From contig JANPZV010000005.1 of the NCBI GenBank assembly GCA_024707365.1, positions 682,001 to 746,000 on the forward strand: a stretch of DNA of 64,000 bases. The letters are read 5' to 3'. Made by a program: the position numbers and the translations under genes. Of the stretch, positions 1 through 64,000 are shown piece after piece. The notes beneath the pieces are model-generated. The model was not told the origin of the DNA and did no database searches. It saw nothing but the letters and a program-made list of their open reading frames with translations. The stretch is from Terricaulis sp. (GTDB lineage: Bacteria > Pseudomonadota > Alphaproteobacteria > Caulobacterales > Aquidulcibacteraceae). Numbering within the stretch: the first letter of the stretch is position 1; every line of letters starts with the position of its first letter.

Positions 1-637
1 CAACGGGACGCGGCGGGCGCGGCGTGAATTGCACCGGCGCTTCGGTTGCTGTGGAAACCGTTTCCACCACCGCCTCGAACGAGAGCCGCTGCTCACGCCC
101 GCCGCGCAATTGCAGATACACCTCGGCCAGAATGCGCGAGTCCACCAGCGCGCCGTGCCCGCCGGGGCCTTTGCGCGAGGCGAGATCGAAGCCGTAGCGA
201 TCAAGCTGGAAGCGCTTGGCCAGCGCATCGAGCGAGCATGAGGCGCCCGGAAAGCGCTTGCGCGCGATCGGCAACGTATCGACGAAACGCGCGCCGGCCA
301 GCGCCGGCCGCCCGGCGCGCGCAAGCTCGGCGTTCACAAAGCCCTGGTCGAACGCGGCATTGTGCGCCACCAGCGGCGCATCGCCGATAAAATCCAGGAT
401 CTGCTCCACCTGTTCGGCAAAACGCGGGTGTTTCTCCAGAAACTCGCGCCGCAGGCCGTGCACGCGGACGACCTCCTCAGGCACATCACGCTCGGGATTG
501 AAATAAAGGTGCAGTTCGCGCCCGGTGCGCTCAAGCCCCATCAGCTCGACAAAGCCCGCCTCAACCAGCCGATCTGGCCGCTCCGGGTGCAGCGGATCAA
601 GGCCCGTGGTTTCCGTGTCGAAAATAATCTCGCGCAT
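1..637 (-). CDS. dnaQ: DNA polymerase III epsilon subunit (3' end cut by window edge)
   Basis: Proofreading 3'-5' exonuclease of the replicative polymerase. The start codon is at 637 and the frame stays open to base 1, so about 212 codons are visible and the C-terminus is missing. Exo I is 'IIFDTETTG' (residues 4-12, catalytic Asp7 and Glu9). Exo II is 'VAHNAAFD' (90-97). The HxAxxD form of Exo III is 'HGALVD' (161-166). The start lies 9 bp after the coaE stop, so the two are probably co-transcribed. The length and motifs leave little doubt. Confidence 0.95.
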   Translation of the reverse strand, partial: MREIIFDTETTGLDPLHPERPDRLVEAGFVELMGLERTGRELHLYFNPERDVPEEVVRVHGLRREFLEKHPRFAEQVEQILDFIGDAPLVAHNAAFDQGFVNAELARAGRPALAGARFVDTLPIARKRFPGASCSLDALAKRFQLDRYGFDLASRKGPGGHGALVDSRILAEVYLQLRGGREQRLSFEAVVETVSTATEAPVQFTPRPPRPV

Positions 638-646
638 GCTTTTGCG

Positions 647-1240
647 CTAAGCTGCTTCGTTCAAAGCGTCCAGCACGGCGCGGACTTGGGCGCGGGTTTC
701 ATCGAGCGTAACACCTGTATCGATCACGAAATCGGCGCGCGCGCGTTTTTCCGCATCGGGCATTTGGCGCGCAAGAATTTGCGCGAATTTCTCTTCCGTC
801 ATGCCCGGCCGCGCCAGCACGCGCGCGCGCTGCACCTCGGCCGGCGCGGAAACAACCACGATTGTATCAAAGAGGTCGGCGCCCTTGCCTTCCAGCAAGA
901 GCGGGATATCGAACAGCACGAACGCCGCGCCGGCGGCGCGCGCCGACTCCGCGAACGCAACCTGCGCCTGGCGCACGAACGGATGCACGATCTGCTCTAG
1001 CCGTTTCAGCGCCATTGGATTGTTGAGCACGAGCGGGGAAAGCAGCGCCCGGTCCACCGCGCCATCGCGGATGGCGCCCGGAAACTCAGCGCCCACCGCC
1101 GCAACCGCCGCGCCGCCTCGCGCGTAGAGCTGATGCACGGCGGCGTCTGAATCAAACACCGCCGCCCCCTCCTCCGCGAACATTTTCGCCACGGTGGATT
1201 TGCCCATGCCGATCGAACCGGTGAGGCCGATGACGATCAT
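647..1240 (-). CDS. coaE: Dephospho-CoA kinase
   Basis: Catalyses the last step of coenzyme A synthesis, ATP-dependent phosphorylation of the 3'-hydroxyl of dephospho-CoA. The 197-aa protein has the family length and begins with a P-loop 'GSIGMGKST' at residues 8-16. The downstream '[11 protein letters not shown]' and '[11 protein letters not shown]' segments are typical of the family. Its ATG overlaps the aroE stop as ATGA, which points to translational coupling in the ppsR-maf-aroE-coaE-dnaQ operon. Confidence 0.96.
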
Positions 1241-2058
1241 GGCAGCGCAGCGATCAGGCGCGCCCGCGCCTTTTGCACGTCCGGTTTCACGCCGAACCAG
1301 AGCTCAAACGCCCGCGCCCCCTGATGGATCAGCATGCCGAGCCCATCCATCGAGACAAGATTGCGCGCCCGCGCGGCGGCAAGGAACGGCGTTTCCAGCG
1401 GTTTATAAACAATATCGGCGCAGATCGCCGATGGCTTGGCGGCGTGCATCGGCCAGTTTGGCGATGGGCTTCCGCTCATGCCCAGCGTGGTGGCTTGCAC
1501 GATGAGATCGGCCGCGCCGAAGCCGCGCTCCAGATCATCCCAACGCAAAACGCGGCCCGCGCGCAGCGCATCGGCGGCCGCATCAGCGCGCGATTGGGTG
1601 CGGTTGGCGAAATGAATCGTATCAACATGCGGGCCGAGCGCCTCAGCGATGGCGGAGGCCGCACCACCCGCACCCAGCATCAGCACGCGGCGCACGCGGG
1701 TTTTCCAATCCGGCGCGGTTTCACTCAGCGCATCGAGAAAGCCAAGACCATCAGTATTGAAGCCGGAGACGCTGCCATCCTTTTCCCAGCGCAGCACGTT
1801 CGCCACCACGCCCTCGCTCCGATCGGCGGCGCTGGCCGCCTCACGCTTGTGCGGCACCGTGACGTTCGCGCCGGCGAGGCCAAAACGGCAGAAAGCGCGG
1901 ATCTCGCTTTCGGCGGAATCGCTTTGCAGCGGCAGCGCCACATACACCGCATCGAGCCCGTAATCGGCGATCCAGCCATTGTGCATGATCGGCGAGAGCG
2001 AATGGCTCACTGGATCGCCGATCAGCGCAAGAACCTTGGTGGCGCCGGTAATCGTCAT
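1237..2058 (-). CDS. aroE: Shikimate 5-dehydrogenase
   Basis: NADPH-dependent reduction of 3-dehydroshikimate in chorismate synthesis. The 273-aa protein has the substrate motif '[14 protein letters not shown]' (from residue 14), the catalytic Lys in 'VTVPHK', 'FNTDGLGF', and the nucleotide-binding 'GAGGAASAI'. The ATG at 2058 overlaps the maf stop (ATGA). In the raw sequence the frame reads straight in from maf because of a one-base shift in that gene. The apparent 470-aa Maf-AroE fusion is therefore judged an artefact. Confidence 0.95.
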
Positions 2059-2649
2059 CGCGCAACAATCCCGTGTTCGCGGAGAAAAGCCAGAAGCGGC
2101 AAAAGCGGCATGCCGAGCACAGAGAAAAAGTCTCCATCCACGCGCGCAAACAATTGCGCGCCAAGGCCCCTCAAGCTGGTAAGCGCCCACGCTGGAGAGC
2201 ACGGCCTCTCCTGCCTGCTCAAGATAATCGTCCAAAAACGCATCCGAGAATGCGCGCATGGTGAGGCGCGGGGTTTCGATATGCCGCCAGATGATCGCGC
2301 CATCGCGCGCCACAACGGCGGCTGACAGCAGCTCATGGGTCTTGCCGCGCAGGCGCATCAGGTGCGCGCGCGCTTCGGCCATATCCTTGGGCTTATCCAG
2401 CACCTCGCCTTCGATCGCGAGCATCTGGTCGGCGCCAATAATAAAGCCTGGCCGGCGGCGTGAAATGGAAAGCGCTTTCAGCTCAGCCAGCGCATCGGCC
2501 TGATCGCGCGGCTTGAGGCCGGCAGCGCGCAAGCTCGCTTTGGCGGCTTCTTCATCCGCGCGCGGGGGATCGATTGTGAAACTGAGCCCCACAGCCTCAA
2601 GCACGCGGCGGCGCGAGGCGCTGGCGGAGGCAAGCACAAGATCGGTCAA
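2055..2649 (-). CDS. maf: Maf-like nucleotide pyrophosphatase (frameshifted)
   Basis: Septum-formation (Maf/Ham1-fold) nucleoside triphosphate pyrophosphatase that hydrolyses non-canonical or methylated nucleotides. The N-terminus '[15 protein letters not shown]' is the family signature. The probable start is TTG at 2649, overlapping the ppsR stop. After 'VGAYQLEG' the frame breaks at the C4 run 2167-2170. Removing one base restores '[18 protein letters not shown]' and a stop at 2055, next to the aroE ATG. The conserved continuation in the other frame makes a sequencing indel more likely than a real mutation. Confidence 0.9.
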
Positions 2650-3470
2650 TCGCGGTGCTCCGCCAGGAGATTGAGCACAGCCGCGGCGGTTTCCTCGATC
2701 GAACGCCGTGAAACATCGATCGTGGGCCAGCCTTCGCGCTCAAACAATTTTTGCGCGCGCATGATCTCAGCGCGCACAGAATCTTCTTCCGTGTAATCCC
2801 CTGCCCGCGTTTCCTTCATCGCCACCAAGCGGTTGCGGCGAATATGCACGAGGCGATCGGCCGAGATGGTGAGGCCAACGACAAGCGGCCGGCGCTCTCC
2901 GAACAATTCGGGCGGCAATTCCACATTGGGCACGAACGGCACGTTCGCGGCCTTCACGCCGCGGTGGGCGAGGTACACACAGGTGGGTGTTTTCGAGGTG
3001 CGGCTGACGCCGACGAGGATCACGTCCGCGTCCTTGAGTTCGATCACCTGCTGGCCGTCATCATGCTCCATGGCGAAATCGAGCGCATCGATGCGCTTGA
3101 AATATTCCGCCGTGAGTTTGCGCGAAGCGCCGACCTTGTGATTCAGCTCCTGCCCCAGATAGCGAGAGGTGACGTCCAGCACCGGATCGAGCACCGCGAC
3201 GCATGGCATGCCGGCCTCGGCGCAGCGCCGCTCCAGCATGGCGCGGTGATCCATGTTCGAGAGCGTGAACATCACCACGCCGGGCGCGGCCTCGATCTCC
3301 CGCATCACCCGCTCCAATTGGCGGGCGGAGCGGACGAGAAAATAGGAATGCTCGATCGGCAGGATATCATCGAACTGGGCGCAGGTGGCGCGCATCACCC
3401 CGGCCAGGGTCTCCCCTGTTGAGTCCGACACCAGATGGACATTGAAATAGGTCGCAAGCCGTTCGCGCAT
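2646..3470 (-). CDS. ppsR: PEP synthase/PPDK regulatory protein (DUF299)
   Basis: Bifunctional ADP-dependent kinase and Pi-dependent phosphorylase that switches PEP synthase or pyruvate phosphate dikinase on and off. The start is set at 3470 ('MRERLATYFNVHLVSDSTGE'), giving 274 aa, the family norm. The in-frame upstream extension lies in the intergenic region and is not coding. The P-loop-like 'GVSRTSKTP' is present. In Caulobacter the homologue is the first gene to one side of the origin, and its neighbours here match (established knowledge). Confidence 0.92.
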   Translation of the reverse strand: MRERLATYFNVHLVSDSTGETLAGVMRATCAQFDDILPIEHSYFLVRSARQLERVMREIEAAPGVVMFTLSNMDHRAMLERRCAEAGMPCVAVLDPVLDVTSRYLGQELNHKVGASRKLTAEYFKRIDALDFAMEHDDGQQVIELKDADVILVGVSRTSKTPTCVYLAHRGVKAANVPFVPNVELPPELFGERRPLVVGLTISADRLVHIRRNRLVAMKETRAGDYTEEDSVRAEIMRAQKLFEREGWPTIDVSRRSIEETAAAVLNLLAEHRD

Positions 3471-3810
3471 CGGCTCAGCATATCGCCCCTTCGCGGCATG
3501 TGGACAAGCTGTTGGAAACGGAAGGGCGATCGAAGGCCAAAGACCCCCCTGCCCGACGAAGCGCCTGATTTGCGCGCCTGCACCAGCGATTCCTCCCAGG
3601 CTTATCCCCACTGGGGATAAAACAGCGCCCAGGAATCGGGCGCGCGGCGGGCCGTCGCCAAGGCGCTCTTGGTTAACGGATTTTAGCCATACCCGGCGGG
3701 GGACAAAGCTGGGGGAAACCTGTGGGTGGACAATCTGTCCTAGTCTCCAGGCCCCATCAACAACGAGTCCTCCCCTAAGCATTTCTCAGAATAAGGTTTA
3801 GAAGGCGGGC
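3471..3810. other. Putative chromosomal replication origin (oriC)
   Basis: The 340-bp gap between divergent ppsR and hemE, which is the position of the Caulobacter origin. It contains the palindrome TTATCCCCACTGGGGATAA (3602-3620), two head-to-head DnaA-box-like 9-mers each one mismatch from TTATCCACA. A further near-box is TGTGGACAA at 3499-3507 (reverse complement TTGTCCACA), and a weaker one lies near 3725-3733. GANTC sites (CcrM type) are at 3633-3637 and 3765-3769. A loose TTAA-N6-TTAG at 3673-3686 does not fit the CtrA spacing exactly. No protein-coding signal was seen. The origin call is an inference from synteny plus these boxes. Confidence 0.65.
3602..3620. promoter_or_regulatory. 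Inverted pair of DnaA-box-like 9-mers
   Basis: A perfect 19-bp palindrome made of TTATCCCCA and its reverse complement separated by one base. Each half differs from the E. coli DnaA box at one position. It lies in the middle of the proposed origin. It could alternatively be an operator for ppsR or hemE. Confidence 0.55.
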
Positions 3811-4851
3811 ATGGCCGGTCGGGAAACTTCTCTCGCGCTTCTGCGCGTTCTTCGTGGCGAGACGCTGGAGCGTCCGCCGATCTGGTTTATGCGCCAGGCG
3901 GGACGGTATCTGCCGGAGTATCGGGAACTCCGGAGCCGGACCAAGAATTTCCTGGAATTTTGCTATTCGCCGGCGGTGGCGACCGAGGCGGTGATGCAGC
4001 CCTTGCGGCGGTTCCCGCTCGATGCGGCGATCCTGTTCTCGGACATCTTGGTCGTGCCCGATGCGCTGGGGCGGAAGGTTTGGTTCGTGGAGGGCGAAGG
4101 CCCCAGGCTTGAACCCCTGGTCGCCGAGACTGGCTGGCGGTTCGACGATCCGGAAAAGGCCATCCAGCGCCTCTCGCCAGTCTATGAGACGGTGGATCGC
4201 ATCAGGGGCGCTTTGCCCGAGGGCGTGGCGCTGATCGGCTTCGCGGGCGGCCCTTGGACGGTGGCGACCTACATGCTCCAAGGCCGTGGCGGCGATAAGG
4301 ACGAGGCGCGGTGCGCCGTTTATGAGCGGCCGGATGAGGTGGACGCCCTCCTCTCGGTACTGGTGGAAGCCACCGCCCGGCATTTGGCTGCACAGGTGAA
4401 AGCCGGCGCCGATTGCTTGCAGATTTTTGAAAGCTGGGCCGAAGGGCTGCCGCCGGCGGTGTTCGATCGCGTCATCACCCAGCCGACCAAGCGCCTGGTG
4501 AGCCGCTTGCGCGCGCTGGGCGTCACCGCGCCGGTCATTGGCTTTCCGCGCGGCGCGGGCGCGAATATTGAGGCCTTCGTGCGCGAGACGGGTGTTGATG
4601 CGCTGGGCGTGGATACGCAAACGCCCGCCGCGCATGCACGGGCGATCACGCCCAAGGCGATGGCGCTGCAAGGCAATCTCGATCCGCAAACCCTGGTGGT
4701 CGGCGGGCCGGCGCTTGAGCGCGAGACGCGCACTGTGCTCGATGCCTTCAAAGGCGGCCCGCACATTTTCAATCTCGGCCACGGCATCACCCCACAAGCG
4801 ACGCCCGAAAACGTCGCGCGCATGGTGGCGATCGTCAAAGGCCAGGCATGA
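3811..4851 (+). CDS. hemE: Uroporphyrinogen III decarboxylase
   Basis: Decarboxylates the four acetate side chains of uroporphyrinogen III to give coproporphyrinogen III. The 346 aa match the family length. Signature motifs are 'PPIWFMRQAGRYLPEYR' near residue 27 (active-site Arg and Gln), 'LFSDILVVPDALG', and 'GFAGGPWT' near residue 141. It is transcribed away from the proposed origin. Its stop overlaps the hemH start by four bases (ATGA), forming a hemE-hemH-hemJ heme operon. Confidence 0.97.
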   Translation: MAGRETSLALLRVLRGETLERPPIWFMRQAGRYLPEYRELRSRTKNFLEFCYSPAVATEAVMQPLRRFPLDAAILFSDILVVPDALGRKVWFVEGEGPRLEPLVAETGWRFDDPEKAIQRLSPVYETVDRIRGALPEGVALIGFAGGPWTVATYMLQGRGGDKDEARCAVYERPDEVDALLSVLVEATARHLAAQVKAGADCLQIFESWAEGLPPAVFDRVITQPTKRLVSRLRALGVTAPVIGFPRGAGANIEAFVRETGVDALGVDTQTPAAHARAITPKAMALQGNLDPQTLVVGGPALERETRTVLDAFKGGPHIFNLGHGITPQATPENVARMVAIVKGQA

Positions 4852-5933
4852 GCGCGCTTCCACTTGAGGATGAAGAGCAGCAACCGCATCTGCGCGTGAT
4901 GAGCGCGCGGCGGGTTGCGATCATTCTTTTCAATCTCGGCGGGCCAGATCGGCCAGAAGCGGTGCGGCCATTTCTGTTCAATTTGTTCAATGATAAAGCC
5001 ATTATCGGCTTGCCGCAGCCGTTCCGGTTCATGCTGGCGCAGCTGATTTCGCGCGTGCGCGAAAAGCTGGCGATTGAAAATTACGGCTATATGGGCGGCG
5101 CCTCGCCGATCCTTCCCGAGACGATCGTGCAAGCCCAAGCGCTTGAGCAGGCGATGGCCGCGCGGATCACGAACGTAAGCTTCAAATGTTTTCCTGTGAT
5201 GCGCTATTGGGCGCCGCGCGCGAAAGAGGTGGCGGCGGAGGTTGAGGCATGGGGCGCGACAGACGCGATCCTCTTGCCGCTCTATCCGCAATATTCGAGC
5301 ACAACGACCGGATCATCCTTGGCCGAATGGCGCAAAGCGAGCGCCCTGCCCGCATCGGCGCTGTGCTGTTACCCGACATCCAAGCCGTTTGTGGAGGCGC
5401 ACGCCGAAGCGATCATGAAGGCTTGGCGCGAGGGCGGATCGCCAGCCAATCCGCGCGTCTTGTTTTCCGCGCACAGCTTGCCCGAACGGGTGATCACGGC
5501 GGGCGATCCGTATCAATGGCAGATGGAGCAAACGGTCGCGGCGGTGCGCGCGCTGTTGCCGCCCGAATGGGAAACGCGGATTTGCTACCAATCGCGCGTG
5601 GGCCCGATCAAATGGATCGGCCCCACCACTGAGCAGGAGGTCCATGCGGCGGCCAGCGATGGCGTTGGCCTACTCGTCACGCCGATCGCCTTTGTCTCCG
5701 AGCATGTGGAAACGCTGGTTGAGCTCGATATTGAGTACGCGCAACTCGCCCAGCGCCTTGGTCTGCCATTCTATCTTCGGGCGCCGGCGCTAGGGGCGGC
5801 CCCGCGCTTCATCGACGCGCTGGCCGATTTGGCCGCGCAGGCGCTTGAGCAACCGGGTAAGACCTGCTCGGAACAGGGGGCGCGGCTTTGCCCCGCCCAC
5901 GCGCGGCTCTGCCGGCACCGGAGCACGGACTGA
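4848..5933 (+). CDS. hemH: Ferrochelatase
   Basis: Inserts Fe2+ into protoporphyrin IX to make protoheme. The 361-aa protein shows 'ILFNLGGPD', 'YGYMGGASPI', 'LPLYPQYSSTTTGSS' and the catalytic 'FSAHSLPERV' with its His. The C-terminus contains three cysteines in 'CSEQGARLCPAHARLC'. These may ligate the [2Fe-2S] cluster known from some bacterial ferrochelatases, including Caulobacter. That is an inference, because the spacing cannot be confirmed here. The start overlaps hemE. A later start at 'MSARRVAIILF' is possible. Confidence 0.95.
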   Translation: MSALPLEDEEQQPHLRVMSARRVAIILFNLGGPDRPEAVRPFLFNLFNDKAIIGLPQPFRFMLAQLISRVREKLAIENYGYMGGASPILPETIVQAQALEQAMAARITNVSFKCFPVMRYWAPRAKEVAAEVEAWGATDAILLPLYPQYSSTTTGSSLAEWRKASALPASALCCYPTSKPFVEAHAEAIMKAWREGGSPANPRVLFSAHSLPERVITAGDPYQWQMEQTVAAVRALLPPEWETRICYQSRVGPIKWIGPTTEQEVHAAASDGVGLLVTPIAFVSEHVETLVELDIEYAQLAQRLGLPFYLRAPALGAAPRFIDALADLAAQALEQPGKTCSEQGARLCPAHARLCRHRSTD

Positions 5934-6403
5934 TGGATCATGTGATCGGCTACAATCTGGCGCGCGGCCTGCACATCATCGCCGTGATCGCCTGGATTGC
6001 GGGCCTTTTGATGCTGCCGCGCTTTTACGCCTACCTCACCGCCGGCCAACCCGGCGGCGAGCTGGAAGCCTCCATGCTGAAAGCGGCGCGCAATCTGCGG
6101 CTGATCATTCTTGGGCCCTCGCTGGTGCTTTCGTGGGTGTTCGGGCTTTACCTGTTTGGCGCTTATGTCTCTGGCGATTGGGATCGGCCGCTGGGCGATG
6201 TGTTGGCCGGCGTGCCGCACTGGTTCTGGGGCAAACTTATTTTGGTGCTGGGCTTGAGCGGCTATCACGGCTTCCTATCTGCTGAGGGCCGCAGGCTCGC
6301 CCGTGGGGAGCGCCGCCACTCTGAAAAGTTCTGGCGGCGGATGAGCGAGATCCCCTTCCTGGTCGCGATCGCTGCTGTTCTTCTGGCCACGCTTGAGCCC
6401 TAA
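5933..6403 (+). CDS. hemJ: Protoporphyrinogen IX oxidase HemJ
   Basis: Membrane protein that oxidises protoporphyrinogen IX, the step before ferrochelatase. The start at 5933 ('MDHVIGYNLARGLHIIAVI') overlaps the hemH stop as TGATG and gives 156 aa. Four hydrophobic segments fit the HemJ/CopD-like fold, with a conserved His in 'GLHIIAVIAWIAGLLMLPR' and 'GYHGFL'. Adjacency to hemE-hemH supports the assignment. Confidence 0.92.
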   Translation: MDHVIGYNLARGLHIIAVIAWIAGLLMLPRFYAYLTAGQPGGELEASMLKAARNLRLIILGPSLVLSWVFGLYLFGAYVSGDWDRPLGDVLAGVPHWFWGKLILVLGLSGYHGFLSAEGRRLARGERRHSEKFWRRMSEIPFLVAIAAVLLATLEP

Positions 6404-6600
6404 GCGCGTTGTCATGCGCCAGCCCGCTTGACGGGCCAGCCCGGTTATGGTGTCCATGCGGCCAGCGCAGCCCTCCTCTGGGCCCCGCGCGCGCGACGGC
6501 GGCGCACATCATTCCTCCATCCGCCGAACCAACCTGAATCAACCCAGACGGCCCTCCGCCCGCGCCTGCTCGCGCCCGAGGTCCGTTTTCCGAGACCCAC

Positions 6601-7893
6601 ATGACTGAACAACAAGCCCTCGAAGAGCTCACCTCGCTCACGCTGCAAGAGCTGAAGCGCAAAGCCCCGGCCGAAGTGCTGCGCATCGCTGAATCGCTCG
6701 AGATCGAGGGCGCCAACACCCTGCGCACGCAGGATATGTATTTCGCCATCCTCAAGCAGATGGCCGAGCGCGGCGTCGAGATTGGCGGCGCGGGCGTCGT
6801 TGAGATCCTCTCCGACGGCTTTGGCTTCCTGCGCAGCCCGCAATCGAACTATCTGCCGGGCCCGGATGATATTTACGTCTCGCCGCAGCAGATCCGCAAA
6901 TTCGGCCTGCGCACCGGCGATACGGTGGAAGGCCAAATCAAGGCCCCGAAAGATGGCGAGCGCTATTTCGCGCTGACGAAAGTGAACTCGATCAATTTCG
7001 AGGATCCCGATCGCGTCCGCCACAAAGTGCATTTCGACAATCTGACCCCGCTCTATCCCACTGAGCGGCTGAAGATGGAGCTCGATGATCCGACCATCAA
7101 AGACAAAACCGGGCGCATCATCGACATCGTCGCGCCCATCGGCAAAGGCCAGCGTTCGCTGATCGTGGCCCAGCCGCGCACGGGTAAAACCGTGATCATG
7201 CAGAACATCGCCAAGGCGATCGAAGCCAACCACCCCGAAGTGTTTCTTATCGTTCTTCTGATCGACGAGCGCCCGGAAGAAGTCACCGACATGCAGCGCA
7301 GCGTGAAGGGCGAGGTGGTGTCCTCCACTTTTGATGAACCCGCCACGCGCCACGTCGCGGTTGCTGAAATGGTGATCGAAAAAGCCAAGCGCCTGGCCGA
7401 GCATGGCAAGGACGTGGTGATCCTGCTCGACTCCATCACGCGCCTGGGCCGCGCCTACAACACGGTCGTGCCCTCTTCCGGCAAGGTGCTGACGGGCGGC
7501 GTTGACGCCAATGCGCTGCAAAGGCCCAAGCGCTTCTTCGGCGCGGCGCGCAATCTGGAGGAAGGCGGCTCACTCACCATCATCGCCACCGCGCTGATCG
7601 ATACCGGCAGCCGCATGGACGAAGTGATCTTTGAAGAATTCAAAGGCACCGGCAACAGCGAGCTTCAACTCGACCGCAAGGTCGCCGACCGCCGCATCTT
7701 CCCGGCGATCGATGTGCTCAAATCCGGCACCCGCAAAGACGAGCTCATCACCCCGAAGGAGCACCTGCAGAAAACGTATGTTCTGCGCCGCATCCTTTCG
7801 CCGATGGGCACGCAAGATGCGATCGAGTTCCTGCTCGACAAGCTCAAGGGCTCGAAGAACAACGACGACTTCTTCCAGTCGATGAATAACTAA
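6601..7893 (+). CDS. rho: Transcription termination factor Rho
   Basis: Hexameric RNA-dependent ATPase/translocase that releases transcripts. The 430 aa carry the N-terminal Rho_N helical region ('[20 protein letters not shown]'), a cold-shock-like RNA-binding domain ('[18 protein letters not shown]'), Walker A '[10 protein letters not shown]' near residue 193, Walker B '[10 protein letters not shown]', and the C-terminal '[13 protein letters not shown]'. The 197-bp leader (6404-6600) holds no recognisable gene. A strong intrinsic terminator follows. Confidence 0.97.
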
Positions 7894-7917
7894 GCGCGCA
7901 AACACGCGCTGAAATGG

Positions 7918-7949
7918 AAAGGGCGCTGGCGAAAACCAGCGCCCTTTTT
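7918..7949 (+). terminator. Intrinsic terminator after rho
   Basis: A perfect 9-bp stem GGGCGCTGG/CCAGCGCCC (7921-7929 and 7936-7944) with a CGAAAA loop, followed by T5 and flanked by AAA. It lies 25 bp after the rho stop and before the convergent qor gene, so it may act on both strands. Confidence 0.88.
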
Positions 7950-7970
7950 GTTTGCGTTGCTTGCGCGGCG

Positions 7971-8943
7971 TTACGGGATCAGCACCACGCTGCCGGTGGT
8001 TTTGCGCCCTTCAAGATCGCGATGCGCCTGCGCCGCATCCGCCAGCGCGTAGCGCTTTGGCGCAGCGATTTTTCACCGCGCCCGATGCGATCACATCAAA
8101 CAAATCCGCCGCCGTTTCATCGAGCGTTTCAGCTGTATCGATGTGCGGCTCAAGGCCCGGGCGCGTGAGATAGAGCGCTCCCTTTCGCGCCAGCACCAGC
8201 GGTGCGATTGGCGGCACTGGCCCTGATGCATTGCCATAGCTCACCATCATGCCGAACTTGCGCAGGCTATCGAGCGATGCGTCCCACGTATCTTTGCCAA
8301 CGCCATCATAGACAACATCGACGCCGACGCCATCGGTGAGCGCGCGAACGCGCGCGGCGATATCTTCGCGCGAAGAGACAATCACATCATCGGCGCCGAG
8401 AGCCTTCGCTATCTCAACCTTCGCATTGCTGCCGACAGTGGCGATCACGCGCGCGCCGAGATGCTTGGCCCATTGCGTCGCAATTTGCCCCACGCCGCCA
8501 GCCGCCGCATGGATCAAGACGTTGTGGCCGCGTTCCACGCGAAACGTCTTGCGAAGAAGATAACGCGCGGTGGCGCCCTTCAGCATGGAAGCAGCGGCGA
8601 TGTCGAACGAAACGCCCGCGGGCAGCTTCACCGCGCGCGTTTCTTTCACGACATGCAAGTCGGCGTAAGCGCCAAGCGGCCCCTGGCAAAACGCGATGCG
8701 ATCACCCACGGCAAAGCGCGTCACGCCCTCGCCGATGGCCTCAACGATTCCCGCGCCCTCAAGCCCAAGCCCGCCTGGCATAGGCGCTGGATAAAGCCCG
8801 CCGCGATAGTAGGTGTCGATGAAGTTCACGCCGATCGCGTGCAGGCGCACCAGCACCTCGCGCGCGCCGGGCGCGGGCGCCGCGATCTCTTCAAACTGCA
8901 ACACCTCTGCGCCGCCGGTTTGTTCAAAACGAATTGCTTTCAT
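7971..8943 (-). CDS. NADPH:quinone oxidoreductase, zeta-crystallin-like (frameshifted)
   Basis: Medium-chain dehydrogenase/reductase of the quinone oxidoreductase type. The start at 8943 ('MKAIRFEQTGGAEVLQFEE') is typical. 'GVNFIDTYYRGGLYP' and the NADP-binding 'IHAAAGGVGQIATQWAK' are present. At the T5 run 8069-8073 (A5 on the coding strand) one extra base shifts the frame. Removing it gives '...KIAAPKRYALADAAQAHRDL' and a stop at 7971, a normal 324-aa protein. Confidence 0.9.
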
Positions 8944-8975
8944 GCCGTGCTCCTCTGCTCGGCCCGATATAGGGA

Positions 8976-9884
8976 TCAGCCTCGCGCAAGGCATTGCAGC
9001 GCGGCGTAGCCTTCTGCGCCATCGGCGGCGTCGAGTTCGCGCACCGCATCGGCGGCGTTGTCCACGGCGATGATGGAAACGCCCTCGCGCGCTGCGCTGG
9101 TGAAGGCGCCGCCCCGATTGGAGCCAAACACGCCGAGCCGCGCTTCGACGCCGCGCGCATTGAGCGCATCGATCAAAGCCGCATCCGGCGCGCCCGTGCC
9201 GATCCAGGCGACGATGCGCGAAAGATCGACCCCGCGCCGCTCAAGCGTTGCGATGTCGCCCACGCGCTCGATCGTGGTGTAGATCATCGCCCCCGGCGCC
9301 ACGCGCGCCAGCCGCGCCGCGCCGTCGACGCTATAGGTGATGAACACCACCCGGCCCATCGCGCCGGCGGCCACGACCTCGCGCGCCACGTCCTCATAGG
9401 AGACGCCGCGCTTCACATCGAGTTCGAGGATCGCGCGCCCATCGGCCCAATCCAGCGCTTCGCGCAAACTGGGCGCGCGGGCGCTAAGCGTGCGGCCGTT
9501 TTCATCGCGCAAGCTGAAGCTTTGGATTTGCGCGAGCGTGAGATCACGCACCGCGCCTTGGCCGGTGGTTGTCCGCTCCAGCGTATCGTCATGCATGAGG
9601 ATAAGGGCGCCATCGCGCGTGCGGGCGATATCGACCTCAAGAAACGCCGGCGTTGTGCGCACCGTGTTTTCAAGTGTCTCGATCGCGTTCTCGGCAAAGC
9701 CGGGCGCAGGCCCGCCGCGATGGGCGGAGACCACCGCCTCGCCGCTATCGCGCAGGCAATCGAAGAACGCCGGCAGCGAAGCGGGCGCGAGCGCATGGGC
9801 TTCCGGATCCTGCGCGCAGCAATCAACCGGATCATCGCACGCGCTGAGCATCAGCGCGGCGAAAACAAACAGCGCCGCCCTCAT
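8976..9884 (-). CDS. Glycerophosphodiester phosphodiesterase lipoprotein
   Basis: GDPD-family (TIM-barrel) phosphodiesterase, 302 aa. The signal sequence ends in a lipobox 'LSAC' (residues 13-16), so the mature protein should be lipid-anchored in the cell envelope. The active-site motif 'SAHRGG' is near residue 53, followed by 'EVDIARTRDG' and 'LMHDDTLERTT', which carry metal and substrate residues. The start overlaps the stop of the upstream dienelactone-hydrolase-like gene (ATGA), so the two are co-transcribed. The substrate may be glycerophosphodiesters from phospholipid turnover. Confidence 0.9.
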   Translation of the reverse strand: MRAALFVFAALMLSACDDPVDCCAQDPEAHALAPASLPAFFDCLRDSGEAVVSAHRGGPAPGFAENAIETLENTVRTTPAFLEVDIARTRDGALILMHDDTLERTTTGQGAVRDLTLAQIQSFSLRDENGRTLSARAPSLREALDWADGRAILELDVKRGVSYEDVAREVVAAGAMGRVVFITYSVDGAARLARVAPGAMIYTTIERVGDIATLERRGVDLSRIVAWIGTGAPDAALIDALNARGVEARLGVFGSNRGGAFTSAAREGVSIIAVDNAADAVRELDAADGAEGYAALQCLARG

Positions 9885-10570
9885 GCCAGGGTTTCATTCA
9901 GGAAGGCGATGGTGCGGCCGTCGGCCAGCTGCTTGGCGGCTTCGTCATAGTGCGCGCCGCCTTCGCGGGTGAAGGCGTGATCCTGCTCGGCGTATTCGTA
10001 GATGGTGACGAGCGGATTGGGCTTAAGCGTCTCGCGGATGGTGTTGAGCGCCTCCACCGGGATGAAGCCATCCTTCATCGGGTTGTGCAGCAGCACCGGC
10101 TTCTTGATGCCCGCAGCTTCATCAAGCGCAGTGTGGATGCCCCCGCCATGATAGGCCACCGAGGCGTCGGCATCGGTTCGGCAGGCGGCGAGGAACGCCA
10201 GATACCCGCCCATGCAATAGCCGAGCACGCCCACCTTGGAGGCGCCCATGCTGCGGGCGGCGGTGATGGCCGCCTGCACGTCGGTCACCGCCGCGTTTTT
10301 GTCGAGCGCATTCATGTAGTCGATGGCCTGCTTCCACTCGGCCTCGGTCTGATCGGTGATGTCGATGTCCTTGCCGACGCGCCAGAACAGATCCGGCGCG
10401 ATGGCGAGATAACCCTCGCGCGCCAGCCAATCGGCCTTGCCGCGCATCACCGCGTTCACGCCGAAAATCTCCTGCACGGCGACCACCGCCGCCTTGGGGG
10501 TTCCGGCCGGGCGGGCCACGTAGGCGCGGAAGGGCCCATCCGGCCCCGCGATTTCGATCCACTCACCCAT
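9881..10570 (-). CDS. Dienelactone hydrolase family protein
   Basis: Alpha/beta hydrolase of 229 aa. The nucleophile elbow 'GYCMGG' provides Cys, the 'KDGFIP' segment the Asp and 'DHAF' the His, giving the Cys-His-Asp triad of dienelactone hydrolases. The N-terminal 'VAVQEIFGVN' is also typical. There is no signal peptide, so it is cytoplasmic. The true substrate is unknown, because members outside chlorocatechol pathways often have other ester substrates. Confidence 0.9.
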   Translation of the reverse strand: MGEWIEIAGPDGPFRAYVARPAGTPKAAVVAVQEIFGVNAVMRGKADWLAREGYLAIAPDLFWRVGKDIDITDQTEAEWKQAIDYMNALDKNAAVTDVQAAITAARSMGASKVGVLGYCMGGYLAFLAACRTDADASVAYHGGGIHTALDEAAGIKKPVLLHNPMKDGFIPVEALNTIRETLKPNPLVTIYEYAEQDHAFTREGGAHYDEAAKQLADGRTIAFLNETLA

Positions 10571-10650
10571 GTTCGGCTCCTTGCTGTCTCAAACGGTCGG
10601 CGCGCGTTATAGACGCGGAAGGCGACAAACGCGCGAGAGGAATTGGGCCG

Positions 10651-10902
10651 ATGAAGTTCACCGTCAATGTCGAGTGCAGCCCCGAGGAAGCCCGCCGCTT
10701 CATGGGGCTGCCGGATGTCACCCCGATCAACGAAGCGTTGGTCTCGGAGATGGGCAAGCGCATGGAGAAGAACCTCGCGCTGATGAGCGGGGAATCCATG
10801 ATGCAGTCGTGGATGAGCGTGGGTACGCAGGCCCAGGACGCCTTCGTGAAGCTGATGACGGCAGGGGCCGCGGGCGCCGCGGCTTCACGTGAAAAGCCCT
10901 AA
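10651..10902 (+). CDS. Small conserved protein, DUF6489-like
   Basis: An 83-aa protein beginning 'MKFTVNVECSPEEARRFMGL' followed by 'PDVTPINEALV'. This pattern recurs in small alphaproteobacterial proteins of unknown function (family name recalled, not searched). It is helical, Met-rich in the middle ('MSGESMMQSWMS') and ends in an Ala-rich tail. It is divergent from the hydrolase operon and 20 bp upstream of mnmE. A parS-like site overlaps its 3' end. Confidence 0.8.
   Translation: MKFTVNVECSPEEARRFMGLPDVTPINEALVSEMGKRMEKNLALMSGESMMQSWMSVGTQAQDAFVKLMTAGAAGAAASREKP
10884..10893. promoter_or_regulatory. parS-like site 1 (core TTCACGTGAA)
   Basis: The perfect 10-bp core of the ParB target GTTTCACGTGAAAC, inside the last codons of the small gene upstream of mnmE. 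The outer bases differ. Its place within 4 kb of parAB and other near-sites suggests a centromere element. Confidence 0.55.
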
Positions 10903-10915
10903 CCAGGCTTGAGAC

Positions 10916-10929
10916 TTTTCACATGAAAC
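10916..10929. promoter_or_regulatory. parS-like site 2 (TTTTCACATGAAAC)
   Basis: Two mismatches from GTTTCACGTGAAAC. It overlaps the mnmE start codon. It is weaker than site 1 but only 32 bp away. Confidence 0.4.
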
Positions 10930-12272
10930 CCGAGACGATCATCGCGCTGGCCAGCGGCGCGGGCCGGGCAGGCGTGGCGGTGATCCGCCTCTCCGGCCCC
11001 GCCTCCGCCGCCGTGCTCGAGGCGCTGAGCGGGGCTGGCCTGCCCGGCCCACGCCAAGCGAGCTTGCGCGCCCTATCCGACCCGCGCAGCGGCGGGGCGC
11101 TGGATGACGCGCTCGCGCTCTGGTTTCCCGGCCCCGCCAGTTTCACCGGCGAGGACGTGGCCGAACTGCATGTGCATGGCGGGCCGGCGGTGATCGCGGC
11201 GGTGATCGATGCGGCGCTGAGCGTGCCCGGCGTGCGCCCAGCCGAGCCCGGCGAGTACACCCGCCGCGCCTTCGAGCACGGCAAGCTCGATCTGGCCGAA
11301 GCCGAGGGCCTTGCCGACCTGGTGGACGCCGAAACCGAAGGCCAGCGCGCCCAAGCGCTGCGCCAGCGGCGCGGGGCTCTGAGCGGGCTCTATGAGGGCT
11401 GGCGGGGCCGCCTGATCGAAGCCGCCGCCCTGATCGAAGCCGAGATCGATTTCCCGGACGAGGATCTGCCGGGGGCGTTGGCGCAGCGGGCCGGGCCGCT
11501 GCTGGAGGCGCTGGCCGACGACATGGCCCGCCATCTCGATGACGCCCATCGCGGCGAGCGGGTGCGCGACGGCTTCCGCATCGCCATCATCGGGCCTCCG
11601 AACGCCGGCAAGTCGAGCTTGTTGAACACGCTGGCCCGGCGCGAGGCGGCGATCGTCTCCGACATCCCCGGCACCACGCGCGACGTGGTGGAGGTGCGCC
11701 TCACGCTGGCGGGCTTCCCGGTCTGGATCGCGGATACGGCGGGCCTGCGGGAAGCGGCCGATGCGATCGAGGCCGAAGGCGTGCGCCGGGCGCTGGCGCG
11801 GGCCGAGGAGGCGGATCTGCGGATCGGGGTGGTGGAGGCGGAGGCGGCGATCCCTGGCTCCGTTCGCGCCATGCTCGGGCCGAGCGATCTGCTGGTGCGA
11901 TCCAAGCTCGATCTCCTCGGGCCGCCGGCGTCTCGCCAGGAGACTCGGGAGCCTGCCGGCGAGACGCCGGCGGTCCAAGTAAGCGCGGCCACCGGCGAGG
12001 GCGTGGCCGAACTGGAAGCCCTGCTCGCCGCGCGCGTGGCCGATGCGCTCGGCGCCGAGGAGGCGCCGGCGCTGACGCGGGCGCGGCATCGGCGGCTGGT
12101 GGAGGCGGCGCGGGCGGCGCTTTTGCGCGCGATCCCTGCTCTTGATTTTGGCGCGGAATTGGCGGCCGAAGATGTGCGCGCGGCGTCCGATCAGATCGGG
12201 CGTTTGACGGGGCGCATCGATGTTGAAGATCTGCTCGGCGAAATCTTCTCAAGCTTTTGCATCGGCAAATGA
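10923..12272 (+). CDS. mnmE: tRNA uridine-5-carboxymethylaminomethyl GTPase MnmE
   Basis: With MnmG it modifies U34 of certain tRNAs. The 449-aa protein has an N-terminal folate-binding domain, G1 'GPPNAGKSSLLN' near residue 223, G2 'DIPGTTRDVVE', G3 'DTAG', a G4-like 'RSKLD' in place of NKxD, and the essential C-terminal 'CIGK' (Cys three residues from the new end). Between G4 and 'VSAATGEGV' is an insert encoded by a long DNA palindrome (11919-11975). mnmG follows after 262 bp. Confidence 0.95.
   Translation: MKPETIIALASGAGRAGVAVIRLSGPASAAVLEALSGAGLPGPRQASLRALSDPRSGGALDDALALWFPGPASFTGEDVAELHVHGGPAVIAAVIDAALSVPGVRPAEPGEYTRRAFEHGKLDLAEAEGLADLVDAETEGQRAQALRQRRGALSGLYEGWRGRLIEAAALIEAEIDFPDEDLPGALAQRAGPLLEALADDMARHLDDAHRGERVRDGFRIAIIGPPNAGKSSLLNTLARREAAIVSDIPGTTRDVVEVRLTLAGFPVWIADTAGLREAADAIEAEGVRRALARAEEADLRIGVVEAEAAIPGSVRAMLGPSDLLVRSKLDLLGPPASRQETREPAGETPAVQVSAATGEGVAELEALLAARVADALGAEEAPALTRARHRRLVEAARAALLRAIPALDFGAELAAEDVRAASDQIGRLTGRIDVEDLLGEIFSSFCIGK
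11919..11975. repeat. GC-rich palindromic element inside mnmE
   Basis: Arms containing CCGCCGGCGTCTCGCC face each other at about 11922-11937 and 11957-11974, with AGG/CCT extensions. The central 'agactcggga' forms the loop. It encodes a Pro/Arg/Glu-rich insert in the variable loop between G4 and G5 and keeps the reading frame. This looks like a REP-type palindrome captured in a coding region. Confidence 0.7.
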
Positions 12273-12302
12273 GCACGCGTGAAAACCCGCATGGAATGGG
12301 CT

Positions 12303-12316
12303 GTTTCATGCGAAAC
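12303..12316. promoter_or_regulatory. parS-like site 3 (GTTTCATGCGAAAC)
   Basis: Two mismatches from GTTTCACGTGAAAC, both in the centre, with perfect outer arms. It lies in the mnmE-mnmG gap. Confidence 0.45.
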
Positions 12317-12336
12317 GTCTGAACGCGCGTTAGCGA

Positions 12337-12350
12337 GTTTCGCGTGAAAA
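12337..12350. promoter_or_regulatory. parS-like site 4 (GTTTCGCGTGAAAA)
   Basis: Two mismatches from the consensus, 34 bp from the previous site. The close spacing resembles ParB site clusters. Confidence 0.4.
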
Positions 12351-12357
12351 CACTCAC

Positions 12358-12486
12358 TCATTCCCGAATGCGCGAAGCGCATTCCGGGGCCCATAAACAC
12401 TCGTGTTTGAACGCGCCGCTTGAATGCCGATCATTTGCGGTTATGGGTCCCGGGCTCGATGCTGCGCATCGCCCCGGGAATGGGTG
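12358..12486. repeat. Composite double-hairpin repeat, copy 1
   Basis: Two GC-rich hairpins flank a spacer. The first is GAATGCGC-GAA-GCGCATTC inside a CCC..GGG frame (12362-12391). The second is around CGGGCTCGATG/CATCGCCCCG (12448-12484). Between them is AAACAC-TC-GTGTTT. The outer 'cccat/atggg' borders and layout match the element at 37108-37210, so it is probably a dispersed BIME-like repeat. It fills most of the 262-bp mnmE-mnmG gap. Confidence 0.7.
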
Positions 12487-12534
12487 CGTGTGTGTCCGTG
12501 ACGCGCCCGCGCGCTTCCTATATGAAGCGGGAAA

Positions 12535-14413
12535 ATGAGCTCAGAGCGCACCTTCGACGTCATCGTCATCGGCGGCGGCCATGCCGGCTGCGAGGCCGCG
12601 GCCGCTTCCGCGCGGCTGGGCGCGCGCACGCTGCTCTTGACGCACAAGCGCGAGACGATCGGGGAAATGAGCTGCAACCCGGCCATTGGCGGGCTGGGCA
12701 AAGGGCACCTGGTTCGGGAGATCGACGCGCTCGATGGCGTGATGGCCCGCGTGGCGGATGCGGCGGGCATCCAGTTCCGGCTGCTCAACCGCTCCAAGGG
12801 CCCCGCCGTGCGCGGGCCGCGCGCGCAGGCGGATCGGAAGCTTTATCGGGAGGCGATGCAGGCGGCTTTGGCGGCGCAGCCGAACCTGACGATCATCGCG
12901 GCGGCGGTGGAGGATCTCATCCTCGACCCCCTGATTACAAATCAGGTGCTTGGGGTTGTTGCTGGCGATGGCCGCGAATTCCGTGCGCCCCGCATCGTGC
13001 TCACCACCGGCACCTTCCTGAAAGGCCTCATCCATATCGGCGACAAGCGCATCCCGGCGGGCCGCCATGGCGAGGCGCCGGCGATTGGGCTTTCGGATCG
13101 CTTGTACGGCGCGGGTTTCGCCATGGGCCGGCTCAAGACCGGCACGCCGGCGCGGCTGCAATCCTCCTCAATCGATTGGGCCTCGCTGGAGAAGCAATAT
13201 GCCGATGACGAGCCTTCACCGTTCTCGTTCCTGACGGTGAAGATCACCAACCGCCAGGTGGCCTGCGGCGTCACCTACACGAACGCCGAAACGCATCGGA
13301 TCATCGAGCAATCGCTCACCAAGTCCGCCGTCTATTCCGGCGCGATCCAGGGGCGGGGGCCGCGCTACTGCCCTTCGATCGAGGATAAGGTTGTCCGCTT
13401 CGCGGATAAATCCGCGCACCAGGTTTTTCTCGAACCCGAGGGTTTGGACGACGACACCGTTTATCCGAACGGCATCAGCACCTCGCTGCCGGAGGACGTG
13501 CAGGAAGAATTCATCCGCACCATTCCGGGGCTCGAGAACGTCGTCATCAAACGCCACGCCTATCGCGATCGAGTATGATTACGTCGATCCGCGCGAGCTT
13601 TTGCCGACGCTCGAAACCAAACGCATTCGCGGGCTTTATCTCGCTGGCCAGATCAACGGCACGACCGGCTATGAGGAAGCCGCCGCGCAAGGGCTGATCG
13701 CCGGCCTCAACGCCGCGCGCGCGGCGGGCGATGGCGCCCCGTTCGAGATCACGCGCGCTGAAGGCTATATCGGCGTGATGATCGATGATCTCGTGACGCG
13801 CGGCGTCACCGAGCCCTATCGCATGTTCACCTCGCGCGCGGAGTATCGCTTGAGCCTGCGCGCCGATAACGCCGATCAGCGGCTGACGCCGAAGGGCGTT
13901 GAGCTTGGCTGCGTGGGCACGGAACGCGCGCGCAAATTCGCCGATAAAATGCGGGAAATCGAAGCGGCGCGGGCTTTGGCGAAAACGCTGCAAATGACGC
14001 CGACGCAAGCGCAGGCCCAGGGGCTCACAGTCAATCAGGATGGCGCGCGGCGCGATGCGCTGCAGCTCTTGGCGTATCCGTCGATCAGCTACGATCAGCT
14101 CGCCGCGATCTGGCCCGAGCTTGGCGCGCTGCCTAAGCAAGCGCGCGAGCAGCTTGAGATTGACGCGATGTATGCCGGTTATCTTGAGCGCCAGGCGCTC
14201 GATGTCGCTGCGTTCAAACGCGACGAGGATTTGCGGCTTTCGCCCGATCTCGATTACGGCGCGGTGGGCGGGCTTTCCAATGAGGTGCGCGAGAAGCTGC
14301 GCGCGGCAAAGCCCGTCACACTCGGCCAGGCCTCGCGCATCGAAGGCGTCACCCCCGGCGCGCTGACGGCGCTGCTGGCGCATGTGAAGCGGGCTGAGAG
14401 GAAGCGGGCTTGA
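12535..14413 (+). CDS. mnmG: tRNA uridine-5-carboxymethylaminomethyl protein MnmG (frameshifted)
   Basis: FAD-dependent partner of MnmE in tRNA wobble uridine modification. The N-terminus has '[12 protein letters not shown]' (FAD) and '[19 protein letters not shown]', then '[11 protein letters not shown]' and '[11 protein letters not shown]'. At about 13564 one extra base breaks '...VIKRHAY'. The next frame resumes '[19 protein letters not shown]' and continues through '[17 protein letters not shown]' to the end. The corrected length is about 625 aa, the family norm. The site is not a homopolymer but the shift is a single base. Confidence 0.93.
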
Positions 14414-14751
14414 TGCGCGACACGCTGTTTCTGATCCGCGCGCCGTTCGAGGATATGGGCGCCAAGTGGTTCTGCAATGATTGCGCGACGATGGAGGGCG
14501 TGCTGCTGGCCAACCCGCAATGGGGCCGGGCCATCGATGTGCGCCGCCTGCCATACCCAAAGCCGCGCCATGAGATCATCGCCCTGATCGGGGAGGAGAA
14601 CCAATCCATGCCGGTGCTGGTGATCGCGGACGCCGCCAAGGCTCCGATCCAGGCCGACCGCACGGCGCTGGGCCGGGCCTTCCTGACCAAGCCCAAGGAA
14701 ATCGCCCGCTACCTGGCGGCCGCCTATGGCGGGGCGGGGCCGCACCCGTGA
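14413..14751 (+). CDS. DUF3088 domain protein
   Basis: A 112-aa protein whose ATG overlaps the mnmG stop by one base. 'FCNDCATMEGVL' gives a CxxC pair near residue 24. 'VRRLPYPKPRHEIIALIGE' and 'ENQSMPVLVI' are as expected of DUF3088, which is thioredoxin-fold-like (family recalled, not searched). The biochemical role is unknown. Coupling to mnmG may mean only shared expression. Confidence 0.82.
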   Translation: MRDTLFLIRAPFEDMGAKWFCNDCATMEGVLLANPQWGRAIDVRRLPYPKPRHEIIALIGEENQSMPVLVIADAAKAPIQADRTALGRAFLTKPKEIARYLAAAYGGAGPHP

Positions 14752-14768
14752 GCATTGGTCAGCCAAAT

Positions 14769-14875
14769 CCTCCCCCGCTTGCGGGGGAGGTGTCGCCGCA
14801 GGCGACGGAGGGGGAAGCGGGTGACGCCTCCCTCAGCCTCGCTTTGCTCGGCAGCTCCCCCGCAGGCGGGGGAGC
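14769..14875. repeat. Triple-hairpin GC-rich repeat
   Basis: CCTCCCCCGC-TT-GCGGGGGAGG (14769-14790), GTCGCC-GCA-GGCGAC (14792-14806) and GCTCCCCC-GCAG-GCGGGGGAGC (14854-14875) fill the gap before rsmG. Elements of this look are common in intergenic DNA of alphaproteobacteria. It could also act as a transcript-stabilising or terminating structure. Confidence 0.75.
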
Positions 14876-14881
14876 AAAACC

Positions 14882-15517
14882 GTGAGCTACGGGCCTGACG
14901 AATTCCAGCGCGACCTGGGCTTCCCCGTTTCGCGTGAAACAATCGCCCGGTTGGAGATCCACCTTCGCCTGTTGCGTGAATGGTCGGAGCGGATGAATCT
15001 GGTCGGCCCCAAGGAGCTGGAGGCCTTCTGGCCGCGCCATGCGCTGGATAGCGCGCAGCTGATGAAACTCGCCCCAGAGGCGAAAAGCTGGGTGGATCTG
15101 GGTTCCGGCGCTGGGTTCCCGGCGCTGGTGGTGGCGGCGTTCCTGGCGGAGACGCCCGGCGCGAGCATGCACCTGGTTGAATCCACCGGCAAAAAGGCCG
15201 CCTTCCTGCGGGCGGTGGCCGAGGAGGCGGGGCTGCCGGTTACGGTATTCAATGAGCGGATCGAGGCGTTCGGCGCAGGCCAGCGCCAGTATGACGTGGT
15301 TACCGCGCGTGCTTTGGCTCCCTTGCCGCGACTCATCGCCTATGCGAAGCCGATTCTGGATCGCGGCGCGATCGGGCTCTTCCATAAAGGCGCTGATTTA
15401 GACGCCGAGCTCGCCGCCGCGAACAGCGCTCTTAAAGGTGGGGCGTTTCGGGCAGACGTGCTGGAGAGCCTGAGCGATCCGCGCGGCCGCATTGTTCGCA
15501 TCACAAAGGCCGCGTGA
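14882..15517 (+). CDS. rsmG: 16S rRNA (guanine-527-N7) methyltransferase RsmG
   Basis: SAM-dependent methyltransferase of 16S rRNA G527 (GidB). The 211-aa protein has 'NLVGPKELEAFWPRHALDSA', the SAM motif 'WVDLGSGAGFPALVVA', and 'HLVESTGKKAAFLR'. The start is GTG at 14882, 6 bp after the last hairpin of the repeat. Codons 16-20 ('VSRET') encode a parS-like site, a feature known from other bacteria where parS lies in rsmG. It is the usual gene upstream of parA. Confidence 0.95.
   Translation: MSYGPDEFQRDLGFPVSRETIARLEIHLRLLREWSERMNLVGPKELEAFWPRHALDSAQLMKLAPEAKSWVDLGSGAGFPALVVAAFLAETPGASMHLVESTGKKAAFLRAVAEEAGLPVTVFNERIEAFGAGQRQYDVVTARALAPLPRLIAYAKPILDRGAIGLFHKGADLDAELAAANSALKGGAFRADVLESLSDPRGRIVRITKAA
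14927..14940. promoter_or_regulatory. parS-like site 5 in rsmG (GTTTCGCGTGAAAC)
   Basis: One mismatch from the palindromic consensus GTTTCACGTGAAAC, the best 14-bp match in the window. It lies 0.6 kb upstream of parA. ParB binding here is inferred from the motif. Confidence 0.65.
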
Positions 15518-15550
15518 TCGTTCGCTGGCTCCGAAAAGGAGTGGGACGAC

Positions 15551-16338
15551 ATGCGTGTTCTGGCGATCGCCAACCAGAAGGGTGGCGTAGGCAAAACCAC
15601 AACGGCCATCAATCTCGGCACGGCGCTCGCCGCCGCCGGCAAGCGCGTGCTGATCTTCGATACAGACCCGCAAGGCAACGCCTCCACCGGCATCGACATC
15701 CATCCCGATGATCGCGCCGTCACGAGCTATGACGTCTTGGTGGCGCATCATCCTTTGTCGAAAGCAGTGATGCCGACCAAGGTGCCGAACCTCTTCATCA
15801 CGCCGGGCGATGCGCAGCTCTCTGGCGTTGAAGGCGAACTGATGGGCGAAGCGCAGCCGCAATTTTTTCTGCGCAACGCGATCGAACAATTCCGCGCGGA
15901 ATCTTCGCTCGCCATCGATTACATCCTGATCGATTGCCCGCCTTCGCTGAACATTCTCACCGTGAACGCGCTCACCGCGAGCGATGGAATTTTGGTGCCG
16001 TTGCAAACGGAATTCTTTGCGCTTGAAGGGCTCGCGCAATTGCTGGCCACGGTGAATGCCGTGAAGGTGAACCTCAATCCGACGCTGGATATCAAGGCGT
16101 GGTGCTCACCATGTTCGACAAGCGCACATCGCTTTCCGAACAAGTCGCGCAAGAGGTGAGGGCGCATTTCCCGGATAAAGTCTATGAGACGGTGATCCCG
16201 CGCAATGTGCGCATCAGCGAGGCGCCAAGCCATGGCTTGCCTGCGATCATCTATGATCAGAACGCCGCTGGTTCAAAAGCGTACATCAATCTTGCGAAAG
16301 AGATGATCGAACGGGAGCGTTTGTTGAACGCAGCTTAA
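15551..16338 (+). CDS. parA: Chromosome partitioning ATPase ParA (frameshifted)
   Basis: Deviant Walker ATPase that moves ParB-parS complexes. '[17 protein letters not shown]' (residues 7-23), '[10 protein letters not shown]' and 'IDCPPSLN' are the defining motifs. The ribosome site is AAAGGAG at 15536. At 16096-16097 a G is missing. Adding it gives '[20 protein letters not shown]' and the end '...[14 protein letters not shown]', about 262 aa. ParA and ParB genes are separated by 90 bp. The same indel pattern in other essential genes indicates a sequencing error. Confidence 0.93.
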
Positions 16339-16428
16339 GTTATCCAGGGAAATTTTTACCGGTGGGTAAGACCTGCCTAGCGAATACTTAAGCATACCGA
16401 ATCGGGTCGGGCGACGGAGTGACGGGCG

Positions 16429-17517
16429 ATGAGCGAGATGAGACGGGGTTTAGGGCGCGGGCTTTCAGCGTTGCTGGGCGAGCCTGTCCGCACCGAGCCG
16501 CCCCAGCCGGCCAATACTTGGACCCAGCCGCAGCCGCGCCCTGAAGCGCGCGAGCCGATCGAGCCGCCGCGCAACGTGTTCGAGCTGCCGATCTCCAATC
16601 CGCAGCAACCTCCGGCCCCTGCGCCCGAGCCGGCGCCGGTTGCGCAAGCCGCGCCGCCGCCGGCTGAGCCGCCGAAGCCGATCCAGCAGGCGCCCGCGCC
16701 GGCCGCCGCCGCCGTCGTTGAAGCCAGCGGGCCGCGCTCGATCCCGATCGATCTGGTGCAGCGCAATCCCGGCCAGCCGCGTAAGCATTTCGATGAAGCC
16801 GATCTCTCCGATCTGGCCTCCTCGATCAAAACCCATGGCGTGCTGCAGCCGATCCTGGTGCGCCCGATTGCGGGTGGGCGGTTTGAGATCGTCGCCGGCG
16901 AGCGACGCTGGCGCGCCGCGCAGCGCGCGGGCCTGCATGCGATCCCGGCGGTGGTGCGTGATCTCAACGAGGTTGAGGTTGTTGAGATCGCCATCGTTGA
17001 GAACGTGCAGCGCACCGACCTCAACCCGATCGAAGAAGCGCAAGGCTTCCAAGCGCTGATCGATCGCTTCGGCCGCACGCAGGAAGAGATCGCCGAGGCT
17101 GTCGGCAAATCGCGCCCGCACATCGCCAACATGCTGCGGCTGCTGAAACTGCCGGACGACATCCAGGAAATGGTGCGCGACGGGCGGCTTTCGTCCGGCC
17201 ATGCGCGCGCGATCCTGACAGCGCCGGATTCCCATGGCCTGGCCATGAAGGCGATCAGCGAGGGGCTTTCGGTCCGCGAAGTCGAGCGCCTGGCTCAGCA
17301 AGCCAAGGACGAAAAGCACGGCCCGCGCACCACGCCCGCAGCGCAAGCGGCGGCGGCGAAAAGCGCCGACACCCGCGCGCTGGAGCAATCGCTCTCCAAC
17401 GCGCTGGGGCTCGATGTGGTGATCGCCGAGAAGGGCGAAGCGGGGGAGGTGAAGATCTCCTACAAATCGCTCGCCCAGCTCGATGAGGTGATCCGCCGGC
17501 TGCGCGGGGGCTTCTAA
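16429..17517 (+). CDS. parB: Chromosome partitioning protein ParB
   Basis: CTP-dependent DNA clamp that loads at parS. The 362 aa begin with the ParA-interacting 'RRGLGRGLSALLG', followed by a long Pro/Ala linker (residues 25-100). The catalytic CTPase boxes are 'VAGERRWRAAQ' and 'IVENVQRTDLNPIEEA'. A helix-turn-helix follows around 'TQEEIAEAVGKSRPHIANML', then the C-terminal dimerisation domain. The linker is long but normal for Caulobacter-type ParB. Confidence 0.96.
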   Translation: MSEMRRGLGRGLSALLGEPVRTEPPQPANTWTQPQPRPEAREPIEPPRNVFELPISNPQQPPAPAPEPAPVAQAAPPPAEPPKPIQQAPAPAAAAVVEASGPRSIPIDLVQRNPGQPRKHFDEADLSDLASSIKTHGVLQPILVRPIAGGRFEIVAGERRWRAAQRAGLHAIPAVVRDLNEVEVVEIAIVENVQRTDLNPIEEAQGFQALIDRFGRTQEEIAEAVGKSRPHIANMLRLLKLPDDIQEMVRDGRLSSGHARAILTAPDSHGLAMKAISEGLSVREVERLAQQAKDEKHGPRTTPAAQAAAAKSADTRALEQSLSNALGLDVVIAEKGEAGEVKISYKSLAQLDEVIRRLRGGF

Positions 17518-17571
17518 GCCCTTCGCGCGCGCCCGATTGCATCGGGGCCAAAGCCGCGCTCCATTGCGCGG

Positions 17572-18717
17572 ATGAATTCGGTTTACGCCGGCCTTGGGGC
17601 CACGATCTTCGACGTCATGTCGCGCCTGGCGGCTGAGCGCGGGGCGGTCAATCTTGGCCAGGGCTTTCCCGAAGAGGAGGGCCCGCTTGACGTGCGCGAG
17701 GCTGCGGCGCGGGCGCTGACGGAAGCCTCCAATCAATATCCGCCGATGCGCGGCTTGCCTGAGCTGCGCGAGGCGGTGGCCGCGCACTATAATGCGCATC
17801 ACGGCCTTGATCTCGATGCCGGCGAGGTCACGATCACCTCCGGCGCCACCGAGGCGATCGCTGCGGCGCTGCTGGCGTTTATCGAGCCGGGCGATGAAGT
17901 GGTTTTGTTTGAACCGCTTTATGATTGCTATCTGCCGATGGTGCGGCGCGCGGGCGGGGTTCCGCGCTTGGTGCGTTTGCACCCGCCGCATTGGCGTTTT
18001 GACGCCGCCGCGCTCGAAGCTGCGTTTTCGCCGCGCACGCGTGTTGTGATGCTGAACAGCCCGCTTAATCCCAGCGCCAGCGTGTTTTCGCGGGCGGATC
18101 TCGATCTGCTCGCCGCGCTTTGCGTGAAACATGAGTGCATCGTCGTCAGTGACGAGGTGTGGGAGCATGTGCTGTTTGATGGGCGGCGCTTTGACTCGAT
18201 GCTGCATCCGCTGCGCGATCGCGACGCTGAAAATCGGCTCGGCCGGCAAGATGTTTTCGCTGACGGGCTGGAAGGTGGAGTTTTGCCTGCGGCGCGCCGG
18301 CGCTGACGGAAGCCTTCGCCAAGGCGCACCAATATCTAACCTTCACCACCCCGCCCGATCTACAGCGCGCGGTGGCCTATGGGCTGGGCAAGGAGATCGC
18401 GTATTTCGACAGCATGCGCGCGGGTTTTCAGCGCGCGCGCGACCGGCTGGCGGCGGCGCTTGCGGGGGGAGGGCTTTGTCACCCTGCCAGCGGCGGGGGC
18501 GTATTTTCTTTCGATCGATCTTGAGGCTTCGGGCATCGCCATAGGCGATGAAGCCTTCGCGCGCCATTGCATTGAGCACGGCGTGGCGGTGATCCCGTTT
18601 TCGGCGTTTTACGCCGCGCCGGGGTCTCCGGCGCTGGTGCGGCTGTGTTTCGCCAAGAAGGATGAAACCCTGGATCGCGGCGTGGAAGCGCTGGCGAAGG
18701 CCAAGCGCGCCTTATGA
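17572..18717 (+). CDS. PLP-dependent class I aminotransferase (three frameshifts)
   Basis: Fold-type I aminotransferase resembling methionine/kynurenine aminotransferases. 'NLGQGFPEEEGP', 'TSGATEAIAAALLAF', 'VVSDEVWEHVLFDG' and the PLP-Lys motif 'IGSAGKMFSLTGWKV' can all be read, but in different frames. Extra bases at about 18223, in the T4 run 18281-18284 and in the G6 run 18464-18469 sum to three, so the total length of 382 codons is preserved. All pieces are well conserved. Errors are more likely than decay, but a true pseudogene cannot be excluded. Confidence 0.8.
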
Positions 18718-18727
18718 GGATTTCACG

Positions 18728-18765
18728 AAAAAGGCCGCGGAGGGGGGAGCACCCTCCGTGGCCTT
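18728..18765 (-). terminator. Intrinsic terminator of peptide genes 1-2
   Basis: Read on the minus strand, AAGGCCACGGAGGG pairs with CCCCTCCGCGGCCTT and is followed by TTTTT. It lies just downstream of the 30-aa gene at 18789. The conserved 14-mer GGACCGCCAAGTCC (18771-18784) sits between gene and hairpin and recurs at the 37.3-kb copy. Confidence 0.82.
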
Positions 18766-18788
18766 GGTGGACCGCCAAGTCCGATCGC

Positions 18789-18881
18789 TTACGCGATGAT
18801 TTGGGCGGCTTGGCCCATCGTCGCCATGGCGACGGGCGCGAAAACGAAAGCAGCGGCGATCAGGGAATAGAGCTTGGTCAT
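18789..18881 (-). CDS. Micro-peptide 1 of a five-member family (30 aa)
   Basis: A 30-aa product starting 'MTKLYSLIAAAFVFAPVAMA' and ending 'TMGQAAQIIA'. One Lys near the N-terminus, a hydrophobic stretch of about 17 residues and an Ala-Met-Ala motif at 18-20 fit either a single membrane helix or a Sec signal peptide that would release a 10-residue tail. It shares layout with four other genes in this window. The Shine-Dalgarno is GAGGAT. It follows micro-peptide 2 by 31 bp and precedes a strong terminator. No known family was recognised. Confidence 0.8.
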   Translation of the reverse strand: MTKLYSLIAAAFVFAPVAMATMGQAAQIIA

Positions 18882-18912
18882 CGGCGTGATCCTCGAAATC
18901 TGGATGGACAGG

Positions 18913-19008
18913 TTAGGCGACGATCTGCGCGGCTTGGCTCATCACCGCATAGGCGACGGGGGCCATCACGAAAGCGGCGGCGATCAGGCTGTAAAACTTG
19001 GCGGTCAT
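18913..19008 (-). CDS. Micro-peptide 2 (31 aa)
   Basis: It begins 'MTAKFYSLIAAAFVMAPVAY' and ends 'AVMSQAAQIVA'. It is nearly identical to micro-peptide 5 at 37475. The Shine-Dalgarno AAGGAG lies 9 bp before ATG and partly overlaps a 12-bp-stem hairpin in the leader (19021-19048). It is the first gene of a two-peptide transcript. The Ala-Tyr-Ala at 19-21 is a plausible signal-peptidase I site. The family repeats at three loci with the same promoter block, which argues strongly that these tiny frames are real genes. Confidence 0.83.
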   Translation of the reverse strand: MTAKFYSLIAAAFVMAPVAYAVMSQAAQIVA

Positions 19009-19020
19009 TGGCTTGGCTCC

Positions 19021-19092
19021 TTCATCGAAGCGCCATCGCTTCGATGAACAGAACCTACCCAAGCCCCGCTTTGGCCGCTGTGACCTCGGGCA
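19021..19092 (-). promoter_or_regulatory. Conserved promoter and leader hairpin, peptide locus A
   Basis: On the minus strand GTCACAGCGGC (19074-19084) is followed at fixed distance by GGGTAGGTTCTGTTCATCG. The hairpin TTCATCGAAGCG-ATGG-CGCTTCGATGAA then abuts GGAG. The GTCACAGCGGC...TTCATCG spacing (32 nt after CACAGCGGC) is identical at 21.8 and 37.6 kb. The hairpin could control access to the ribosome site. The upstream end reaches to within 5 bp of the gltP stop. Confidence 0.7.
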
Positions 19093-19096
19093 CGCC

Positions 19097-20416
19097 CTAA
19101 GCGGCCGGGGTGAACGGCTCTTGCTCAGGCCCCGGCTCGGGATCCTTCTCGCCTTTGGAGACGATGGTGGCGAGCACCAGATCGCCCGTCACGTTCAGCG
19201 TTGTGCGGCACATGTCGAGGAAGCGGTCCACGCCCAGCACAAGCCCAATGCCTTCCACCGGCACCCCCACCATCAGCAGGATCATCGCCACCACCGGCAG
19301 CGAGCCGGCGGGCACGCCAGCGGTGCCGATGCCGCCCAGGATGCACACCAGCATGACAATCAATTGCTGCTGCAAGGAAAGATCGACACCGAAGAATTGC
19401 GCCAGGAACAGCACGGTCACGCCCTCAAACAGCGCGGTGCCGTTCTGGTTGGCGGTGGCGCCGACGGTGAGCACAAAGCGCGCAATCTTGCGCGGCAGCT
19501 TGAGCTCGGTTTCCGCCGCTTGCAGCGCCACGGGCAGGGTGGCGTTGGAGGAGGCGGTGGAGAACGCCACCACCATCGGATCGCGCACGTGCTTGAAGAA
19601 CGTCAGCGGATTGCGGCCCGCCATCACCGACACCAGGATCGGATAGACCACGAACATATGCACCGCCATCGCCCCGACGGCGACAGCGACGAACGCGGCA
19701 AGCCGCAGCAGCAATTCCCAGCCGAACAGTGCAGCGAGGTTGAACATCAGGCACGCGATCGCCAGCGGCGCGATTTTGATGACAAGCCCGATCAGCTTCA
19801 TCATCACCTCGAACACACCCGCTAGCGTCAGCTGCAATTGATCGGTGGCTTTGGAGCGCACCATCACAAGGCCGATGCCAAAGAACAATGCGAACACCAT
19901 CACGGGCAGCACTTGGTTTGCTGCTGCGGCGGCGAAAGCGTTGGAGGGCACGAGATCGAGGAAGAATTGGCCGGCGTTCACGCTTTCGGGCGCGCCCTGA
20001 ATGATCCCGGCGGCGCCGCTGGCGCCATCCTCCAGCATCTGCTGCGCCAGCACAGGATCGACGCCCCGGCCCGGCTGGAACACGTTCACCGCCACAAGCC
20101 CGATCACCACCGCGATGGTGGAGACAAGGATCGTCAGCGCCAAGGTGCGCCAGCCCACGCGGCCGAGCGAGCCCAGATCGCCCATCTCCGCCACGCCGAC
20201 GACGAGCGCGGAAAACAGCAGCGGCAGCACCAGCATGAACAGAAGGCGCATGAAAATCTGGCCGATCGGCCCGGTGACGTTCGCCGTCAGCCATTGCACC
20301 CAGCCGGCGTCCGCCCCGGCGCTTAGGTGCACGATCATTCCGCCCACGAGGCCGATCAGGAACCCGCCGAGCATCAACACGTGCAGCGGGATGCCGAAAA
20401 TCTTGGTCGAGTCCAT
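19097..20416 (-). CDS. Dicarboxylate/amino acid:cation symporter (DAACS)
   Basis: Inner-membrane carrier of the GltP/DctA family for glutamate, aspartate or C4-dicarboxylates. The start at 20416 ('MDSTKIFGIPLHVLMLGGFL') gives 439 aa. The in-frame upstream extension is the antisense of the YciI-type gene and is not coding. Diagnostic motifs are the serine-rich hairpin 'AFSTASSNATLPVALQ' and the 'GATANQNGTALFEGV' substrate/cation site. About eight hydrophobic segments are visible. It is divergent from the YciI gene. Confidence 0.92.
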   Translation of the reverse strand: MDSTKIFGIPLHVLMLGGFLIGLVGGMIVHLSAGADAGWVQWLTANVTGPIGQIFMRLLFMLVLPLLFSALVVGVAEMGDLGSLGRVGWRTLALTILVSTIAVVIGLVAVNVFQPGRGVDPVLAQQMLEDGASGAAGIIQGAPESVNAGQFFLDLVPSNAFAAAAANQVLPVMVFALFFGIGLVMVRSKATDQLQLTLAGVFEVMMKLIGLVIKIAPLAIACLMFNLAALFGWELLLRLAAFVAVAVGAMAVHMFVVYPILVSVMAGRNPLTFFKHVRDPMVVAFSTASSNATLPVALQAAETELKLPRKIARFVLTVGATANQNGTALFEGVTVLFLAQFFGVDLSLQQQLIVMLVCILGGIGTAGVPAGSLPVVAMILLMVGVPVEGIGLVLGVDRFLDMCRTTLNVTGDLVLATIVSKGEKDPEPGPEQEPFTPAA

Positions 20417-20593
20417 AATTCCCCCAAGGCGGTGTTCATCGGGCCTAGCGGCGCAGGCGGGCTGGATCAACCTAAACTGGTCGAAACCTCGCCAGCCCGC
20501 CAGGGGCGGCGCCTTTCCGTGGGCGCCGAATTGTCGGGCGCGGCCAATGCGCGGCGTCTTAGAGAGAGAGACGAGCGAGAAGGAAGAAACCCG

Positions 20594-21025
20594 ATGCGCG
20601 TGATCGTGTTTGTGAAAGCCACCGCCGATAGCGAGGCGGGCGCTCAGCCCAGCGCCGAGCTGATCGAGGAGATGGACAAGTTCAATGCGTTGCTGATCGA
20701 GGCCGGTATCATGAAGAGCGGCGATGGGCTCAAACCTTCGTCCTTCGGCAAGCGCGTGGCGTTTGACGGCGCCTCGCGCACGGTGATCGATGGGCCGTTC
20801 GCGGAGACGAAGGAATTGGTGGCCGGCTTCTGGCTCTGGGAGGTGAAGGATATGGAGGAGGCGCTTGTGTGGGTGAAGCGCTGCCCCAATCCGATGCCGG
20901 GGCCGAGCGAGATTGAAATCCGCCCGGTGATCGAGTTCGAGGATTTCCTCGAAACCTTCGCCGAAAACATGACGCCCGAGGCCGAAGCCATCCATCGCGC
21001 CAACGCCGAGAAGATCGAGCCCTGA
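20594..21025 (+). CDS. YciI family protein
   Basis: A 143-aa protein of the YCII/DGPF family. 'MRVIVFVKATADSEAG' starts the ferredoxin-like fold and 'VIDGPFAETKELVAGFWLWE' is the DGPF signature. The start at 20594 follows an AGAAGGAAG ribosome site. Members of this type often sit with ECF sigma factors or act in stress responses, but none is adjacent here. The function is unknown. Confidence 0.88.
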   Translation: MRVIVFVKATADSEAGAQPSAELIEEMDKFNALLIEAGIMKSGDGLKPSSFGKRVAFDGASRTVIDGPFAETKELVAGFWLWEVKDMEEALVWVKRCPNPMPGPSEIEIRPVIEFEDFLETFAENMTPEAEAIHRANAEKIEP

Positions 21026-21046
21026 CGCCTCGCGTGTGGTGGCCGC

Positions 21047-21580
21047 TCACGCCTCCGGCCGCGCATCTTTCTTAGCTTGCGCCACCGCCTGGGCTTTGCG
21101 CAGGCGGCCGCGCTCCATCGGCCGGATGAGGCTGCGGACCTTGGTTTTGCTGATGTCGCGCATGCCTTTGTGGGTGGTGCGGGAGTTGAAGCCTTCCTCG
21201 GCTTCAGCTTCCGCCGCCTGTTTCAATTTCAGCGCCTTGCGCGCGCCAGCCGCGGTGGCGATTTGCGCGTTCATGCGGCGGCGGCGCGCGAGCTCGGCGT
21301 TGAGCCGGCGCACGGCGTTCGCCAGCACGGCGGTTTTCAGTTTGGAACCTTCATCAGCTTTGGACGGCGTCGCGCCTTTGGCCGCGCCCTTGCCGCGCAT
21401 CTCGCGGCGGCGCTGGCTGGCTTGATCCTTGGCTTTGCTGCGGCGCTCACGCAGCAGCGAGAGCAGATTGGCGAGTTCCTTATCGGTTTGCGCCTGCAGC
21501 GCCGGGTGGTGGGATTTTTCCACCAAGGCGCGCTCATCGGCGGAAAGGGCGCGGGCTTCTTGTTTCTGCGTGATCGCCAT
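21047..21580 (-). CDS. Conserved basic protein of unknown function
   Basis: A 177-aa, highly charged and largely helical protein. 'HPALQAQTDKELANLLSLL' begins the conserved-looking part, then 'RERRSKAKDQASQRRREMRG', a Lys/Ala-rich middle, and 'RTTHKGMRDISKTKVRSLIR' at the end. No enzyme motif or membrane segment is visible. Strong basic content hints at nucleic-acid binding (inference). It is convergent with the YciI gene with 21 bp between stops. Confidence 0.72.
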   Translation of the reverse strand: MAITQKQEARALSADERALVEKSHHPALQAQTDKELANLLSLLRERRSKAKDQASQRRREMRGKGAAKGATPSKADEGSKLKTAVLANAVRRLNAELARRRRMNAQIATAAGARKALKLKQAAEAEAEEGFNSRTTHKGMRDISKTKVRSLIRPMERGRLRKAQAVAQAKKDARPEA

Positions 21581-21633
21581 CGGCTTCTCCCTGTTGTTTA
21601 AAAAACAGCTAGGCCGGGCGGCGTCAGAATCAA

Positions 21634-21660
21634 TGAAGGCCCGGATCGCTCCGAGCCTTC
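21634..21660 (-). terminator. Hairpin downstream of micro-peptide 3
   Basis: GAAGGCTCGG and CCGGGCCTTC (minus strand) form a 10-bp stem with an AGCGAT loop, 26 bp after the micro-peptide 3 stop. It lacks a clear T tract, so termination is only likely. Confidence 0.5.
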
Positions 21661-21685
21661 AATCATTCTGCATACGCATGCGAAC

Positions 21686-21775
21686 TCACACCATTTGCGC
21701 CGCTTGGCCGAGGATCGACATCGCCAGGGGCGTGAACACCGCCGCCGCCGCGATCAAGGAATAGAGCTTCATCAT
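21686..21775 (-). CDS. Micro-peptide 3 (29 aa, single copy)
   Basis: It starts 'MMKLYSLIAAAAVFTPLAMS' and ends 'ILGQAAQMV'. It is a diverged member of the same family as 18789 and 18913: Lys at position 3, 'LYSLIAAA', Pro at 16, and the tail 'GQAAQ'. A GGGAGAAA ribosome site precedes the tandem ATG codons. The promoter block is the same as at the other two loci. It stands alone rather than in a pair. Confidence 0.75.
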   Translation of the reverse strand: MMKLYSLIAAAAVFTPLAMSILGQAAQMV

Positions 21776-21857
21776 CTGGTTTCTCCCGCCGGATCACCGC
21801 GACCCGATGAAGAGAAGATAAGCCCAGCTTTTCCGAGCCGCTGTGCCCTTGGTCACA
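21776..21857 (-). promoter_or_regulatory. Conserved promoter block, peptide locus B
   Basis: GGCACAGCGGC (21837-21847, minus strand) is followed by GGGCTTATCTTCTCTTCATCG with exactly the spacing seen at loci A and C. The leader hairpin is weaker here. Conservation of motif and spacing while the bases between differ suggests a functional promoter. Confidence 0.62.
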
Positions 21858-21953
21858 CCATGAAGCTGAAGCGCGATTTCCCCAGCGCAAGCAAAGATTA
21901 ACAAGAATTGCGCTACCCTTTGCGTTCGCAAAGCAGGCTGCGGGGAGGCGGAC

Positions 21954-23207
21954 GTGCAGGGCGTGATGTATGGGCGGCGGCTGGAAGGCCAAGCCGCGCT
22001 CGATCTTCTCATGGAAGTGGTTGAGCGGCTCGGCGCCGCTGAGGACGAAAAAGCCGTGGCTGCGCTTGTGCGCACGGCGGCGCGCCGGCTAACGGGCGCT
22101 GACGGCGTGAGCGTGGTTCTGCGCGTCGGCGATCGCGTGCACTACATTGATGAGGATGCGGTTGGCCCTCTCTGGAAGGGCCAAAACTTTCCGATCGAAG
22201 CCTGCATATCTGGCTGGGCGATGCTCAATCGCCAAACCGTGGTGATCTCCGATATTTCGGGCGACCCGCGCATTCCGCTGGCGGCGTATCAGCCAACATT
22301 TGTGAAAAGCCTCGTCATGGCGCCGGTCGGCATGCCGGAGCCGTTTGCTTCGATCGGCGCCTATTGGGCGCAAAAGCGCCGCCCAGAAGATGAGGAGGTG
22401 CGCGCGCTCGAAACCATCGCCCGCGCCGCTTCGGTGGCGATGGAGAATGTGCGCTTGCGCCGCGCGCTCGGCGCGGCCCTGCATCGCGCCGAAAGTGCTG
22501 AGCGCGCGCAAGGCGTATTCCTGGCGCAGATGAGCCGGAACATTCGTGTGCCGCTGGCCGGCATCGCTAGCCTCGCTGAATTGTTGGAGCGTGTGCAGGT
22601 CAATCCGAAAGATCGGCAGTTGGCGAGTTCGCTGCGGACCTCCGCCGAAGATGTTGAGCGCTTGGTGCGCGATGTGCTCGATTACGCGGAAATCGAAGGC
22701 GCGCAGCGTTCGCGCTTTCCTGCACCGTTTCATTTGGAGGCGGCGGTGCGCGTGGGCGCGGCCCCGCACGTCACGGACGCCACGCGGCGGGGGCTTAATT
22801 TCTCGATCGACGTGGCGCCCGAGGCGGCGGAGATTTTTGTCGGTGACGGCGCGCATGTGCAGAAGATGGTCGATTTGCTTGTAGCGTATGCAGTGAAGAA
22901 CACTGTGCAGGGCGCGGTTCGGGTGCGCATCGGTGAAATCGAGCGGCTGGGCGTACGCTCCATGTTCGAGTTGAGCGTGACCGCGTGCGGGCCTTGCTTC
23001 GCGGCGGCGGCCGAGCGCTATGAGCAAGGCCTCCCTGCCGATAGCGCGGGGCTCGATCTTGCGGTGGCCGAAGCGCTCGCCCGCGCGATGGGCGGAACGC
23101 TGAACATCAACGTCACCATGGAAGACGGCCGCGTGCTGGTGCGCTTCCCGCTCGAAATGCCGATGGATGAGGTGACGGAGCGGCGCCTGATGCGCGCCAT
23201 CGCCTGA
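21954..23207 (+). CDS. GAF-domain, degenerate histidine-kinase-like protein
   Basis: A 417-aa protein with a GAF-like sensor domain (about residues 15-165, 'ERLGAAEDEKAVAALVRTAA'), a short coiled segment, a HisKA-like dimerisation region and a C-terminal ATPase-like region. The H-box reads 'MSRNIRVPLAGI', so the phospho-accepting His is replaced by Arg. The N-box region 'MVDLLVAYAVKNT' lacks the usual Asn, and no clear glycine box is visible. It is probably a pseudokinase or a phosphotransfer-related scaffold. GTG at 21954 is chosen because GGGGAGG lies just upstream. Confidence 0.75.
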   Translation: MQGVMYGRRLEGQAALDLLMEVVERLGAAEDEKAVAALVRTAARRLTGADGVSVVLRVGDRVHYIDEDAVGPLWKGQNFPIEACISGWAMLNRQTVVISDISGDPRIPLAAYQPTFVKSLVMAPVGMPEPFASIGAYWAQKRRPEDEEVRALETIARAASVAMENVRLRRALGAALHRAESAERAQGVFLAQMSRNIRVPLAGIASLAELLERVQVNPKDRQLASSLRTSAEDVERLVRDVLDYAEIEGAQRSRFPAPFHLEAAVRVGAAPHVTDATRRGLNFSIDVAPEAAEIFVGDGAHVQKMVDLLVAYAVKNTVQGAVRVRIGEIERLGVRSMFELSVTACGPCFAAAAERYEQGLPADSAGLDLAVAEALARAMGGTLNINVTMEDGRVLVRFPLEMPMDEVTERRLMRAIA

Positions 23208-23981
23208 TTAGCCCAGCTTGCTGAAATCGGGCGTGCGCCGCTCCATGAAGGCGGCGAAGGCTTCGGCGGCTTCGGGTGAGCGCAAGCGCTCGCTGAACAC
23301 GGCCATTTCCTCTTTCATTCGCGCTTTGGCGGCGTGCGTATCACGCATCAGCGCTTTGGTGAGGCGCAGCGCTTCGGCCGGCTTTTGCGCAAGCGCATGC
23401 GCGGCGGCGCGTGCGCGCGGTTCGACTTCCGCCGGCGGCAGGGCGGCGTTGGCGATGCCGAGGCGCGCCGCTTCCGCGCCGCGCAGCGGCTCGCACAGGC
23501 CGAGCATTTCAAACGCCCGCACATGGCCGATGCGGCCGGGCAGGGTGAGGCTTGAGGCGTTTTCCGGCACGAGCGCGAGATTGACGAACGGGGTGATGAG
23601 GCGCGCCGCCTCGGCCACATAAACCAGATCGCAATGCAGCAGCATGGTGGCCCCCACGCCCACCGCATCGCCCTGGACGGCGGCGATCACCGGCTTTTCC
23701 GCTTCGATCATGCGCTCAAGAAAGCGTTCCACATGGCGCGGGCCCGCGAAAGCGCCGCTGTTCTGCGCGGCAAAATCCATGAGATCATTGCCGGCGCTAA
23801 AGAGATCGCCCTCAGCCGTGATCAGGATCGCGCGCACGGTTTTATCTGCGGCGGCAGCCTCGAATCCGTCTGCGAGCGCGGCGTACATCATATTGGTGAT
23901 GGCGTTTTTCTTCGCGGGCCGGTTGAAGCGGAGCTCCAGCAGCGCGCCGTCGCGGCGTGTCAGGATGTCGGTGTCGCTCAT
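23208..23981 (-). CDS. Enoyl-CoA hydratase/isomerase family protein
   Basis: Crotonase-fold protein of 257 aa. 'LRFNRPAKKNAITNMMYAAL' and 'GDLFSAGNDLMDFA' supply the first oxyanion-hole and CoA-binding strand. 'AVQGDAVGVGATMLLHCD' gives the second. The later 'PFVNLALVPENASS' is more like delta3,delta2-enoyl-CoA isomerases than hydratases. No adjacent fatty-acid genes are seen. The reaction is not certain. Confidence 0.9.
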   Translation of the reverse strand: MSDTDILTRRDGALLELRFNRPAKKNAITNMMYAALADGFEAAAADKTVRAILITAEGDLFSAGNDLMDFAAQNSGAFAGPRHVERFLERMIEAEKPVIAAVQGDAVGVGATMLLHCDLVYVAEAARLITPFVNLALVPENASSLTLPGRIGHVRAFEMLGLCEPLRGAEAARLGIANAALPPAEVEPRARAAAHALAQKPAEALRLTKALMRDTHAAKARMKEEMAVFSERLRSPEAAEAFAAFMERRTPDFSKLG

Positions 23982-24054
23982 CTTATATCCTTTGCTGGCC
24001 TGCTTTTAGCACGCATGCGCCATCGCGCGAGACGTGGCCCAAGGGAAACCTGCA

Positions 24055-24088
24055 AAGCAAAAGCGGCCGCCCTTTAGGGGGCGGCCGC
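24055..24088 (-). terminator. Intrinsic terminator of pckA
   Basis: On the minus strand GCGGCCGCCCCC-TAAA-GGGCGGCCGC forms a strong stem followed by TTTTGCTTTG, about 30 bp after the pckA stop. Confidence 0.8.
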
Positions 24089-24116
24089 TCCGGCGTTTCG
24101 ACCCTTATCGTCTTTT

Positions 24117-26018
24117 TCAGTTCGGCGCGGCGGCGTCGCCTTTGGCGCTCACTTTGGAGCTGGCCGGGCCGCGCGCGGCGGCGGCCTTCAGCGTGCCCGC
24201 GCGCGCATCTTTCAGCCGCGCGGTGAGCGCCTTGTGCTCATCCCAGAGCCGCTTGGGCAGCTTTGCGCCGAACTTTTCATAGTGCGGCACAACCAAAGCA
24301 GCTTCCTCATCCCACACATCGAGATCGACGCCGAGCAGAGTGTTGAGCGCTTCGTCGCTGAGCTTGAGGCCGGAGAGATCAAGCGCTTCCTTGGTGGGGG
24401 TGAGGCCGATTGCGGTCTCTTGTGCCTCGGCCTGGCCGTCGAGGCGCTCGGAAATCCATTTCAGCACGCGGCTGTTATCGCCAAAGCCGGGCCACACGAA
24501 CGCGCCGTCGCGATCTTTGCGGAACCAATTGACGAAGAAAATCTTCGGCAGCTTGGCGCCTTTGCGCTCACCCACCTTCAGCCAATGCGCGAAATAATCG
24601 CCCATATGATAGCCGCAGAACGGCAGCATCGCGAACGGGTCGCGGCGCAGCTCGCCCACTTTGTTTTCGGCGGCGGCGGTGCCCTCGGAGGCGACGTTCG
24701 AGGCCAGGAAAACCCCGTGCGCCCAATCGAACGCTTCGGTCACCAGCGGCACGGCGCTGGCGCGGCGGCCGCCAAACAGGATCGCGTCGATCGGCACGCC
24801 CTTGGGATCTTCCCATTCAGGCGCGATCACCGGGCATTGGCCGGCGGGCACGGCAAAGCGCGCGTTCGGGTGCGCGGCGGGGAATTTGGTGTCGGCCGCC
24901 ACATAGCGCTGGCCTTGCCAATCGGTGAGCCCGGCGGGCGGCTCTTTGGAGAGGCCTTCCCACCACACATCGCCATCGTCGGTCAGCGCCACGTTCGTGA
25001 ACACGGTGTTGGCGTAAAGCGTATCGAGCGCGCTCTTATTGGTTTTCGCGCCGGTGCCGGGCGCAACGCCGAAGAAGCCCGCTTCGGGATTGATGGCGTA
25101 GAGCCGGCCATCATCGCCAAAGCGCATCCAGCAGATGTCGTCGCCGATGGTTTCGGCTTTCCATCCTGGAATGGTGGGTTGCAGCATGGCGAGATTGGTT
25201 TTGCCGCACGCGCTGGGGAAGGCGGCGGCGATATATTTGTGCTCGCCTTCGGGATTGGTGAGCTTGAGGATGAGCATGTGCTCAGCCAGCCAACCCTCAT
25301 CGCGCGCCATCACCGAGGCGATGCGCAGCGCGTAGCATTTCTTGCCCAAGAGCGCGTTGCCGCCATAGCCGGAGCCGTAGGACCAAATCTCGCGCGTTTC
25401 AGGGAAATGGACGATCCACTTTTCTTCATTGCAGGGCCAGGCCACGTCCTTTTGCCCAGCGGCGAGCGGCGCGCCGACCGTGTGCACAGCCGGGACGAAG
25501 AAGCCGTCTTCGCCCATTTGATCGAGCGCGCCCTTGCCCATGCGCGTCATGATGCGCATCGAGGCGACGACGTAGCCGGAATCGGTGATCTCAACCCCGA
25601 GCTGGGAAATCTTTGAGCCCAGCGGGCCCATGCAGAACGGCACGACATACATCGTGCGCCCGCGCATGCAGCCGTCAAACAATTCGTTCAGCTTGCCGCG
25701 CATCTCGCCCGGCGCGATCCAATTGTTGGTGGGGCCGGCGTCTTCCTGCTTTTCCGAGCAGATGTAGGTTTGCTTCTCGACGCGCGCGACGTCCTTCGGG
25801 TCGGAGGCGGCGTAGAAAGAATTGGGGCGCGCTTCAGGGTTAAGGCGCTTGAGCGTGCCGGCGGCGACGAGCTCGTTGGTCAGCCGCTCCCACTCGGCTT
25901 CGGAGCCATCGCACCAATAGACGCGATCAGGCTTGGCGAGGGCGGCGATCTCTTCCACCCATTTTACGAGTTTGGCGTGTTTCGTAGGGGCCGGGTGCAG
26001 GCCGGGAATGTCAGTCAC
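24117..26018 (-). CDS. pckA: Phosphoenolpyruvate carboxykinase (GTP)
   Basis: Converts oxaloacetate and GTP to PEP, the committed gluconeogenic step. The 633-aa size and motifs are of the GTP-dependent class: '[13 protein letters not shown]' (kinase-1a loop with the reactive Cys), '[13 protein letters not shown]' and '[18 protein letters not shown]'. The C-terminus has a low-complexity Ala/Lys tail. A long 5' region with a candidate promoter/operator lies upstream. PpsR elsewhere in the window regulates the PEP synthase/PPDK node of the same pathway. Confidence 0.95.
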
Positions 26019-26244
26019 GGAATCCTCCGGGGGCGTTCAAGCGCTGCTTTACGCATCTCTTGTGCCCAGGAGCCGCTTGCGCGACGGCATGTCAAACCTG
26101 TTCTGCGCAATAGATTTTGCCGACCGCAATTGCCACCGGTGGCAACGGCGATCGCAAAGCTGATCTGCACAATCAGCTCGCGCAGAACAATTGCAGCGCG
26201 GCGCTTTGCCTCGGGAAAAGGCGCGCGCTGTTTTGTCCGCGCTA

Positions 26245-26278
26245 CAGATGGTAGCGCTAACGCTAGTGCTGTCAAGTT
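26245..26278 (-). promoter_or_regulatory. Candidate promoter with LacI-like operator upstream of pckA
   Basis: On the minus strand TTGACA is followed by a sequence holding TAGCG-TTAG-CGCTA, an inverted repeat of the AGCGCT-centred style used by LacI-family regulators. It sits right after the upstream DUF885 gene stop, about 230 bp before pckA. The remaining 26019-26244 stretch shows no convincing gene. The regulator is not in the window. Confidence 0.45.
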
Positions 26279-28111
26279 TTAAGCGTGTTGCGCATTGGTC
26301 CAGTCGCGCATCACCCGCTCTAAAATGGACAGCGGTACGGCCCCATTGGCGAGCATCGCATCGTGGAAGGCGCGCTGATCAAAGCGCGCGCCGAGATGGG
26401 CGCGAGACTCATCACGCAAGCGGTTAATCACGAGCCGCCCCACCATGTAGCTGCACGCCTGGCCGGGCCAAACGCTGTAGCGCTCGATCTCGGTGGTGAC
26501 AGAGCTTTCGGAATCGCCGGTGGCTTCCATCATGGATTGGATCGCCTGCTCGCGGCTCCAGCGCAGATGGTGGATGCCGGTATCGACCACCAGGCGCGAG
26601 GCGCGGAACGTGGCCGATTGCAGATAGCCCAGCCGGCCCAGCGGATCGCTGGAATAAACCCCAAGCTCATCGCAAAGCTGCTCGGCATAGAGCGCCCAGC
26701 CTTCGCTAAACGCGGAGAAGCCCAGCATGGCGCTGCGGATGAACGGCAATTCGCCCGCTTCCTGCTGAATGGAAATCTGCCAGTGATGGCCGGGCACGCC
26801 CTCGTGATAATTCAGCGTCGGCAATGTGAAGCGCGGCCACTCATGCGTGTTGCGCAGATTGATAAAATAGGCGCCGGGCCGTGAGCCATCGAGCGCGCCG
26901 CGCTGATAATAGCCGCCAGGCGCGCCAGCTTCGGTGAAGGGCGGAATGCGGCGAATTTCCAGCTCCGCGCGCGCGGGCGTGCCAAAGGCCTGCGGCATGA
27001 GCGTGAGCACATGCTGGGTTTGGGTGTTGAGATCGGCCAGGATCTGCGCGCGGCCTTCATCTGTGTTGGGATAAAGCTGATCGGGCCGCTGTGCGATGGC
27101 CTGAACGCGCTGTGCGACGCTGCCCTCGGTGAGCCCTTCGGCGCGCAGGATGGAATCCATCTCGGCGTTAAATTGCGCGATGAGTTCAAGCCCGGTGTTG
27201 TGGATGTCCTCGGGGCTCATCTCCGTTGTGGTGCGGCTCAGCAGGGCGGCGCGATACATTTCTTCCCCGCGCGGCAAACGCCAGCAGCCGGCGTCATGCA
27301 CTGCGCGCGGGCGCACCGCTTCCAACGCATCGATCTGCCGCTGGAACGCGGGGCCAACGCGATCGCGCAGCGCCGCTTCCGTGCGCTCGATGTAAGAGGC
27401 GCGCTCGTTTTCGGGGATGTCGGCCGCTTGCGGCAGGCGGCGCGCCAGCGATTGCAGAATCGCGCTTTCGCCTGGGCTCGTGGCGGCGAAGGCGCGCAAT
27501 TGGATCAGCGCTTTATCGATGGCGAAATCAGGCGGGATCACGCCGGCGCGTGCGTCTTCGCCGATGATCGCGGTTTGCGCATCCATCTGGCCGACAAAGC
27601 CGTCAAGCCGCGCCAGGAACGCATCGGCTTCCTCGCGATTGCGGATCGGGTGCTGCTGCGCCAGGAAATTCGGCATCGAGGAATAAACGCCGGAAAGTTG
27701 CGTCACCGCATAGGGCGCGCCTGCGCCGCCGCCAGCGGTGAAGGCGCTGTTGGCCAGCGAGTGCTCAAACGATGTGCGCACCACATCGTGGGTGACTTGC
27801 TCTTGCGGCGTGAGCCGATCGCGGCGGATGCGGCCAAGATCGCGCAGCGCGCTCTGGGTGGCGGCGCGGTTTTCGCGCGCGGCGCGCTTGGAGGGATCGC
27901 TGACGCGATCGATGAAACGTCCGCCCGCGCGCTCCTCGGAGACGCCGAGCGAGGTCGCGCGCTCGGGCGAGCGGCGCAGCATTTCGGTGACGATGTTGTC
28001 GAGCAGCGTGCTCAGCCGCTCGCTTTCGGCGGCGGCGAAGGCGGGGGCGGCGGCGAGCGCCGCGGTGGCGGCCCCTGCGCCCAGCATGGCGCGGCGTGAA
28101 AGGTGCATCAT
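26279..28111 (-). CDS. DUF885 family protein, Tat-exported putative metallopeptidase
   Basis: A 610-aa protein. The N-terminus 'HLSRRAMLGAGAATAALAAA' with 'PAFAA' is a Tat-type signal, so it is exported folded. The DUF885 body includes 'LNYHEGVPGHHWQISIQQ', a zinc-binding HExxxHH-like motif, and 'GWALYAEQLCDELG'. The start at 28111 follows GGGGGAA with good spacing; an upstream in-frame ATG would hide the signal. Peptidase activity is inferred from the motif and not proven for most members. Confidence 0.88.
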   Translation of the reverse strand: MMHLSRRAMLGAGAATAALAAAPAFAAAESERLSTLLDNIVTEMLRRSPERATSLGVSEERAGGRFIDRVSDPSKRAARENRAATQSALRDLGRIRRDRLTPQEQVTHDVVRTSFEHSLANSAFTAGGGAGAPYAVTQLSGVYSSMPNFLAQQHPIRNREEADAFLARLDGFVGQMDAQTAIIGEDARAGVIPPDFAIDKALIQLRAFAATSPGESAILQSLARRLPQAADIPENERASYIERTEAALRDRVGPAFQRQIDALEAVRPRAVHDAGCWRLPRGEEMYRAALLSRTTTEMSPEDIHNTGLELIAQFNAEMDSILRAEGLTEGSVAQRVQAIAQRPDQLYPNTDEGRAQILADLNTQTQHVLTLMPQAFGTPARAELEIRRIPPFTEAGAPGGYYQRGALDGSRPGAYFINLRNTHEWPRFTLPTLNYHEGVPGHHWQISIQQEAGELPFIRSAMLGFSAFSEGWALYAEQLCDELGVYSSDPLGRLGYLQSATFRASRLVVDTGIHHLRWSREQAIQSMMEATGDSESSVTTEIERYSVWPGQACSYMVGRLVINRLRDESRAHLGARFDQRAFHDAMLANGAVPLSILERVMRDWTNAQHA

Positions 28112-28187
28112 CTTGGTTCCCCCGAGTGAAAAACGCACCGCATCGTAAAGGCAGCAGCCCCGTGCTCAAACCGCTTGCGATGAAGCG

Positions 28188-28976
28188 CTACAATTTAAAG
28201 CCCGCCACCACCGGCACATGGTCGCTGGGCCGCTCCCACGAGCGGCAGGGCGTGTGGATGTGAAAGGCCGCGGCCTGAGACGCGGGCGCGATGTCATCGC
28301 TGGCCCAAATGTGATCGAGCCGCCGCCCGCGGTTGTTCTTGGTCCAATCCGGGCTGCGATAGCTCCACCAGGTGAAGAGCTTTTCGGGATCCGGATGATG
28401 CAGCCGCGCCAGATCGACGAAGCGCCCGGCCTCGCGCGCGGCTTCGAGCCGCGTGGTTTCGGGCGGCGTATGGCTCACCACGTTGAGCAATTGCTTGTGG
28501 CTCCACACATCGAACTCCCCCGGCGCGACATTGAGATCGCCGACAAGAATGGTGGGCGCGGTACGCTTTTTATAATCGCGCTTCATGCGGTCGAGCACGT
28601 CGAGCTTGTGCTTGAATTTAGGATTGAGCGTTGGGTCGGGAATATCAGCGCCGGCGGGAACGTAGAGATTGTGGATCTCGATCCCCGCGATCCTCGCCGC
28701 CGCGACGCGCGCCTCTTCGCGTGGACAGAGCTTTGGCGCTGCAAGCGGCTCAAGCTTCAGCTTCGAGACGATGGCCACCCCGTGCCAGCCTTTTTGCCCA
28801 ACCACGTGCATGTACTTGTAGCCCGCATCGCGGAACGCCTTTTCCGGAAACTCGCCATTGCGGCATTTGATTTCCTGAAGGCAAAGGACGTCCGGTTTCG
28901 CTTCATCGAGAAAGCGGCGCACCATGGGCGCGCGCAGGCGGACTGAATTGATGTTCCAAGTGGCGATGCGAAGCAT
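28188..28976 (-). CDS. xthA: Exodeoxyribonuclease III
   Basis: AP endonuclease and 3'-5' exonuclease in base excision repair. The start at 28976 ('MLRIATWNINSVRLRAP') gives 262 aa. 'CLQEIKC' (metal Glu), 'LYVPAG', 'LVGDLNVAP' (catalytic Asp and Asn), 'RLDHIWAS' and the final 'SDHVPVVA' are all present. The order ftsK, lolA, xthA on one strand is as in Caulobacter relatives, although two plus-strand genes and a putative sRNA intervene here. Confidence 0.94.
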   Translation of the reverse strand: MLRIATWNINSVRLRAPMVRRFLDEAKPDVLCLQEIKCRNGEFPEKAFRDAGYKYMHVVGQKGWHGVAIVSKLKLEPLAAPKLCPREEARVAAARIAGIEIHNLYVPAGADIPDPTLNPKFKHKLDVLDRMKRDYKKRTAPTILVGDLNVAPGEFDVWSHKQLLNVVSHTPPETTRLEAAREAGRFVDLARLHHPDPEKLFTWWSYRSPDWTKNNRGRRLDHIWASDDIAPASQAAAFHIHTPCRSWERPSDHVPVVAGFKL

Positions 28977-29024
28977 GGGGGCTGTTTGCAGGCTTTGAAG
29001 CCATTTGTCCAAAAACGAAGGAGC

Positions 29025-29189
29025 CCCAAGAAACGAAGGAGCCCTGGCGCGCATCGCGGCCAGGGCTCCAGTGCGCCTTGAGGGGGGCGCGTGATGCGTC
29101 GGCAGGGGAAAGCCGGCGCTTCGGCCGCCGCGCTGGATCGGTCAGCGGGGGGACGACGCATAATCCAGGGGGATGAGCGGCGACCGTTG
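29025..29189 (-). ncRNA. Putative small RNA between lolA and xthA
   Basis: A complete minus-strand promoter lies at 29195-29223: TTGAAA, 17-bp spacer, TATATG. About 120-160 nt downstream is a strong hairpin GGAGCCCTGGC/GCCAGGGCTCC (29038-29069) followed by a T-rich TTCGTTTCTTGG. The span between has no open frame with coding character. It has several C-rich stretches (CCCCC) and GC stems, which resemble CCUCC-loop riboregulators of alphaproteobacteria. The class is unknown, and the transcript ends are estimates. Confidence 0.5.
29037..29070 (-). terminator. Terminator of the putative sRNA
   Basis: An 11-bp perfect stem GGAGCCCTGGC/GCCAGGGCTCC (29038-29048 and 29059-29069) with a 10-nt loop. 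The following AAACGAAGGAGCCC block is repeated in tandem (29013 and 29031). Confidence 0.7.
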
Positions 29190-29194
29190 AGTGA

Positions 29195-29223
29195 CATATA
29201 CAACACAAGTGCGAATTTTTCAA
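29195..29223 (-). promoter_or_regulatory. Sigma-70-type promoter (TTGAAA-N17-TATATG)
   Basis: On the minus strand the -35 TTGAAA (29218-29223) and -10 TATATG (29195-29200) are separated by 17 bp. There is no protein start within 200 bp downstream, which supports an RNA product. Confidence 0.6.
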
Positions 29224-29281
29224 GGATCGCCAAGGGAAATTCCTTGCAACGTTCAGCAACGCGCGGCAGGCCGCGCGGCCT

Positions 29282-29950
29282 TTACCGCCGGCGCGGGCGA
29301 TCCTCCAAAATATCAGGCAAGCGGAACAGGCCGCGATCGAGGCTCGCGGGCTGCGTGACGTCCGACAGCGTAATGCGCGTGCGCGCGCCCGTTGCGTCCG
29401 TCACATCCCAGGAGCGCAGCTCGGCCGCCTCGCCATAGAAGTTCAGCGTGATCTGCCCGTCGGTTTCGCCGGTGCGGTCACGCGCGGTGATCATGGTCCA
29501 TGGGCCCGAGCGCGAAACCCGCGTCACCCGCGCTTGGCGTTCAAGATCAACGCGGCTGCCGAGAATGAGATTGAGCGGGGTCGAGCGCAGCGGCGTGCGG
29601 TCTGTCGTGCGCAACGCGGTGTCGCGCATCGCCACAACGCTGCCGTCAGAGACGATCAGCAGCGTGGCCGGGGCGTCATATTCAAAGCGCAGGCGGCCAG
29701 GGCGCTGGAGATAAAACGCGCCCGTAGAGCGTGCGCCGCCGGGGGCGGTTTGCACAAAGCGCCCCTGCAGATGCTGGATCGAATTGAGCGCCCGGTTGGC
29801 CGCCGCAAGCGCCGCCGTGCGCTCGGCGCCGTCGAGCGCGGTGATCTCTGGCGCGGCCGCGGGTGTGCGCGGGCGCAGATCCTGGGCGAACGCGGCTGGG
29901 GCCGATAGCGCGAGCGCGGCGAGGCCGGAAAGGGCGAGGCGTCTGTTCAT
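29282..29950 (-). CDS. lolA: Outer-membrane lipoprotein carrier protein LolA family
   Basis: Periplasmic chaperone that ferries lipoproteins to the outer membrane. The start at 29950 ('MNRRLALSGLAALALSAPAA') gives a signal peptide cleaved near AFA-QD and 222 aa in total; a start nine bases upstream is also possible. 'IQHLQGRFVQTAPGG', 'GAFYLQRPGRLRFEYD' and 'LLIVSDGSVVAMRD' match the LolA half-barrel. In related genomes it lies next to ftsK. Confidence 0.9.
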   Translation of the reverse strand: MNRRLALSGLAALALSAPAAFAQDLRPRTPAAAPEITALDGAERTAALAAANRALNSIQHLQGRFVQTAPGGARSTGAFYLQRPGRLRFEYDAPATLLIVSDGSVVAMRDTALRTTDRTPLRSTPLNLILGSRVDLERQARVTRVSRSGPWTMITARDRTGETDGQITLNFYGEAAELRSWDVTDATGARTRITLSDVTQPASLDRGLFRLPDILEDRPRRR

Positions 29951-30108
29951 GAGGCTCATGTGGCCGAAACGCGCGGCGGAAAAAAGGGTTCGCGGCGCCC
30001 AGAAATGGTCTTTTTGCTTCAGCTTGGGTTCATCTGAGCGGTGTTGGCGCTTGGAATCTGGCGCTTGCGGGCGCTTGATCGCCCGAACATGCGATTCGCG
30101 GGGGCGGC

Positions 30109-30789
30109 ATGACGCCATTTTTGGACACGCAGGGGCTGAAATCCGTGGGCTGGCACGGCTTTCAGGATTTGACCTGGATGGCCGGCGCGCTTGGGGCGCT
30201 GACGCTGGCGGTGGCGCTTGGCGCGCTGCTCGCCTTCCACCCCACCACGCGCCGCAGCGTGGATACGCGCGAAGAGGCGGAGCTGCCGAAGGTGTCGATC
30301 ATGTACGCGCTGGTGGGCGCGGTGGTCGGCGTTGTCGTGCTCGAATACGGGATCGTGATCGGGTTTATTGTGTTCGGGCTTGGCGGGCTCATGCGTTTCC
30401 GCACCGATCTCAATTCCACGCGCGATACCGGCCGGCTCATCATCGTGACGCTGATTGGGCTGATCGCGGGGCTGAATCTGCCGCATTTCGCGGTGCTGAC
30501 CACGGCCTTCGCCTGGGGGCTGATCTATGTGTTCGACGGGCATCCGGTCTATGAGCTTGAGGTGCACGATATTCCCAAGGGCAAGGTGAAAGAGGCGGCC
30601 GCCGCCTATCGCGCCATCCTTGGCGAAGAAAAATGCGTGCTGATCAGCGAGAACAAATCCTTCTCCAAGAGCCGGGTCGATTTTGTTTTCCGCGCGCCGC
30701 GCAAAAGCAGCCAAGCGGGCTTGCATCAGGCGCTATGCGACCGCGTGCCGCCCGATCTGCGCGGGGAGATCGATTGGGAGGTAGAGTAG
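30109..30789 (+). CDS. DUF4956/MgtC-like membrane protein
   Basis: A 226-aa protein with an N-terminal membrane segment (residues 23-45), two or three more helices (about 60-130) and a soluble C-terminal domain of about 85 residues. The signature 'GLGGLMRFRTDLNSTRDTGR' followed by 'LIIVTLIGLIAGL' resembles DUF4956 proteins, which in other bacteria occur with polyphosphate polymerases. No such partner is present here. The family call is from pattern memory. Confidence 0.65.
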   Translation: MTPFLDTQGLKSVGWHGFQDLTWMAGALGALTLAVALGALLAFHPTTRRSVDTREEAELPKVSIMYALVGAVVGVVVLEYGIVIGFIVFGLGGLMRFRTDLNSTRDTGRLIIVTLIGLIAGLNLPHFAVLTTAFAWGLIYVFDGHPVYELEVHDIPKGKVKEAAAAYRAILGEEKCVLISENKSFSKSRVDFVFRAPRKSSQAGLHQALCDRVPPDLRGEIDWEVE

Positions 30790-30834
30790 CGACATACCAT
30801 TGGAACTCGAGCCGTTTGGCGGTATCGTGTTCAG

Positions 30835-31572
30835 ATGTCGCTTGCCTTGCGCCTCTCCTCTGCGATCGACCTCTCAGCTTATGCTGCGGAATATCAAGCG
30901 CGCGGCATGGTGCAGGTGCAGGGCCTGTTCACGCCTGAAAGCGCCGAGGCGCTCAGCACGCTGCTCACCAAGCACACGCCCTGGCGGCAGACATTCCTGG
31001 ATGAAGGCAAGCCGGTGAGCTTCACGGAAGCTGGCATCGCCCAGGTCGGCCAGGCGGCGTATCGCGCCAAGATGATCAAGGTGCTCGAAAACGGGCGCAA
31101 AGCCTATGGCTACAATTTCTTCCACTATCCGATGAGCCAGGCGCAGCATCAGGGCTGGGATCCTGGCCATTCCATCCACGGCGTGACCGCGTTTCTGAAC
31201 GGGCCGGATTTTCTTGATCTTGGCCGCGCGGTCACGGGCGTGGGCGCAATCAACAAAGTGGAGGCGATGGCCTCGCTCTACGCGCCGGGCAGTTTTTTGA
31301 CCCGCCATGTCGATCATGGCGATGGCGCGCGCCGCGCGGCTTACGTGATCGGGCTCTCAAAGGAGTGGCAGCCTGATTGGGGCGGGCTTTTGCTGTTTTA
31401 CGACGGTAAGGGCGATGTTGCGGGCGGGTACGCGCCGCGCTTCAACGTGGTGACGATCTTCGACACCAAGCACGAGCACGCCGTGACGCAAGTGGCGAAT
31501 TTCGCCGGCGCCAGCCGCTATTCCATCGCCGGCTGGTTCAGGGACGATCGGAGCGAGCGCGTGTTCGGCTAG
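30835..31572 (+). CDS. 2OG-Fe(II) oxygenase (prolyl 4-hydroxylase-like)
   Basis: A double-stranded beta-helix dioxygenase of 245 aa. The iron site is visible: 'HVDHGD' near residue 159 gives HxD, and 'KHEHAV' near 213 gives the distal His. 'ASRYSIAGWFRDD' carries the 2-oxoglutarate Arg/Ser. 'LYAPGSFLTRHVD' is typical of P4H-like proteins. It starts 45 bp after the DUF4956-like gene on the same strand. The substrate is unknown. Confidence 0.88.
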   Translation: MSLALRLSSAIDLSAYAAEYQARGMVQVQGLFTPESAEALSTLLTKHTPWRQTFLDEGKPVSFTEAGIAQVGQAAYRAKMIKVLENGRKAYGYNFFHYPMSQAQHQGWDPGHSIHGVTAFLNGPDFLDLGRAVTGVGAINKVEAMASLYAPGSFLTRHVDHGDGARRAAYVIGLSKEWQPDWGGLLLFYDGKGDVAGGYAPRFNVVTIFDTKHEHAVTQVANFAGASRYSIAGWFRDDRSERVFG

Positions 31573-31578
31573 CGCGCC

Positions 31579-33979
31579 CTAATCCTTCTCCACCTCATCC
31601 AGCAGAATATCCCGTTTCCCGGCTGCGTTCGCCTCCGAGATGATGCCGGCTTTTTCCATTTTTTTCGATCAGCGTCGCGGCGCGGTTGTAGCCGATGGAG
31701 AGGCGGCGTTGGAGGTAGGAGGTTGAGGCTTTGCGGTCGCGGCGGACGATCTCGATCGCGCGGTCGAACAGATCGCCGTCGCCGCCTTCGCCGTCGCTGA
31801 ACAGCTCGGGATTGTCGCTGTCGGCGTTTTCGCCGGGCTCTTCGGTGACATCCTGGCGATAGACGGGTGCGCCTTGCGATTTCAGCATGGCGACCACCCG
31901 CTCGACTTCAGCGTCGGTCACGTAGGGGCCGTGGAGGCGGCGGATGCGGCCCCCGCCCGCCATGAACAGAAGATCGCCCTGGCCGAGCAATTGCTCGGCG
32001 CCTTGCTCGCCCAGGATGGTGCGCGAGTCGATCTTGGAGGTGACTTGATACGAAATGCGCGTGGGGAAATTGGCCTTGATCGTGCCGGTGATGACATCGA
32101 CCGAGGGGCGTTGCGTGGCCATGATCACGTGAATGCCGGCGGCGCGCGCCATTTGCGCGAGGCGCTGCACGGCGGCTTCGATTTCCTTGCCGGCGGTGAT
32201 CATCAGATCCGCCATCTCGTCGATGACGACGACGATATAGGGCATCGGCTCAAGCGGCAGCTCGCGCGTTTCGTAGATCGGCTCGCCGCTGGTGGGGTCA
32301 AAGCCCGCATGCACGGTGCGCTCCAGGCGCTCGCCGCGCTCCATCGCTTCGCGCACGCGATCATTGTAGCCGCTGATATTGCGCACGCCGAGCTTGGACA
32401 TGGAGCGATAACGCCCCTCCATCTCGCGCACGACCCATTTCAGCGCCACCACGGCTTTCTTCGGATCGGTGACGACCGGGTGCAGCAGGTGCGGGATACC
32501 CTCATAGACGCTGAGCTCCAGCATCTTGGGGTCGATCATGATGAAGCGGCACTCATCGGGCGTGTGCCGATAGAGCAGCGACAATATCATGGCGTTGATG
32601 CCAACGGATTTGCCCGAGCCGGTGGTGCCGGCGATGAGCAGGTGCGGCATCTTGGTGAGATCGGCGGCGAAGGGATCGCCTTCGATGGTTTCGCCCAGCG
32701 CCAGCGGCAGATCGCCCTGCGTGCCGGCGAAGCTGGTGCTGTTGAGCAGCGAGTTGAGATACACCGTTTCGCGCTTGGCGTTCGGCAATTCGATGCCGAT
32801 GGCGTTGCGGCCGGAGATCACCGCCACGCGCGCGGCGCTGGCGTTCATGGTGCGGGCGATGTCTTCGGCAAGGCCGATCACGCGCGAGGATTTCACGCCG
32901 GCGGCGGGCTCGAACTCAAACAGCGTCACAACCGGGCCGGGGCGCGCGGAGAGCACTTCGCCCTGCACGCCGAAATCAGCCAGCACGCCTTCGAGCTGAC
33001 GGCTCATGGCGTGCAGCGTTTGCGCATCGGTTTGTGTGATGCGCTGTTTGGGCATCGAGAGCAGATCTGTGTCGGGCAACTCGAACGCACGGCCGAAGCT
33101 GAAGCTGTTTTGCTCGGCTTGGCGGCGTTTCTCGGCGCGGGGCGCTGGCCGCTCTCGCCGGGGGGCCTCTTCGCGCGCGGGGGCGCGTTCGCGCATGATC
33201 GGCGCGCGTTGGCGCGGCTGCGGTTGCGGCGGCGCTTCGCGCATGGGGCGCGGCGCTTCGACGTGGGCGTTCTCTCCCTCGTATTCTTCTTCGTATTCGG
33301 GCTTGCGGGCTTTTTCCGCGACATAGCCGATGGCGCGCTGCGCGCCGGTGCTGGCGCCGGTGGCGGCGCGGTGCGCGATGGCGGCGGCGTTGCGCACGTC
33401 CTCGGCGCGCACTTGGTAAGCCCAGCCGACGCACAAGACGCCAGCGGCGGCGCAGAGCAGGCCGGTGAGCACGTGCGGGAACGGCAGGCCTGGCATGGAA
33501 GCAAGACCGGAGATCATCCCAGCGAGGCCATCGCCGAGCACGCCGCCGAAGCCTGCGGCCAGCGGCCAGCCTTCGGGCGTCGGGATCGTGGAAGCGGCGG
33601 CGGCGAGCAGCCACACCCCGCCCGATGCGGCGAGGATGCGCCGGCCATTGATGCGCGCCACCAATTGGCGGCGCACGATGCGCAGAATGCCGGCGGCGAG
33701 AATGGCGCCCATGGCGAGATACGCCGCCGCGCCCAGCATCTGGATCGACACGTCGGCCAGGAGCGCGCCGGGGCCGCCGAACAAATTGTGCGTCGGGCCC
33801 GAGGTGGAAACATTCAGGCTTGGATCTTCCGGCGAGTAGGTGAGCACCGCACCCAGGCCATAGGCGCCGAATATGGCCGCGCCCACGGAAAGCGCCGCCC
33901 GCTTGAGCGCAAGGCGCGCCGCGGCCGAAGTGCTGATCGCCGGGCTTCTGCCCGTCTGGTTAAAGGCTTGGTCAGTCAT
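31579..33979 (-). CDS. ftsK: DNA translocase FtsK (frameshifted near the end)
   Basis: Septal DNA pump that clears the terminus and activates XerCD recombination. Four N-terminal membrane helices (residues 25-190), a charged Pro/Arg linker, a motor domain with Walker A '[13 protein letters not shown]' near residue 450 and Walker B '[13 protein letters not shown]', and a C-terminal gamma domain ('[20 protein letters not shown]'). At the T7 run 31659-31665 an extra base breaks the last 30 residues. Correction restores '[20 protein letters not shown]' and a stop at 31579. Confidence 0.94.
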
Positions 33980-34132
33980 GCTTTTAGGGCGCCCGCTTCG
34001 TGCCGCGTCTCGATGCGGGACTCTTCGCTTTCCCGGTAAACGACCAGTGAAGATTCGGACGCGAACAGAGTTACTGAGGCGTTCATGTGTGAACGCGCGC
34101 CGGCGTTAATGTTTGCGATGCGCAAAGAAAGA

Positions 34133-34158
34133 GGCGCGGTTCGTTGCCGAACCGCGCC
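34133..34158 (-). terminator. Intrinsic terminator of amtB
   Basis: GGCGCGGTTCG/CGAACCGCGCC stem with a TTGC loop. On the minus strand it is followed by TCTTTCTTTG, about 30 bp after the amtB stop. Confidence 0.75.
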
Positions 34159-34186
34159 CTGAGTACACTTGGGAGAGATCGTTGTC

Positions 34187-35605
34187 TTAGGAGTGGTAAG
34201 CGGACTCGCCGTGCTCGGCGTAATCCAGGCCTTCTTGTTCCACTTCCTTTTTTACCTTGAGGCCGAAGATCGACATCACGGCGAAGGTGATCGCGGTGGC
34301 CACGGCCACCCAGATGATCGAAACGACGACCGCTTTCACCTGGATGATGGTTTGCGCGACGATGTCGTAGGTTTGGCCATCTTCCAGGCCCCAACCGGCG
34401 GTGCCGCCGAATTGCGGGGCGGTGAGAATGCCCGTGCCGATGGCGCCGATAATGCCGGCCACGCCGTGGATGCCGAACACATCATAGGCGTCGTCATAGT
34501 TCAGCGCTTGCTTGATGCCGGCGCAGAAGATGACGCAGATCGGGCTGGCGATCAGGCCGAGCACGATCGAGCCGATCGGGCCGACGAAACCAGCCGCCGG
34601 GGTGATGGCGACGAGGCCGGCGATGACGCCGGACGCGAAGCCAAGCCCGCTCGGCTTGCCCTTGGTGACCCACTCGGTGAGGATCCAGCTGAACGCCGCA
34701 GCGGCTGTGGCCAGCAGCGTGTTGACGGTGGCGAGGCCCGCTTGGCCGCCGGCCGCGCCAGCAGAGCCGGCGTTGAAGCCGAACCAGCCCACCCACAGCA
34801 GCGCCGCGCCGATATAGGTCAGCACCAGCGAATGCGGCGGCAGCGGGTCTTTCTTGTAGCCCAGGCGATGGCCGGCGAAGATCGCGCCGACAAGGCCGGC
34901 GACGCCCGCATTGATGTGCACCACGGTGCCGCCCGCGAAATCGAGCGCGCCGTCTTCAGCCAGCATGCCGCCGCCCCACACCATGTGCGCCAGCGGGTAG
35001 TAGGAAAGCAGCGGCCAAAGGATCGCGAAAATCACGATCGGGAAGAATTTCACCCGCTCGGCGAATGCGCCAACCGCCAGCGCCGCGGTGATCGCCGCGA
35101 ACGTCATCTGGAAGGAAACAAACACAAATTCAGGGATGTTCGAGAGCACGGAAGATGGATCATCCATGCTGATGCCCGCCAGGAAGAACTTATCGAACCC
35201 GCCGATAAAGGCGTTCATCGGCCCTTCGGTGAAGGTGAGCGAAAAGCCCCAGAGCGCCCAGGTGATGAAGCCGATAATGGCCACGGTGGACACTTGCATG
35301 ATCACCGAAAGCACGTTCTTGGACTGGGCAAGCCCGCCATAGAACAGCGCCAGGCCCGGCAGGATCATCAGCACGACCAGCACGGTCGAGGTGAGCATCC
35401 AGGCGGTGTCGCCGGCGCTGATCTCAGCAACCTCTTCCACCACCTCTTCGACGACCTCGACAGCCGCCTCAGGCGCCGCTTCTTCCACAACGACGGCCTC
35501 GGCCGGCGCTTCCTGCGCAAACGCTAGCTCAGGCGCCGCGACACCAAGCGCGAAGGCGGCGACAAGCGCCGCGCCTCCGAGCCTCAATGTGTTCCAAAAT
35601 TTCAT
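34187..35605 (-). CDS. amtB: Ammonium transporter
   Basis: Trimeric inner-membrane ammonium channel. The start at 35605 (GAGGGAG upstream) gives 472 aa. It has a signal peptide (about 30 residues, cleavage after AFA), then an unusual acidic Glu/Val/Ala-rich segment of about 33 residues before the first membrane helix. Core motifs are 'GDTAWMLTSTVLVVLMILPG', 'FYGGLAQSKNVLS', 'DFAGGTVVHINAG' and 'YDDAYDVFGIHGVAGIIGAI', which carries a pore His. No glnK is adjacent. A perfect palindrome GCAACGCGTTGC (35694-35705) lies 90 bp upstream and may be regulatory. Confidence 0.94.
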   Translation of the reverse strand: MKFWNTLRLGGAALVAAFALGVAAPELAFAQEAPAEAVVVEEAAPEAAVEVVEEVVEEVAEISAGDTAWMLTSTVLVVLMILPGLALFYGGLAQSKNVLSVIMQVSTVAIIGFITWALWGFSLTFTEGPMNAFIGGFDKFFLAGISMDDPSSVLSNIPEFVFVSFQMTFAAITAALAVGAFAERVKFFPIVIFAILWPLLSYYPLAHMVWGGGMLAEDGALDFAGGTVVHINAGVAGLVGAIFAGHRLGYKKDPLPPHSLVLTYIGAALLWVGWFGFNAGSAGAAGGQAGLATVNTLLATAAAAFSWILTEWVTKGKPSGLGFASGVIAGLVAITPAAGFVGPIGSIVLGLIASPICVIFCAGIKQALNYDDAYDVFGIHGVAGIIGAIGTGILTAPQFGGTAGWGLEDGQTYDIVAQTIIQVKAVVVSIIWVAVATAITFAVMSIFGLKVKKEVEQEGLDYAEHGESAYHS

Positions 35606-35786
35606 TACCCCGCTCCCTCTTGGCTGGTCGCCGCAGATTGGTTGACGGGATCGCGCGCGCGGCAAGGCGGCGCGGGCCGCTGAATTGTGCAGCGCAACGC
35701 GTTGCTTATTTTTTGTGCAGAGAGACTAACCCTTGCGCGCTGCAACCGCATCGACGCTTGGGTGACAGAGGCGTAATTGGTTGGTC

Positions 35787-37034
35787 ATGAGCAACGGTTT
35801 TGATGCGGACGTGATTCTGGGCGGCGGCGGGCTCGTCGGCCAGACCTTGGCGCTGGCTTTGGACCAGGCCGGGCTTTCGGTGGCGGTGATTGACGCCTCC
35901 AAACCAGCCGAAACCCTGGCGCCGGCGTTTGACGGGCGCGCCTTCGCCATTGCCTTCGCCTCCTACCGGATGTGGCGGGCGCTCGGGCTGGGCGAGGCGC
36001 TGGACGCTGTGGCCCAGCCGATCCGGCAAATCCTGGTCACGGATGGCGATCTCACGCGCGGCGGGCCAAGCCCGCTTTACCTGCATTTCGACGGGGCCGA
36101 GCAAGAGGAGCCGGACGAGCCGCTGGGCCTCATGCTGGAAGCGCGGCATGTGCGGCAGGCGCTGGATGCGGCGGTGAAGCGCCGGCCCTCGATCCGCATG
36201 ATCCAGCCGATGTCCGTCAGCGGGTTTGAGCGCGATGCGGCGGGCGTGTGGGTGGCGCTGGCCGATGGCTCAAGCTTGCGTGCGCCGCTGCTGATTGGCG
36301 CGGACGGGCGCCGCTCCTTCGTGCGCGAAGCGGCGGGCATCCGCACCATTGGCTGGCAATATCCGGTGACGGCGATCGCCGCCACCATCGCGCATGAGAA
36401 GCCGCACGAGGGCGTGGCGCACGAATATTTTCTGCCCGCCGGGCCGTTCGCGATTTTGCCATTGAAAGGCGAGCGCGCGAACATCGTCTGGGCCGAGCCG
36501 CGCGCGGCGGCCGAAGCGCTGCTGGCGATGAGCGAAGAAGATTTCCTGGCGGAGCTGCGCTTGCGCTTCGGTGATTTTCTTGGCCGGCTTTCCTTGGAAG
36601 GCCCGCGCTTTGGCTACCCGCTTTCGATGCAATTGGCTGAGCGCATGATCGATGATCGCATCGCGCTTGCCGGCGATAGCGCGCACGGGATTCATCCGCT
36701 GGCGGGGCAAGGCTTGAATCTAGGTTTGAAAGATTGCGCGGCGCTGGCCGAATGCATCGCCGATGGCGTGGCGGTGGGGCTTGATCCCGGCGATGTCTCG
36801 ATCCTTGAGCGCTATCAGCGCTGGCGCCGGTTCGACAACACGACGATGGCGCTCGGTATGGAAGCGTTCGACAAATTGTTCTCCAATTCGCTTCCGCCTT
36901 TGCGCACCGCGCGGCGCGTGGGGCTGGCGGCGGTGAACGCGGTTGGGCCGGCGCGACGGTTTTTCATGAAATACGCGGGCGGGGCGGCTGGGGATTTGCC
37001 GAAGCTGCTGCGCGGGGAGAGCTTGGCGGCTTAG
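35787..37034 (+). CDS. UbiH/UbiF/COQ6-family FAD monooxygenase
   Basis: Flavin-dependent hydroxylase of the ubiquinone ring. The 415 aa begin with the FAD-binding 'ILGGGGLVGQTLALAL', have 'LIGADGRRSFVREAAG' (DG motif) and 'GDSAHGIHPLAGQGLNLGL' (GD motif with the UbiH-specific extension). It is divergent from amtB across 181 bp. Which ring position it hydroxylates cannot be told from sequence alone. Confidence 0.9.
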   Translation: MSNGFDADVILGGGGLVGQTLALALDQAGLSVAVIDASKPAETLAPAFDGRAFAIAFASYRMWRALGLGEALDAVAQPIRQILVTDGDLTRGGPSPLYLHFDGAEQEEPDEPLGLMLEARHVRQALDAAVKRRPSIRMIQPMSVSGFERDAAGVWVALADGSSLRAPLLIGADGRRSFVREAAGIRTIGWQYPVTAIAATIAHEKPHEGVAHEYFLPAGPFAILPLKGERANIVWAEPRAAAEALLAMSEEDFLAELRLRFGDFLGRLSLEGPRFGYPLSMQLAERMIDDRIALAGDSAHGIHPLAGQGLNLGLKDCAALAECIADGVAVGLDPGDVSILERYQRWRRFDNTTMALGMEAFDKLFSNSLPPLRTARRVGLAAVNAVGPARRFFMKYAGGAAGDLPKLLRGESLAA

Positions 37035-37107
37035 TGCTGCTGCTCGGCGGGGAAGCGTGTTAGGTTTGAGGCTAGGCCGGAGCGGACGCTCGCGATTTTG
37101 TTTCCCA

Positions 37108-37210
37108 CCCATCCCCGGATTGCGCGAGAGCGCAAGTCCGGGGCCCATCACCTCATATGCTTGTGTTCTTGGGCTCCGGGCTCGCAGCTTCGCTGCGCCC
37201 CGGAGATGGG
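37108..37210. repeat. Composite double-hairpin repeat, copy 2
   Basis: It has the same architecture as 12358-12486: CCCAT border, hairpin CCCCGGATTGCGC-GAGA-GCGCAAGTCCGGGG (arms at 37112-37143), spacer, hairpin CTCCGGGCTCGCAGC-TTC-GCTGCGCCCCGGAG (37174-37205), ATGGG border. It occupies the gap between the UbiH-like gene and the peptide genes. Confidence 0.72.
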
Positions 37211-37269
37211 AGGAAGTGTTTCTCCTTCCGGCGAAGGGCCGACCCCGAAAAATCAGCGTCCTTGTTCGC

Positions 37270-37311
37270 AAAAATAAAACGGGCGCGGAGGCCTTTCGGC
37301 TTCCGCGCCCG
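37270..37311 (-). terminator. Intrinsic terminator of peptide genes 4-5
   Basis: On the minus strand CGGGCGCGGAAGCC/GGCCTCCGCGCCCG is followed by TTTTATTTTTG. The 14-mer GGACCGCCAAGTCC is again found between gene and hairpin, as at locus A. Confidence 0.82.
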
Positions 37312-37348
37312 CGTGGGACCGCCAAGTCCCCGTCGCGTTCGAGGGATC

Positions 37349-37441
37349 TTACGCGACGATTTGAGAAGCTTGGTTGAGCGTGACCATCGCCATCGGGGTG
37401 AACACGGCGATCGCGGCGATCAGGGCGTAAAACTTGGTCAT
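37349..37441 (-). CDS. Micro-peptide 4 (30 aa)
   Basis: It starts 'MTKFYALIAAIAVFTPMAMV' and ends 'TLNQASQIVA'. It is the second gene of the 37.4-kb pair, equivalent in position to micro-peptide 1. It shares 'KFYALIAA', Pro at 16 and the tail 'QAxQIVA'. It differs at about a third of positions from micro-peptide 1, so the two pairs are not a recent simple duplication. A terminator follows 38 bp later. Confidence 0.8.
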   Translation of the reverse strand: MTKFYALIAAIAVFTPMAMVTLNQASQIVA

Positions 37442-37474
37442 GGGGCGGGCTCTCTAAATTCGGGGCTGGGCTGA

Positions 37475-37570
37475 TTAGGCGACGATTTGGGCGGCTTGGC
37501 TCAGGATCGCGTAGGCGGCGGGGGCCATCACGAAAGCGGCGGCGATCAGGCTGTAAAACTTGGCGGTCAT
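37475..37570 (-). CDS. Micro-peptide 5 (31 aa)
   Basis: It starts 'MTAKFYSLIAAAFVMAPAAY' and ends 'AILSQAAQIVA'. It differs from micro-peptide 2 at only three residues. The same GAAGGAGCCAAGCC leader precedes ATG. It is the first gene of the pair. Strong conservation of the first gene and weaker conservation of the second suggest distinct roles. Confidence 0.83.
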   Translation of the reverse strand: MTAKFYSLIAAAFVMAPAAYAILSQAAQIVA

Positions 37571-37582
37571 TGGCTTGGCTCC

Positions 37583-37657
37583 TTCACTCGAAGCGGCAGC
37601 GCTTCGATGAACAGAACCTACCCGCGCCTAGGCCCGGCCGCTGTGACCTGGGGCACG
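37583..37657 (-). promoter_or_regulatory. Conserved promoter and leader hairpin, peptide locus C
   Basis: GTCACAGCGGC (37637-37647, minus strand), fixed 32-nt spacing to TTCATCG, then a hairpin with CGAAGCG/CGCTTCG and GGAG, as at locus A. The IS1595-family element is inserted at its upstream edge, with the target duplication at 37646-37653. Confidence 0.7.
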
Positions 37658-37719
37658 ATGGTGACCTTTGAACCACAATGATCAAAATCTAGGGGGCGGC
37701 GGCCCAAGCGGCCGACACC

Positions 37720-37980
37720 TCATTTGCTCTCCGACGGAGGCGCATCAGTCGGTTGTGGCTGAATTGCTAGATCACTTCTCCGACGCTCGCGTAACCGGCG
37801 TAGCGTTGGGGCAATTAGAGGCCGAGCTTCTAGCTGATCGAATAATCCAGCGAATGAGGGATGATTGCGATGCTCTTCAAACGCCGGAGTCGCAAATAGG
37901 CCAAACTGATTGATTGTGTCCGCGAGGTCGTTGAAGTCGCGCGTCATCTCGCGGAAGTCGTTTTCGCGATAGACCATCAC
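37720..37980 (-). CDS. Hypothetical cargo protein of the transposon
   Basis: About 80-86 aa. The start is GTG 37980 or ATG 37977, about 31 bp after the HEPN-like gene on the same strand. 'YRENDFREMTRDFNDLADTI' and 'NQFGLFATPAFEEHRNHPSF' look like real protein, and the C-terminus is Pro-rich. No family was recognised. Its place suggests co-expression with the HEPN-like gene. Confidence 0.45.
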   Translation of the reverse strand: MMVYRENDFREMTRDFNDLADTINQFGLFATPAFEEHRNHPSFAGLFDQLEARPLIAPTLRRLRERRRSDLAIQPQPTDAPPSESK

Positions 37981-38011
37981 TCTTTCCAATGACGGCTTTG
38001 GTTCTCTGTAC

Positions 38012-38512
38012 TCAGGCTGCGGCGGCCGCTTTCTTTTTTCGGATGCTTTTCCATGCCTTGATTGCGTTGCTTATCGCCTCGGTACGATCAATTTCTAGGC
38101 GCACGTCATCACGAGGATCGATCAGCAGAAGTGCATCATCAAGGTCTTCAGAGTAGCCCCACAAGTGATGCGCAAGCGGGTTTCGACGTTTCCACCCCGC
38201 TGCGACCTCCAACATGATCGCCTCGAACACCGCCGCCTCACGAGGGCGGCGCTTGAACTGCTCCCTGGCAACCCCCTTTATCGCGGCGATTTGCGCTGTC
38301 GAGCTCGAAAGTTCTGCGAACATCGCATTGGCGGGGCGCCATGCTGTTCCCAGCATTGCCCCCAACAGTTTCGCTAATTCGGCATCTACCGTGGACCATG
38401 TCCCGATGGCTTCTGACGCGAGGGCCGCAAGCCATGGATGAAGCAGCATGGCTCCCGGCGTGATTATGACGCTTGCGCCGCGCTTCACTTTAGATAAGGG
38501 CTGAGGGGCCAT
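38012..38512 (-). CDS. HEPN-like cargo protein (RNxxAH motif)
   Basis: About 166 aa, helical. The segment 'KRRNPLAHHLWGYSEDLDDA' contains RN-PLA-H, the R-x4-H arrangement of HEPN ribonuclease folds, followed by 'LLLIDP'. HEPN proteins act as toxins or RNA-cleaving effectors in several immunity systems (established knowledge). Activity here is inferred. The start is taken at 38512, which overlaps the plus-strand 41-aa gene start. A downstream Met (before 'LLHPWLAALASE') is also possible. Confidence 0.6.
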   Translation of the reverse strand: MAPQPLSKVKRGASVIITPGAMLLHPWLAALASEAIGTWSTVDAELAKLLGAMLGTAWRPANAMFAELSSSTAQIAAIKGVAREQFKRRPREAAVFEAIMLEVAAGWKRRNPLAHHLWGYSEDLDDALLLIDPRDDVRLEIDRTEAISNAIKAWKSIRKKKAAAAA

Positions 38513-38636
38513 GGGAAAATCCAAAGACGATTACAGCGAGGCCGAAGCCCAGCGCCGCTTTGAGCAAGCCCTAAAGGGCGCGGCGAAACTCCCAGCGAAA
38601 CAGAAGCCAGCCGCTAAGAAGAAGCCGAAACGCTAA
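38511..38636 (+). CDS. Conserved 41-aa cargo protein
   Basis: 'MGKSKDDYSEAEAQRRFEQA' then 'LKGAAKLPAKQ' and a Lys-rich tail. It matches in pattern the many small alphaproteobacterial proteins with DDYSExExxRRFExAL (recalled). They are often next to toxin-like genes and are basic at the C-terminus. The ATG abuts the divergent HEPN-like start. The function is unknown; a regulatory or antitoxin role is a guess. Confidence 0.65.
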   Translation: MGKSKDDYSEAEAQRRFEQALKGAAKLPAKQKPAAKKKPKR

Positions 38637-38780
38637 GGCGAAAGCCTCATTCCGCTCGGGTTCACGATAATGGCCCCATCGTTCTGATGGAGGCCACAAT
38701 GCGAATTTGGATGCTGCACCACATAGCGCGCGACTTCGGCTTGCTGATCCATGTGGGTGGATTGCCGTACGGTCGCGCAC

Positions 38781-39056
38781 CTAAGGTCGCAGGCGCTTTA
38801 ACAGCGCAACGCCGGGGTTGTTAGTCAATGCGTAGGTGGCCCAGTCGGCTGCATCGGTGATTTCTGTCACTACGACATGATCGCCTCGATCAAGATACGA
38901 CTTGACCGCTTCACGCAGTTGGATGGCAGTTTGATCGACATCTACAATCCAGTCAGATTTGAGAATGCGCTTCCCGACCTTGGATAGCGCGTCGATCAAT
39001 TCGTCATAATTTTGGCCGGGTTTATTGAGGTCGTAGCCTACTCGGTAGACTGACAT
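38781..39056 (-). CDS. Cas2-like/SinR-type small protein
   Basis: A 91-aa protein. 'YRVGYDLNKPGQNYDELIDA' is the hallmark of a widespread family, often annotated as SinR-like, with a Cas2/VapD-type ferredoxin fold. 'SDWIVDVDQTAIQLREAVKS' and 'GDHVVVTEITD' complete the fold. Related proteins are toxin or nuclease candidates. It is carried inside the transposon, divergent from the transposase. The 39057-39296 gap holds no further gene that I can support. Confidence 0.72.
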   Translation of the reverse strand: MSVYRVGYDLNKPGQNYDELIDALSKVGKRILKSDWIVDVDQTAIQLREAVKSYLDRGDHVVVTEITDAADWATYALTNNPGVALLKRLRP

Positions 39057-39296
39057 TTTTGTCGCTCCGCAGGGATCTGTCTGGCGTTGACCTCGAACGC
39101 GATTCCGGCAGAATCTGCCGGCTTTTAGAGGCGCACTTTGGTCGCTGCCAGACAGCGATTGAAGATAGGGCTCGACGCTGGTCGCACAGCGCCGAGCCCT
39201 CTGCCTCTAAGCTGATTCTCGTCCTCACAATAGACCACAAGCGCTTGTTTTGGCGCCTCATTTCGACTCGAAAACAGTATGCTTGACCGATCAAGC

Positions 39297-40289
39297 ATGA
39301 GTCATTATATTGCAGGCATGAATTTGCAGCAGCCCCACTTTCACGACGATGACGCGGCCCGCGTTTATTTCGAGCGCATTCGTTGGCCGGATGGCCGCGT
39401 GTGCCCGCATTGCGGGGTGATCGGTGCTGAGTACGTGACCAAGCGTCCAGGTCGCTATCGCTGCGCGGCCAAGGAATGCCGCAAGGATTTCTCGACCACG
39501 ACCGGGACGGTCATGGAGCAATCTCACATCGGCCTCAGCAAGTGGCTTTGGGTTTTCTACCAAATGTGCGCGAGCAAGAAGGGTATCAGCTCGCATCAGG
39601 TGCGCCGCTCGCTCGGGGTATCGATGAAGGCGGCTTGGTTCATGACGCATCGCGTGCGCGAGGCGATGAAGGCTGGCGGCTTGGCCGCGCCGTTAGGCGG
39701 CGCTGGCAAGGTTGTTGAGGTGGACGAAACCTATCACGGCAAAATCAGCGAAGCGCAGCCGCGCTACAGCAAGGTCCGTCGTGGCTCGTCCATCGGCAGC
39801 CGCTATACGATTGGCGACAAGCGCGCCATTGTCACCCTTGTAGAGCGCGGCGGGCAATCTCGCTCCTTCCACGTCGCAAGCGCGGACATGGCGACCGTCT
39901 CCAAAATCGTGCGTGAAAATGTGGACCGCGAAAGCCGCCTGCACACTGATGGCTCGAAACTTTACGTGAAGGTCGGCAAAGACTTCGCCGCCCATGAAAG
40001 TGTCGATCACTCCAAAGAAGAATATGTGCGCTATGAGCCAACCGGCCCGGTCCACAACAACAGCGCCGAAAGCTATTTCTCTGTTTTCAAGCGCGGCATG
40101 AAAGGCGTGTATCAACACTGCCAGGAAAAGCATCTGCACCGCTACCTTGCGGAGTTCGACTATCGCCATAACACCCGCACGAAGCTGGGCGTTGATGACA
40201 AGCAACGTGCAGACCTCTTGCTGGCAGGCGCGGAAGGCAAGCGCCTGACTTATCGGCGGACTCACGGAAAAGAGCAGCACGCACGCTGA
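39297..40289 (+). CDS. IS1595-family (ISXO2-like) transposase
   Basis: It moves the surrounding element. An N-terminal zinc ribbon 'CPHCG' with a second Cys pair in 'YRCAAKECRKDF' is followed by a DDE-type core: 'VEVDETYHG', 'LHTDGSKLYV' and 'HNNSAESYFSVFKRGMKG'. About 330 aa from the ATG at 39297. A start at 39318 ('MNLQQPHFHDDDAARVYF') would also be normal. The frame is intact, so the element could be active. Confidence 0.93.
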   Translation: MSHYIAGMNLQQPHFHDDDAARVYFERIRWPDGRVCPHCGVIGAEYVTKRPGRYRCAAKECRKDFSTTTGTVMEQSHIGLSKWLWVFYQMCASKKGISSHQVRRSLGVSMKAAWFMTHRVREAMKAGGLAAPLGGAGKVVEVDETYHGKISEAQPRYSKVRRGSSIGSRYTIGDKRAIVTLVERGGQSRSFHVASADMATVSKIVRENVDRESRLHTDGSKLYVKVGKDFAAHESVDHSKEEYVRYEPTGPVHNNSAESYFSVFKRGMKGVYQHCQEKHLHRYLAEFDYRHNTRTKLGVDDKQRADLLLAGAEGKRLTYRRTHGKEQHAR

Positions 40290-40336
40290 TCTGCGCGCGT
40301 GGAAGCGCCTAGGCCGAAAGAAGAAAGGCAAGAAAC

Positions 40337-40511
40337 GTGGCAGCAAAAAAGACAAAGGCCCCGCCTGAAAAGAACCCTGCCGCTGTGGCGCTGGGGCGCC
40401 TCGGGGGGCTCAAGGGCGGGAGCCGCGCGGGCAAAAGCCCTCACCAAGAAACAACGGTCTGAGATCGCCAAGAAGGCCGCTGAAAAGCGATGGGGCAAGA
40501 AGCCAGACTAG
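40337..40511 (+). CDS. Small basic 'GRLGGLKGG' protein (frameshifted)
   Basis: From GTG 40337: 'AAKKTKAPPEKNPAAVALGR' then 'LGGLKGGSRAG'. After dropping one base in the A4 run 40443-40446 the frame gives 'KALTKKQRSEIAKKAAEKRW' and 'GKKPD'. The corrected product is about 57 aa. The pattern is common to small proteins carried by IS1595-type elements (recalled). It may bind nucleic acid (inference). Confidence 0.62.
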
Positions 40512-40607
40512 CGACCGATCCAGGGGCGGCTCTTAGAGCCGCCCTTTTCGTATGGCCCTACATCTTGGGCTTGTGGTTCAAAGGTCACCATCGTGACCTG
40601 GGGCACG

Positions 40608-40677
40608 TATGGAGCGCGGGCGTCCTCGCCCGAAGCGTGCGGTCACAAAACGCGGGCGGGGACGCCCGCGCTCCATA
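40608..40677. repeat. Palindromic repeat (18-bp perfect arms)
   Basis: TATGGAGCGCGGGCGTCC (40608-40625) and its exact reverse complement (40660-40677), with inner arms CGCCCG/CGGGCG. It lies between the transposon end and the msrA stop codon. Such GGAGCGCGGGCGTCC palindromes look like REP/BIME units. It may terminate msrA transcription. Confidence 0.78.
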
Positions 40678-41286
40678 TTAGCGCCACACCTGCCGCAGCC
40701 GCGCATCGCGGCCGCAGCCTTGGCGATAGCGGGCGTAGCGTTCGGGATTCCGGGCGGCGTAATCGCGGTGATAGTCCTCCGCGTCCCAGAATTGGGCGCG
40801 GTCCACGATCGGCGTGCGCACCTCCCCGTTGACGCGGCGGCTTTCGATGACGCGGCGCTTGCTGGCCTCGGCCAGCGGGCGCTGCTGCTGCGTCACGAAA
40901 ATCGCGGGGCGATAGGATGAGCCGCGATCGCAGAATTGCCCGCCAAGATCGGTGGGATCGGTGAGCGGCCAATAGCGATCGAGCAATTGCGCGTAAGAGA
41001 TGGTGTTGGCGTCGAACCGCACCAGCACGGCTTCGTAATGGCCGGGATGATTTTCGTAGGTCGGGTTCTGATTGCGCCCGCCGGTATAGCCGGAGGTGAC
41101 GGAGATCACGCCAGGGATCGCGCCCATGTCATGCTCCATGCACCAGAAGCAGCCGCCGGCGAACACCGCCTCCTGCACGTCCGCGCCGGGCGGGATGGGC
41201 GGCGATGCCGCCGGCTGGCCTTGGCTTTCGCCGGTGCAAGCGGCGAGCGCGAACGCGAAGGCGGCAAGGAAGGCGCGGCGGATCAT
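40678..41286 (-). CDS. msrA: Peptide-methionine (S)-S-oxide reductase, lipoprotein
   Basis: Repairs S-methionine sulfoxide. The N-terminus is a lipoprotein signal with 'LAAC' lipobox, so the enzyme is probably in the periplasm or membrane-anchored. The catalytic 'GGCFWCMEHD' is near residue 44, and 'VISVTSGYTGG' and 'HYEAVLVRFD' are typical. The C-terminus has a resolving Cys in 'RQGCG'. 202 aa. A palindromic repeat directly follows the stop. Confidence 0.92.
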   Translation of the reverse strand: MIRRAFLAAFAFALAACTGESQGQPAASPPIPPGADVQEAVFAGGCFWCMEHDMGAIPGVISVTSGYTGGRNQNPTYENHPGHYEAVLVRFDANTISYAQLLDRYWPLTDPTDLGGQFCDRGSSYRPAIFVTQQQRPLAEASKRRVIESRRVNGEVRTPIVDRAQFWDAEDYHRDYAARNPERYARYRQGCGRDARLRQVWR

Positions 41287-41298
41287 GATTCGGGCGGT

Positions 41299-41672
41299 TC
41301 AGGCCTCATCGCGCAGCGCGCGCTGGGCCAATGTTTCACGATAAACCCGCAAGCGCTCGTCCTTCTCGCGGCCAAGGTCATAGAGCAGATCCCAGGAATA
41401 GAGCCCGGTATTGTGCCCGTCATCGAAGCTGATGCGCACGGCGTAGCGGCCCACAGCGTCGGCGCTTGTGATGTTCACATTGGCTTTGCCGGTGGGCGGG
41501 GAAGCGGATTGGCGCCGTGGCCTTTGTTTTCGGCGCTGGGGCTTTCGATGCGCAAGAGCTCGAACGGGATTTCAAAATGCGCGCCGTCATCGAAGGCGAT
41601 GCGCAAGAGCTGCACTTTGCGATCGAACTCAAGATCGGTGGGCCAGGGGCGGGAAGCGGGCTGGGCGCTCAT
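41299..41672 (-). CDS. DUF971 (GBBH-like N-terminal domain) protein (frameshifted)
   Basis: A single-domain protein like the N-terminal domain of gamma-butyrobetaine hydroxylase. '[20 protein letters not shown]' begins it. A missing base near 41491-41504 interrupts '...KGHGANPLP'. Beyond it the other frame reads '[20 protein letters not shown]' and '[19 protein letters not shown]'. The corrected length is about 124 aa. The start overlaps the stop of the Trm112-like gene. Related proteins are linked to Fe-S or MRP-type assembly, but this is not certain. Confidence 0.85.
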
Positions 41673-41854
41673 TCATCGCCTCCAAGTTCGCGCGCTTCGT
41701 CGATCAGCATGATCGGCACGCCGTCACGCACAGGGTAAGCTAGGCGCGCGGTTTCGCTGATCAGCTCTTGCTTTTCCGCATCATAGCGCAGCGGCGTGCG
41801 TGTCTGCGGGCAGACGAGCACTTCGAGCAATTTCGGATCGGGCGCGGCGCTCAT
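41669..41854 (-). CDS. Trm112 family protein (UPF0434)
   Basis: A 61-aa protein. '[17 protein letters not shown]' and '[20 protein letters not shown]' are the family pattern. Trm112-like proteins act as small partners of methyltransferases. The second Cys of the usual CP..C pair is absent. It overlaps both neighbours by four bases (LON-domain gene upstream, DUF971 downstream), so all three are in one operon. Confidence 0.9.
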
Positions 41855-42513
41855 TGTAGCGGCCCGCCGGGGCGTTCGCCCTCGCCGGCATTATCCCATT
41901 CCAGCAGCGCGACCAGCGCCTTGGCGCGTTCATCCAGCGTGATGGTTTCGAGCAGCGCTTGCTTGGCGGCGGGATCGAACGGGCAAATTTGCGCGGCGAC
42001 ATTGATCACCGTTTCGGTGGGCGCTTCCTCAACCGAGGCCCAATCGACGTTAAAGCCATGCAGCGTGGCGTAGGTTTTGAGCGAGCGCATCAGCCCGCTG
42101 CGATCGATGCCGCGATCGCTCGGCGGGGTGAAATCGGCGGCGAAGGAATCGTAATAGGCGCGCGCCTGGCGATAGGGCAGGCCGACTTCGAGCTCGGGGC
42201 CAAGATTGAAGCGGGACAAGCCCGTCAGCGTAATGAGGTAGCGGCCATCATCGGTTTCGGAAAATTGCGTGATGCGGCCCACGGCGCCGACATCGGCAAG
42301 CTGCGGGGTCGGCTCATCTTCCTCGCCGGTTGCGGGCTGGATGATGCCGATCAGGCGATCCCCGCCCAGCGCATCGTCCACCATGTTGAGATAGCGCGGC
42401 TCAAACACGTTGAGCGCCAGCACTCCGCGCGGATACAGCACCGCGCCTTGCAGCGGAAACAGCGGCAGGATTTCCGGCAGATCCTCGGGCCTGCGATAGC
42501 CGAACGCGCTCAT
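41851..42513 (-). CDS. LON substrate-binding domain protein
   Basis: A stand-alone N-terminal domain of Lon protease (220 aa) without ATPase or protease parts. '[20 protein letters not shown]' and '[15 protein letters not shown]' are diagnostic, then '[19 protein letters not shown]'. It lies directly downstream of the thioredoxin/CnoX gene (4-bp overlap), an arrangement common in alphaproteobacteria. A role in protein quality control is inferred. Confidence 0.9.
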
Positions 42514-43411
42514 GCGAACAGAATCGCCGACAAACGGCGGCGCCCCTGCTTGGCGATCTCGGAGGTAAGGCCCGCCGCTTCAAACACTTTCAGCAATTGC
42601 TTGCGCGCGGCTTCCTCATTCCATTCGCGGTTTTGCTCGATGATCGAAAGCAGCTGATCGGCCGCGCCTTCCAGATCGCCGCGCGCGGAAAGCGCCTCGG
42701 CGTAATCAAAGCGCGCCTGCAGATCGGCCGGGTTGGCGGCGACCTTTTGCGCCAGTTCATCAGATGCGCCCGCCGCTTCGGTGTTACCGGCAAGCTCAAG
42801 CGCCGCGCGCACGCCGGCGATGGCGGCGTCATTTTGTTTTTTTCCGGCGGGGCCATATCCAGAATGGCGCGCGCCTGCTCGGCATCGCCCTGTTGCAGAT
42901 AAAGCCGCGCCATGCCGGCGATGGCTTTGGCGTTGGCGGGATCGACGCTGAGCGCCGCAGCGAAGCTTTGCGCGGCGCCGCCAATGTCGCCAAGGCCAAG
43001 GCTTTCTTGCGCTTGCGTTAGCAGCGCTTCGACATCTTCCTCAACGCTGGCGCCGGCGAGGCGGCCGACGAATTGCTTGATCTGGCTTTCGGGGATCACG
43101 CCCATGAAGCCATCGACAGGGCGGCCCTGATCGAAGGCGTACACCGCCGGAATCGATTGCACGCCAAGCTGGCCGGCCACGCCCGGGTGCTCATCGATAT
43201 TGATCTTCACCAGACGCACTTTGCCGCCGGCTTCGCGCACGGCCTTCTCCAGCGGCGGCCCGAGCTGCTTGCACGGCCCGCACCAGGGCGCCCAGAAATC
43301 GACAATGACGGGCGCGCCCTTGGAGGCTTCGACCACGTCGGCCATGAAGCCCTGGTCTGAGCCGTCTTTGATGATGTCGGTTTCGGGCGGGGCGGCGTTG
43401 AGAAAGGTCAT
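42510..43411 (-). CDS. Thioredoxin-TPR chaperone CnoX/YbbN-like (frameshifted)
   Basis: An N-terminal thioredoxin domain with active site 'FWAPWCGPCKQL' (residues 39-50) and a C-terminal TPR region. It resembles the redox chaperone CnoX. An A7-C-A4 stretch at about 42834-42847 has lost one base. Beyond it the other frame continues 'VRAALELAGNTEAAGASDEL' and ends at 42510. The corrected length is about 300 aa. CnoX hands substrates to GroEL in other species (established knowledge). Confidence 0.9.
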
Positions 43412-43451
43412 GGCGGGGCCTTCAAATTGTTCAGCTTCCTATTTGGGCTGC

Positions 43452-43982
43452 TCAGCGGCTCGGTTCAATCAACCTCGGAACCCCTTCGGCGTCGAAAGCC
43501 AGCCGGATCGGCTCGTGGCCGGTGGCGCGGGCAAAGCGGAGGAGATCGGCGCTGGCGATGGCGGTGGTGGCGTCATTGCTGAGCGGGTGGAAATTGACGA
43601 GCGCGTGCGAAAACAGCGCCTCATCGAAGATCACCCGCACTTTCCCGGCCGGATCGTTGATCAAGGCATAGGCCGTCACCGAGCCGGGGGTGACGCCAAG
43701 GTGCTCCAGCAGCACATCGGCCCCGCCGAACGAAAAACGCGGTGCGCCGATGGCTTTAGAGACAGCGTTGAGCTGGATCGCGGTTTCGCCCAGCGCCGAG
43801 ATGAGCCAGAGCCCACCTTTTTTATCTTTTAAAAACAAATTCTTGGTGTGCCCGCCAGGCATGGCGGCCTTGATGTCGGCGCCTTCTTCCACGGTGAACA
43901 CCGGGCGGTGCCGATGTGTCGCGTGGGCGATGCCCAACGAATCAAACAGGGCGAAAAGATCATGTTCCGTGGCGCGCGGCAT
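43452..43982 (-). CDS. YbaK/ProX-type aminoacyl-tRNA deacylase
   Basis: Trans-editing enzyme that removes mischarged amino acids from tRNAPro. The start at 43982 (GGGGAGG upstream) gives 176 aa. '[20 protein letters not shown]' and '[19 protein letters not shown]' with the conserved Lys, then '[11 protein letters not shown]'-like '[14 protein letters not shown]', are typical of PrdX/ProXp-ala. In-frame upstream sequence is noncoding. Confidence 0.9.
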
Positions 43983-44078
43983 CGCCTCCCCTTGGCGCAA
44001 GGGGTTCTCCACGTCCAGAGCATCATCCGAAGAAGTGGATGCCGGTTCTTCGATAAGATGATGCTTAATCAAAGAGAA

Positions 44079-44120
44079 CTAGAGCCCCGTTCCGTTCCAT
44101 CGGAACGGAAAAGGCTCTAG
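44079..44120. repeat. Intergenic palindrome CTAGAGCC...GGCTCTAG
   Basis: Outer arms CTAGAGCC/GGCTCTAG (44079-44086, 44113-44120) enclose CCGTTCCG-TTCCAT-CGGAACGG. Palindromes of this look recur in alphaproteobacterial intergenic DNA. The position between divergent genes makes a terminator role unlikely. Confidence 0.7.
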
Positions 44121-44131
44121 GGATAAGCGCG

Positions 44132-44917
44132 ATGAAACTCACCTGTTATCAAGTCGATCCGCAGCCGGCGGAGATGGTCCCTGGTTCGCCCGATCGCGAA
44201 TGGATGGATCGCTTCTCCGATCGGCATCCCTATCGCTGCCTGCCGCTGGTGGTGGCCAACACCACCGGCTGGGCGCTGCTTTCGCCAGTCTCGTTCACCG
44301 CCACCTGGAATGGCGGGCCGCGCACCGAGGATATTCGGCTCGACCCGGATGACGACACCCCGCGCGCGCTGCTGGATCGCTGGGCCGTCTCGCATTTCTC
44401 CGGCGGGGTGCTGACCTTCCACACCGGCTATCTGTTCCGCACCGAGCCCGGCTGGGATCTCTGGATCGGCGGGCCGCCCAATCACATCAAGGATGGCATC
44501 CAGCCGCTCGCCGGCGTGGTTGAGACGTATTGGCTGCCGTTTCCCTTCACGATGAATTGGCGCTTCACCCGGCCCGGCATGATCCAATTTAAAAGAGGCG
44601 AGCCGTTCTGCTTCATTTATCCGATCCCGCACGAGCAGATGGATCAATTCCAGCCGATCGTGAAATCGATCCACGATAATCCTGAGCTTAAGCGCGAATA
44701 CGAAGCTTGGGGCCAAAGCCGCACCAATTTTCTCAACCAGCTGTCCGATAAGGATAGCGATGCGGTGAAGCACGGCTGGCAGCGCGATTATTTCCGCGGC
44801 CGCACGCCCGAGGGCCACATCGCGCCGGATGGGCATGTCAACCGCCGCCGCATGAAGCCGCCGCGTAAGGCCGAACCAGGGAGTAGCTCATGTCACGCCC
44901 AGCCGACGCCAGCATAA
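44132..44917 (+). CDS. DUF6065 family protein
   Basis: A 261-aa soluble protein. 'HPYRCLPLVVANTTGWALLS', 'LFRTEPGWDLWIGGPPNHIK' and 'WLPFPFTMNWRFTRPG' followed by 'RGEPFCFIYPIPHEQMDQF' are the conserved landmarks I associate with DUF6065 (recalled). It is rich in Trp and Pro. No catalytic motif is certain. It overlaps the next cupin gene by 28 bp in another frame, so the two are probably co-expressed. Confidence 0.75.
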   Translation: MKLTCYQVDPQPAEMVPGSPDREWMDRFSDRHPYRCLPLVVANTTGWALLSPVSFTATWNGGPRTEDIRLDPDDDTPRALLDRWAVSHFSGGVLTFHTGYLFRTEPGWDLWIGGPPNHIKDGIQPLAGVVETYWLPFPFTMNWRFTRPGMIQFKRGEPFCFIYPIPHEQMDQFQPIVKSIHDNPELKREYEAWGQSRTNFLNQLSDKDSDAVKHGWQRDYFRGRTPEGHIAPDGHVNRRRMKPPRKAEPGSSSCHAQPTPA

Positions 44918-45291
44918 TCTTGGGCCCCGGCGAAGGGCGCGCCTATGCGATGGGCGCGATCTCGGCTGTGTTCCTCGCCGATGAAGCCGAGACGGATGCG
45001 GCCTATTCGATCTCCGAATGGCGGCTTGAGCCCCATAGCGACGGCCCCGGCAAGCATGCGCATGAGGCGCATGACGATATGTTCTATGTGCTCGAAGGGG
45101 TGATGAGTTTCTGGGTGGGCGATGCTTGGATCAAAGCGCCCGCCGGCAGCTTCGTGCGCGTCGGCAAGGGCGTGGCGCATGATTTCCGCAACGAAGGCGA
45201 TAGCCCGGCGCGGATGCTCAACATCTACATCCCCGGCGGGTTCGAGCGGGATATGCCGGCCATCGTCGATTGGTTCGCCAAACAGCGCTGA
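44890..45291 (+). CDS. Cupin domain protein
   Basis: A 133-aa single-domain cupin. Motif 1 is 'GPGKHAHEAHDDMFYVLEG', with His residues and a Glu for metal binding. Motif 2 is 'PAGSFVRVGKGVAHDFRNEG'. Members of this type act as small isomerases, dioxygenases or regulators. Nothing in the context fixes the reaction. It precedes tRNA-Gly. Confidence 0.88.
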   Translation: MSRPADASIILGPGEGRAYAMGAISAVFLADEAETDAAYSISEWRLEPHSDGPGKHAHEAHDDMFYVLEGVMSFWVGDAWIKAPAGSFVRVGKGVAHDFRNEGDSPARMLNIYIPGGFERDMPAIVDWFAKQR

Positions 45292-45441
45292 TTTCGGGCT
45301 CCGGGCGCAGGTTAATCATCGCCGCCGCCGCCGGCCGCCGAAACCTCAGCGCCGATCTCCATCGCCCCCTTGCTTTGCGCCCGCGTCTCTGCGATAGCAG
45401 CGCCCCTCAGCCGGCCCTTCGGGGACGGCCACCCCACGGAT

Positions 45442-45516
45442 GCGGGCGTAGCTCAGGGGTAGAGCACAACCTTGCCAAGGTTGGGGTCGTGAGTTCGAAT
45501 CTCATCGCCCGCTCCA
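45442..45516 (+). tRNA. tRNA-Gly (anticodon GCC)
   Basis: The acceptor stem GCGGGCG/CGCCCGC pairs perfectly. The D-arm is GCTC-AGGGGTA-GAGC, the anticodon loop CTTGCCAAG gives GCC, and the T-arm GTGAG-TTCGAAT-CTCAT is standard. CCA is encoded (45514-45516). The genes beyond it are of mobile type, so its 3' end is a likely integration site. The 45517-45715 stretch holds no gene that I can see. Confidence 0.95.
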
Positions 45517-45715
45517 AGGAAACCCAATAAAATCAACGGATTGCATTGCATTTGGCTTGGTAGCAAGACCGACGCGAGGCCGGTTATCCACAGGCCGCTA
45601 CCAGTTCGCTACCAAATCGGGACGCTCACAAAATTGTGGATAAGTTGATCGGGCGACGCCCGCCACGGCCGAGGATCGCGCGTGATCTCTCAACAATCCG
45701 ACTTATGTTCCGCAA

Positions 45716-47003
45716 CTACGCAGCTTTGTCGTTCGGTTCGTCGATGTCGGACTCGAGAAGCGGAACGGCCAAGCCGTCGATCTCCTGCAGCGCTTGCCCC
45801 GCGATGCCTTGCAGATCACCATACATGCCGACCGTCGTCTCGATGACGACCTGAATTTGCGCCTCGCGCTTGGCCCAGAGCCGGGTCATCGCTTTGCGTT
45901 CGCGGTCCAGATCGGCGCGCATGTCGGAGAACTTCTCGACGATCGCCTCCACGCGATGACGGAATTTCGGACCCGTCAGGTAGTGGTAGACCAGCTCCAT
46001 TTTCGTGGCCTGCCCAGCTTGCTTCACGCGTGCGCCGGCAAGTTCAATGAGCGATTGGCGAAGCGCAACGGCCAGCGGCACGGCATGGGCGAAGTCAGTG
46101 ACCCAAACGCCATCAACATAGCCAAACGTTTCGACGCCTTTGGGTAGCACCTTGGAGACGAGAACTGAGAGCTCAGCGCCCGCGGCGCGCTGGTCAGAGC
46201 GCAGCTTTGCAAGCCAAGCGTCAGTCCAATTCTTGGTGCGCTTACTTTCCCACAAGATCGCGCCGCACTCTTGTGCGCCAGGTGAGAACACGCGCTGAAG
46301 CGCATCGCCACCGAACTCGCCCTTCGCGACGGGCTCGATGCAATCAACCGGGAAGGTCATCCGCAGCGTGGACTCAAGTTCGAGTTCAAGAATTTCGCCT
46401 TGAAGCTGCTGCGAGCCCTGTTCGGCCTTGCGCTTCAGATCCTCGATCTGGCGCTGCATCGCAGCGATCTGATGCTCCTTCTCGGCGACTTTGAGCTTCA
46501 GGCCGTCCTCGGCCTCGATCTTCGCTTTCCGCCGGACCTCGACCAGCGAGTCCTGAACCCGCCTTTCGATGGTCAAATCGAGTTCGCGTTTTGCTTCGTC
46601 CAGTTCGCGTTGCTTACGCAGCAACACGGCCTGCTCTTTTTGCGCCTCTTCCAACTTGCGATCCCGTTGAGCAAGCAGCGCCTGAGCCTCGGCCAACTCG
46701 GCCGCTTTCGATTGGAGATCAGCGGCGGCCGCCGCTTTGGCCTTCCGGGACTCTTCGGCTGCGATTGCTGCACGACCAGCATCGAGTTTCGCCCGCACCT
46801 GATCATCAATCTCGGCGCGCGCGTGCTCGACGGCGTTGCGCTGCGCTTTGAGGTCCGCTTCGCGCTGCGCGACCTCGGCGTCCTTGCGAGCGATTTTGGC
46901 CTCATACTCTTCGCGAGTGGTGCGAGATCAGCGGAGCGGCCAATGACTCGGTCAGTTTGATCTCAGTGGCGCATGACGGGCAGGTGATGATCGGGTCGGT
47001 CAT
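45716..47003 (-). CDS. DUF2130 domain protein (frameshifted)
   Basis: About 429 aa after correction. The N-terminus 'MTDPIITCPSCATEIKLTES' has a CxxC. A long Ala/Glu/Lys-rich coiled coil follows (about residues 60-215), then the DUF2130 core ('GAILWESKRTKNWTDAWLAK' and 'GVWVTDFAHAVPLAVALRQ'). One extra base near 46919-46926 breaks the frame after 'LAAPLI'. The 'ILWESKRTKNW' stretch is nuclease-like in character, but the function is unknown. It is divergent from the WYL regulator. Confidence 0.85.
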
Positions 47004-47050
47004 GTTGAGCTCCGCATTAAGTTCGACGCGCCGGCCAAGCCGCGCATATA

Positions 47051-47114
47051 TTGACAATCGTCAGAATAGAAACTATATGGGTAAAGAGGCGATGTCAATA
47101 TAGAAACTATACGG
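47051..47114 (+). promoter_or_regulatory. Promoter with two direct-repeat operators, WYL/hsd operon
   Basis: -35 TTGACA (47051-47056), 17-bp spacer, -10 TATATG (47074-47079). The 15-mer ATAGAAACTATATGG (47066-47080) overlaps the -10 and recurs as ATAGAAACTATACGG at 47100-47114, 34 bp (about three helical turns) on. Each carries the dyad ATAG-AAA-CTAT. This fits autorepression by the WYL protein encoded next (inference). Confidence 0.72.
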
Positions 47115-47146
47115 AAGTGTGAGTGGCGAAGGTGGCCGTGTCGGAA

Positions 47147-48003
47147 ATGCGCTGGGGCGTTGAGAAACGCTTGGAATTCATCGAGTTCCGCCTCTTTTGG
47201 GAGGGGGGATCAATCGCGCCGACATCATGGAGCAGTTCGGCGTGTCGGTCCCTCAGGCGTCCAAAGATCTGAGCCTGTATGAAGAGCGCGCGCCCGGAAA
47301 TCTGGCCTATGACAAGCGGTTGAAGCGTTATCTGGCGGCGAAAGACTTCAAGCCTGTCTTTCTGAAACCTGAAGCTGATCTCTACCTGAGCCAGCTAAAG
47401 TCGGTGTCTGACCGTGTGGTCCCGGCCGAAGACACTTGGCTCGCCGAAGCTCCGGATACGGACGCGATGCCGGTGCCGCATCGCCGCGTGAGCGTCGACG
47501 TCCTTCGAGCAATGGTGTCAGCGGTCCGGCGCGGGCGGTCGATTGAAATTTTGTACCAGTCAATGAATCCAACGCGGCTTGAGCCGGGGTGGCGATGGAT
47601 CACGCCACATGCCTTTAGCAATGACGGGCTTCGCTGGCACGTGCGCGCCTACTGCCACATCGACAAAAAATTTAAGGACTTTCTTCTGTCCCGCTGCTTG
47701 GACGTTCGGGGCGATGGCGATGCCGGCGCCGCTCCGGACGCGGATCGCTTCTGGTTCGAGAGATTCAACGTTGTACTGTCGCCAAATCCCGCGTTGAGCA
47801 AAAGCCAGCAAGCGGTCGTGGCGCAGGACTACGCCATGACGGATGGGTCGATCGCCGTTCCTGTCCGCAAAGCGCTTTTGTACTATTTTCAGAAACGCTT
47901 GCGTCTGGATGGGATCGCCGCGCTGGATGGGCCGTACGAGACGCCCGTCATAATAACCAACCGCGAAGAGTTCTCGCGCGCACTGGCGGAGGCGGCTGCA
48001 TGA
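47147..48003 (+). CDS. WYL-domain transcriptional regulator, BrxR/CapW-like (frameshifted)
   Basis: A winged helix, WYL domain and C-terminal extension. From ATG 47147: 'MRWGVEKRLEFIEFRLFWEG'. The G6 run 47203-47208 has lost one base, after which 'INRADIMEQFGVSVPQASKD' continues the DNA-binding domain. The WYL core has 'RGRSIEILYQSMNP' and 'WHVRAYCHIDKKFKDFLLSR'. About 285 aa; GTG 47123 is an alternative start. BrxR and CapW homologues repress phage-defence operons (established knowledge). Here it heads the hsdRMS operon. Confidence 0.85.
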
Positions 48004-51000
48004 AGTCCGCCAATTTTGAATTGCTGCGCGCGAAATGGCCGGAACTTGCTGATCTAGGAGGATTTGCGGAAGCCTACGCGTACGCGGACCCGGCGAGCGC
48101 CCTTGTGAAGCTGCGTCTCTACGCGGAGAACTTGGCGCGCGACATTTATCGCGATCACCAATTGCCGAAACCGGATTTGGCGACCTTTGTTGATCTTCTC
48201 AATGGCCAAGCGTTTACGGCGATCACGCCGAAGACCGTCCTCGACAAGCTCCATGCGCTTCGCGTCTATGGAAACAAGGCTGCGCATGGCGAGGAAGCGA
48301 AGGCGCAGAACGCGCTGTGGCTGCTAAGGGAAGCACACGATCTAGCGCGATGGCTGCTCGTTAAGACAGGGCTCGCCAAGCCCGCAAATATCGCGGCGTT
48401 TCAGCCGCCGGCGCCGCCACAGGCCGCACAGAAGGAGCGCGCGCAGTTCCTGGAGAAGCTGGCAGCTCAGGAAGCGCAAATGGATGCGCTCCTGCAGGAG
48501 CTGGAAGCGGCCCGCAATAATGTCGCCGTTGCGGAGAAGAAGGCTGCCGAACTGCAAGCTCTCGCCGCTGAAGCCGATGCTGCGTCGAACGCTCTTCATT
48601 TCGACGAAGCGACGACGCGGTCGAGGCTGATCGACAATCAGCTCGTTAGCGCCGGCTGGAACGTCGCCAACGAAGGCGCCAACACAGGCGAAGTCGGGAA
48701 AGAGGTCGAGGTTAGTCACCAACCAACCGAGTCCGGCATCGGCTACGCCGACTACGTGTTGTGGGACGATAACGGCAATCCGCTAGCGGTTATCGAAGCC
48801 AAGAAAACATCTGTTGATCCTGAAATCGGGGGCCAGCAAGCCAAGCTCTACGCCGATGGTTTGGAGAAGATGCACGGGCAACGGCCGGTGATCTTCTACA
48901 CCAATGGCTTCGATATCTGGATTTGGGACGATGCGCAGGGGTATCCGCCGCGAAAGCTCTACGGCTTCTACTCGAAGGATAGCCTGCAGCGCCTGGTCAG
49001 CTACCAGCGGAAAGAGCGCCAAACGCTTGATAGCGTCCTTGTCAACGACGCGATTGTGGACCGCCTCTATCAGTTTGAAGCTATCAAACGTGTGGCCGAA
49101 CGGTTCGGCGGTAAACATCGGCGCGCTCTGGTGGTTCAGGCCACCGGCACTGGAAAAACACGTGTAGCGATTGCGCTCGCCGATCTGCTCATTCGCGCGG
49201 GTTGGGTGACGCGTGTCTTGTTTCTTTGCGACCGACGCGAATTACGGAAGCAGGCAAAGAATGCGTTCAACGATTTTCTGTCGGAGCCCGTCCGCATCGT
49301 GTCGTCGCGTATTAGAGCGAACGCCACTGAGCGCATTTTTCTAGCGACCTATCCAGCGATGCAGAAGGTCTTTCAATCTTTCGATCCGGGCTTCTTCGAT
49401 CTAATAATCGCTGATGAATCGCATCGATCGATCTATAACGTCTATGGGGACATGTTCCGCTATTTTGATTGTCATCAGGTGGGACTGACCGCGACGCCGG
49501 TTGATTTCGTAACCAAGAGTACGTTTCGCCTTTTCGACTGTGAGGGATTGTTGCCGACGGCCAATTACACGTTGGAGGAGGCGATCGACCAAGACTATCT
49601 CACGCCGTTCGAGGTGTTTGAGCACACCACTCAATTTCTTCGGTCGGGCATTAAGCTCGATACCCTGACCAAACAGCAGATCGAACAGTTGGAGGAGCAG
49701 GGCGAAGACCCGTCGCACTACGACTTCACGTCCGAGCAAGTCGATAAGGCCGTCTACAATAAGGACACGAACCGCGAGATTCTACGTAACCTCATGGAAA
49801 ACGGCTTGCGCGATGCGACGGGCCAGGCGCCAGGAAAGAGCATCATCTTCGCGCGCAACCACCAGCACGCCGTCCTGCTCGCCCGGCTATTTGACGAGAT
49901 GTATCCCCAATACGGCGGCAAGTTCTGTCAGGTCATCGACAATTATGATCCCCGGGCCGAGCAGCTCATCGATGACTTCAAGGGGGCTGGCGTGAATGAC
50001 GAGCTAACGATCGCCATCTCCGTCGACATGCTCGACACCGGCATCGACGTTCCCGAAATCTTGAACCTCGTATTCGCCAAGCCGATCAAGTCGCCGGTCA
50101 AGTTTTGGCAGATGATCGGTCGCGGAACGCGCCTTTGCCCGGATCTTTTTGGGCCAGGGCAACGCAAAACGATTTTCAGAATTTTCGACCATTGGGGAAA
50201 TTTTGAGCGGTTTGAGATGGGGTATCGGCCCGCTGAGCCGGTGGCCGGAAAGCCGTTGCTGCAGGCCCTCTTCGAGGAGCGATTGCTGCTGGCTGAAGTC
50301 GCGCTGCAAAAAGAGTGAAACCGCCGAATTCGATCGCATCATCGCCTTGGTGGCCGCCGACATTCAAGCGCTTCCCGAAGAGTCGATTTCCGTTCGCGAG
50401 AAGTGGAAGGAGAAACGTGCGCTTGGCGATGATGCTACGCTGAAGCAATTCGCGCCCGCGACCGTCGCGCGTTTGCGGCAAGACATTGCCCCGCTGATGC
50501 AATGGCGAAACATCCGCGGGTGGAGCGACGCTTATCAGCTCGATCTTTTGATCGCGCGCATGCAGACCGCTGTCCTAAGAAAATCGGGCGAAGTCGCCAA
50601 TTTGAAGATCGAGCTGTTGGACCGCTTGGGCTTGCTTCAGATGCACCTTAACCCGGTGCGCGAGAAGGCCGAGGTTATCAAGCGCGTCAAGTCGGACGAG
50701 TTCTGGTCTGGTGTCTCGGTCGCGAGCCTAGAGGAGGTGCGTATTCCTCTGCGCGAGATCATGCATCATCGCCAGAAAGGAACGGGCCAGACGCTGCCGC
50801 CCAAAATCATCGATGTGACCGAGGACGCCTCAGGCATTCAGATGAGCCGGCGCTCAACGACGCTGCGAAGTGTAGACATGAAGGCGTATCGCCAGATCGT
50901 CGAGGAGGAGGTACGCAAGCACTTCGCAACCGATCCCACGCTGCAGAAGATCTGCGCGGGCGAGGCGGTCTCGCCGCACGATCTCGAAACCCTGGTGTCG

Positions 51001-51384
51001 CTTATACTGACGCAGAGCCCGAATTCCAGTCGTGACATCCTCGCGGAGTTCTTCGCTTCGACGGCCGAACCGCTCCTGTTTGTCATGCGCTCCATTATCG
51101 GGATGGACCCGAAGGCGGTGGCGGAGCGGTTCACCGTTTTCGCGCAGAAGCATCCAGAATTGACGGCCAAGCAAACGCGCTTCCTCGCGCTGCTGCAAAA
51201 CCACATCGCGAAGTACGGCTCCATCACGCTGGATCGTCTCTATGAGGCGCCGTTCACGGTGATTGATGCGGACGGGCCGGACGGCGTGTTTGAGCGCGAA
51301 GACGAGATCAGCGACCTTTTGGAAATCCTCACGGTGTTTGCACCGCCGCAAGGCGACCAGGCAGGCCCGAGTGAAAGGCAATAG
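48000..51384 (+). CDS. hsdR: Type I restriction enzyme R subunit (frameshifted)
   Basis: ATP-driven translocase and endonuclease subunit. An N-terminal DUF4145-like domain (residues 1-125), a coiled coil (140-195), and an HSDR_N nuclease domain ('[21 protein letters not shown]', Asp and ExK near 245-265) precede the helicase: '[11 protein letters not shown]' near 380, 'ADESHRS' near 470, 'GRGTRLCP' near 706. An extra A in the run 50308-50312 breaks the frame. The C-terminal EcoEI-type region follows. The corrected length is about 1127 aa. The start overlaps the WYL stop. Confidence 0.93.
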
Positions 51385-51389
51385 CAGGC

Positions 51390-52913
51390 ATGGTTACGGG
51401 TGAACTCAAACGCCGCATCGACGCGCTCTGGACCGAGTTCTGGCAGGGCGGCATTACCAATCCGCTTACGGTGATCGAGCAGATCACGTTCCTTATGTAT
51501 GCGCGCCTGCTCGATATTAACGAGACACGCGATGAGAACCGCCAGAAACGAACGAAAGTGAGCTTCAAGCGCCGGTTCAATGATGAGCAGCAGCATCTTC
51601 GCTGGTCGATGATTAGGCACACGCCGGCCGAGCGCATTATTCCGCTCGTGCGCGACGAGGTGTTCCCGCATTTCAAGACGACGGCGGCCAGTGGTTCGGC
51701 GTTCGCGGAGTTCATGAAGGACGCGCAGTTGATGATCCAGAAGCCGAGTCTTCTGGTCAAAGCCGTCAACATGATCCAGGAGCTGCCGCTTACCGAAGGA
51801 GACGCGAAAGGCGACCTCTACGAGTATCTTCTCAGCAAGCTGACCACGGCAGGCATCAACGGCCAGTTCCGCACGCCCCGGCACATCATTCGATTGATGG
51901 TCGATATGCTGGAGCCAAAGCCCACTGACGTCGTCTGCGATCCGGCGTGCGGCACGGGCGGTTTTCTCGTCGGAGTGATGCAGCACCTGATGGAGGCTTA
52001 CACGTCTCCCGAGGGCGTCATCGAGGAAACCGATGCGGAGACGGGCGCCAGGGAGAAGATTTACACCGGAGACTTGCTAGAGGCGCATCGCGAGCACGTG
52101 CGAAGCGGCATGTTTCATGGCTTCGATTTCGACGCCACCATGCTGCGCATCGCCGCCATGAACCTTATGCTCCACGGCGTCGATGATCCGGATATCCACT
52201 ACCAAGACACGTTGAGCACCGGGTTTACCGACAAGTTTCCTCGGGCGGCAAACGAGGGCTTTGACATCGTGCTCGCCAACCCGCCGTTCAAGGGAAGCTT
52301 GGACTTTGACGACGTGCACGCGGGGCTCCTGCGCCAAGTGAAGACGAGGAAGACAGAGCTCCTCTTTCTCGTGCTGATTCTGCGCATGCTGAAGGTAGGC
52401 GGTCGGTCGGCTACCATCGTGCCAGATGGCGTTCTCTTTGGCTCGTCGACTGCACATGTCGCGCTTCGCAAACTGCTTCTGGATCACAACCAGCTGGAAG
52501 CAGTGATTTCGCTGCCTAGCGGTGTTTTTAAGCCCTATGCCGGAGTTTCCACCGGCATCGTCGTCTTCACCAAAGGCGGACGCACGGACAACGTGTTCTT
52601 TTACGACGTCGAGGCAGACGGTTATTCGCTGGACGACAAGCGCGATCCAATCGAGGCCAACGACCTGCCGGACTGCCTGGCTCGCTGGAAGGCTCGCGAC
52701 CCGAAAAGGGATACAGACCGCAAGGACAAGGCATTCTTCGTCTCCGCCGCCGATATCCGCGCCGCAAACTACGACCTGTCGCTCAGCCGCTACAAGGAGC
52801 GGGTCTATGAAGAACAGGACTATGATCCGCCCCAAGTGATCCTCGCGCGCATGAAGGCGCTGAACGAGGATATCGCCACCGACATCGCCGACCTTGAGGA
52901 GATGCTGGGGTGA
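51390..52913 (+). CDS. hsdM: Type I restriction-modification M subunit
   Basis: Adenine-N6 DNA methyltransferase of 507 aa. A helical N-terminal HsdM domain ('[20 protein letters not shown]'), the SAM motif '[12 protein letters not shown]' near residue 183, and the catalytic 'LANPPFKG' near 295. It starts 5 bp after the hsdR stop and overlaps hsdS by four bases. The frame is intact. Confidence 0.95.
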
Positions 52914-54106
52914 TTGGTGTGAGAGAAAAACCTCTGGCGGAGGTCGCCGACGTAATTCGGGGTGTTACCTATTCTGCGCCAGACGCGTCATCCGAACCGC
53001 TGCCGGGAAGTGTTCCGCTGTTGCGGGCGGGGAATATTAAAGCGGAACTTACGATAGACGATGATCTCGTTTTTGTACCTGAGCGGCTGATCAATGACCG
53101 GCAATGGCTCCGTCGTGGCGACATTGTTATGTGCACGTCGTCAGGAAGTTCGGCTGTCGTGGGAAAGACAGCATACTTGGAGAAGGATTGGCGCGGCTCG
53201 TTCGGCGCCTTTTGTGCGGTCATTCGTTCGCGCAGTGACGAATGTCATCCCAGATATCTGTATCACTATCTCCAATCGCCGAAATTTCGCGCATGGGCCG
53301 ATCGATCAGCCGGGGCAAATATAAAGAACATACGAAAATCAGAGCTCGACGATTTTCCGCTCATTCTTCCAAAAGCGAAAGAGCAAGAACGCATCGCCGC
53401 GATCCTCGACAAGGCTGACGCCATCCGTCGCAAGCGCGAGCAAGCCCTCGCCCTCGCGGACGAACTTCTTAAGTCGACGTTCCTGGATATGTTTGGCGAT
53501 CCAGTTCGGAATCCCAAGGGATGGCGTCGGCGGCCGGTTGGCGAGCTCTGCAGCCGAGTCACCGTTGGTATCGTAGTTCAACCGGCCTCTTACTATGTGA
53601 GCCACGGCGTCCCCGCGTTACGATCCCTGAATGTGCGTGAGGACTACATTGATCGTAGCAATCTCGTTTATTTTTCGCCGGAGGACAACGAACGGGAACT
53701 GGCCAAAACCAGGATTCGGGCCGGCGACGTAGTTGTCGTGCGATCTGGGCAGCCCGGTAAGGCAGCAATTGTTCCTCCCGAACTTGACGGCGTGAACTCG
53801 ATAGACATTTTGATCGCCAGCCCGAAACTTGGCGAGGTTACGTCCGACTACCTTTGCGCCTTCCTCAATTCGCCTGGAGGAAGGGAGATTGTTCTAGCGG
53901 AAGAGCGCGGGCAGATTCAGAAGCACCTGAATGTTGGGTCCCTAAAGGCGGCAGAAATTCCAACTCCTCCTTTTGACTTGATGGCGATTCACGAGCGCCG
54001 CGTGCACTCGATGCGAGACCAGCGAACGCTATTGGCCAGCGCGCAGCGTGAAGCAGATGGGCTGTTCGCCTCTCTCTGCCAACGCGCTTTCCGCGGCGAA
54101 CTATAG
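52910..54106 (+). CDS. hsdS: Type I restriction-modification S subunit
   Basis: DNA-recognition subunit of 398 aa with two target-recognition domains. TRD1 (about 1-150) ends in '[20 protein letters not shown]', and the central conserved helix is '[20 protein letters not shown]'. TRD2 (about 205-360) ends with '[18 protein letters not shown]'. GTG start at 52910, overlapping hsdM. The TRD sequences set the methylation target, which cannot be read by eye. Confidence 0.93.
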
Positions 54107-54116
54107 GGATAGCTCT

Positions 54117-55796
54117 ATGCGCTTGGCCCGAATTGAGATCGAGAACTTCAAAGGAGTTGGGGCGATGCAGGTCATCGATCTCAAGCCAATCACTTTGCTG
54201 TTTGGACCAAACAGCGCCGGGAAGAGCACGATCCTACAGTCCTTGCATTATCTCCGCGAAATTCTTGAGCGGCGCAACGCAGACCCCGATCAGACAATTG
54301 CCGGCGGTCTGATCGACCTGGGAGGCTTCGCAACGCTGATCCACGGGCACGATCTGAAGCGATCCATTGTGTTGAAGGTTACGGTCGATGGCATCGATGG
54401 AAACGACGGTGAGCGCCTGCCGCTGAATTCGGGCGCTTCGCTGGGGGCGGCCGAATTCGAAAAAGCTTCCCGTTCGCTACATCGTCGGCGAGAACACCGA
54501 CCTCAGAGATTACGCAGTTGTGCAATCGATAGGGGTGTGTTTGACGATCGCGTGGAGCGATCTTCTTCGTGGTCCTTACGTCTCGGCGATCACGATTGCG
54601 GTCGATGATTCTGTTGTCGCGACGATTCAGTCGCCAGCGCAGCCGGGGCAGGCAATTTTGACCGGCTTCAACTTCAACCATCCTTTACTTCAGCGTTTTC
54701 GTAACGCCGACGAGCCCTTAGACCCCGACGAGGGCGAGTGGCCCAATCCGCTCGCCGAGGAGATTCTCGAGCTCTCCCGGCAGATGTCGCGCGACCGGGG
54801 TGTGCCGCTGGGCGATTATCGCATTGGTGTAGAAACGGTTCTGGGCGCGCTCCCTGATTTGAACAGAACACTCGATAGTGATCTCCGTGATCCAGGGGTG
54901 ATGAAGGCCGGATTGGAGGAGCGAACCCCGCGCGTTCGAGGGTTAAGCGCGCTGCTCGACGAAATTGTCGTCGGCCCACTCCGGCTGGCGCGAGATTGCA
55001 TCAACGCCATGACCTATGTCGGACCGCTGCGGGAGATTCCGACCCGTCAGTATCGCCCGCAAATTTCTCCTGATGAGTCACGCTGGGCGCAGGGATTAGC
55101 GGCTTGGGATTTGCTTCACACGGATGCGTCGGGTGATCTCCTTGCCGAAGTCAATGCATGGCTTGGCGGGGAGGGGCGTCTGAAAACGGGCTACCGGCTC
55201 GAGAAATTCGAGTTCAAGGAAATCCCAATTCCTGGCCGCTTCCATCAGCTCTTTGACCGGGGCCTCACTGAAGACGACCTCGGAGAATTGCAAGAGCTTT
55301 ACGCTACTCTAGGCGGACGCTCGGAAATCGCGCTGCGCGATTTTGAGAGAGGAATCATCGTGGCGCCCGGTGATGTCGGCGTCGGTATTTCGCAAATGAT
55401 CCCGGTCATCGTTGGCTGCCTGCGTTCGCAGATTGGTGTCTTTGCGGTCGAGCAGCCCGAACTCCACGTTCACCCCGCTATCCAGGTCGGTCTCGGCGAT
55501 CTCTTCATTCACGCCGCCCATGCGGCGGACGGGGCTTCGAGCCGAGAAAGACGCTTCTCGTGGAGACGCATAGCGAGCACATCATGCTCCGACTGTTGCG
55601 GCGGATACGGGAAACAACTCAGGGCGAACTGCCGCCTGGCGTCGTTGGCCTTTCGCCGAACGATCTCTCAGTTGTCTATGTTGAGAGCGGCGAGAGTGGC
55701 GTGCACTTCAAGCCGCTCCGAGTCGATGCCGAGGGAGAATTCATTGATCGGTGGCCGAAAGGCTTCTTCGAGGAGCGGGCCGAGGAGCTTTTCTAA
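54117..55796 (+). CDS. OLD/DUF3696-like AAA ATPase linked to the R-M operon (two frameshifts)
   Basis: ABC/SMC-type ATPase of about 559 aa. 'MRLARIEIENFKGVGAMQVI', Walker A 'LFGPNSAGKSTILQSL' near residue 31, the late 'VEQPELHVHPAIQ' (Walker B) near 443, and 'LLVETHSEHIMLRLLRR' near 480, a DUF3696/OLD-like ending. An extra A at 54460-54464 and a missing base near 55526-55532 cancel in length. It starts 10 bp after the hsdS stop. Such ATPases act as sensors or guards in several defence systems. The specific role is unknown. Confidence 0.85.
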
Positions 55797-56722
55797 TGCT
55801 CTTCGAGTACGCGGTTGAACCGCAGGCGATCGGATCGAGTTGGCAGAATTTTCGCTATCTGATCGAGAAGTTCGGCTTCGACCGAGGCCGTCTGATATCC
55901 CGTTTCCCGGGAGACTGGTTCAGGCAAGTATACGTCGCCTCTGAGGGGATGAAGCCCTTGGAGCGAAAGCGCGTCGAAGAAATTCTGAACCAAGCCAAGA
56001 AATCGAAGGTCATCAAGTCAGGGCGCGCTTACGACCAGGCGCTTGGCGGATGGTTGTCGAATGCGGTCGCACAGCAATCGCGCGCGCCGTTTCACGCCAT
56101 CATCGCGCAAGACAACCCGAGCAGTCACCCCGATGTGCTGTTAGTCGGCGAGGTCGACGAGGAAAATGCGCTTATGGCGTCACCGCCAGCCTGGGACGTG
56201 GAGCGGGTTGGATCAAAGATTGCCGAAGCGATGCGGCCACTTTTGGCGTGTGCGGGCGCGGTGGCCTTCGTCGATCGGTTCTTCGATCTAAGTGATCGGA
56301 AATACCAAGATACCTTGAGGTCGTGCCTCGCGATCGTCGCCGCTGCGGGCGGCGCACGGGTTCGTTGTGAAGTTCATTTCTGCGATCATGACTCAAGGCC
56401 AACACCAGAATTCGTGGAGCAAGAAGCCAGTAGATGGATAGCAGGCGTGTTGCCGGCTGGGATGACACTTGTTCTATATGGCTGGAAGGAGCGGCAAGGC
56501 GGAGCGGATTTTCACGCGCGCTACCTGTTGACCGACGTTGGTGGGATCAACATTGAATCGGGCTTCTCCGCGGAAGGCGCGCATCAGAATGTGCAATTGA
56601 CGCTGCTTCCCGCAGAATTAGCGCAAAGCCGACGGCTGGCGCTTCAACGTCCGTCTACCGTTTACGATTCAGCCGGACCAGTTCTGGAGATAAGATCGGA
56701 CGGAAGCGTTCACCGCGTTTAA
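55796..56722 (+). CDS. Partner protein with PLD-like HxR motif
   Basis: 308 aa. The ATG shares its A with the ATPase stop (TAATG), so the two are translationally coupled. The C-terminal 'FHARYLLTDVGGINIESGF' matches HxKx4D of phospholipase D-like nucleases with Arg for Lys (His near residue 239, Asp near 246), followed by a Gly-rich turn. The rest ('GWLSNAVAQQSRAPFHAII') is not recognised. The likely effector of the ATPase pair is inferred from context. Confidence 0.68.
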   Translation: MLFEYAVEPQAIGSSWQNFRYLIEKFGFDRGRLISRFPGDWFRQVYVASEGMKPLERKRVEEILNQAKKSKVIKSGRAYDQALGGWLSNAVAQQSRAPFHAIIAQDNPSSHPDVLLVGEVDEENALMASPPAWDVERVGSKIAEAMRPLLACAGAVAFVDRFFDLSDRKYQDTLRSCLAIVAAAGGARVRCEVHFCDHDSRPTPEFVEQEASRWIAGVLPAGMTLVLYGWKERQGGADFHARYLLTDVGGINIESGFSAEGAHQNVQLTLLPAELAQSRRLALQRPSTVYDSAGPVLEIRSDGSVHRV

Positions 56723-57386
56723 TGGTGAAGCGCCAGGGATCGACGCCCGAAGGGCCCCGACGCGCCAAGTGTAGTTTCCGCGAGGCGCGGTCGCGCAGCG
56801 ATGAGAGCCCGGCACGCGCAAAGCGTGGGCGGCGCCCACATCATAGGCGCTTGTTGAACCTCCCTCGAAGCTTGCCCCGGACTTCTTTCGCCGCTCATGC
56901 TGAGACATCGTCGCCCTATTGAGCCGCTTCATCTTAGGCACCAGCCCCGTGGTCGACGCCGCCGGCAGGCGCTGTCGACTTGTAAAACGGACGCCCCGCG
57001 GCCCGACGCTTTCACGTCAGCCATCGCGCGCAGTGCGGGTCAAGGGGCGCGCGTAAGCGCGGCGCGAAGCGCTTGCCCTTGGCGCGCGCGAGCACGGTGG
57101 CATTCCGCAGCATTCCTGACTCTCCGCGTTGTCTGAAATCGATCGAATCGGCATTTCGCGCGTGGCGCGCAAATGGGATACAAGTTGAGACGGATTTGCC
57201 GCACCTCACTTTTTGCGCAAGCCATTGCTCGCGCGACTCTTCTCGCAGGGTGCACCTTGGAAGTGCGGCAGATTGTGGCAAAGCCTAACGCATTTGACGC
57301 TCACGCGTTTTCGATGAGCATCGTTGACGTGTTGCGATCTCGCGGAATTCTCATCGCCACTGTAAGTAACTCGAATGGAGTTCGAC
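56723..57386. other. Noncoding stretch after the defence operon
   Basis: No supported gene in 664 bp. Short frames exist on both strands, including one at 57173-57454, but none has family-like character. The base mix is uneven: GC-rich to 57110, then more AT-rich. It may hold decayed mobile DNA. The region before 57387 contains the GGAG ribosome site of the next gene. Confidence 0.5.
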
Positions 57387-57680
57387 ATGGGCAATGGAAC
57401 CGCGAAACTGGAGCGGCTGCTGCCACGCAAGGAAGCCGCGCAATTCCTCACTGATCTTGGCTTGTCGATTGCGCCCCAGACGCTGGCGCGGCTCTACAGT
57501 GAGGGACGAGGGCCGGTGTGCATGCATCTCGGGCGCCGTGCGGTTTACAAGCCCGCCGATCTCATCAGCTACTTTCGTCAACAGGCGAGCGCTCCGAGTC
57601 AATCTTCTCGCGAGCCAAGACGACCCGCTGCCAATGACGATCTCCCGGATGCCGCTAACGACCATGACTACGAAGATTGA
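57387..57680 (+). CDS. AlpA/excisionase-like helix-turn-helix protein
   Basis: A 97-aa protein. 'ERLLPRKEAAQFLTDLGLSI' with 'APQTLARLYSEGRGPVCMHL' and 'GRRAVYKPADLISYFRQQA' is a MerR-like winged helix used by AlpA and phage or island excisionases. The tail is acidic (Asp-rich). The start at 57387 has GGAG 7 bp upstream. ATG 57375 is an in-frame alternative. It supports the view that the surroundings are mobile DNA. Confidence 0.75.
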   Translation: MGNGTAKLERLLPRKEAAQFLTDLGLSIAPQTLARLYSEGRGPVCMHLGRRAVYKPADLISYFRQQASAPSQSSREPRRPAANDDLPDAANDHDYED

Positions 57681-57686
57681 GGTTCA

Positions 57687-58043
57687 TCATCGGCGTTGAC
57701 TGAGTTCACATGGCTGAGGCCGAGCCCACAAGCGTCGGCAGAAGTTCGAAAAACTTGGAACATGCGCCTCGGTGACGATCATGTCCCAATCACGTTGGAT
57801 GATCGGCGATTGAGGGCGAGTGCGTGGTTCGGTGACGCCAGCGAGGTAAACCATGTCACACAAGCGCAGCTGCGAGTCCAGCGCGGCGCTCATGGCGCCG
57901 GCAGGGCAGAGCACCAACAAATAAGGCATGTTGCGGCGCTTAAAGCCGTTGAACTCGATCCGTCTGGCAAAGAGAACGATGTGCAAGCCGTGGCTGGATC
58001 GCTGCTTGCCCATGACATGACCGTGGATGGACCATCCTGCCAT
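57687..58043 (-). CDS. Hypothetical protein at the end of a four-gene operon
   Basis: 118 aa, starting 7 bp after the stop of the 154-aa gene on the same strand. 'MPYLLVLCPAGAMSAALDSQ' and 'LRLCDMVYLAGV' are the more ordered parts. No family was recognised. Tight spacing is the main support. It is convergent with the AlpA-like gene with 6 bp between stops. Confidence 0.45.
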   Translation of the reverse strand: MAGWSIHGHVMGKQRSSHGLHIVLFARRIEFNGFKRRNMPYLLVLCPAGAMSAALDSQLRLCDMVYLAGVTEPRTRPQSPIIQRDWDMIVTEAHVPSFSNFCRRLWARPQPCELSQRR

Positions 58044-58049
58044 CGCGTC

Positions 58050-58514
58050 CTAGCTCCGAGGCTGGAGCGCGCGCAGATCGGCGACCGCGCTCAGCAACAC
58101 GCGATGTGCGCTGGGATAATCGTCCGGCTCAAGCGCTTCCGCCGCGATGCTTAGCTTGGCGATCGCACCCTCGACGGTCACAGCGGGCATGTTCCGCAAG
58201 CGGCGCAACACGCGGACACACTCGCGCGTGCATTGCTCATACTCCGCATCGATGGCGTAGAGCACCTGCGCTTCTGGGAGCCGCTTCTGTTCGTCGTCGC
58301 TTAGACTGAACCAGTCTCGATGTTTACCGAGCCACGCTTCGCGGTCGGACCAGCGCCGCAGCAGCGCCTCGCCGTGCCGTATGAGGTCGGCATAGTAACC
58401 GCACAAGACCAGCACAGGATCGGCCGCAGTCGCCCTGGTGGCGAGCTTCACGTCGGACAGCCACGGCACCGCGCTCATGCCGGCGACCAGCTTGCGACGA
58501 GACAGGCGCGCCAT
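58050..58514 (-). CDS. Exported protein with Tat-like signal, paralogue of 58769
   Basis: 154 aa. 'ARLSRRKLVAGMSAVPWLS' has an SRR-x-L Tat-like motif. The body is helical, with 'ADPVLVLCGYYADLIRHGE' and the C-terminal 'GAIAKLSIAAEALEPDDYPS'. The C-terminal region aligns with the same part of the 158-aa gene at 58769 (G-x2-x-KL-x-x-AA...P-x-D-x-P). The ATG overlaps the upstream membrane-protein gene stop (shared base 58514). The function is unknown. Similar short proteins occur on rhizobial islands (recalled). Confidence 0.65.
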   Translation of the reverse strand: MARLSRRKLVAGMSAVPWLSDVKLATRATAADPVLVLCGYYADLIRHGEALLRRWSDREAWLGKHRDWFSLSDDEQKRLPEAQVLYAIDAEYEQCTRECVRVLRRLRNMPAVTVEGAIAKLSIAAEALEPDDYPSAHRVLLSAVADLRALQPRS

Positions 58515-58765
58515 CAGTCCATGCTCCGCAGAGCGCGCAATGAGGCGCGAACCAGATCACCAAGCAGGCCGGCCGCCACAATCGCGGACAAAAACCCGAG
58601 CCAAGCGCTATCGGACTGAACGCCGACGAAATGGCCGATGATCACGCCGCCATAGGAGGGAGGGCCGAACACCAAGACGCCAAGCAACAATCGCCACAGC
58701 AACTGCAGCACCAAGGCGACGAAGCCAAGCAAGAGGACGCTTCCGACGAGGGAGCCCCAATCCAT
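58514..58765 (-). CDS. Small membrane protein (83 aa)
   Basis: Two to three hydrophobic segments: residues 5-32 ('GSVLLLGFVALVLQLLWRLL'), a Gly-rich turn, and 55-75. It lies between the two paralogous Tat-signal-like genes, 3 bp after one and overlapping the other. It is probably an inner-membrane component of the same system. No family was recognised. Confidence 0.6.
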   Translation of the reverse strand: MDWGSLVGSVLLLGFVALVLQLLWRLLLGVLVFGPPSYGGVIIGHFVGVQSDSAWLGFLSAIVAAGLLGDLVRASLRALRSMD

Positions 58766-58768
58766 GGC

Positions 58769-59245
58769 TCACGCTTCATGCAGAGCGCGATAGTCGCGCA
58801 ATATGCTGGCTATCAGGTGGTGCAGTTCGGGATGATCTTCGGGGCAGGCTTCGATCGCGGCGACGGCGAGCTTGCCGCAGATACCCAAGTGCGTGGTCGC
58901 GACGATGCTCGGCAATGACGCAAGTAGCGCTCGGTTCTGCTCGTGCAGCGCGTCCATTTCATCGTAGAGCGCATCCATCTCCAGCTGTTCGCGGTGGCGA
59001 GCGCGCTGAGTGCGATTGAGCTTCGGCCAGTTGAGTTCGGCAAAAGCGCGGTTCTCAATCCGCTGCCAGCGATGCCCGAGACGTTGCTGTTCAGCGTGTC
59101 GTGCAAGCCAAGTCTCGCTGGTGAACACGGCTGGATCGTTGTGCGCGCTGACCAAAGGTAAGGCGGCAGAGCCGAGTACTAAGCGGCGGGAGGGACCATC
59201 GGGGCATGCGCTCTCGTTCGCCGCGGCTGGCGGTCGTTGAGACAT
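58769..59245 (-). CDS. Exported protein with Tat-like signal, first gene of operon
   Basis: 158 aa. 'GPSRRLVLGSAALPLVSAHN' is a Tat-like signal about 20 residues in. The body is rich in Arg, Glu and His ('RTQRARHREQLEMDALYDEM'). The C-terminal 'GICGKLAVAAIEACPEDHPE' resembles the paralogue at 58050. It is first in a tight 59245-to-57687 operon. The function is unknown. Confidence 0.65.
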   Translation of the reverse strand: MSQRPPAAANESACPDGPSRRLVLGSAALPLVSAHNDPAVFTSETWLARHAEQQRLGHRWQRIENRAFAELNWPKLNRTQRARHREQLEMDALYDEMDALHEQNRALLASLPSIVATTHLGICGKLAVAAIEACPEDHPELHHLIASILRDYRALHEA

Positions 59246-59339
59246 TTAAGGTAACCTTCAGCTACAAGAGTCACCTTTTAGCGCTTCTGGCGCTTTGGGT
59301 CAAACGAAAAGTGACTGATTGTACGAAAGGTGACATTGC

Positions 59340-59584
59340 GTGATTACGGCAGGTCAGATCAGGGCGGCGAGGGGATTGCTCGATTGGAGCCAGCAGGATC
59401 TTGCGGGGGCAACAAAACTCTCCGTGCAAACAATCAAGCGGATGGAGGGGGGGCGCGCGGTCCGGAGGGAAGCACGGACGCGAATGTGGAAGCGGTTCGA
59501 CGCGCGCTTGAGGGCGCTGGGATTGTCTTTCTAGACGCAAAGCAAAACAAGGACGGCGGCTCTGGCGTGCGCCTAAAGAACTGA
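59340..59584 (+). CDS. XRE-family helix-turn-helix regulator (frameshifted)
   Basis: From GTG 59340: 'ITAGQIRAARGLLDWSQQDL' then 'AGATKLSVQTIKRMEGG', a short Cro/CI-type HTH. The G7 run 59447-59453 has lost one base. The other frame continues 'STDANVEAVRRALEGAGIVF' and 'LDAKQNKDGGSGVRLKN', the usual ending of this alphaproteobacterial family. The corrected length is about 81 aa. It is divergent from the Tat-signal operon and may regulate it. Confidence 0.82.
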
Positions 59585-59680
59585 CTTCTGTCGAGGGGCC
59601 GAAGCTGGCGCGCGGCTCGATGCAAACAGTGGCTCAAGCGGACGTTCAGGTTCCGCTCGGGTCGCCATCGCTTTCACGAC

Positions 59681-60847
59681 CTAAACCTCAAGCATCTCCC
59701 TGATGTTTCCGCGTTCGATGAGCCGCGAGAATTTCCGATAGTTACGGTAGTCGCGTTGCCAGCGGCCTGCTGCGACGGCGACATTCACTCTTGCGCGAGA
59801 CGCCACTGCATAAATGTCAGCAGCGGTCGAATACTGACTCCATGTCACATCTTTGAGGATGTTGTCTGGGATCAACGAGACACGCGCCAAATCATCCGCT
59901 TCACGTTCGTGCAACTCGTCACTGTTGATATCGATGTCGTCGATAAAAGCAGCCACGTCGGTTTTTAGTCGATCATAGTGCAGCCGAACGTGTGCACATT
60001 CATGCAACAGCGTGAACCAGAAGCTGTCTGTTCGATCGTACCTTAGCGTGAGCGCTACGACCGGGCGCTCGGCCTGATCTAGCATCGCAGCACCATCCAG
60101 GAATGTACCTGGTATTGCCGGAACTAACGCTACCGATACTCCAACATCGTGTAATGCTTGGATCGCTTTGCGAGGCCCAAGCGCCTGCGCACTCATCCGC
60201 GCCAAGTCTCGAAGAAAGGTTGATGTTAGTGCCGCCCTCTGAAACGGACGATCGTGCACAATCGTGGCGGCACGCTTAATGACTGCCGCCTGCCACAAGT
60301 CCAAAGCTGCTAGATCGGTTTTTGATGCGGCCCTTTGCGTAAGAGTCTTTCGATGAAGAGCAAAGGGCAAGGCGCGCTGCATTGAGGACTCTATGAATAG
60401 TGGCGCACTCTCTTGAGTGAGGTCGAAGCCCAGCAAACGAAGCTTCTGAAGTGCAGGCTTGGAGAACTCTGGCGACGAACTTCGTGGTTTCGTCCGCTCC
60501 TGCAAAAGGGACTCGTAGGGTATTCCCAGGCCCTCATGGAGCGATCGGATCATATCTATCGAGAGCGAGCGCTTTTCTCCGAGTATCTCGGAAACTCTCG
60601 CCCGTGAACCGATGTATGGCTCAAGATCGCGCGGCGTGAGGTTCAACTCTTCCATACGGAATTTGATTGCGTCAACTGGTGACGGTGCGTCGATGCGTAT
60701 GTTCGCTCGTTCAAAGTTCTCCACGAGGGACGAGATGATCTCGATATCATCATCGTTGATGCCTTCCGCATTAGACTGCATCAGCTCGACGAGCTGCCTT
60801 CGCGCGGCGTCTAAATCATCGCGATTTCGTATTGGTTGGATTCTCAT
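59681..60847 (-). CDS. HigA-like HTH with ImmA/IrrE metallopeptidase domain
   Basis: 388 aa. An N-terminal HigA-type antitoxin region ('DAIKFRMEELNLTPRDLEPY' and 'RARVSEILGEKRSLSIDMIR') is fused to a peptidase domain with 'FTLLHECAHVRLH' (HExxH, zinc). 'HEREADDLARVSLIPDNIL' is the third ligand region. The start overlaps the upstream toxin-like gene stop (ATGA). ImmA/IrrE domains cleave repressors in other systems, so this may couple proteolysis to toxin control (inference). Confidence 0.85.
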   Translation of the reverse strand: MRIQPIRNRDDLDAARRQLVELMQSNAEGINDDDIEIISSLVENFERANIRIDAPSPVDAIKFRMEELNLTPRDLEPYIGSRARVSEILGEKRSLSIDMIRSLHEGLGIPYESLLQERTKPRSSSPEFSKPALQKLRLLGFDLTQESAPLFIESSMQRALPFALHRKTLTQRAASKTDLAALDLWQAAVIKRAATIVHDRPFQRAALTSTFLRDLARMSAQALGPRKAIQALHDVGVSVALVPAIPGTFLDGAAMLDQAERPVVALTLRYDRTDSFWFTLLHECAHVRLHYDRLKTDVAAFIDDIDINSDELHEREADDLARVSLIPDNILKDVTWSQYSTAADIYAVASRARVNVAVAAGRWQRDYRNYRKFSRLIERGNIREMLEV

Positions 60848-61146
60848 TGGGTGTTGCCCCGCGCTGAGCGCTCTAGGTCTGAGAGGGTTGGCTTCACGGC
60901 AGTTACGACCAGCAAGCCAAGTTTGAAGTCGATGATGGCCTCGATCCGCACTGGCACACTTGCGAGGACGAATGCGGCGCGGGGTGGTTCTGAAATATCA
61001 AGGCAGGAGTAATCGGACTGGAGGGCGGTGAGGCTCCGCCAAGAACGGTGCCGGACCTCGTAGAGCCAGGAACGCAGTCGCGATGCGTCATGCTCCGACA
61101 GTCGGGCCGCGTAGTCCGCGACTAGGTCCAGGCCAATCACTCGCAA
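60844..61146 (-). CDS. HigB-like toxin candidate
   Basis: About 100 aa from a TTG start at 61146, giving 'RVIGLDLVADYAARLSEHDA' and then 'SRLRSWLYEVRHRSWRSLTA'. The N-terminal half resembles HigB/RelE-type mRNA interferases that pair with HigA plus peptidase antitoxins. The C-terminus is diverged. The frame stays open upstream to 61476, but that part overlaps the operators and lacks protein character. The start is uncertain. Confidence 0.6.
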   Translation of the reverse strand: MRVIGLDLVADYAARLSEHDASRLRSWLYEVRHRSWRSLTALQSDYSCLDISEPPRAAFVLASVPVRIEAIIDFKLGLLVVTAVKPTLSDLERSARGNTQ

Positions 61147-61168
61147 CAGTAGGTCCGATTCTACACGG

Positions 61169-61232
61169 TCCCATTTTGGGAGCAAACATGCTTGACGGCA
61201 AGACGCGAAACATGCATGTTCCCAATATGGGA
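61169..61232 (-). promoter_or_regulatory. Paired palindromic operators of the toxin-antitoxin operon
   Basis: TCCCATTTTGGGA (61169-61181) and TCCCAATATGGGA (61220-61232) share TCCCA-N3-TGGGA followed by GCA, 51 bp apart (about five helical turns). They lie directly upstream of the toxin start. ACATGCATGT at 61210-61219 sits beside the second. HTH antitoxins normally bind such sites for autorepression. The divergent 61310 gene could be controlled too. Confidence 0.68.
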
Positions 61233-61309
61233 GCAGTAACGATCCGCGCCCCTCCTTTCCGGGCGAGTTCCGCCTGTGTATTGAACGCTTGAGTTGAAGG
61301 GTCGTGGTA

Positions 61310-61741
61310 ATGCGTCGCGTGAACATCCTTGGTCGCAACCTCGACCCCTCCGAGCTGCAGAAGCTGAAGGCGTTGCTGGAGCAAGCGGGCTGTGTTCCCA
61401 ATGAAGTCTTCGTGACGGATACCGCGGGCCCTCCGGACCTGCACTGCGACGACGAGGTATTCGTCGTTTTGCTCACGGAGCCAGTGCTAGCAGCGATCGA
61501 GACGCAACAGGAGGTGGCAGCCGTACCAAATGGCGGGCGGCGCGCTATCTGCGTTTGGCCGGAAGGTGCCGCACCAACGCCGCTGCCAGAGGCGATTACG
61601 AATTTTAGCTACTCGATCGTGTGGTGGAATGCCGATCGCTTGAGTAGCGCTCTCGCAAACGATGATGTCATCTGTCTGGACCAGCCGGACGGCCAGCCGA
61701 TGCCAAAACCTGATCCAGATCACTTGGAGTGCGACGAGTGA
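61310..61741 (+). CDS. Hypothetical protein upstream of Nmad2
   Basis: 143 aa from ATG 61310 (GAAGGG upstream); an earlier GTG at 61304 is possible. Alternating strands and helices ('RRVNILGRNLDPSELQKLKA', 'DEVFVVLLTEPVLAAIETQQ', 'RAICVWPEG') suggest a small Rossmann/flavodoxin-like fold, as in TIR-like or nucleoside-processing proteins. No catalytic motif is certain. Its stop overlaps the Nmad2 start (GTGA), so the two are coupled. Confidence 0.65.
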   Translation: MRRVNILGRNLDPSELQKLKALLEQAGCVPNEVFVTDTAGPPDLHCDDEVFVVLLTEPVLAAIETQQEVAAVPNGGRRAICVWPEGAAPTPLPEAITNFSYSIVWWNADRLSSALANDDVICLDQPDGQPMPKPDPDHLECDE

Positions 61742-62372
61742 CCGTCTTCTCGTACGTCATTGAGCACGACTTGGGCTTCGCGCCAAATCCATTTCACGGT
61801 GCATGCACGCTCGCGTGTTGCAAGCCGCGCATACGAAAGACTGCAAAGCTTGGTGACTACATCCTTGGCATGGGTGCGGCGCGCCCCGGTCTCGGCGGCC
61901 ATCTCTGTTACTGGATGCGAGTGGACGAGGTTTTGACGTTCAACGAGTACTGGGCAGCAGAGCGTTTTCGGCGGAAGCGCCCGGTGATGGAAGGCGCCAC
62001 TTATCTACGCTACGGCGACAACATCTATCACCGCGCTGACGGCGCGATGGAATATACGCAAGAGTACTCATTCCACAGTTTACCGGGGGCGCGCTTTCTC
62101 GCTCAAACCTGGAACGCGACACAGGTACAAGCGAGCGCGTTCTGATCGGGCACGAGTTTGCATATTGGGGTCGCAGCGGCATCAAGCTTCCACCGGAGTT
62201 GAAAGCCTTCGAAATACGTGGCCCAGGGCATAAGTGCCGCTTCGATGACGAGCAAGTGGCTGCGTTTATGGCGTGGCTGGCGACGCATCCTGAACGAGGA
62301 ATCATTGGCGAGCCGGCGCACTGGCAGTTTTTGAAAAAGAAGCGCCGCCGTCGCTTAAAAACTCATTTCTGA
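61738..62372 (+). CDS. Nmad2-like nucleotide-modification-associated protein (frameshifted)
   Basis: From GTG 61738: 'VTVFSYVIEHDLGFAPNPFH', 'GACTLACCKPRIRKTAKLGD', 'YILGMGAARPG', and 'MEGATYLRYGDNIYHRADG'. These match the Nmad2 pattern (nucleotide modification associated domain 2; recalled). The G5 run 62085-62089 has lost a base. Beyond it the other frame reads 'LERDTGTSERVLIGHEFAYW'. The corrected length is about 211 aa. Nmad domains were predicted from gene neighbourhoods to act with modified bases. No activity is proven. Confidence 0.78.
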
Positions 62373-62384
62373 AAGCCCATCGAG

Positions 62385-64000
62385 ATGAAGGTCTCGGCTT
62401 ATACCGCATTTGTGCGTCGTACGGACCAATTTCAGACCGCCGAGCGAGACGAGCGATTGGCCGTCGCCGTCTATGGCCTCGTAGGCGAGATCGGCTCGCT
62501 TACTTCAGCGATTAAGAAGAAGCTATTGGCCGAGGCGGGAGCTAGCGCGTGGGATGAGCCAAACGAAGAGATTGTCGAAGAGCTAGGAGATGCGATCTGG
62601 TACGGCACCTTGCTTGCTCTCGTGCACAACGATCCGCGTCCCATAAACATTCTTAAGAGCGACATTCGCCTCCTGAAAGCGGAAATTGGTGGTGATAGTG
62701 AGCGCGCCCAAAAGATTCGCGCGGCGCTTGACCCAACTAAGAAGGATCTCTTTCTGCAAGCTGCAGAAAAGTTTCCACGCACCGAGAGCATGAGGTTTTC
62801 TCACTATCAGGAGCTCGCGTTCCTCACGGCGCGCACGCGGGAGCGTGTGTTGTTGGAGGTGTGTCTGGCGGTCTTGGGTCAACTCGGCGCTGAGTTGCTA
62901 CGCACACGCATGCCGGAGATAGAACTCACTCTTAACAAGAATATTGCGGATAGGCCGGTAAATGTAATCTTGGGAGAGGTGGCTTGGCACCTCGCTGCGG
63001 TTGCCAGTCTCTTCCGCCTGTCGCTAGATGAAGTGCTCGCCAAAAACGTAGAAAAGGTTGCGTTTCGCGCAGACCGTAGCGATCGAACTCCCCTGCATGA
63101 CGAGAGTAACTTAGAGTCGGAGCGCTTTCCTCGCGTGTTCGAAATCTCATTCGTGACCGTGTCACCGAAGCGGCTTGGCGACAAAATACTTTCCCGTTCC
63201 CGCATGTTCATGGATGGCCGCCAACTAGGCGACGAACTCACGGACAATTCTCGCGAGGATGACGGCTATCGTTTTCACGATGTTTTTCACTTGGCGAACG
63301 TCGCGCACCTCGGGTGGTCACCCGTGGTTCGGAAGCTCATGGGGCGGAAGCGGAAGAGCCTGGGCGACGAAACGGATGAGGTCGAGGACGGCGCGCGCGC
63401 GCAGATTGTTGAGGAGCTAGTCCTCAAGGCCATCCACAGCGAGGGTGTTCGTCTAGCTCGTGATACGGCGCGGTGCGGACCGGAAACGCCTATGCGCACC
63501 TTCGCCGATCGGAAGGCAATCACCTTCCGCTTTCTGAAGAGCTTACAGGGCTTCGTTGAAGGTCTTGAGGTTCGAAAGAATGCAGCATGGGAATGGGAAG
63601 ACGCAATTATCGAGGGCGCTGATGCGTACTACCAGTTGCGGCTCCATGGACAAGGAACAGTCCGGGTTGATCTAAACGAACGCAAACTTACTTTTTCACC
63701 CGACGTGTGGCTCTCTATTCGCGGTTTGTCGGTGGGTTTGGGCAACGCAAGTGTCTCTTCGTCTGCGGAGATCGACACAGCGCACCTAACCGCGGAAGAA
63801 CAGGCGGCATGCGATGGCGATGCGTCGAAGTTGCGTCGAGTACTCGCCGCAAAGTGCGCGATACTCCGTTCGTTGGGGCTAGGCGAGCCGTCTTCATCCC
63901 AACAGCTTGACATCAAATTGCGCGGGAACGACGTAAGTGTGCATGCTCGATCGGAGGTACAGAAGCGGATGTGGGCGATCGGTGCCCTCTCATTCCAACT
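62385..64000 (+). CDS. MazG-like pyrophosphohydrolase, large (cut by window edge)
   Basis: From ATG 62385, 12 bp after Nmad2, the frame is open to the window edge (538 codons). Residues 30-75 hold 'GLVGEIGSLTSAIKKKLL' and 'IVEELGDAIWYG', the helix and metal-binding ExxE/ExxD pattern of MazG NTP pyrophosphohydrolases. Near residue 297 'FHDVFHLANVAHLGWSPVVR' with 'KLMGRKRKSLGDETDEVEDG' resembles the MazG_C module. The last part is unassigned. It probably removes or processes unusual nucleotides together with Nmad2 (inference). Confidence 0.75.
   Translation, partial: MKVSAYTAFVRRTDQFQTAERDERLAVAVYGLVGEIGSLTSAIKKKLLAEAGASAWDEPNEEIVEELGDAIWYGTLLALVHNDPRPINILKSDIRLLKAEIGGDSERAQKIRAALDPTKKDLFLQAAEKFPRTESMRFSHYQELAFLTARTRERVLLEVCLAVLGQLGAELLRTRMPEIELTLNKNIADRPVNVILGEVAWHLAAVASLFRLSLDEVLAKNVEKVAFRADRSDRTPLHDESNLESERFPRVFEISFVTVSPKRLGDKILSRSRMFMDGRQLGDELTDNSREDDGYRFHDVFHLANVAHLGWSPVVRKLMGRKRKSLGDETDEVEDGARAQIVEELVLKAIHSEGVRLARDTARCGPETPMRTFADRKAITFRFLKSLQGFVEGLEVRKNAAWEWEDAIIEGADAYYQLRLHGQGTVRVDLNERKLTFSPDVWLSIRGLSVGLGNASVSSSAEIDTAHLTAEEQAACDGDASKLRRVLAAKCAILRSLGLGEPSSSQQLDIKLRGNDVSVHARSEVQKRMWAIGALSFQ

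Follow-up and report, generated by a model that had tools for sequence, protein, structure and literature searches.

Dispersed operons of hydrophobic peptides of about 30 residues in Terricaulis sp. and its relatives, with a predicted CRP-type promoter and, in two-gene operons, 3'UTRs complementary to their own first start region

Five tiny genes in the window, the whole stretch of 64,000 nucleotides of Terricaulis sp. DNA analyzed here, belong to a peptide family which comparative sequence data confirm to be real and large and which is without a name in the libraries searched. The reading preferred here, with a rough probability of 0.45, is that the family consists of single-helix membrane peptides activated by cAMP/CRP, the first cistron of which would be held back by 5'-3' pairing of the RNA. 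The five frames proposed in an earlier note on this DNA were found at the following positions (stop codon included), arranged as two pairs (A, 18789-19008; B, 37349-37570) and one singleton:

18913..19008, minus strand: pair A, first gene, 31 aa, MTAKFYSLIAAAFVMAPVAYAVMSQAAQIVA
18789..18881, minus strand: pair A, second gene, 30 aa, MTKLYSLIAAAFVFAPVAMATMGQAAQIIA
37475..37570, minus strand: pair B, first gene, 31 aa, MTAKFYSLIAAAFVMAPAAYAILSQAAQIVA
37349..37441, minus strand: pair B, second gene, 30 aa, MTKFYALIAAIAVFTPMAMVTLNQASQIVA
21686..21775, minus strand: single-gene operon, 29 aa, MMKLYSLIAAAAVFTPLAMSILGQAAQMV

When the five peptides are aligned, thirteen columns are invariant, and the N-terminal motif M-x(1-2)-K-(F/L)-Y-x-L-I-A-A-x is kept in all of them; the tail Q-A-x-Q-(I/M)-V, likewise proposed for all, holds for four, since the product of 18789-18881 ends QAAQII-A. 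A degenerate DNA pattern, built after the larger family was known, matched three of the five genes and gave 0 matches in 100 shuffles of the window.

Homologous frames were abundant in related genomes. After clean-up, 219 distinct copies in 145 operons were retained and, among the matches listed, the family was found in 36 of the 60 genomes of the window's GTDB family and in 29 of the 30 genomes of its genus, with up to about 25 copies per genome. The carriers are uncultured bacteria related to Caulobacter. When the own genome was searched with a profile built on the five window peptides, which themselves match by construction, six more copies came up elsewhere (E 1.5e-16 to 1.2e-4), the two last listed matches (E 0.3 and E 1) being non-members. 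Beyond the GTDB family, matches at E 1e-4 to 6e-4, near chance level, came from three of 398 genomes of the order. These comparisons support the earlier reading of an undescribed family of hydrophobic peptides, 29-31 residues long and under selection: median pairwise dN/dS was 0.21-0.50 by divergence bin, in all cases below 1, indicating that the copies are under purifying selection, and searches of Pfam, NCBIfam, PHROGs and Rfam gave no accepted match. Moreover, 0 internal stops occurred among the matches listed, in a search that reads through stops and in which they would hence show. The photosystem protein PsbX (PF06596) was rejected as an identity, with 14.2-16.9 bits in three of the five window peptides and no match in the other two, as compared to a curated cut-off of 25 bits. 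It is very improbable that the transcripts act as RNA only, with the reading frames as mere passengers: the UTR elements described below, conserved in place and in partner, would suit such a role, but the dN/dS values, the lack of internal stops and the exact length of 30 aa in 178 of 222 copies argue against it.

Position 3 is K or R in 152 of the 153 distinct 30-mers, 144 of which contain no K, R, D or E beyond it, and the best-conserved positions include A10, A18, Q24-A26 and I28-A30. Structure prediction returned one helix, residues 2-29 (pLDDT 85). We infer that the peptides are translated and would insert into the inner membrane as one helix, the C-terminus of which lies outside; in composition, helix model and putative membrane location they correspond to the short hydrophobic membrane peptides of type I toxin-antitoxin systems. 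A signal-peptidase-like site in most copies (small residue at 18 together with A, G or S at 20 in 120/153) would point to cleavage, against an uncut membrane helix. The 30-mers might then be precursors, from which a cut by signal peptidase I after residue 20 would free a decapeptide, e.g., TLNQAAQIVA, to the periplasm or the outside as a signal or structural peptide. The K or R at position 3, the hydrophobic core, P16 (133/153), A18 (153/153), the variable and bulky residue 19 and the tail being among the best-conserved parts would agree with this, and the pattern resembles a signal-peptidase I site. However, the site is not universal because 17 of the 153 have P and 10 have V at residue 20, and the tails are much alike between paralogues; we consider processing to a decapeptide unlikely.

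A promoter of CRP type, predicted to be common to the copies, lay beyond the view of the earlier note. In the window, its elements are:

19080..19093, minus strand: pair A CRP-type palindrome, GTGCCCGAGGTCAC
19052..19057, minus strand: pair A -10 element TAGGTT, with predicted transcription start A at 19045
37643..37656, minus strand: pair B CRP-type palindrome, GTGCCCCAGGTCAC
37615..37620, minus strand: pair B -10 element TAGGTT, with predicted transcription start A at 37608
21843..21856, minus strand: singleton CRP-type palindrome with one half-site mismatch, GTGACCAAGGGCAC
21815..21820, minus strand: singleton -10 element TATCTT at the family spacing, with predicted start A at 21808

Such a palindrome was present in 130 of the 145 operons, the other fifteen having another promoter class. 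In 128 of the 130, its center and the -10 hexamer downstream are 29 bp apart (TAnnnT in 126), and invariant bases are present across the 128 aligned sites. With respect to the predicted start sites, the palindrome is centered at about -41.5, which is the layout of a class II promoter. The promoter pattern alone gave 34 matches in five genomes and 0 in the reversed control; 30 of the 34 precede family peptides, 24 by coordinates and six by reading.

A candidate regulator is provided by a CRP-like protein, an orthologue of which (E <= 1e-49) occurs in 33 of 36 peptide-bearing vs. 2 of 24 peptide-free genomes, a co-occurrence that is confounded by common ancestry. The regulator was found without peptides in two of the three g25 genomes and peptides without the regulator in three drafts; in the own genome, its gene is split over two frames. 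The G027 orthologue carries a cNMP-binding domain (PF00027, 5.1e-18) and a Crp helix-turn-helix (PF13545, 7.8e-15). Among the 30 regulator loci fetched, 29 share the recognition helix IGASREKVNRKL, and a family-like peptide lies downstream on the same strand in eight. The closest solved relative is PDB 3d0s, a member of the CRP/FNR family (M. tuberculosis CRP), with the helix GASRETVNKAL as compared to GASREKVNRKL here. Presumably the 3d0s protein is a global regulator, whereas here, by our own count, about 21 of the 35 places with a perfect palindrome in three genomes precede family peptides. Another regulator of the own genome, the FixK/FNR-like L227, was set aside in favor of the SREKVNR protein because its ETVSR is an FNR-type helix. 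The mycobacterial Crp sites are given as TGTGA-N6-TCACA (PMC7739888). Taken together, site, spacing, recognition helix and co-occurrence suggest class II activation by a cyclic-nucleotide regulator of the CRP family, bound near -41.5.

At the RNA level, the pairs contain the following predicted elements:

19021..19048, minus strand: pair A 5'UTR stem-loop at the predicted transcript start (-18.6 kcal/mol, z -2.9)
37583..37611, minus strand: pair B 5'UTR stem-loop (-14.2 kcal/mol, z -1.0)
18770..18781, minus strand: pair A 3'UTR element GACTTGGCGGTC, 11 nt complementary to the first-gene start region GACCGCCAAGT
37317..37328, minus strand: pair B 3'UTR element GACTTGGCGGTC, 11 nt complementary to its own first-gene start region

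A predicted 5' hairpin is often present across the family operons. Pairing of a CUUGGC loop with GCCAAG before the ATG was considered (both in three pair operons, loop only in five, site only in two, neither in 62) and dropped, the better partner being the start region of the first gene. All three pair operons with both motifs belong to the own genome. As judged from permutation of the 3'UTRs, the 3'UTR of two-gene operons is complementary to the start of their own first gene: in 73 multi-gene operons the own duplex reached -18.00 as compared to -15.91 kcal/mol for permuted partners, 0 of 5000 permutations being as good, and 1 of 5000 in a non-redundant subset of 28 operons. No excess pairing was detected at the last-gene start (3127/5000 permutations as good), at an internal segment, codons 11-20 (4574/5000), or in 68 single-gene operons (4944/5000); the single-gene operons, which show no such signal, make up half of the operon set. 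Matching changes on both sides, with differing start sequences, were seen in L071, L100, L065, L192 and L078. Against such a lock, full-length folding paired at least 30% of the start region with the own 3'UTR in only 12 of 72 pair operons (one of 72 when each was given one swapped 3'UTR), and among all partners the own 3'UTR ranked first, alone or tied, for only 2 of 72 starts and in the top five for 10. Rfam at gathering thresholds gave no known RNA family in the peptide operons. A sigma-70 scan of pairs A and B called no promoter on either strand, and hence no antisense promoter, a result that is weak either way because the scan also missed the family's own promoters.

The ribosome sites claimed for all five genes were found as GGAG 5' of the singleton and of the first gene in each pair, whereas each second gene has a weaker site. 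Terminator-like hairpins, as previously proposed, follow both pairs and the singleton; a stricter scan, applied to the two pairs, called the hairpin of pair A and missed that of pair B:

18728..18765, minus strand: pair A terminator hairpin with anti-SD loop TGCTCCC
37271..37312, minus strand: pair B terminator hairpin with GAAA loop, without anti-SD loop
21633..21661, minus strand: singleton terminator hairpin with GCGA loop

Among family terminators, 20 of 86 have GCTCC in the loop region, as compared to 5 of 291 other terminators, and C follows GGAG at 102 of 129 family ribosome sites vs. 25 of 85 at other, mechanically picked, long ORFs. The terminator loops pair better with family SD sites (mean -12.3 kcal/mol) than with other SD-bearing sites (-10.8 kcal/mol). 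These loop and ribosome-site enrichments, together with CRP-type control, would also suit non-toxic dual-function transcripts, in which the peptide would bind and modulate a membrane or metabolic protein while a C-rich RNA processed from the 3'UTR acts as a regulator, its own operon included, like VcdRP, AzuCR and OppZ/CarZ. According to PMC8672173, VcdRP of V. cholerae and AzuCR of E. coli combine a small protein with a CRP-controlled RNA having a pairing segment, and VcdRP unites a 29-aa peptide, VcdP, CRP control and a seed of four cytosines in VcdR. However, both are described there as acting on other mRNAs, as repressed by CRP and as having peptides that bind GltA or GlpD, whereas here the site is of the activator type and the peptides are multi-copy (PMC8672173). 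In addition, the start of the operon itself is where the strongest complementarity was seen, and the flanks looked at give no hint of interacting neighbors; a dual function of this kind seems less likely than the preferred reading. OppZ/CarZ, 3'UTR-derived RNAs in gene autoregulation, represent a similar idea, unlike which tiny peptide operons occur here in many copies and 3'UTR processing is only putative (PMC7398697).

Following the preferred reading of CRP-activated, RNA-locked membrane peptides, we propose that each operon would yield one or two hydrophobic peptides of about 30 residues with one N-terminal K/R and mostly no other charge, which would insert as a single helix into the inner membrane, C-terminus outside, once the regulator switches transcription on. 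The two-gene mRNA would carry two 3' elements in antiparallel order relative to the first gene's start, the first, which follows the stop codon of the last gene, matching the region of the start codon and the second, in many operons, being a C-rich terminator loop that matches the Shine-Dalgarno GGAGC. Their pairing, seen as complementarity, may leave the first cistron untranslated until 3'-end trimming or RNA remodeling releases it, as for hok and aapA1, and the 3' fragment could act in trans on other copies. Most likely, the peptides would alter the membrane or energy state in a dose-dependent way, under CRP control, when carbon or energy is limiting, i.e., they would be type I toxin-like peptides serving physiology, the toxin-like role being the least certain step.

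The closest systems are AapA1/IsoA1 and hok/sok, which likewise encode a short peptide, a toxin in their case (membrane-acting for hok, envelope for AapA1), exist in several chromosomal copies (AapA1-6) and keep the full-length mRNA untranslated by 5'-3' pairing, which the complementarity of the two-gene operons may parallel (PMC8167048). The likeness is one of arrangement; two peptides per mRNA, a CRP-type promoter and no antisense antitoxin RNA seen here set the family apart. LhrC1-5 of Listeria, five sRNA copies in one regulatory system with CU-rich binding sites, differ in being sRNAs without a peptide family and in their regulator (PMC4132741). Still more tentatively than the mechanism itself, the operons may represent a new kind of regulon, in which one cAMP receptor-type activator is largely devoted to dispersed membrane-peptide copies, a co-evolving 3'UTR lock acts on the first start codon of two-gene operons, and a silent mRNA pool built by CRP is released together by RNA processing. 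We know of no RNA-locked, toxin-like peptide array in Caulobacterales from the literature searched. The analysis reveals a gene family that reaches about 25 copies in a genome, with a candidate regulator, and about a dozen strong, sequence-varied natural cases of self-complementarity between mRNA start and 3'UTR, which allow a direct test of whether 3'UTRs evolve to silence the start codons of their own mRNAs; if toxin-like, the peptides would form a large unrecognized chromosomal set in environmental alphaproteobacteria.

A mobile element was rejected as the main reading: 34 of 48 loci have flanks in common with a family locus of another genome over more than 500 nt, compared in translation, and viral contigs contained no exact match to the peptide pattern, by which three of the five window genes are caught. 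In the window, the flanks of the peptide operons include a dicarboxylate symporter and a YCII-domain protein, with no functional link seen. At a recurrent single-gene locus, the flank genes in common resemble, by eye, housekeeping genes.

Each of the five short frames which the earlier note had read from the window as one hydrophobic peptide family lies at exactly the position given there, as confirmed by re-reading the coordinates. The N-terminal motif ascribed to the family was found in all five, the tail motif in four, with the exception of the frame at 18789-18881, where I replaces the last V. The features of the window are:

18789-19008, minus strand, pair A of peptide genes
21686-21775, minus strand, single peptide gene
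37349-37570, minus strand, pair B of peptide genes
45442-45513, plus strand, tRNA gene (side observation)

A profile built from the five window peptides detected six additional copies in the same genome, and the homologous frames anticipated for related genomes were indeed recovered by homologue search in 36 of 60 genomes of the GTDB family. Within the genus, copies occur in 29 of 30 genomes, the window's own genome included; the highest count per genome is 25 with a cut-off of E ≤ 1 and falls to 24 when E ≤ 0.01 is required. Searching 398 genomes of the order at E ≤ 0.001 returned the same 36 genomes and three weak matches. A degenerate peptide pattern, which is a partial detector recovering three of the five window peptides, found 41 stretches across 84,980 species (one genome per species). 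All lie in MAGs, whose titles name Hyphomonadaceae, Caulobacterales or Alphaproteobacteria, with a single Hydrogenophilaceae among them. This last record (JACAEE010000034.1, locus L091) is probably mislabelled, since its family matches sit at the very positions that they occupy in G069, which belongs to the window's own GTDB family. Literature searches, with most subscription journals outside their coverage, found no description of this peptide family.

From 196 sequences (fetched loci and the window), 222 distinct copies encoding 191 distinct peptides were collected, excluding profile matches below 14 bits and four others, namely one with a long C-terminal extension and three lacking a start near the expected place. 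Exactly 30 residues are encoded by 178 of the 222 copies. Among the 153 distinct 30-mers, A18 is invariant and A10, Q24 and A25 hardly vary. Position 3 is occupied by lysine or arginine in 152 of them, and K, R, D and E are all absent from position 4 onwards in 144. The family is under purifying selection, as had been proposed: computed over 174 distinct 30-codon genes without separating paralogues from orthologues, the median pairwise dN/dS ranged from 0.21 to 0.50 and was below 1 in every divergence bin. Moreover, 48 gene pairs encode an identical peptide by different DNA. The structure model from the five window sequences is a single helix spanning residues 2-29 (pLDDT 85), a result that fits a membrane helix and a signal peptide alike; the peptides may insert into the membrane.

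After removal of de-duplication artefacts, 219 distinct copies fell into 145 operons (72 single-gene, 72 two-gene and one three-gene), where at least two nominal singles, L054 and L152, have an extended second gene left out of the count. In these second genes an alanine/glutamine-rich N-terminal extension (MHPQAAQ..., MHPHAAH...) precedes the membrane segment, and the usual start position has no start codon. In 130 operons the palindrome TGTGA-N6-TCACA, described for mycobacterial Crp (PMC7739888), was matched at 7 or more of 10 positions. In 128 of these the -10 hexamer, chosen as the best one within 10 positions, is 29 bp away from the midpoint of the palindrome, and in 126 it has the form TAnnnT. 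The 128 aligned sites gave the consensus GTGnC-N4-GTCAC with G-7, C-3, G+2, A+5 and C+6 invariant, and exact site-pattern matches within the window occur only at the three peptide operons. The class 1 promoter pattern alone yielded 34 hits in five genomes as compared to none in the reversed control. By coordinates, 24 coincide with family operons; six of the other ten lie before family peptides (L241, L250, L255, L256, L258 and L263), two have no family peptide downstream (L238 and L239) and two precede other short hydrophobic frames (L243 and L246), the frame at L243 (G023:C1:1730309) being 43 aa long and unlike the family in appearance. The palindrome without the -10 hexamer gave 43 rows in three genomes against 10 in the reversed control; by manual count these rows represent 35 places, 21 of them family promoters and 14 not classified. 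The remaining 15 operons carry a second promoter class, GCATCC-N14-18-GCATCT (loci L045, L046, L037, L041, L042/L110, L158, L179, L091, L109 and L121). This direct repeat, GCATCC-N16-GCATCT, heads mostly divergent family members and recurs at further places in these genomes.

A CRP-like regulator possessing both Pfam domains co-occurs with the family: at E ≤ 1e-49 it was found in 33 of 36 peptide-bearing genomes, whereas only 2 of 24 peptide-free genomes contain it. The three peptide-bearing genomes without a match (G012, G013 and G069) are drafts 79-91% complete. The helix IGASREKVNRKL, in which the residues that contact DNA in E. coli CRP are presumably retained, is present in 29 of 30 fetched loci, the exception being the own-genome copy, split over two frames (L326, G000:C6:173048-173732) by assembly error or decay. 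Furthermore, a family-like peptide follows the regulator on the same strand in 8 of 30 regulator loci. Taken with the promoter architecture, this suggests that the regulator activates the operons. The closest regulatory logic found is that of VcdRP (PMC8672173).

In multi-gene operons the start region of the first gene is complementary to the 3'UTR of its own transcript. The longest perfect match averaged 6.57 nt in 72 such operons compared to 5.84 nt after permutation (0 of 2000 permutations as good), whereas 71 single-gene operons showed no excess (5.35 versus 5.42). The longest matches were 12 nt (L047 and L136) and 11 nt (L043, L071 and both window pairs). All seven two-gene operons starting with MTAK have a match of 8-12 nt; operons starting with MTR or MIR also match their own 3'UTR using different letters, which argues against mere shared descent. 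Duplex energies in the cleaned multi-gene set averaged -18.00 kcal/mol with the own 3'UTR and -15.91 with permuted ones (0 of 5000 as good), in contrast to controls with the last-gene start (3127/5000), codons 11-20 (4574/5000) and single-gene operons (4944/5000), which showed no excess. The own 3'UTR is seldom the single best partner of its start, and in full-transcript folding the pairing forms the main fold in only 12 of 72 operons; in pair A, predicted folding (z -4.75) pairs the start region with the 3'UTR. Such pairing might act as a translational lock, for which the fold-back inhibition of hok and aapA1 (PMC8167048) is the closest published mechanism found.

A stem of 6 bp or more, no further than 6 nt from the predicted transcript start, is present in 76 of 120 distinct 5'UTRs, whereas 200 mononucleotide shuffles gave 3.5 on average (sd 1.8) and never more than 9. 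The stems are built from 33 different arm pairs. In the window the 5' stem is strong in pair A (z -2.9) and ordinary in pair B (z -1.0), and the singleton leader folds otherwise. C directly follows GGAG at 102 of 129 family ribosome sites, while for other long ORFs it does so at 25 of 85, and CTCC lies inside the terminator hairpin in 53 of 73 multi-gene versus 10 of 68 single-gene operons. The single-gene operons L029, L030, L033, L062, L060 and L085, several of them at one conserved locus, have in common a 3'UTR of about 75 nt, reading in the clearest cases CTGACCTGAA..TCCCAGGCC..GGCGCAAGAA.CAGGCAGA, which looks like a separate conserved RNA.
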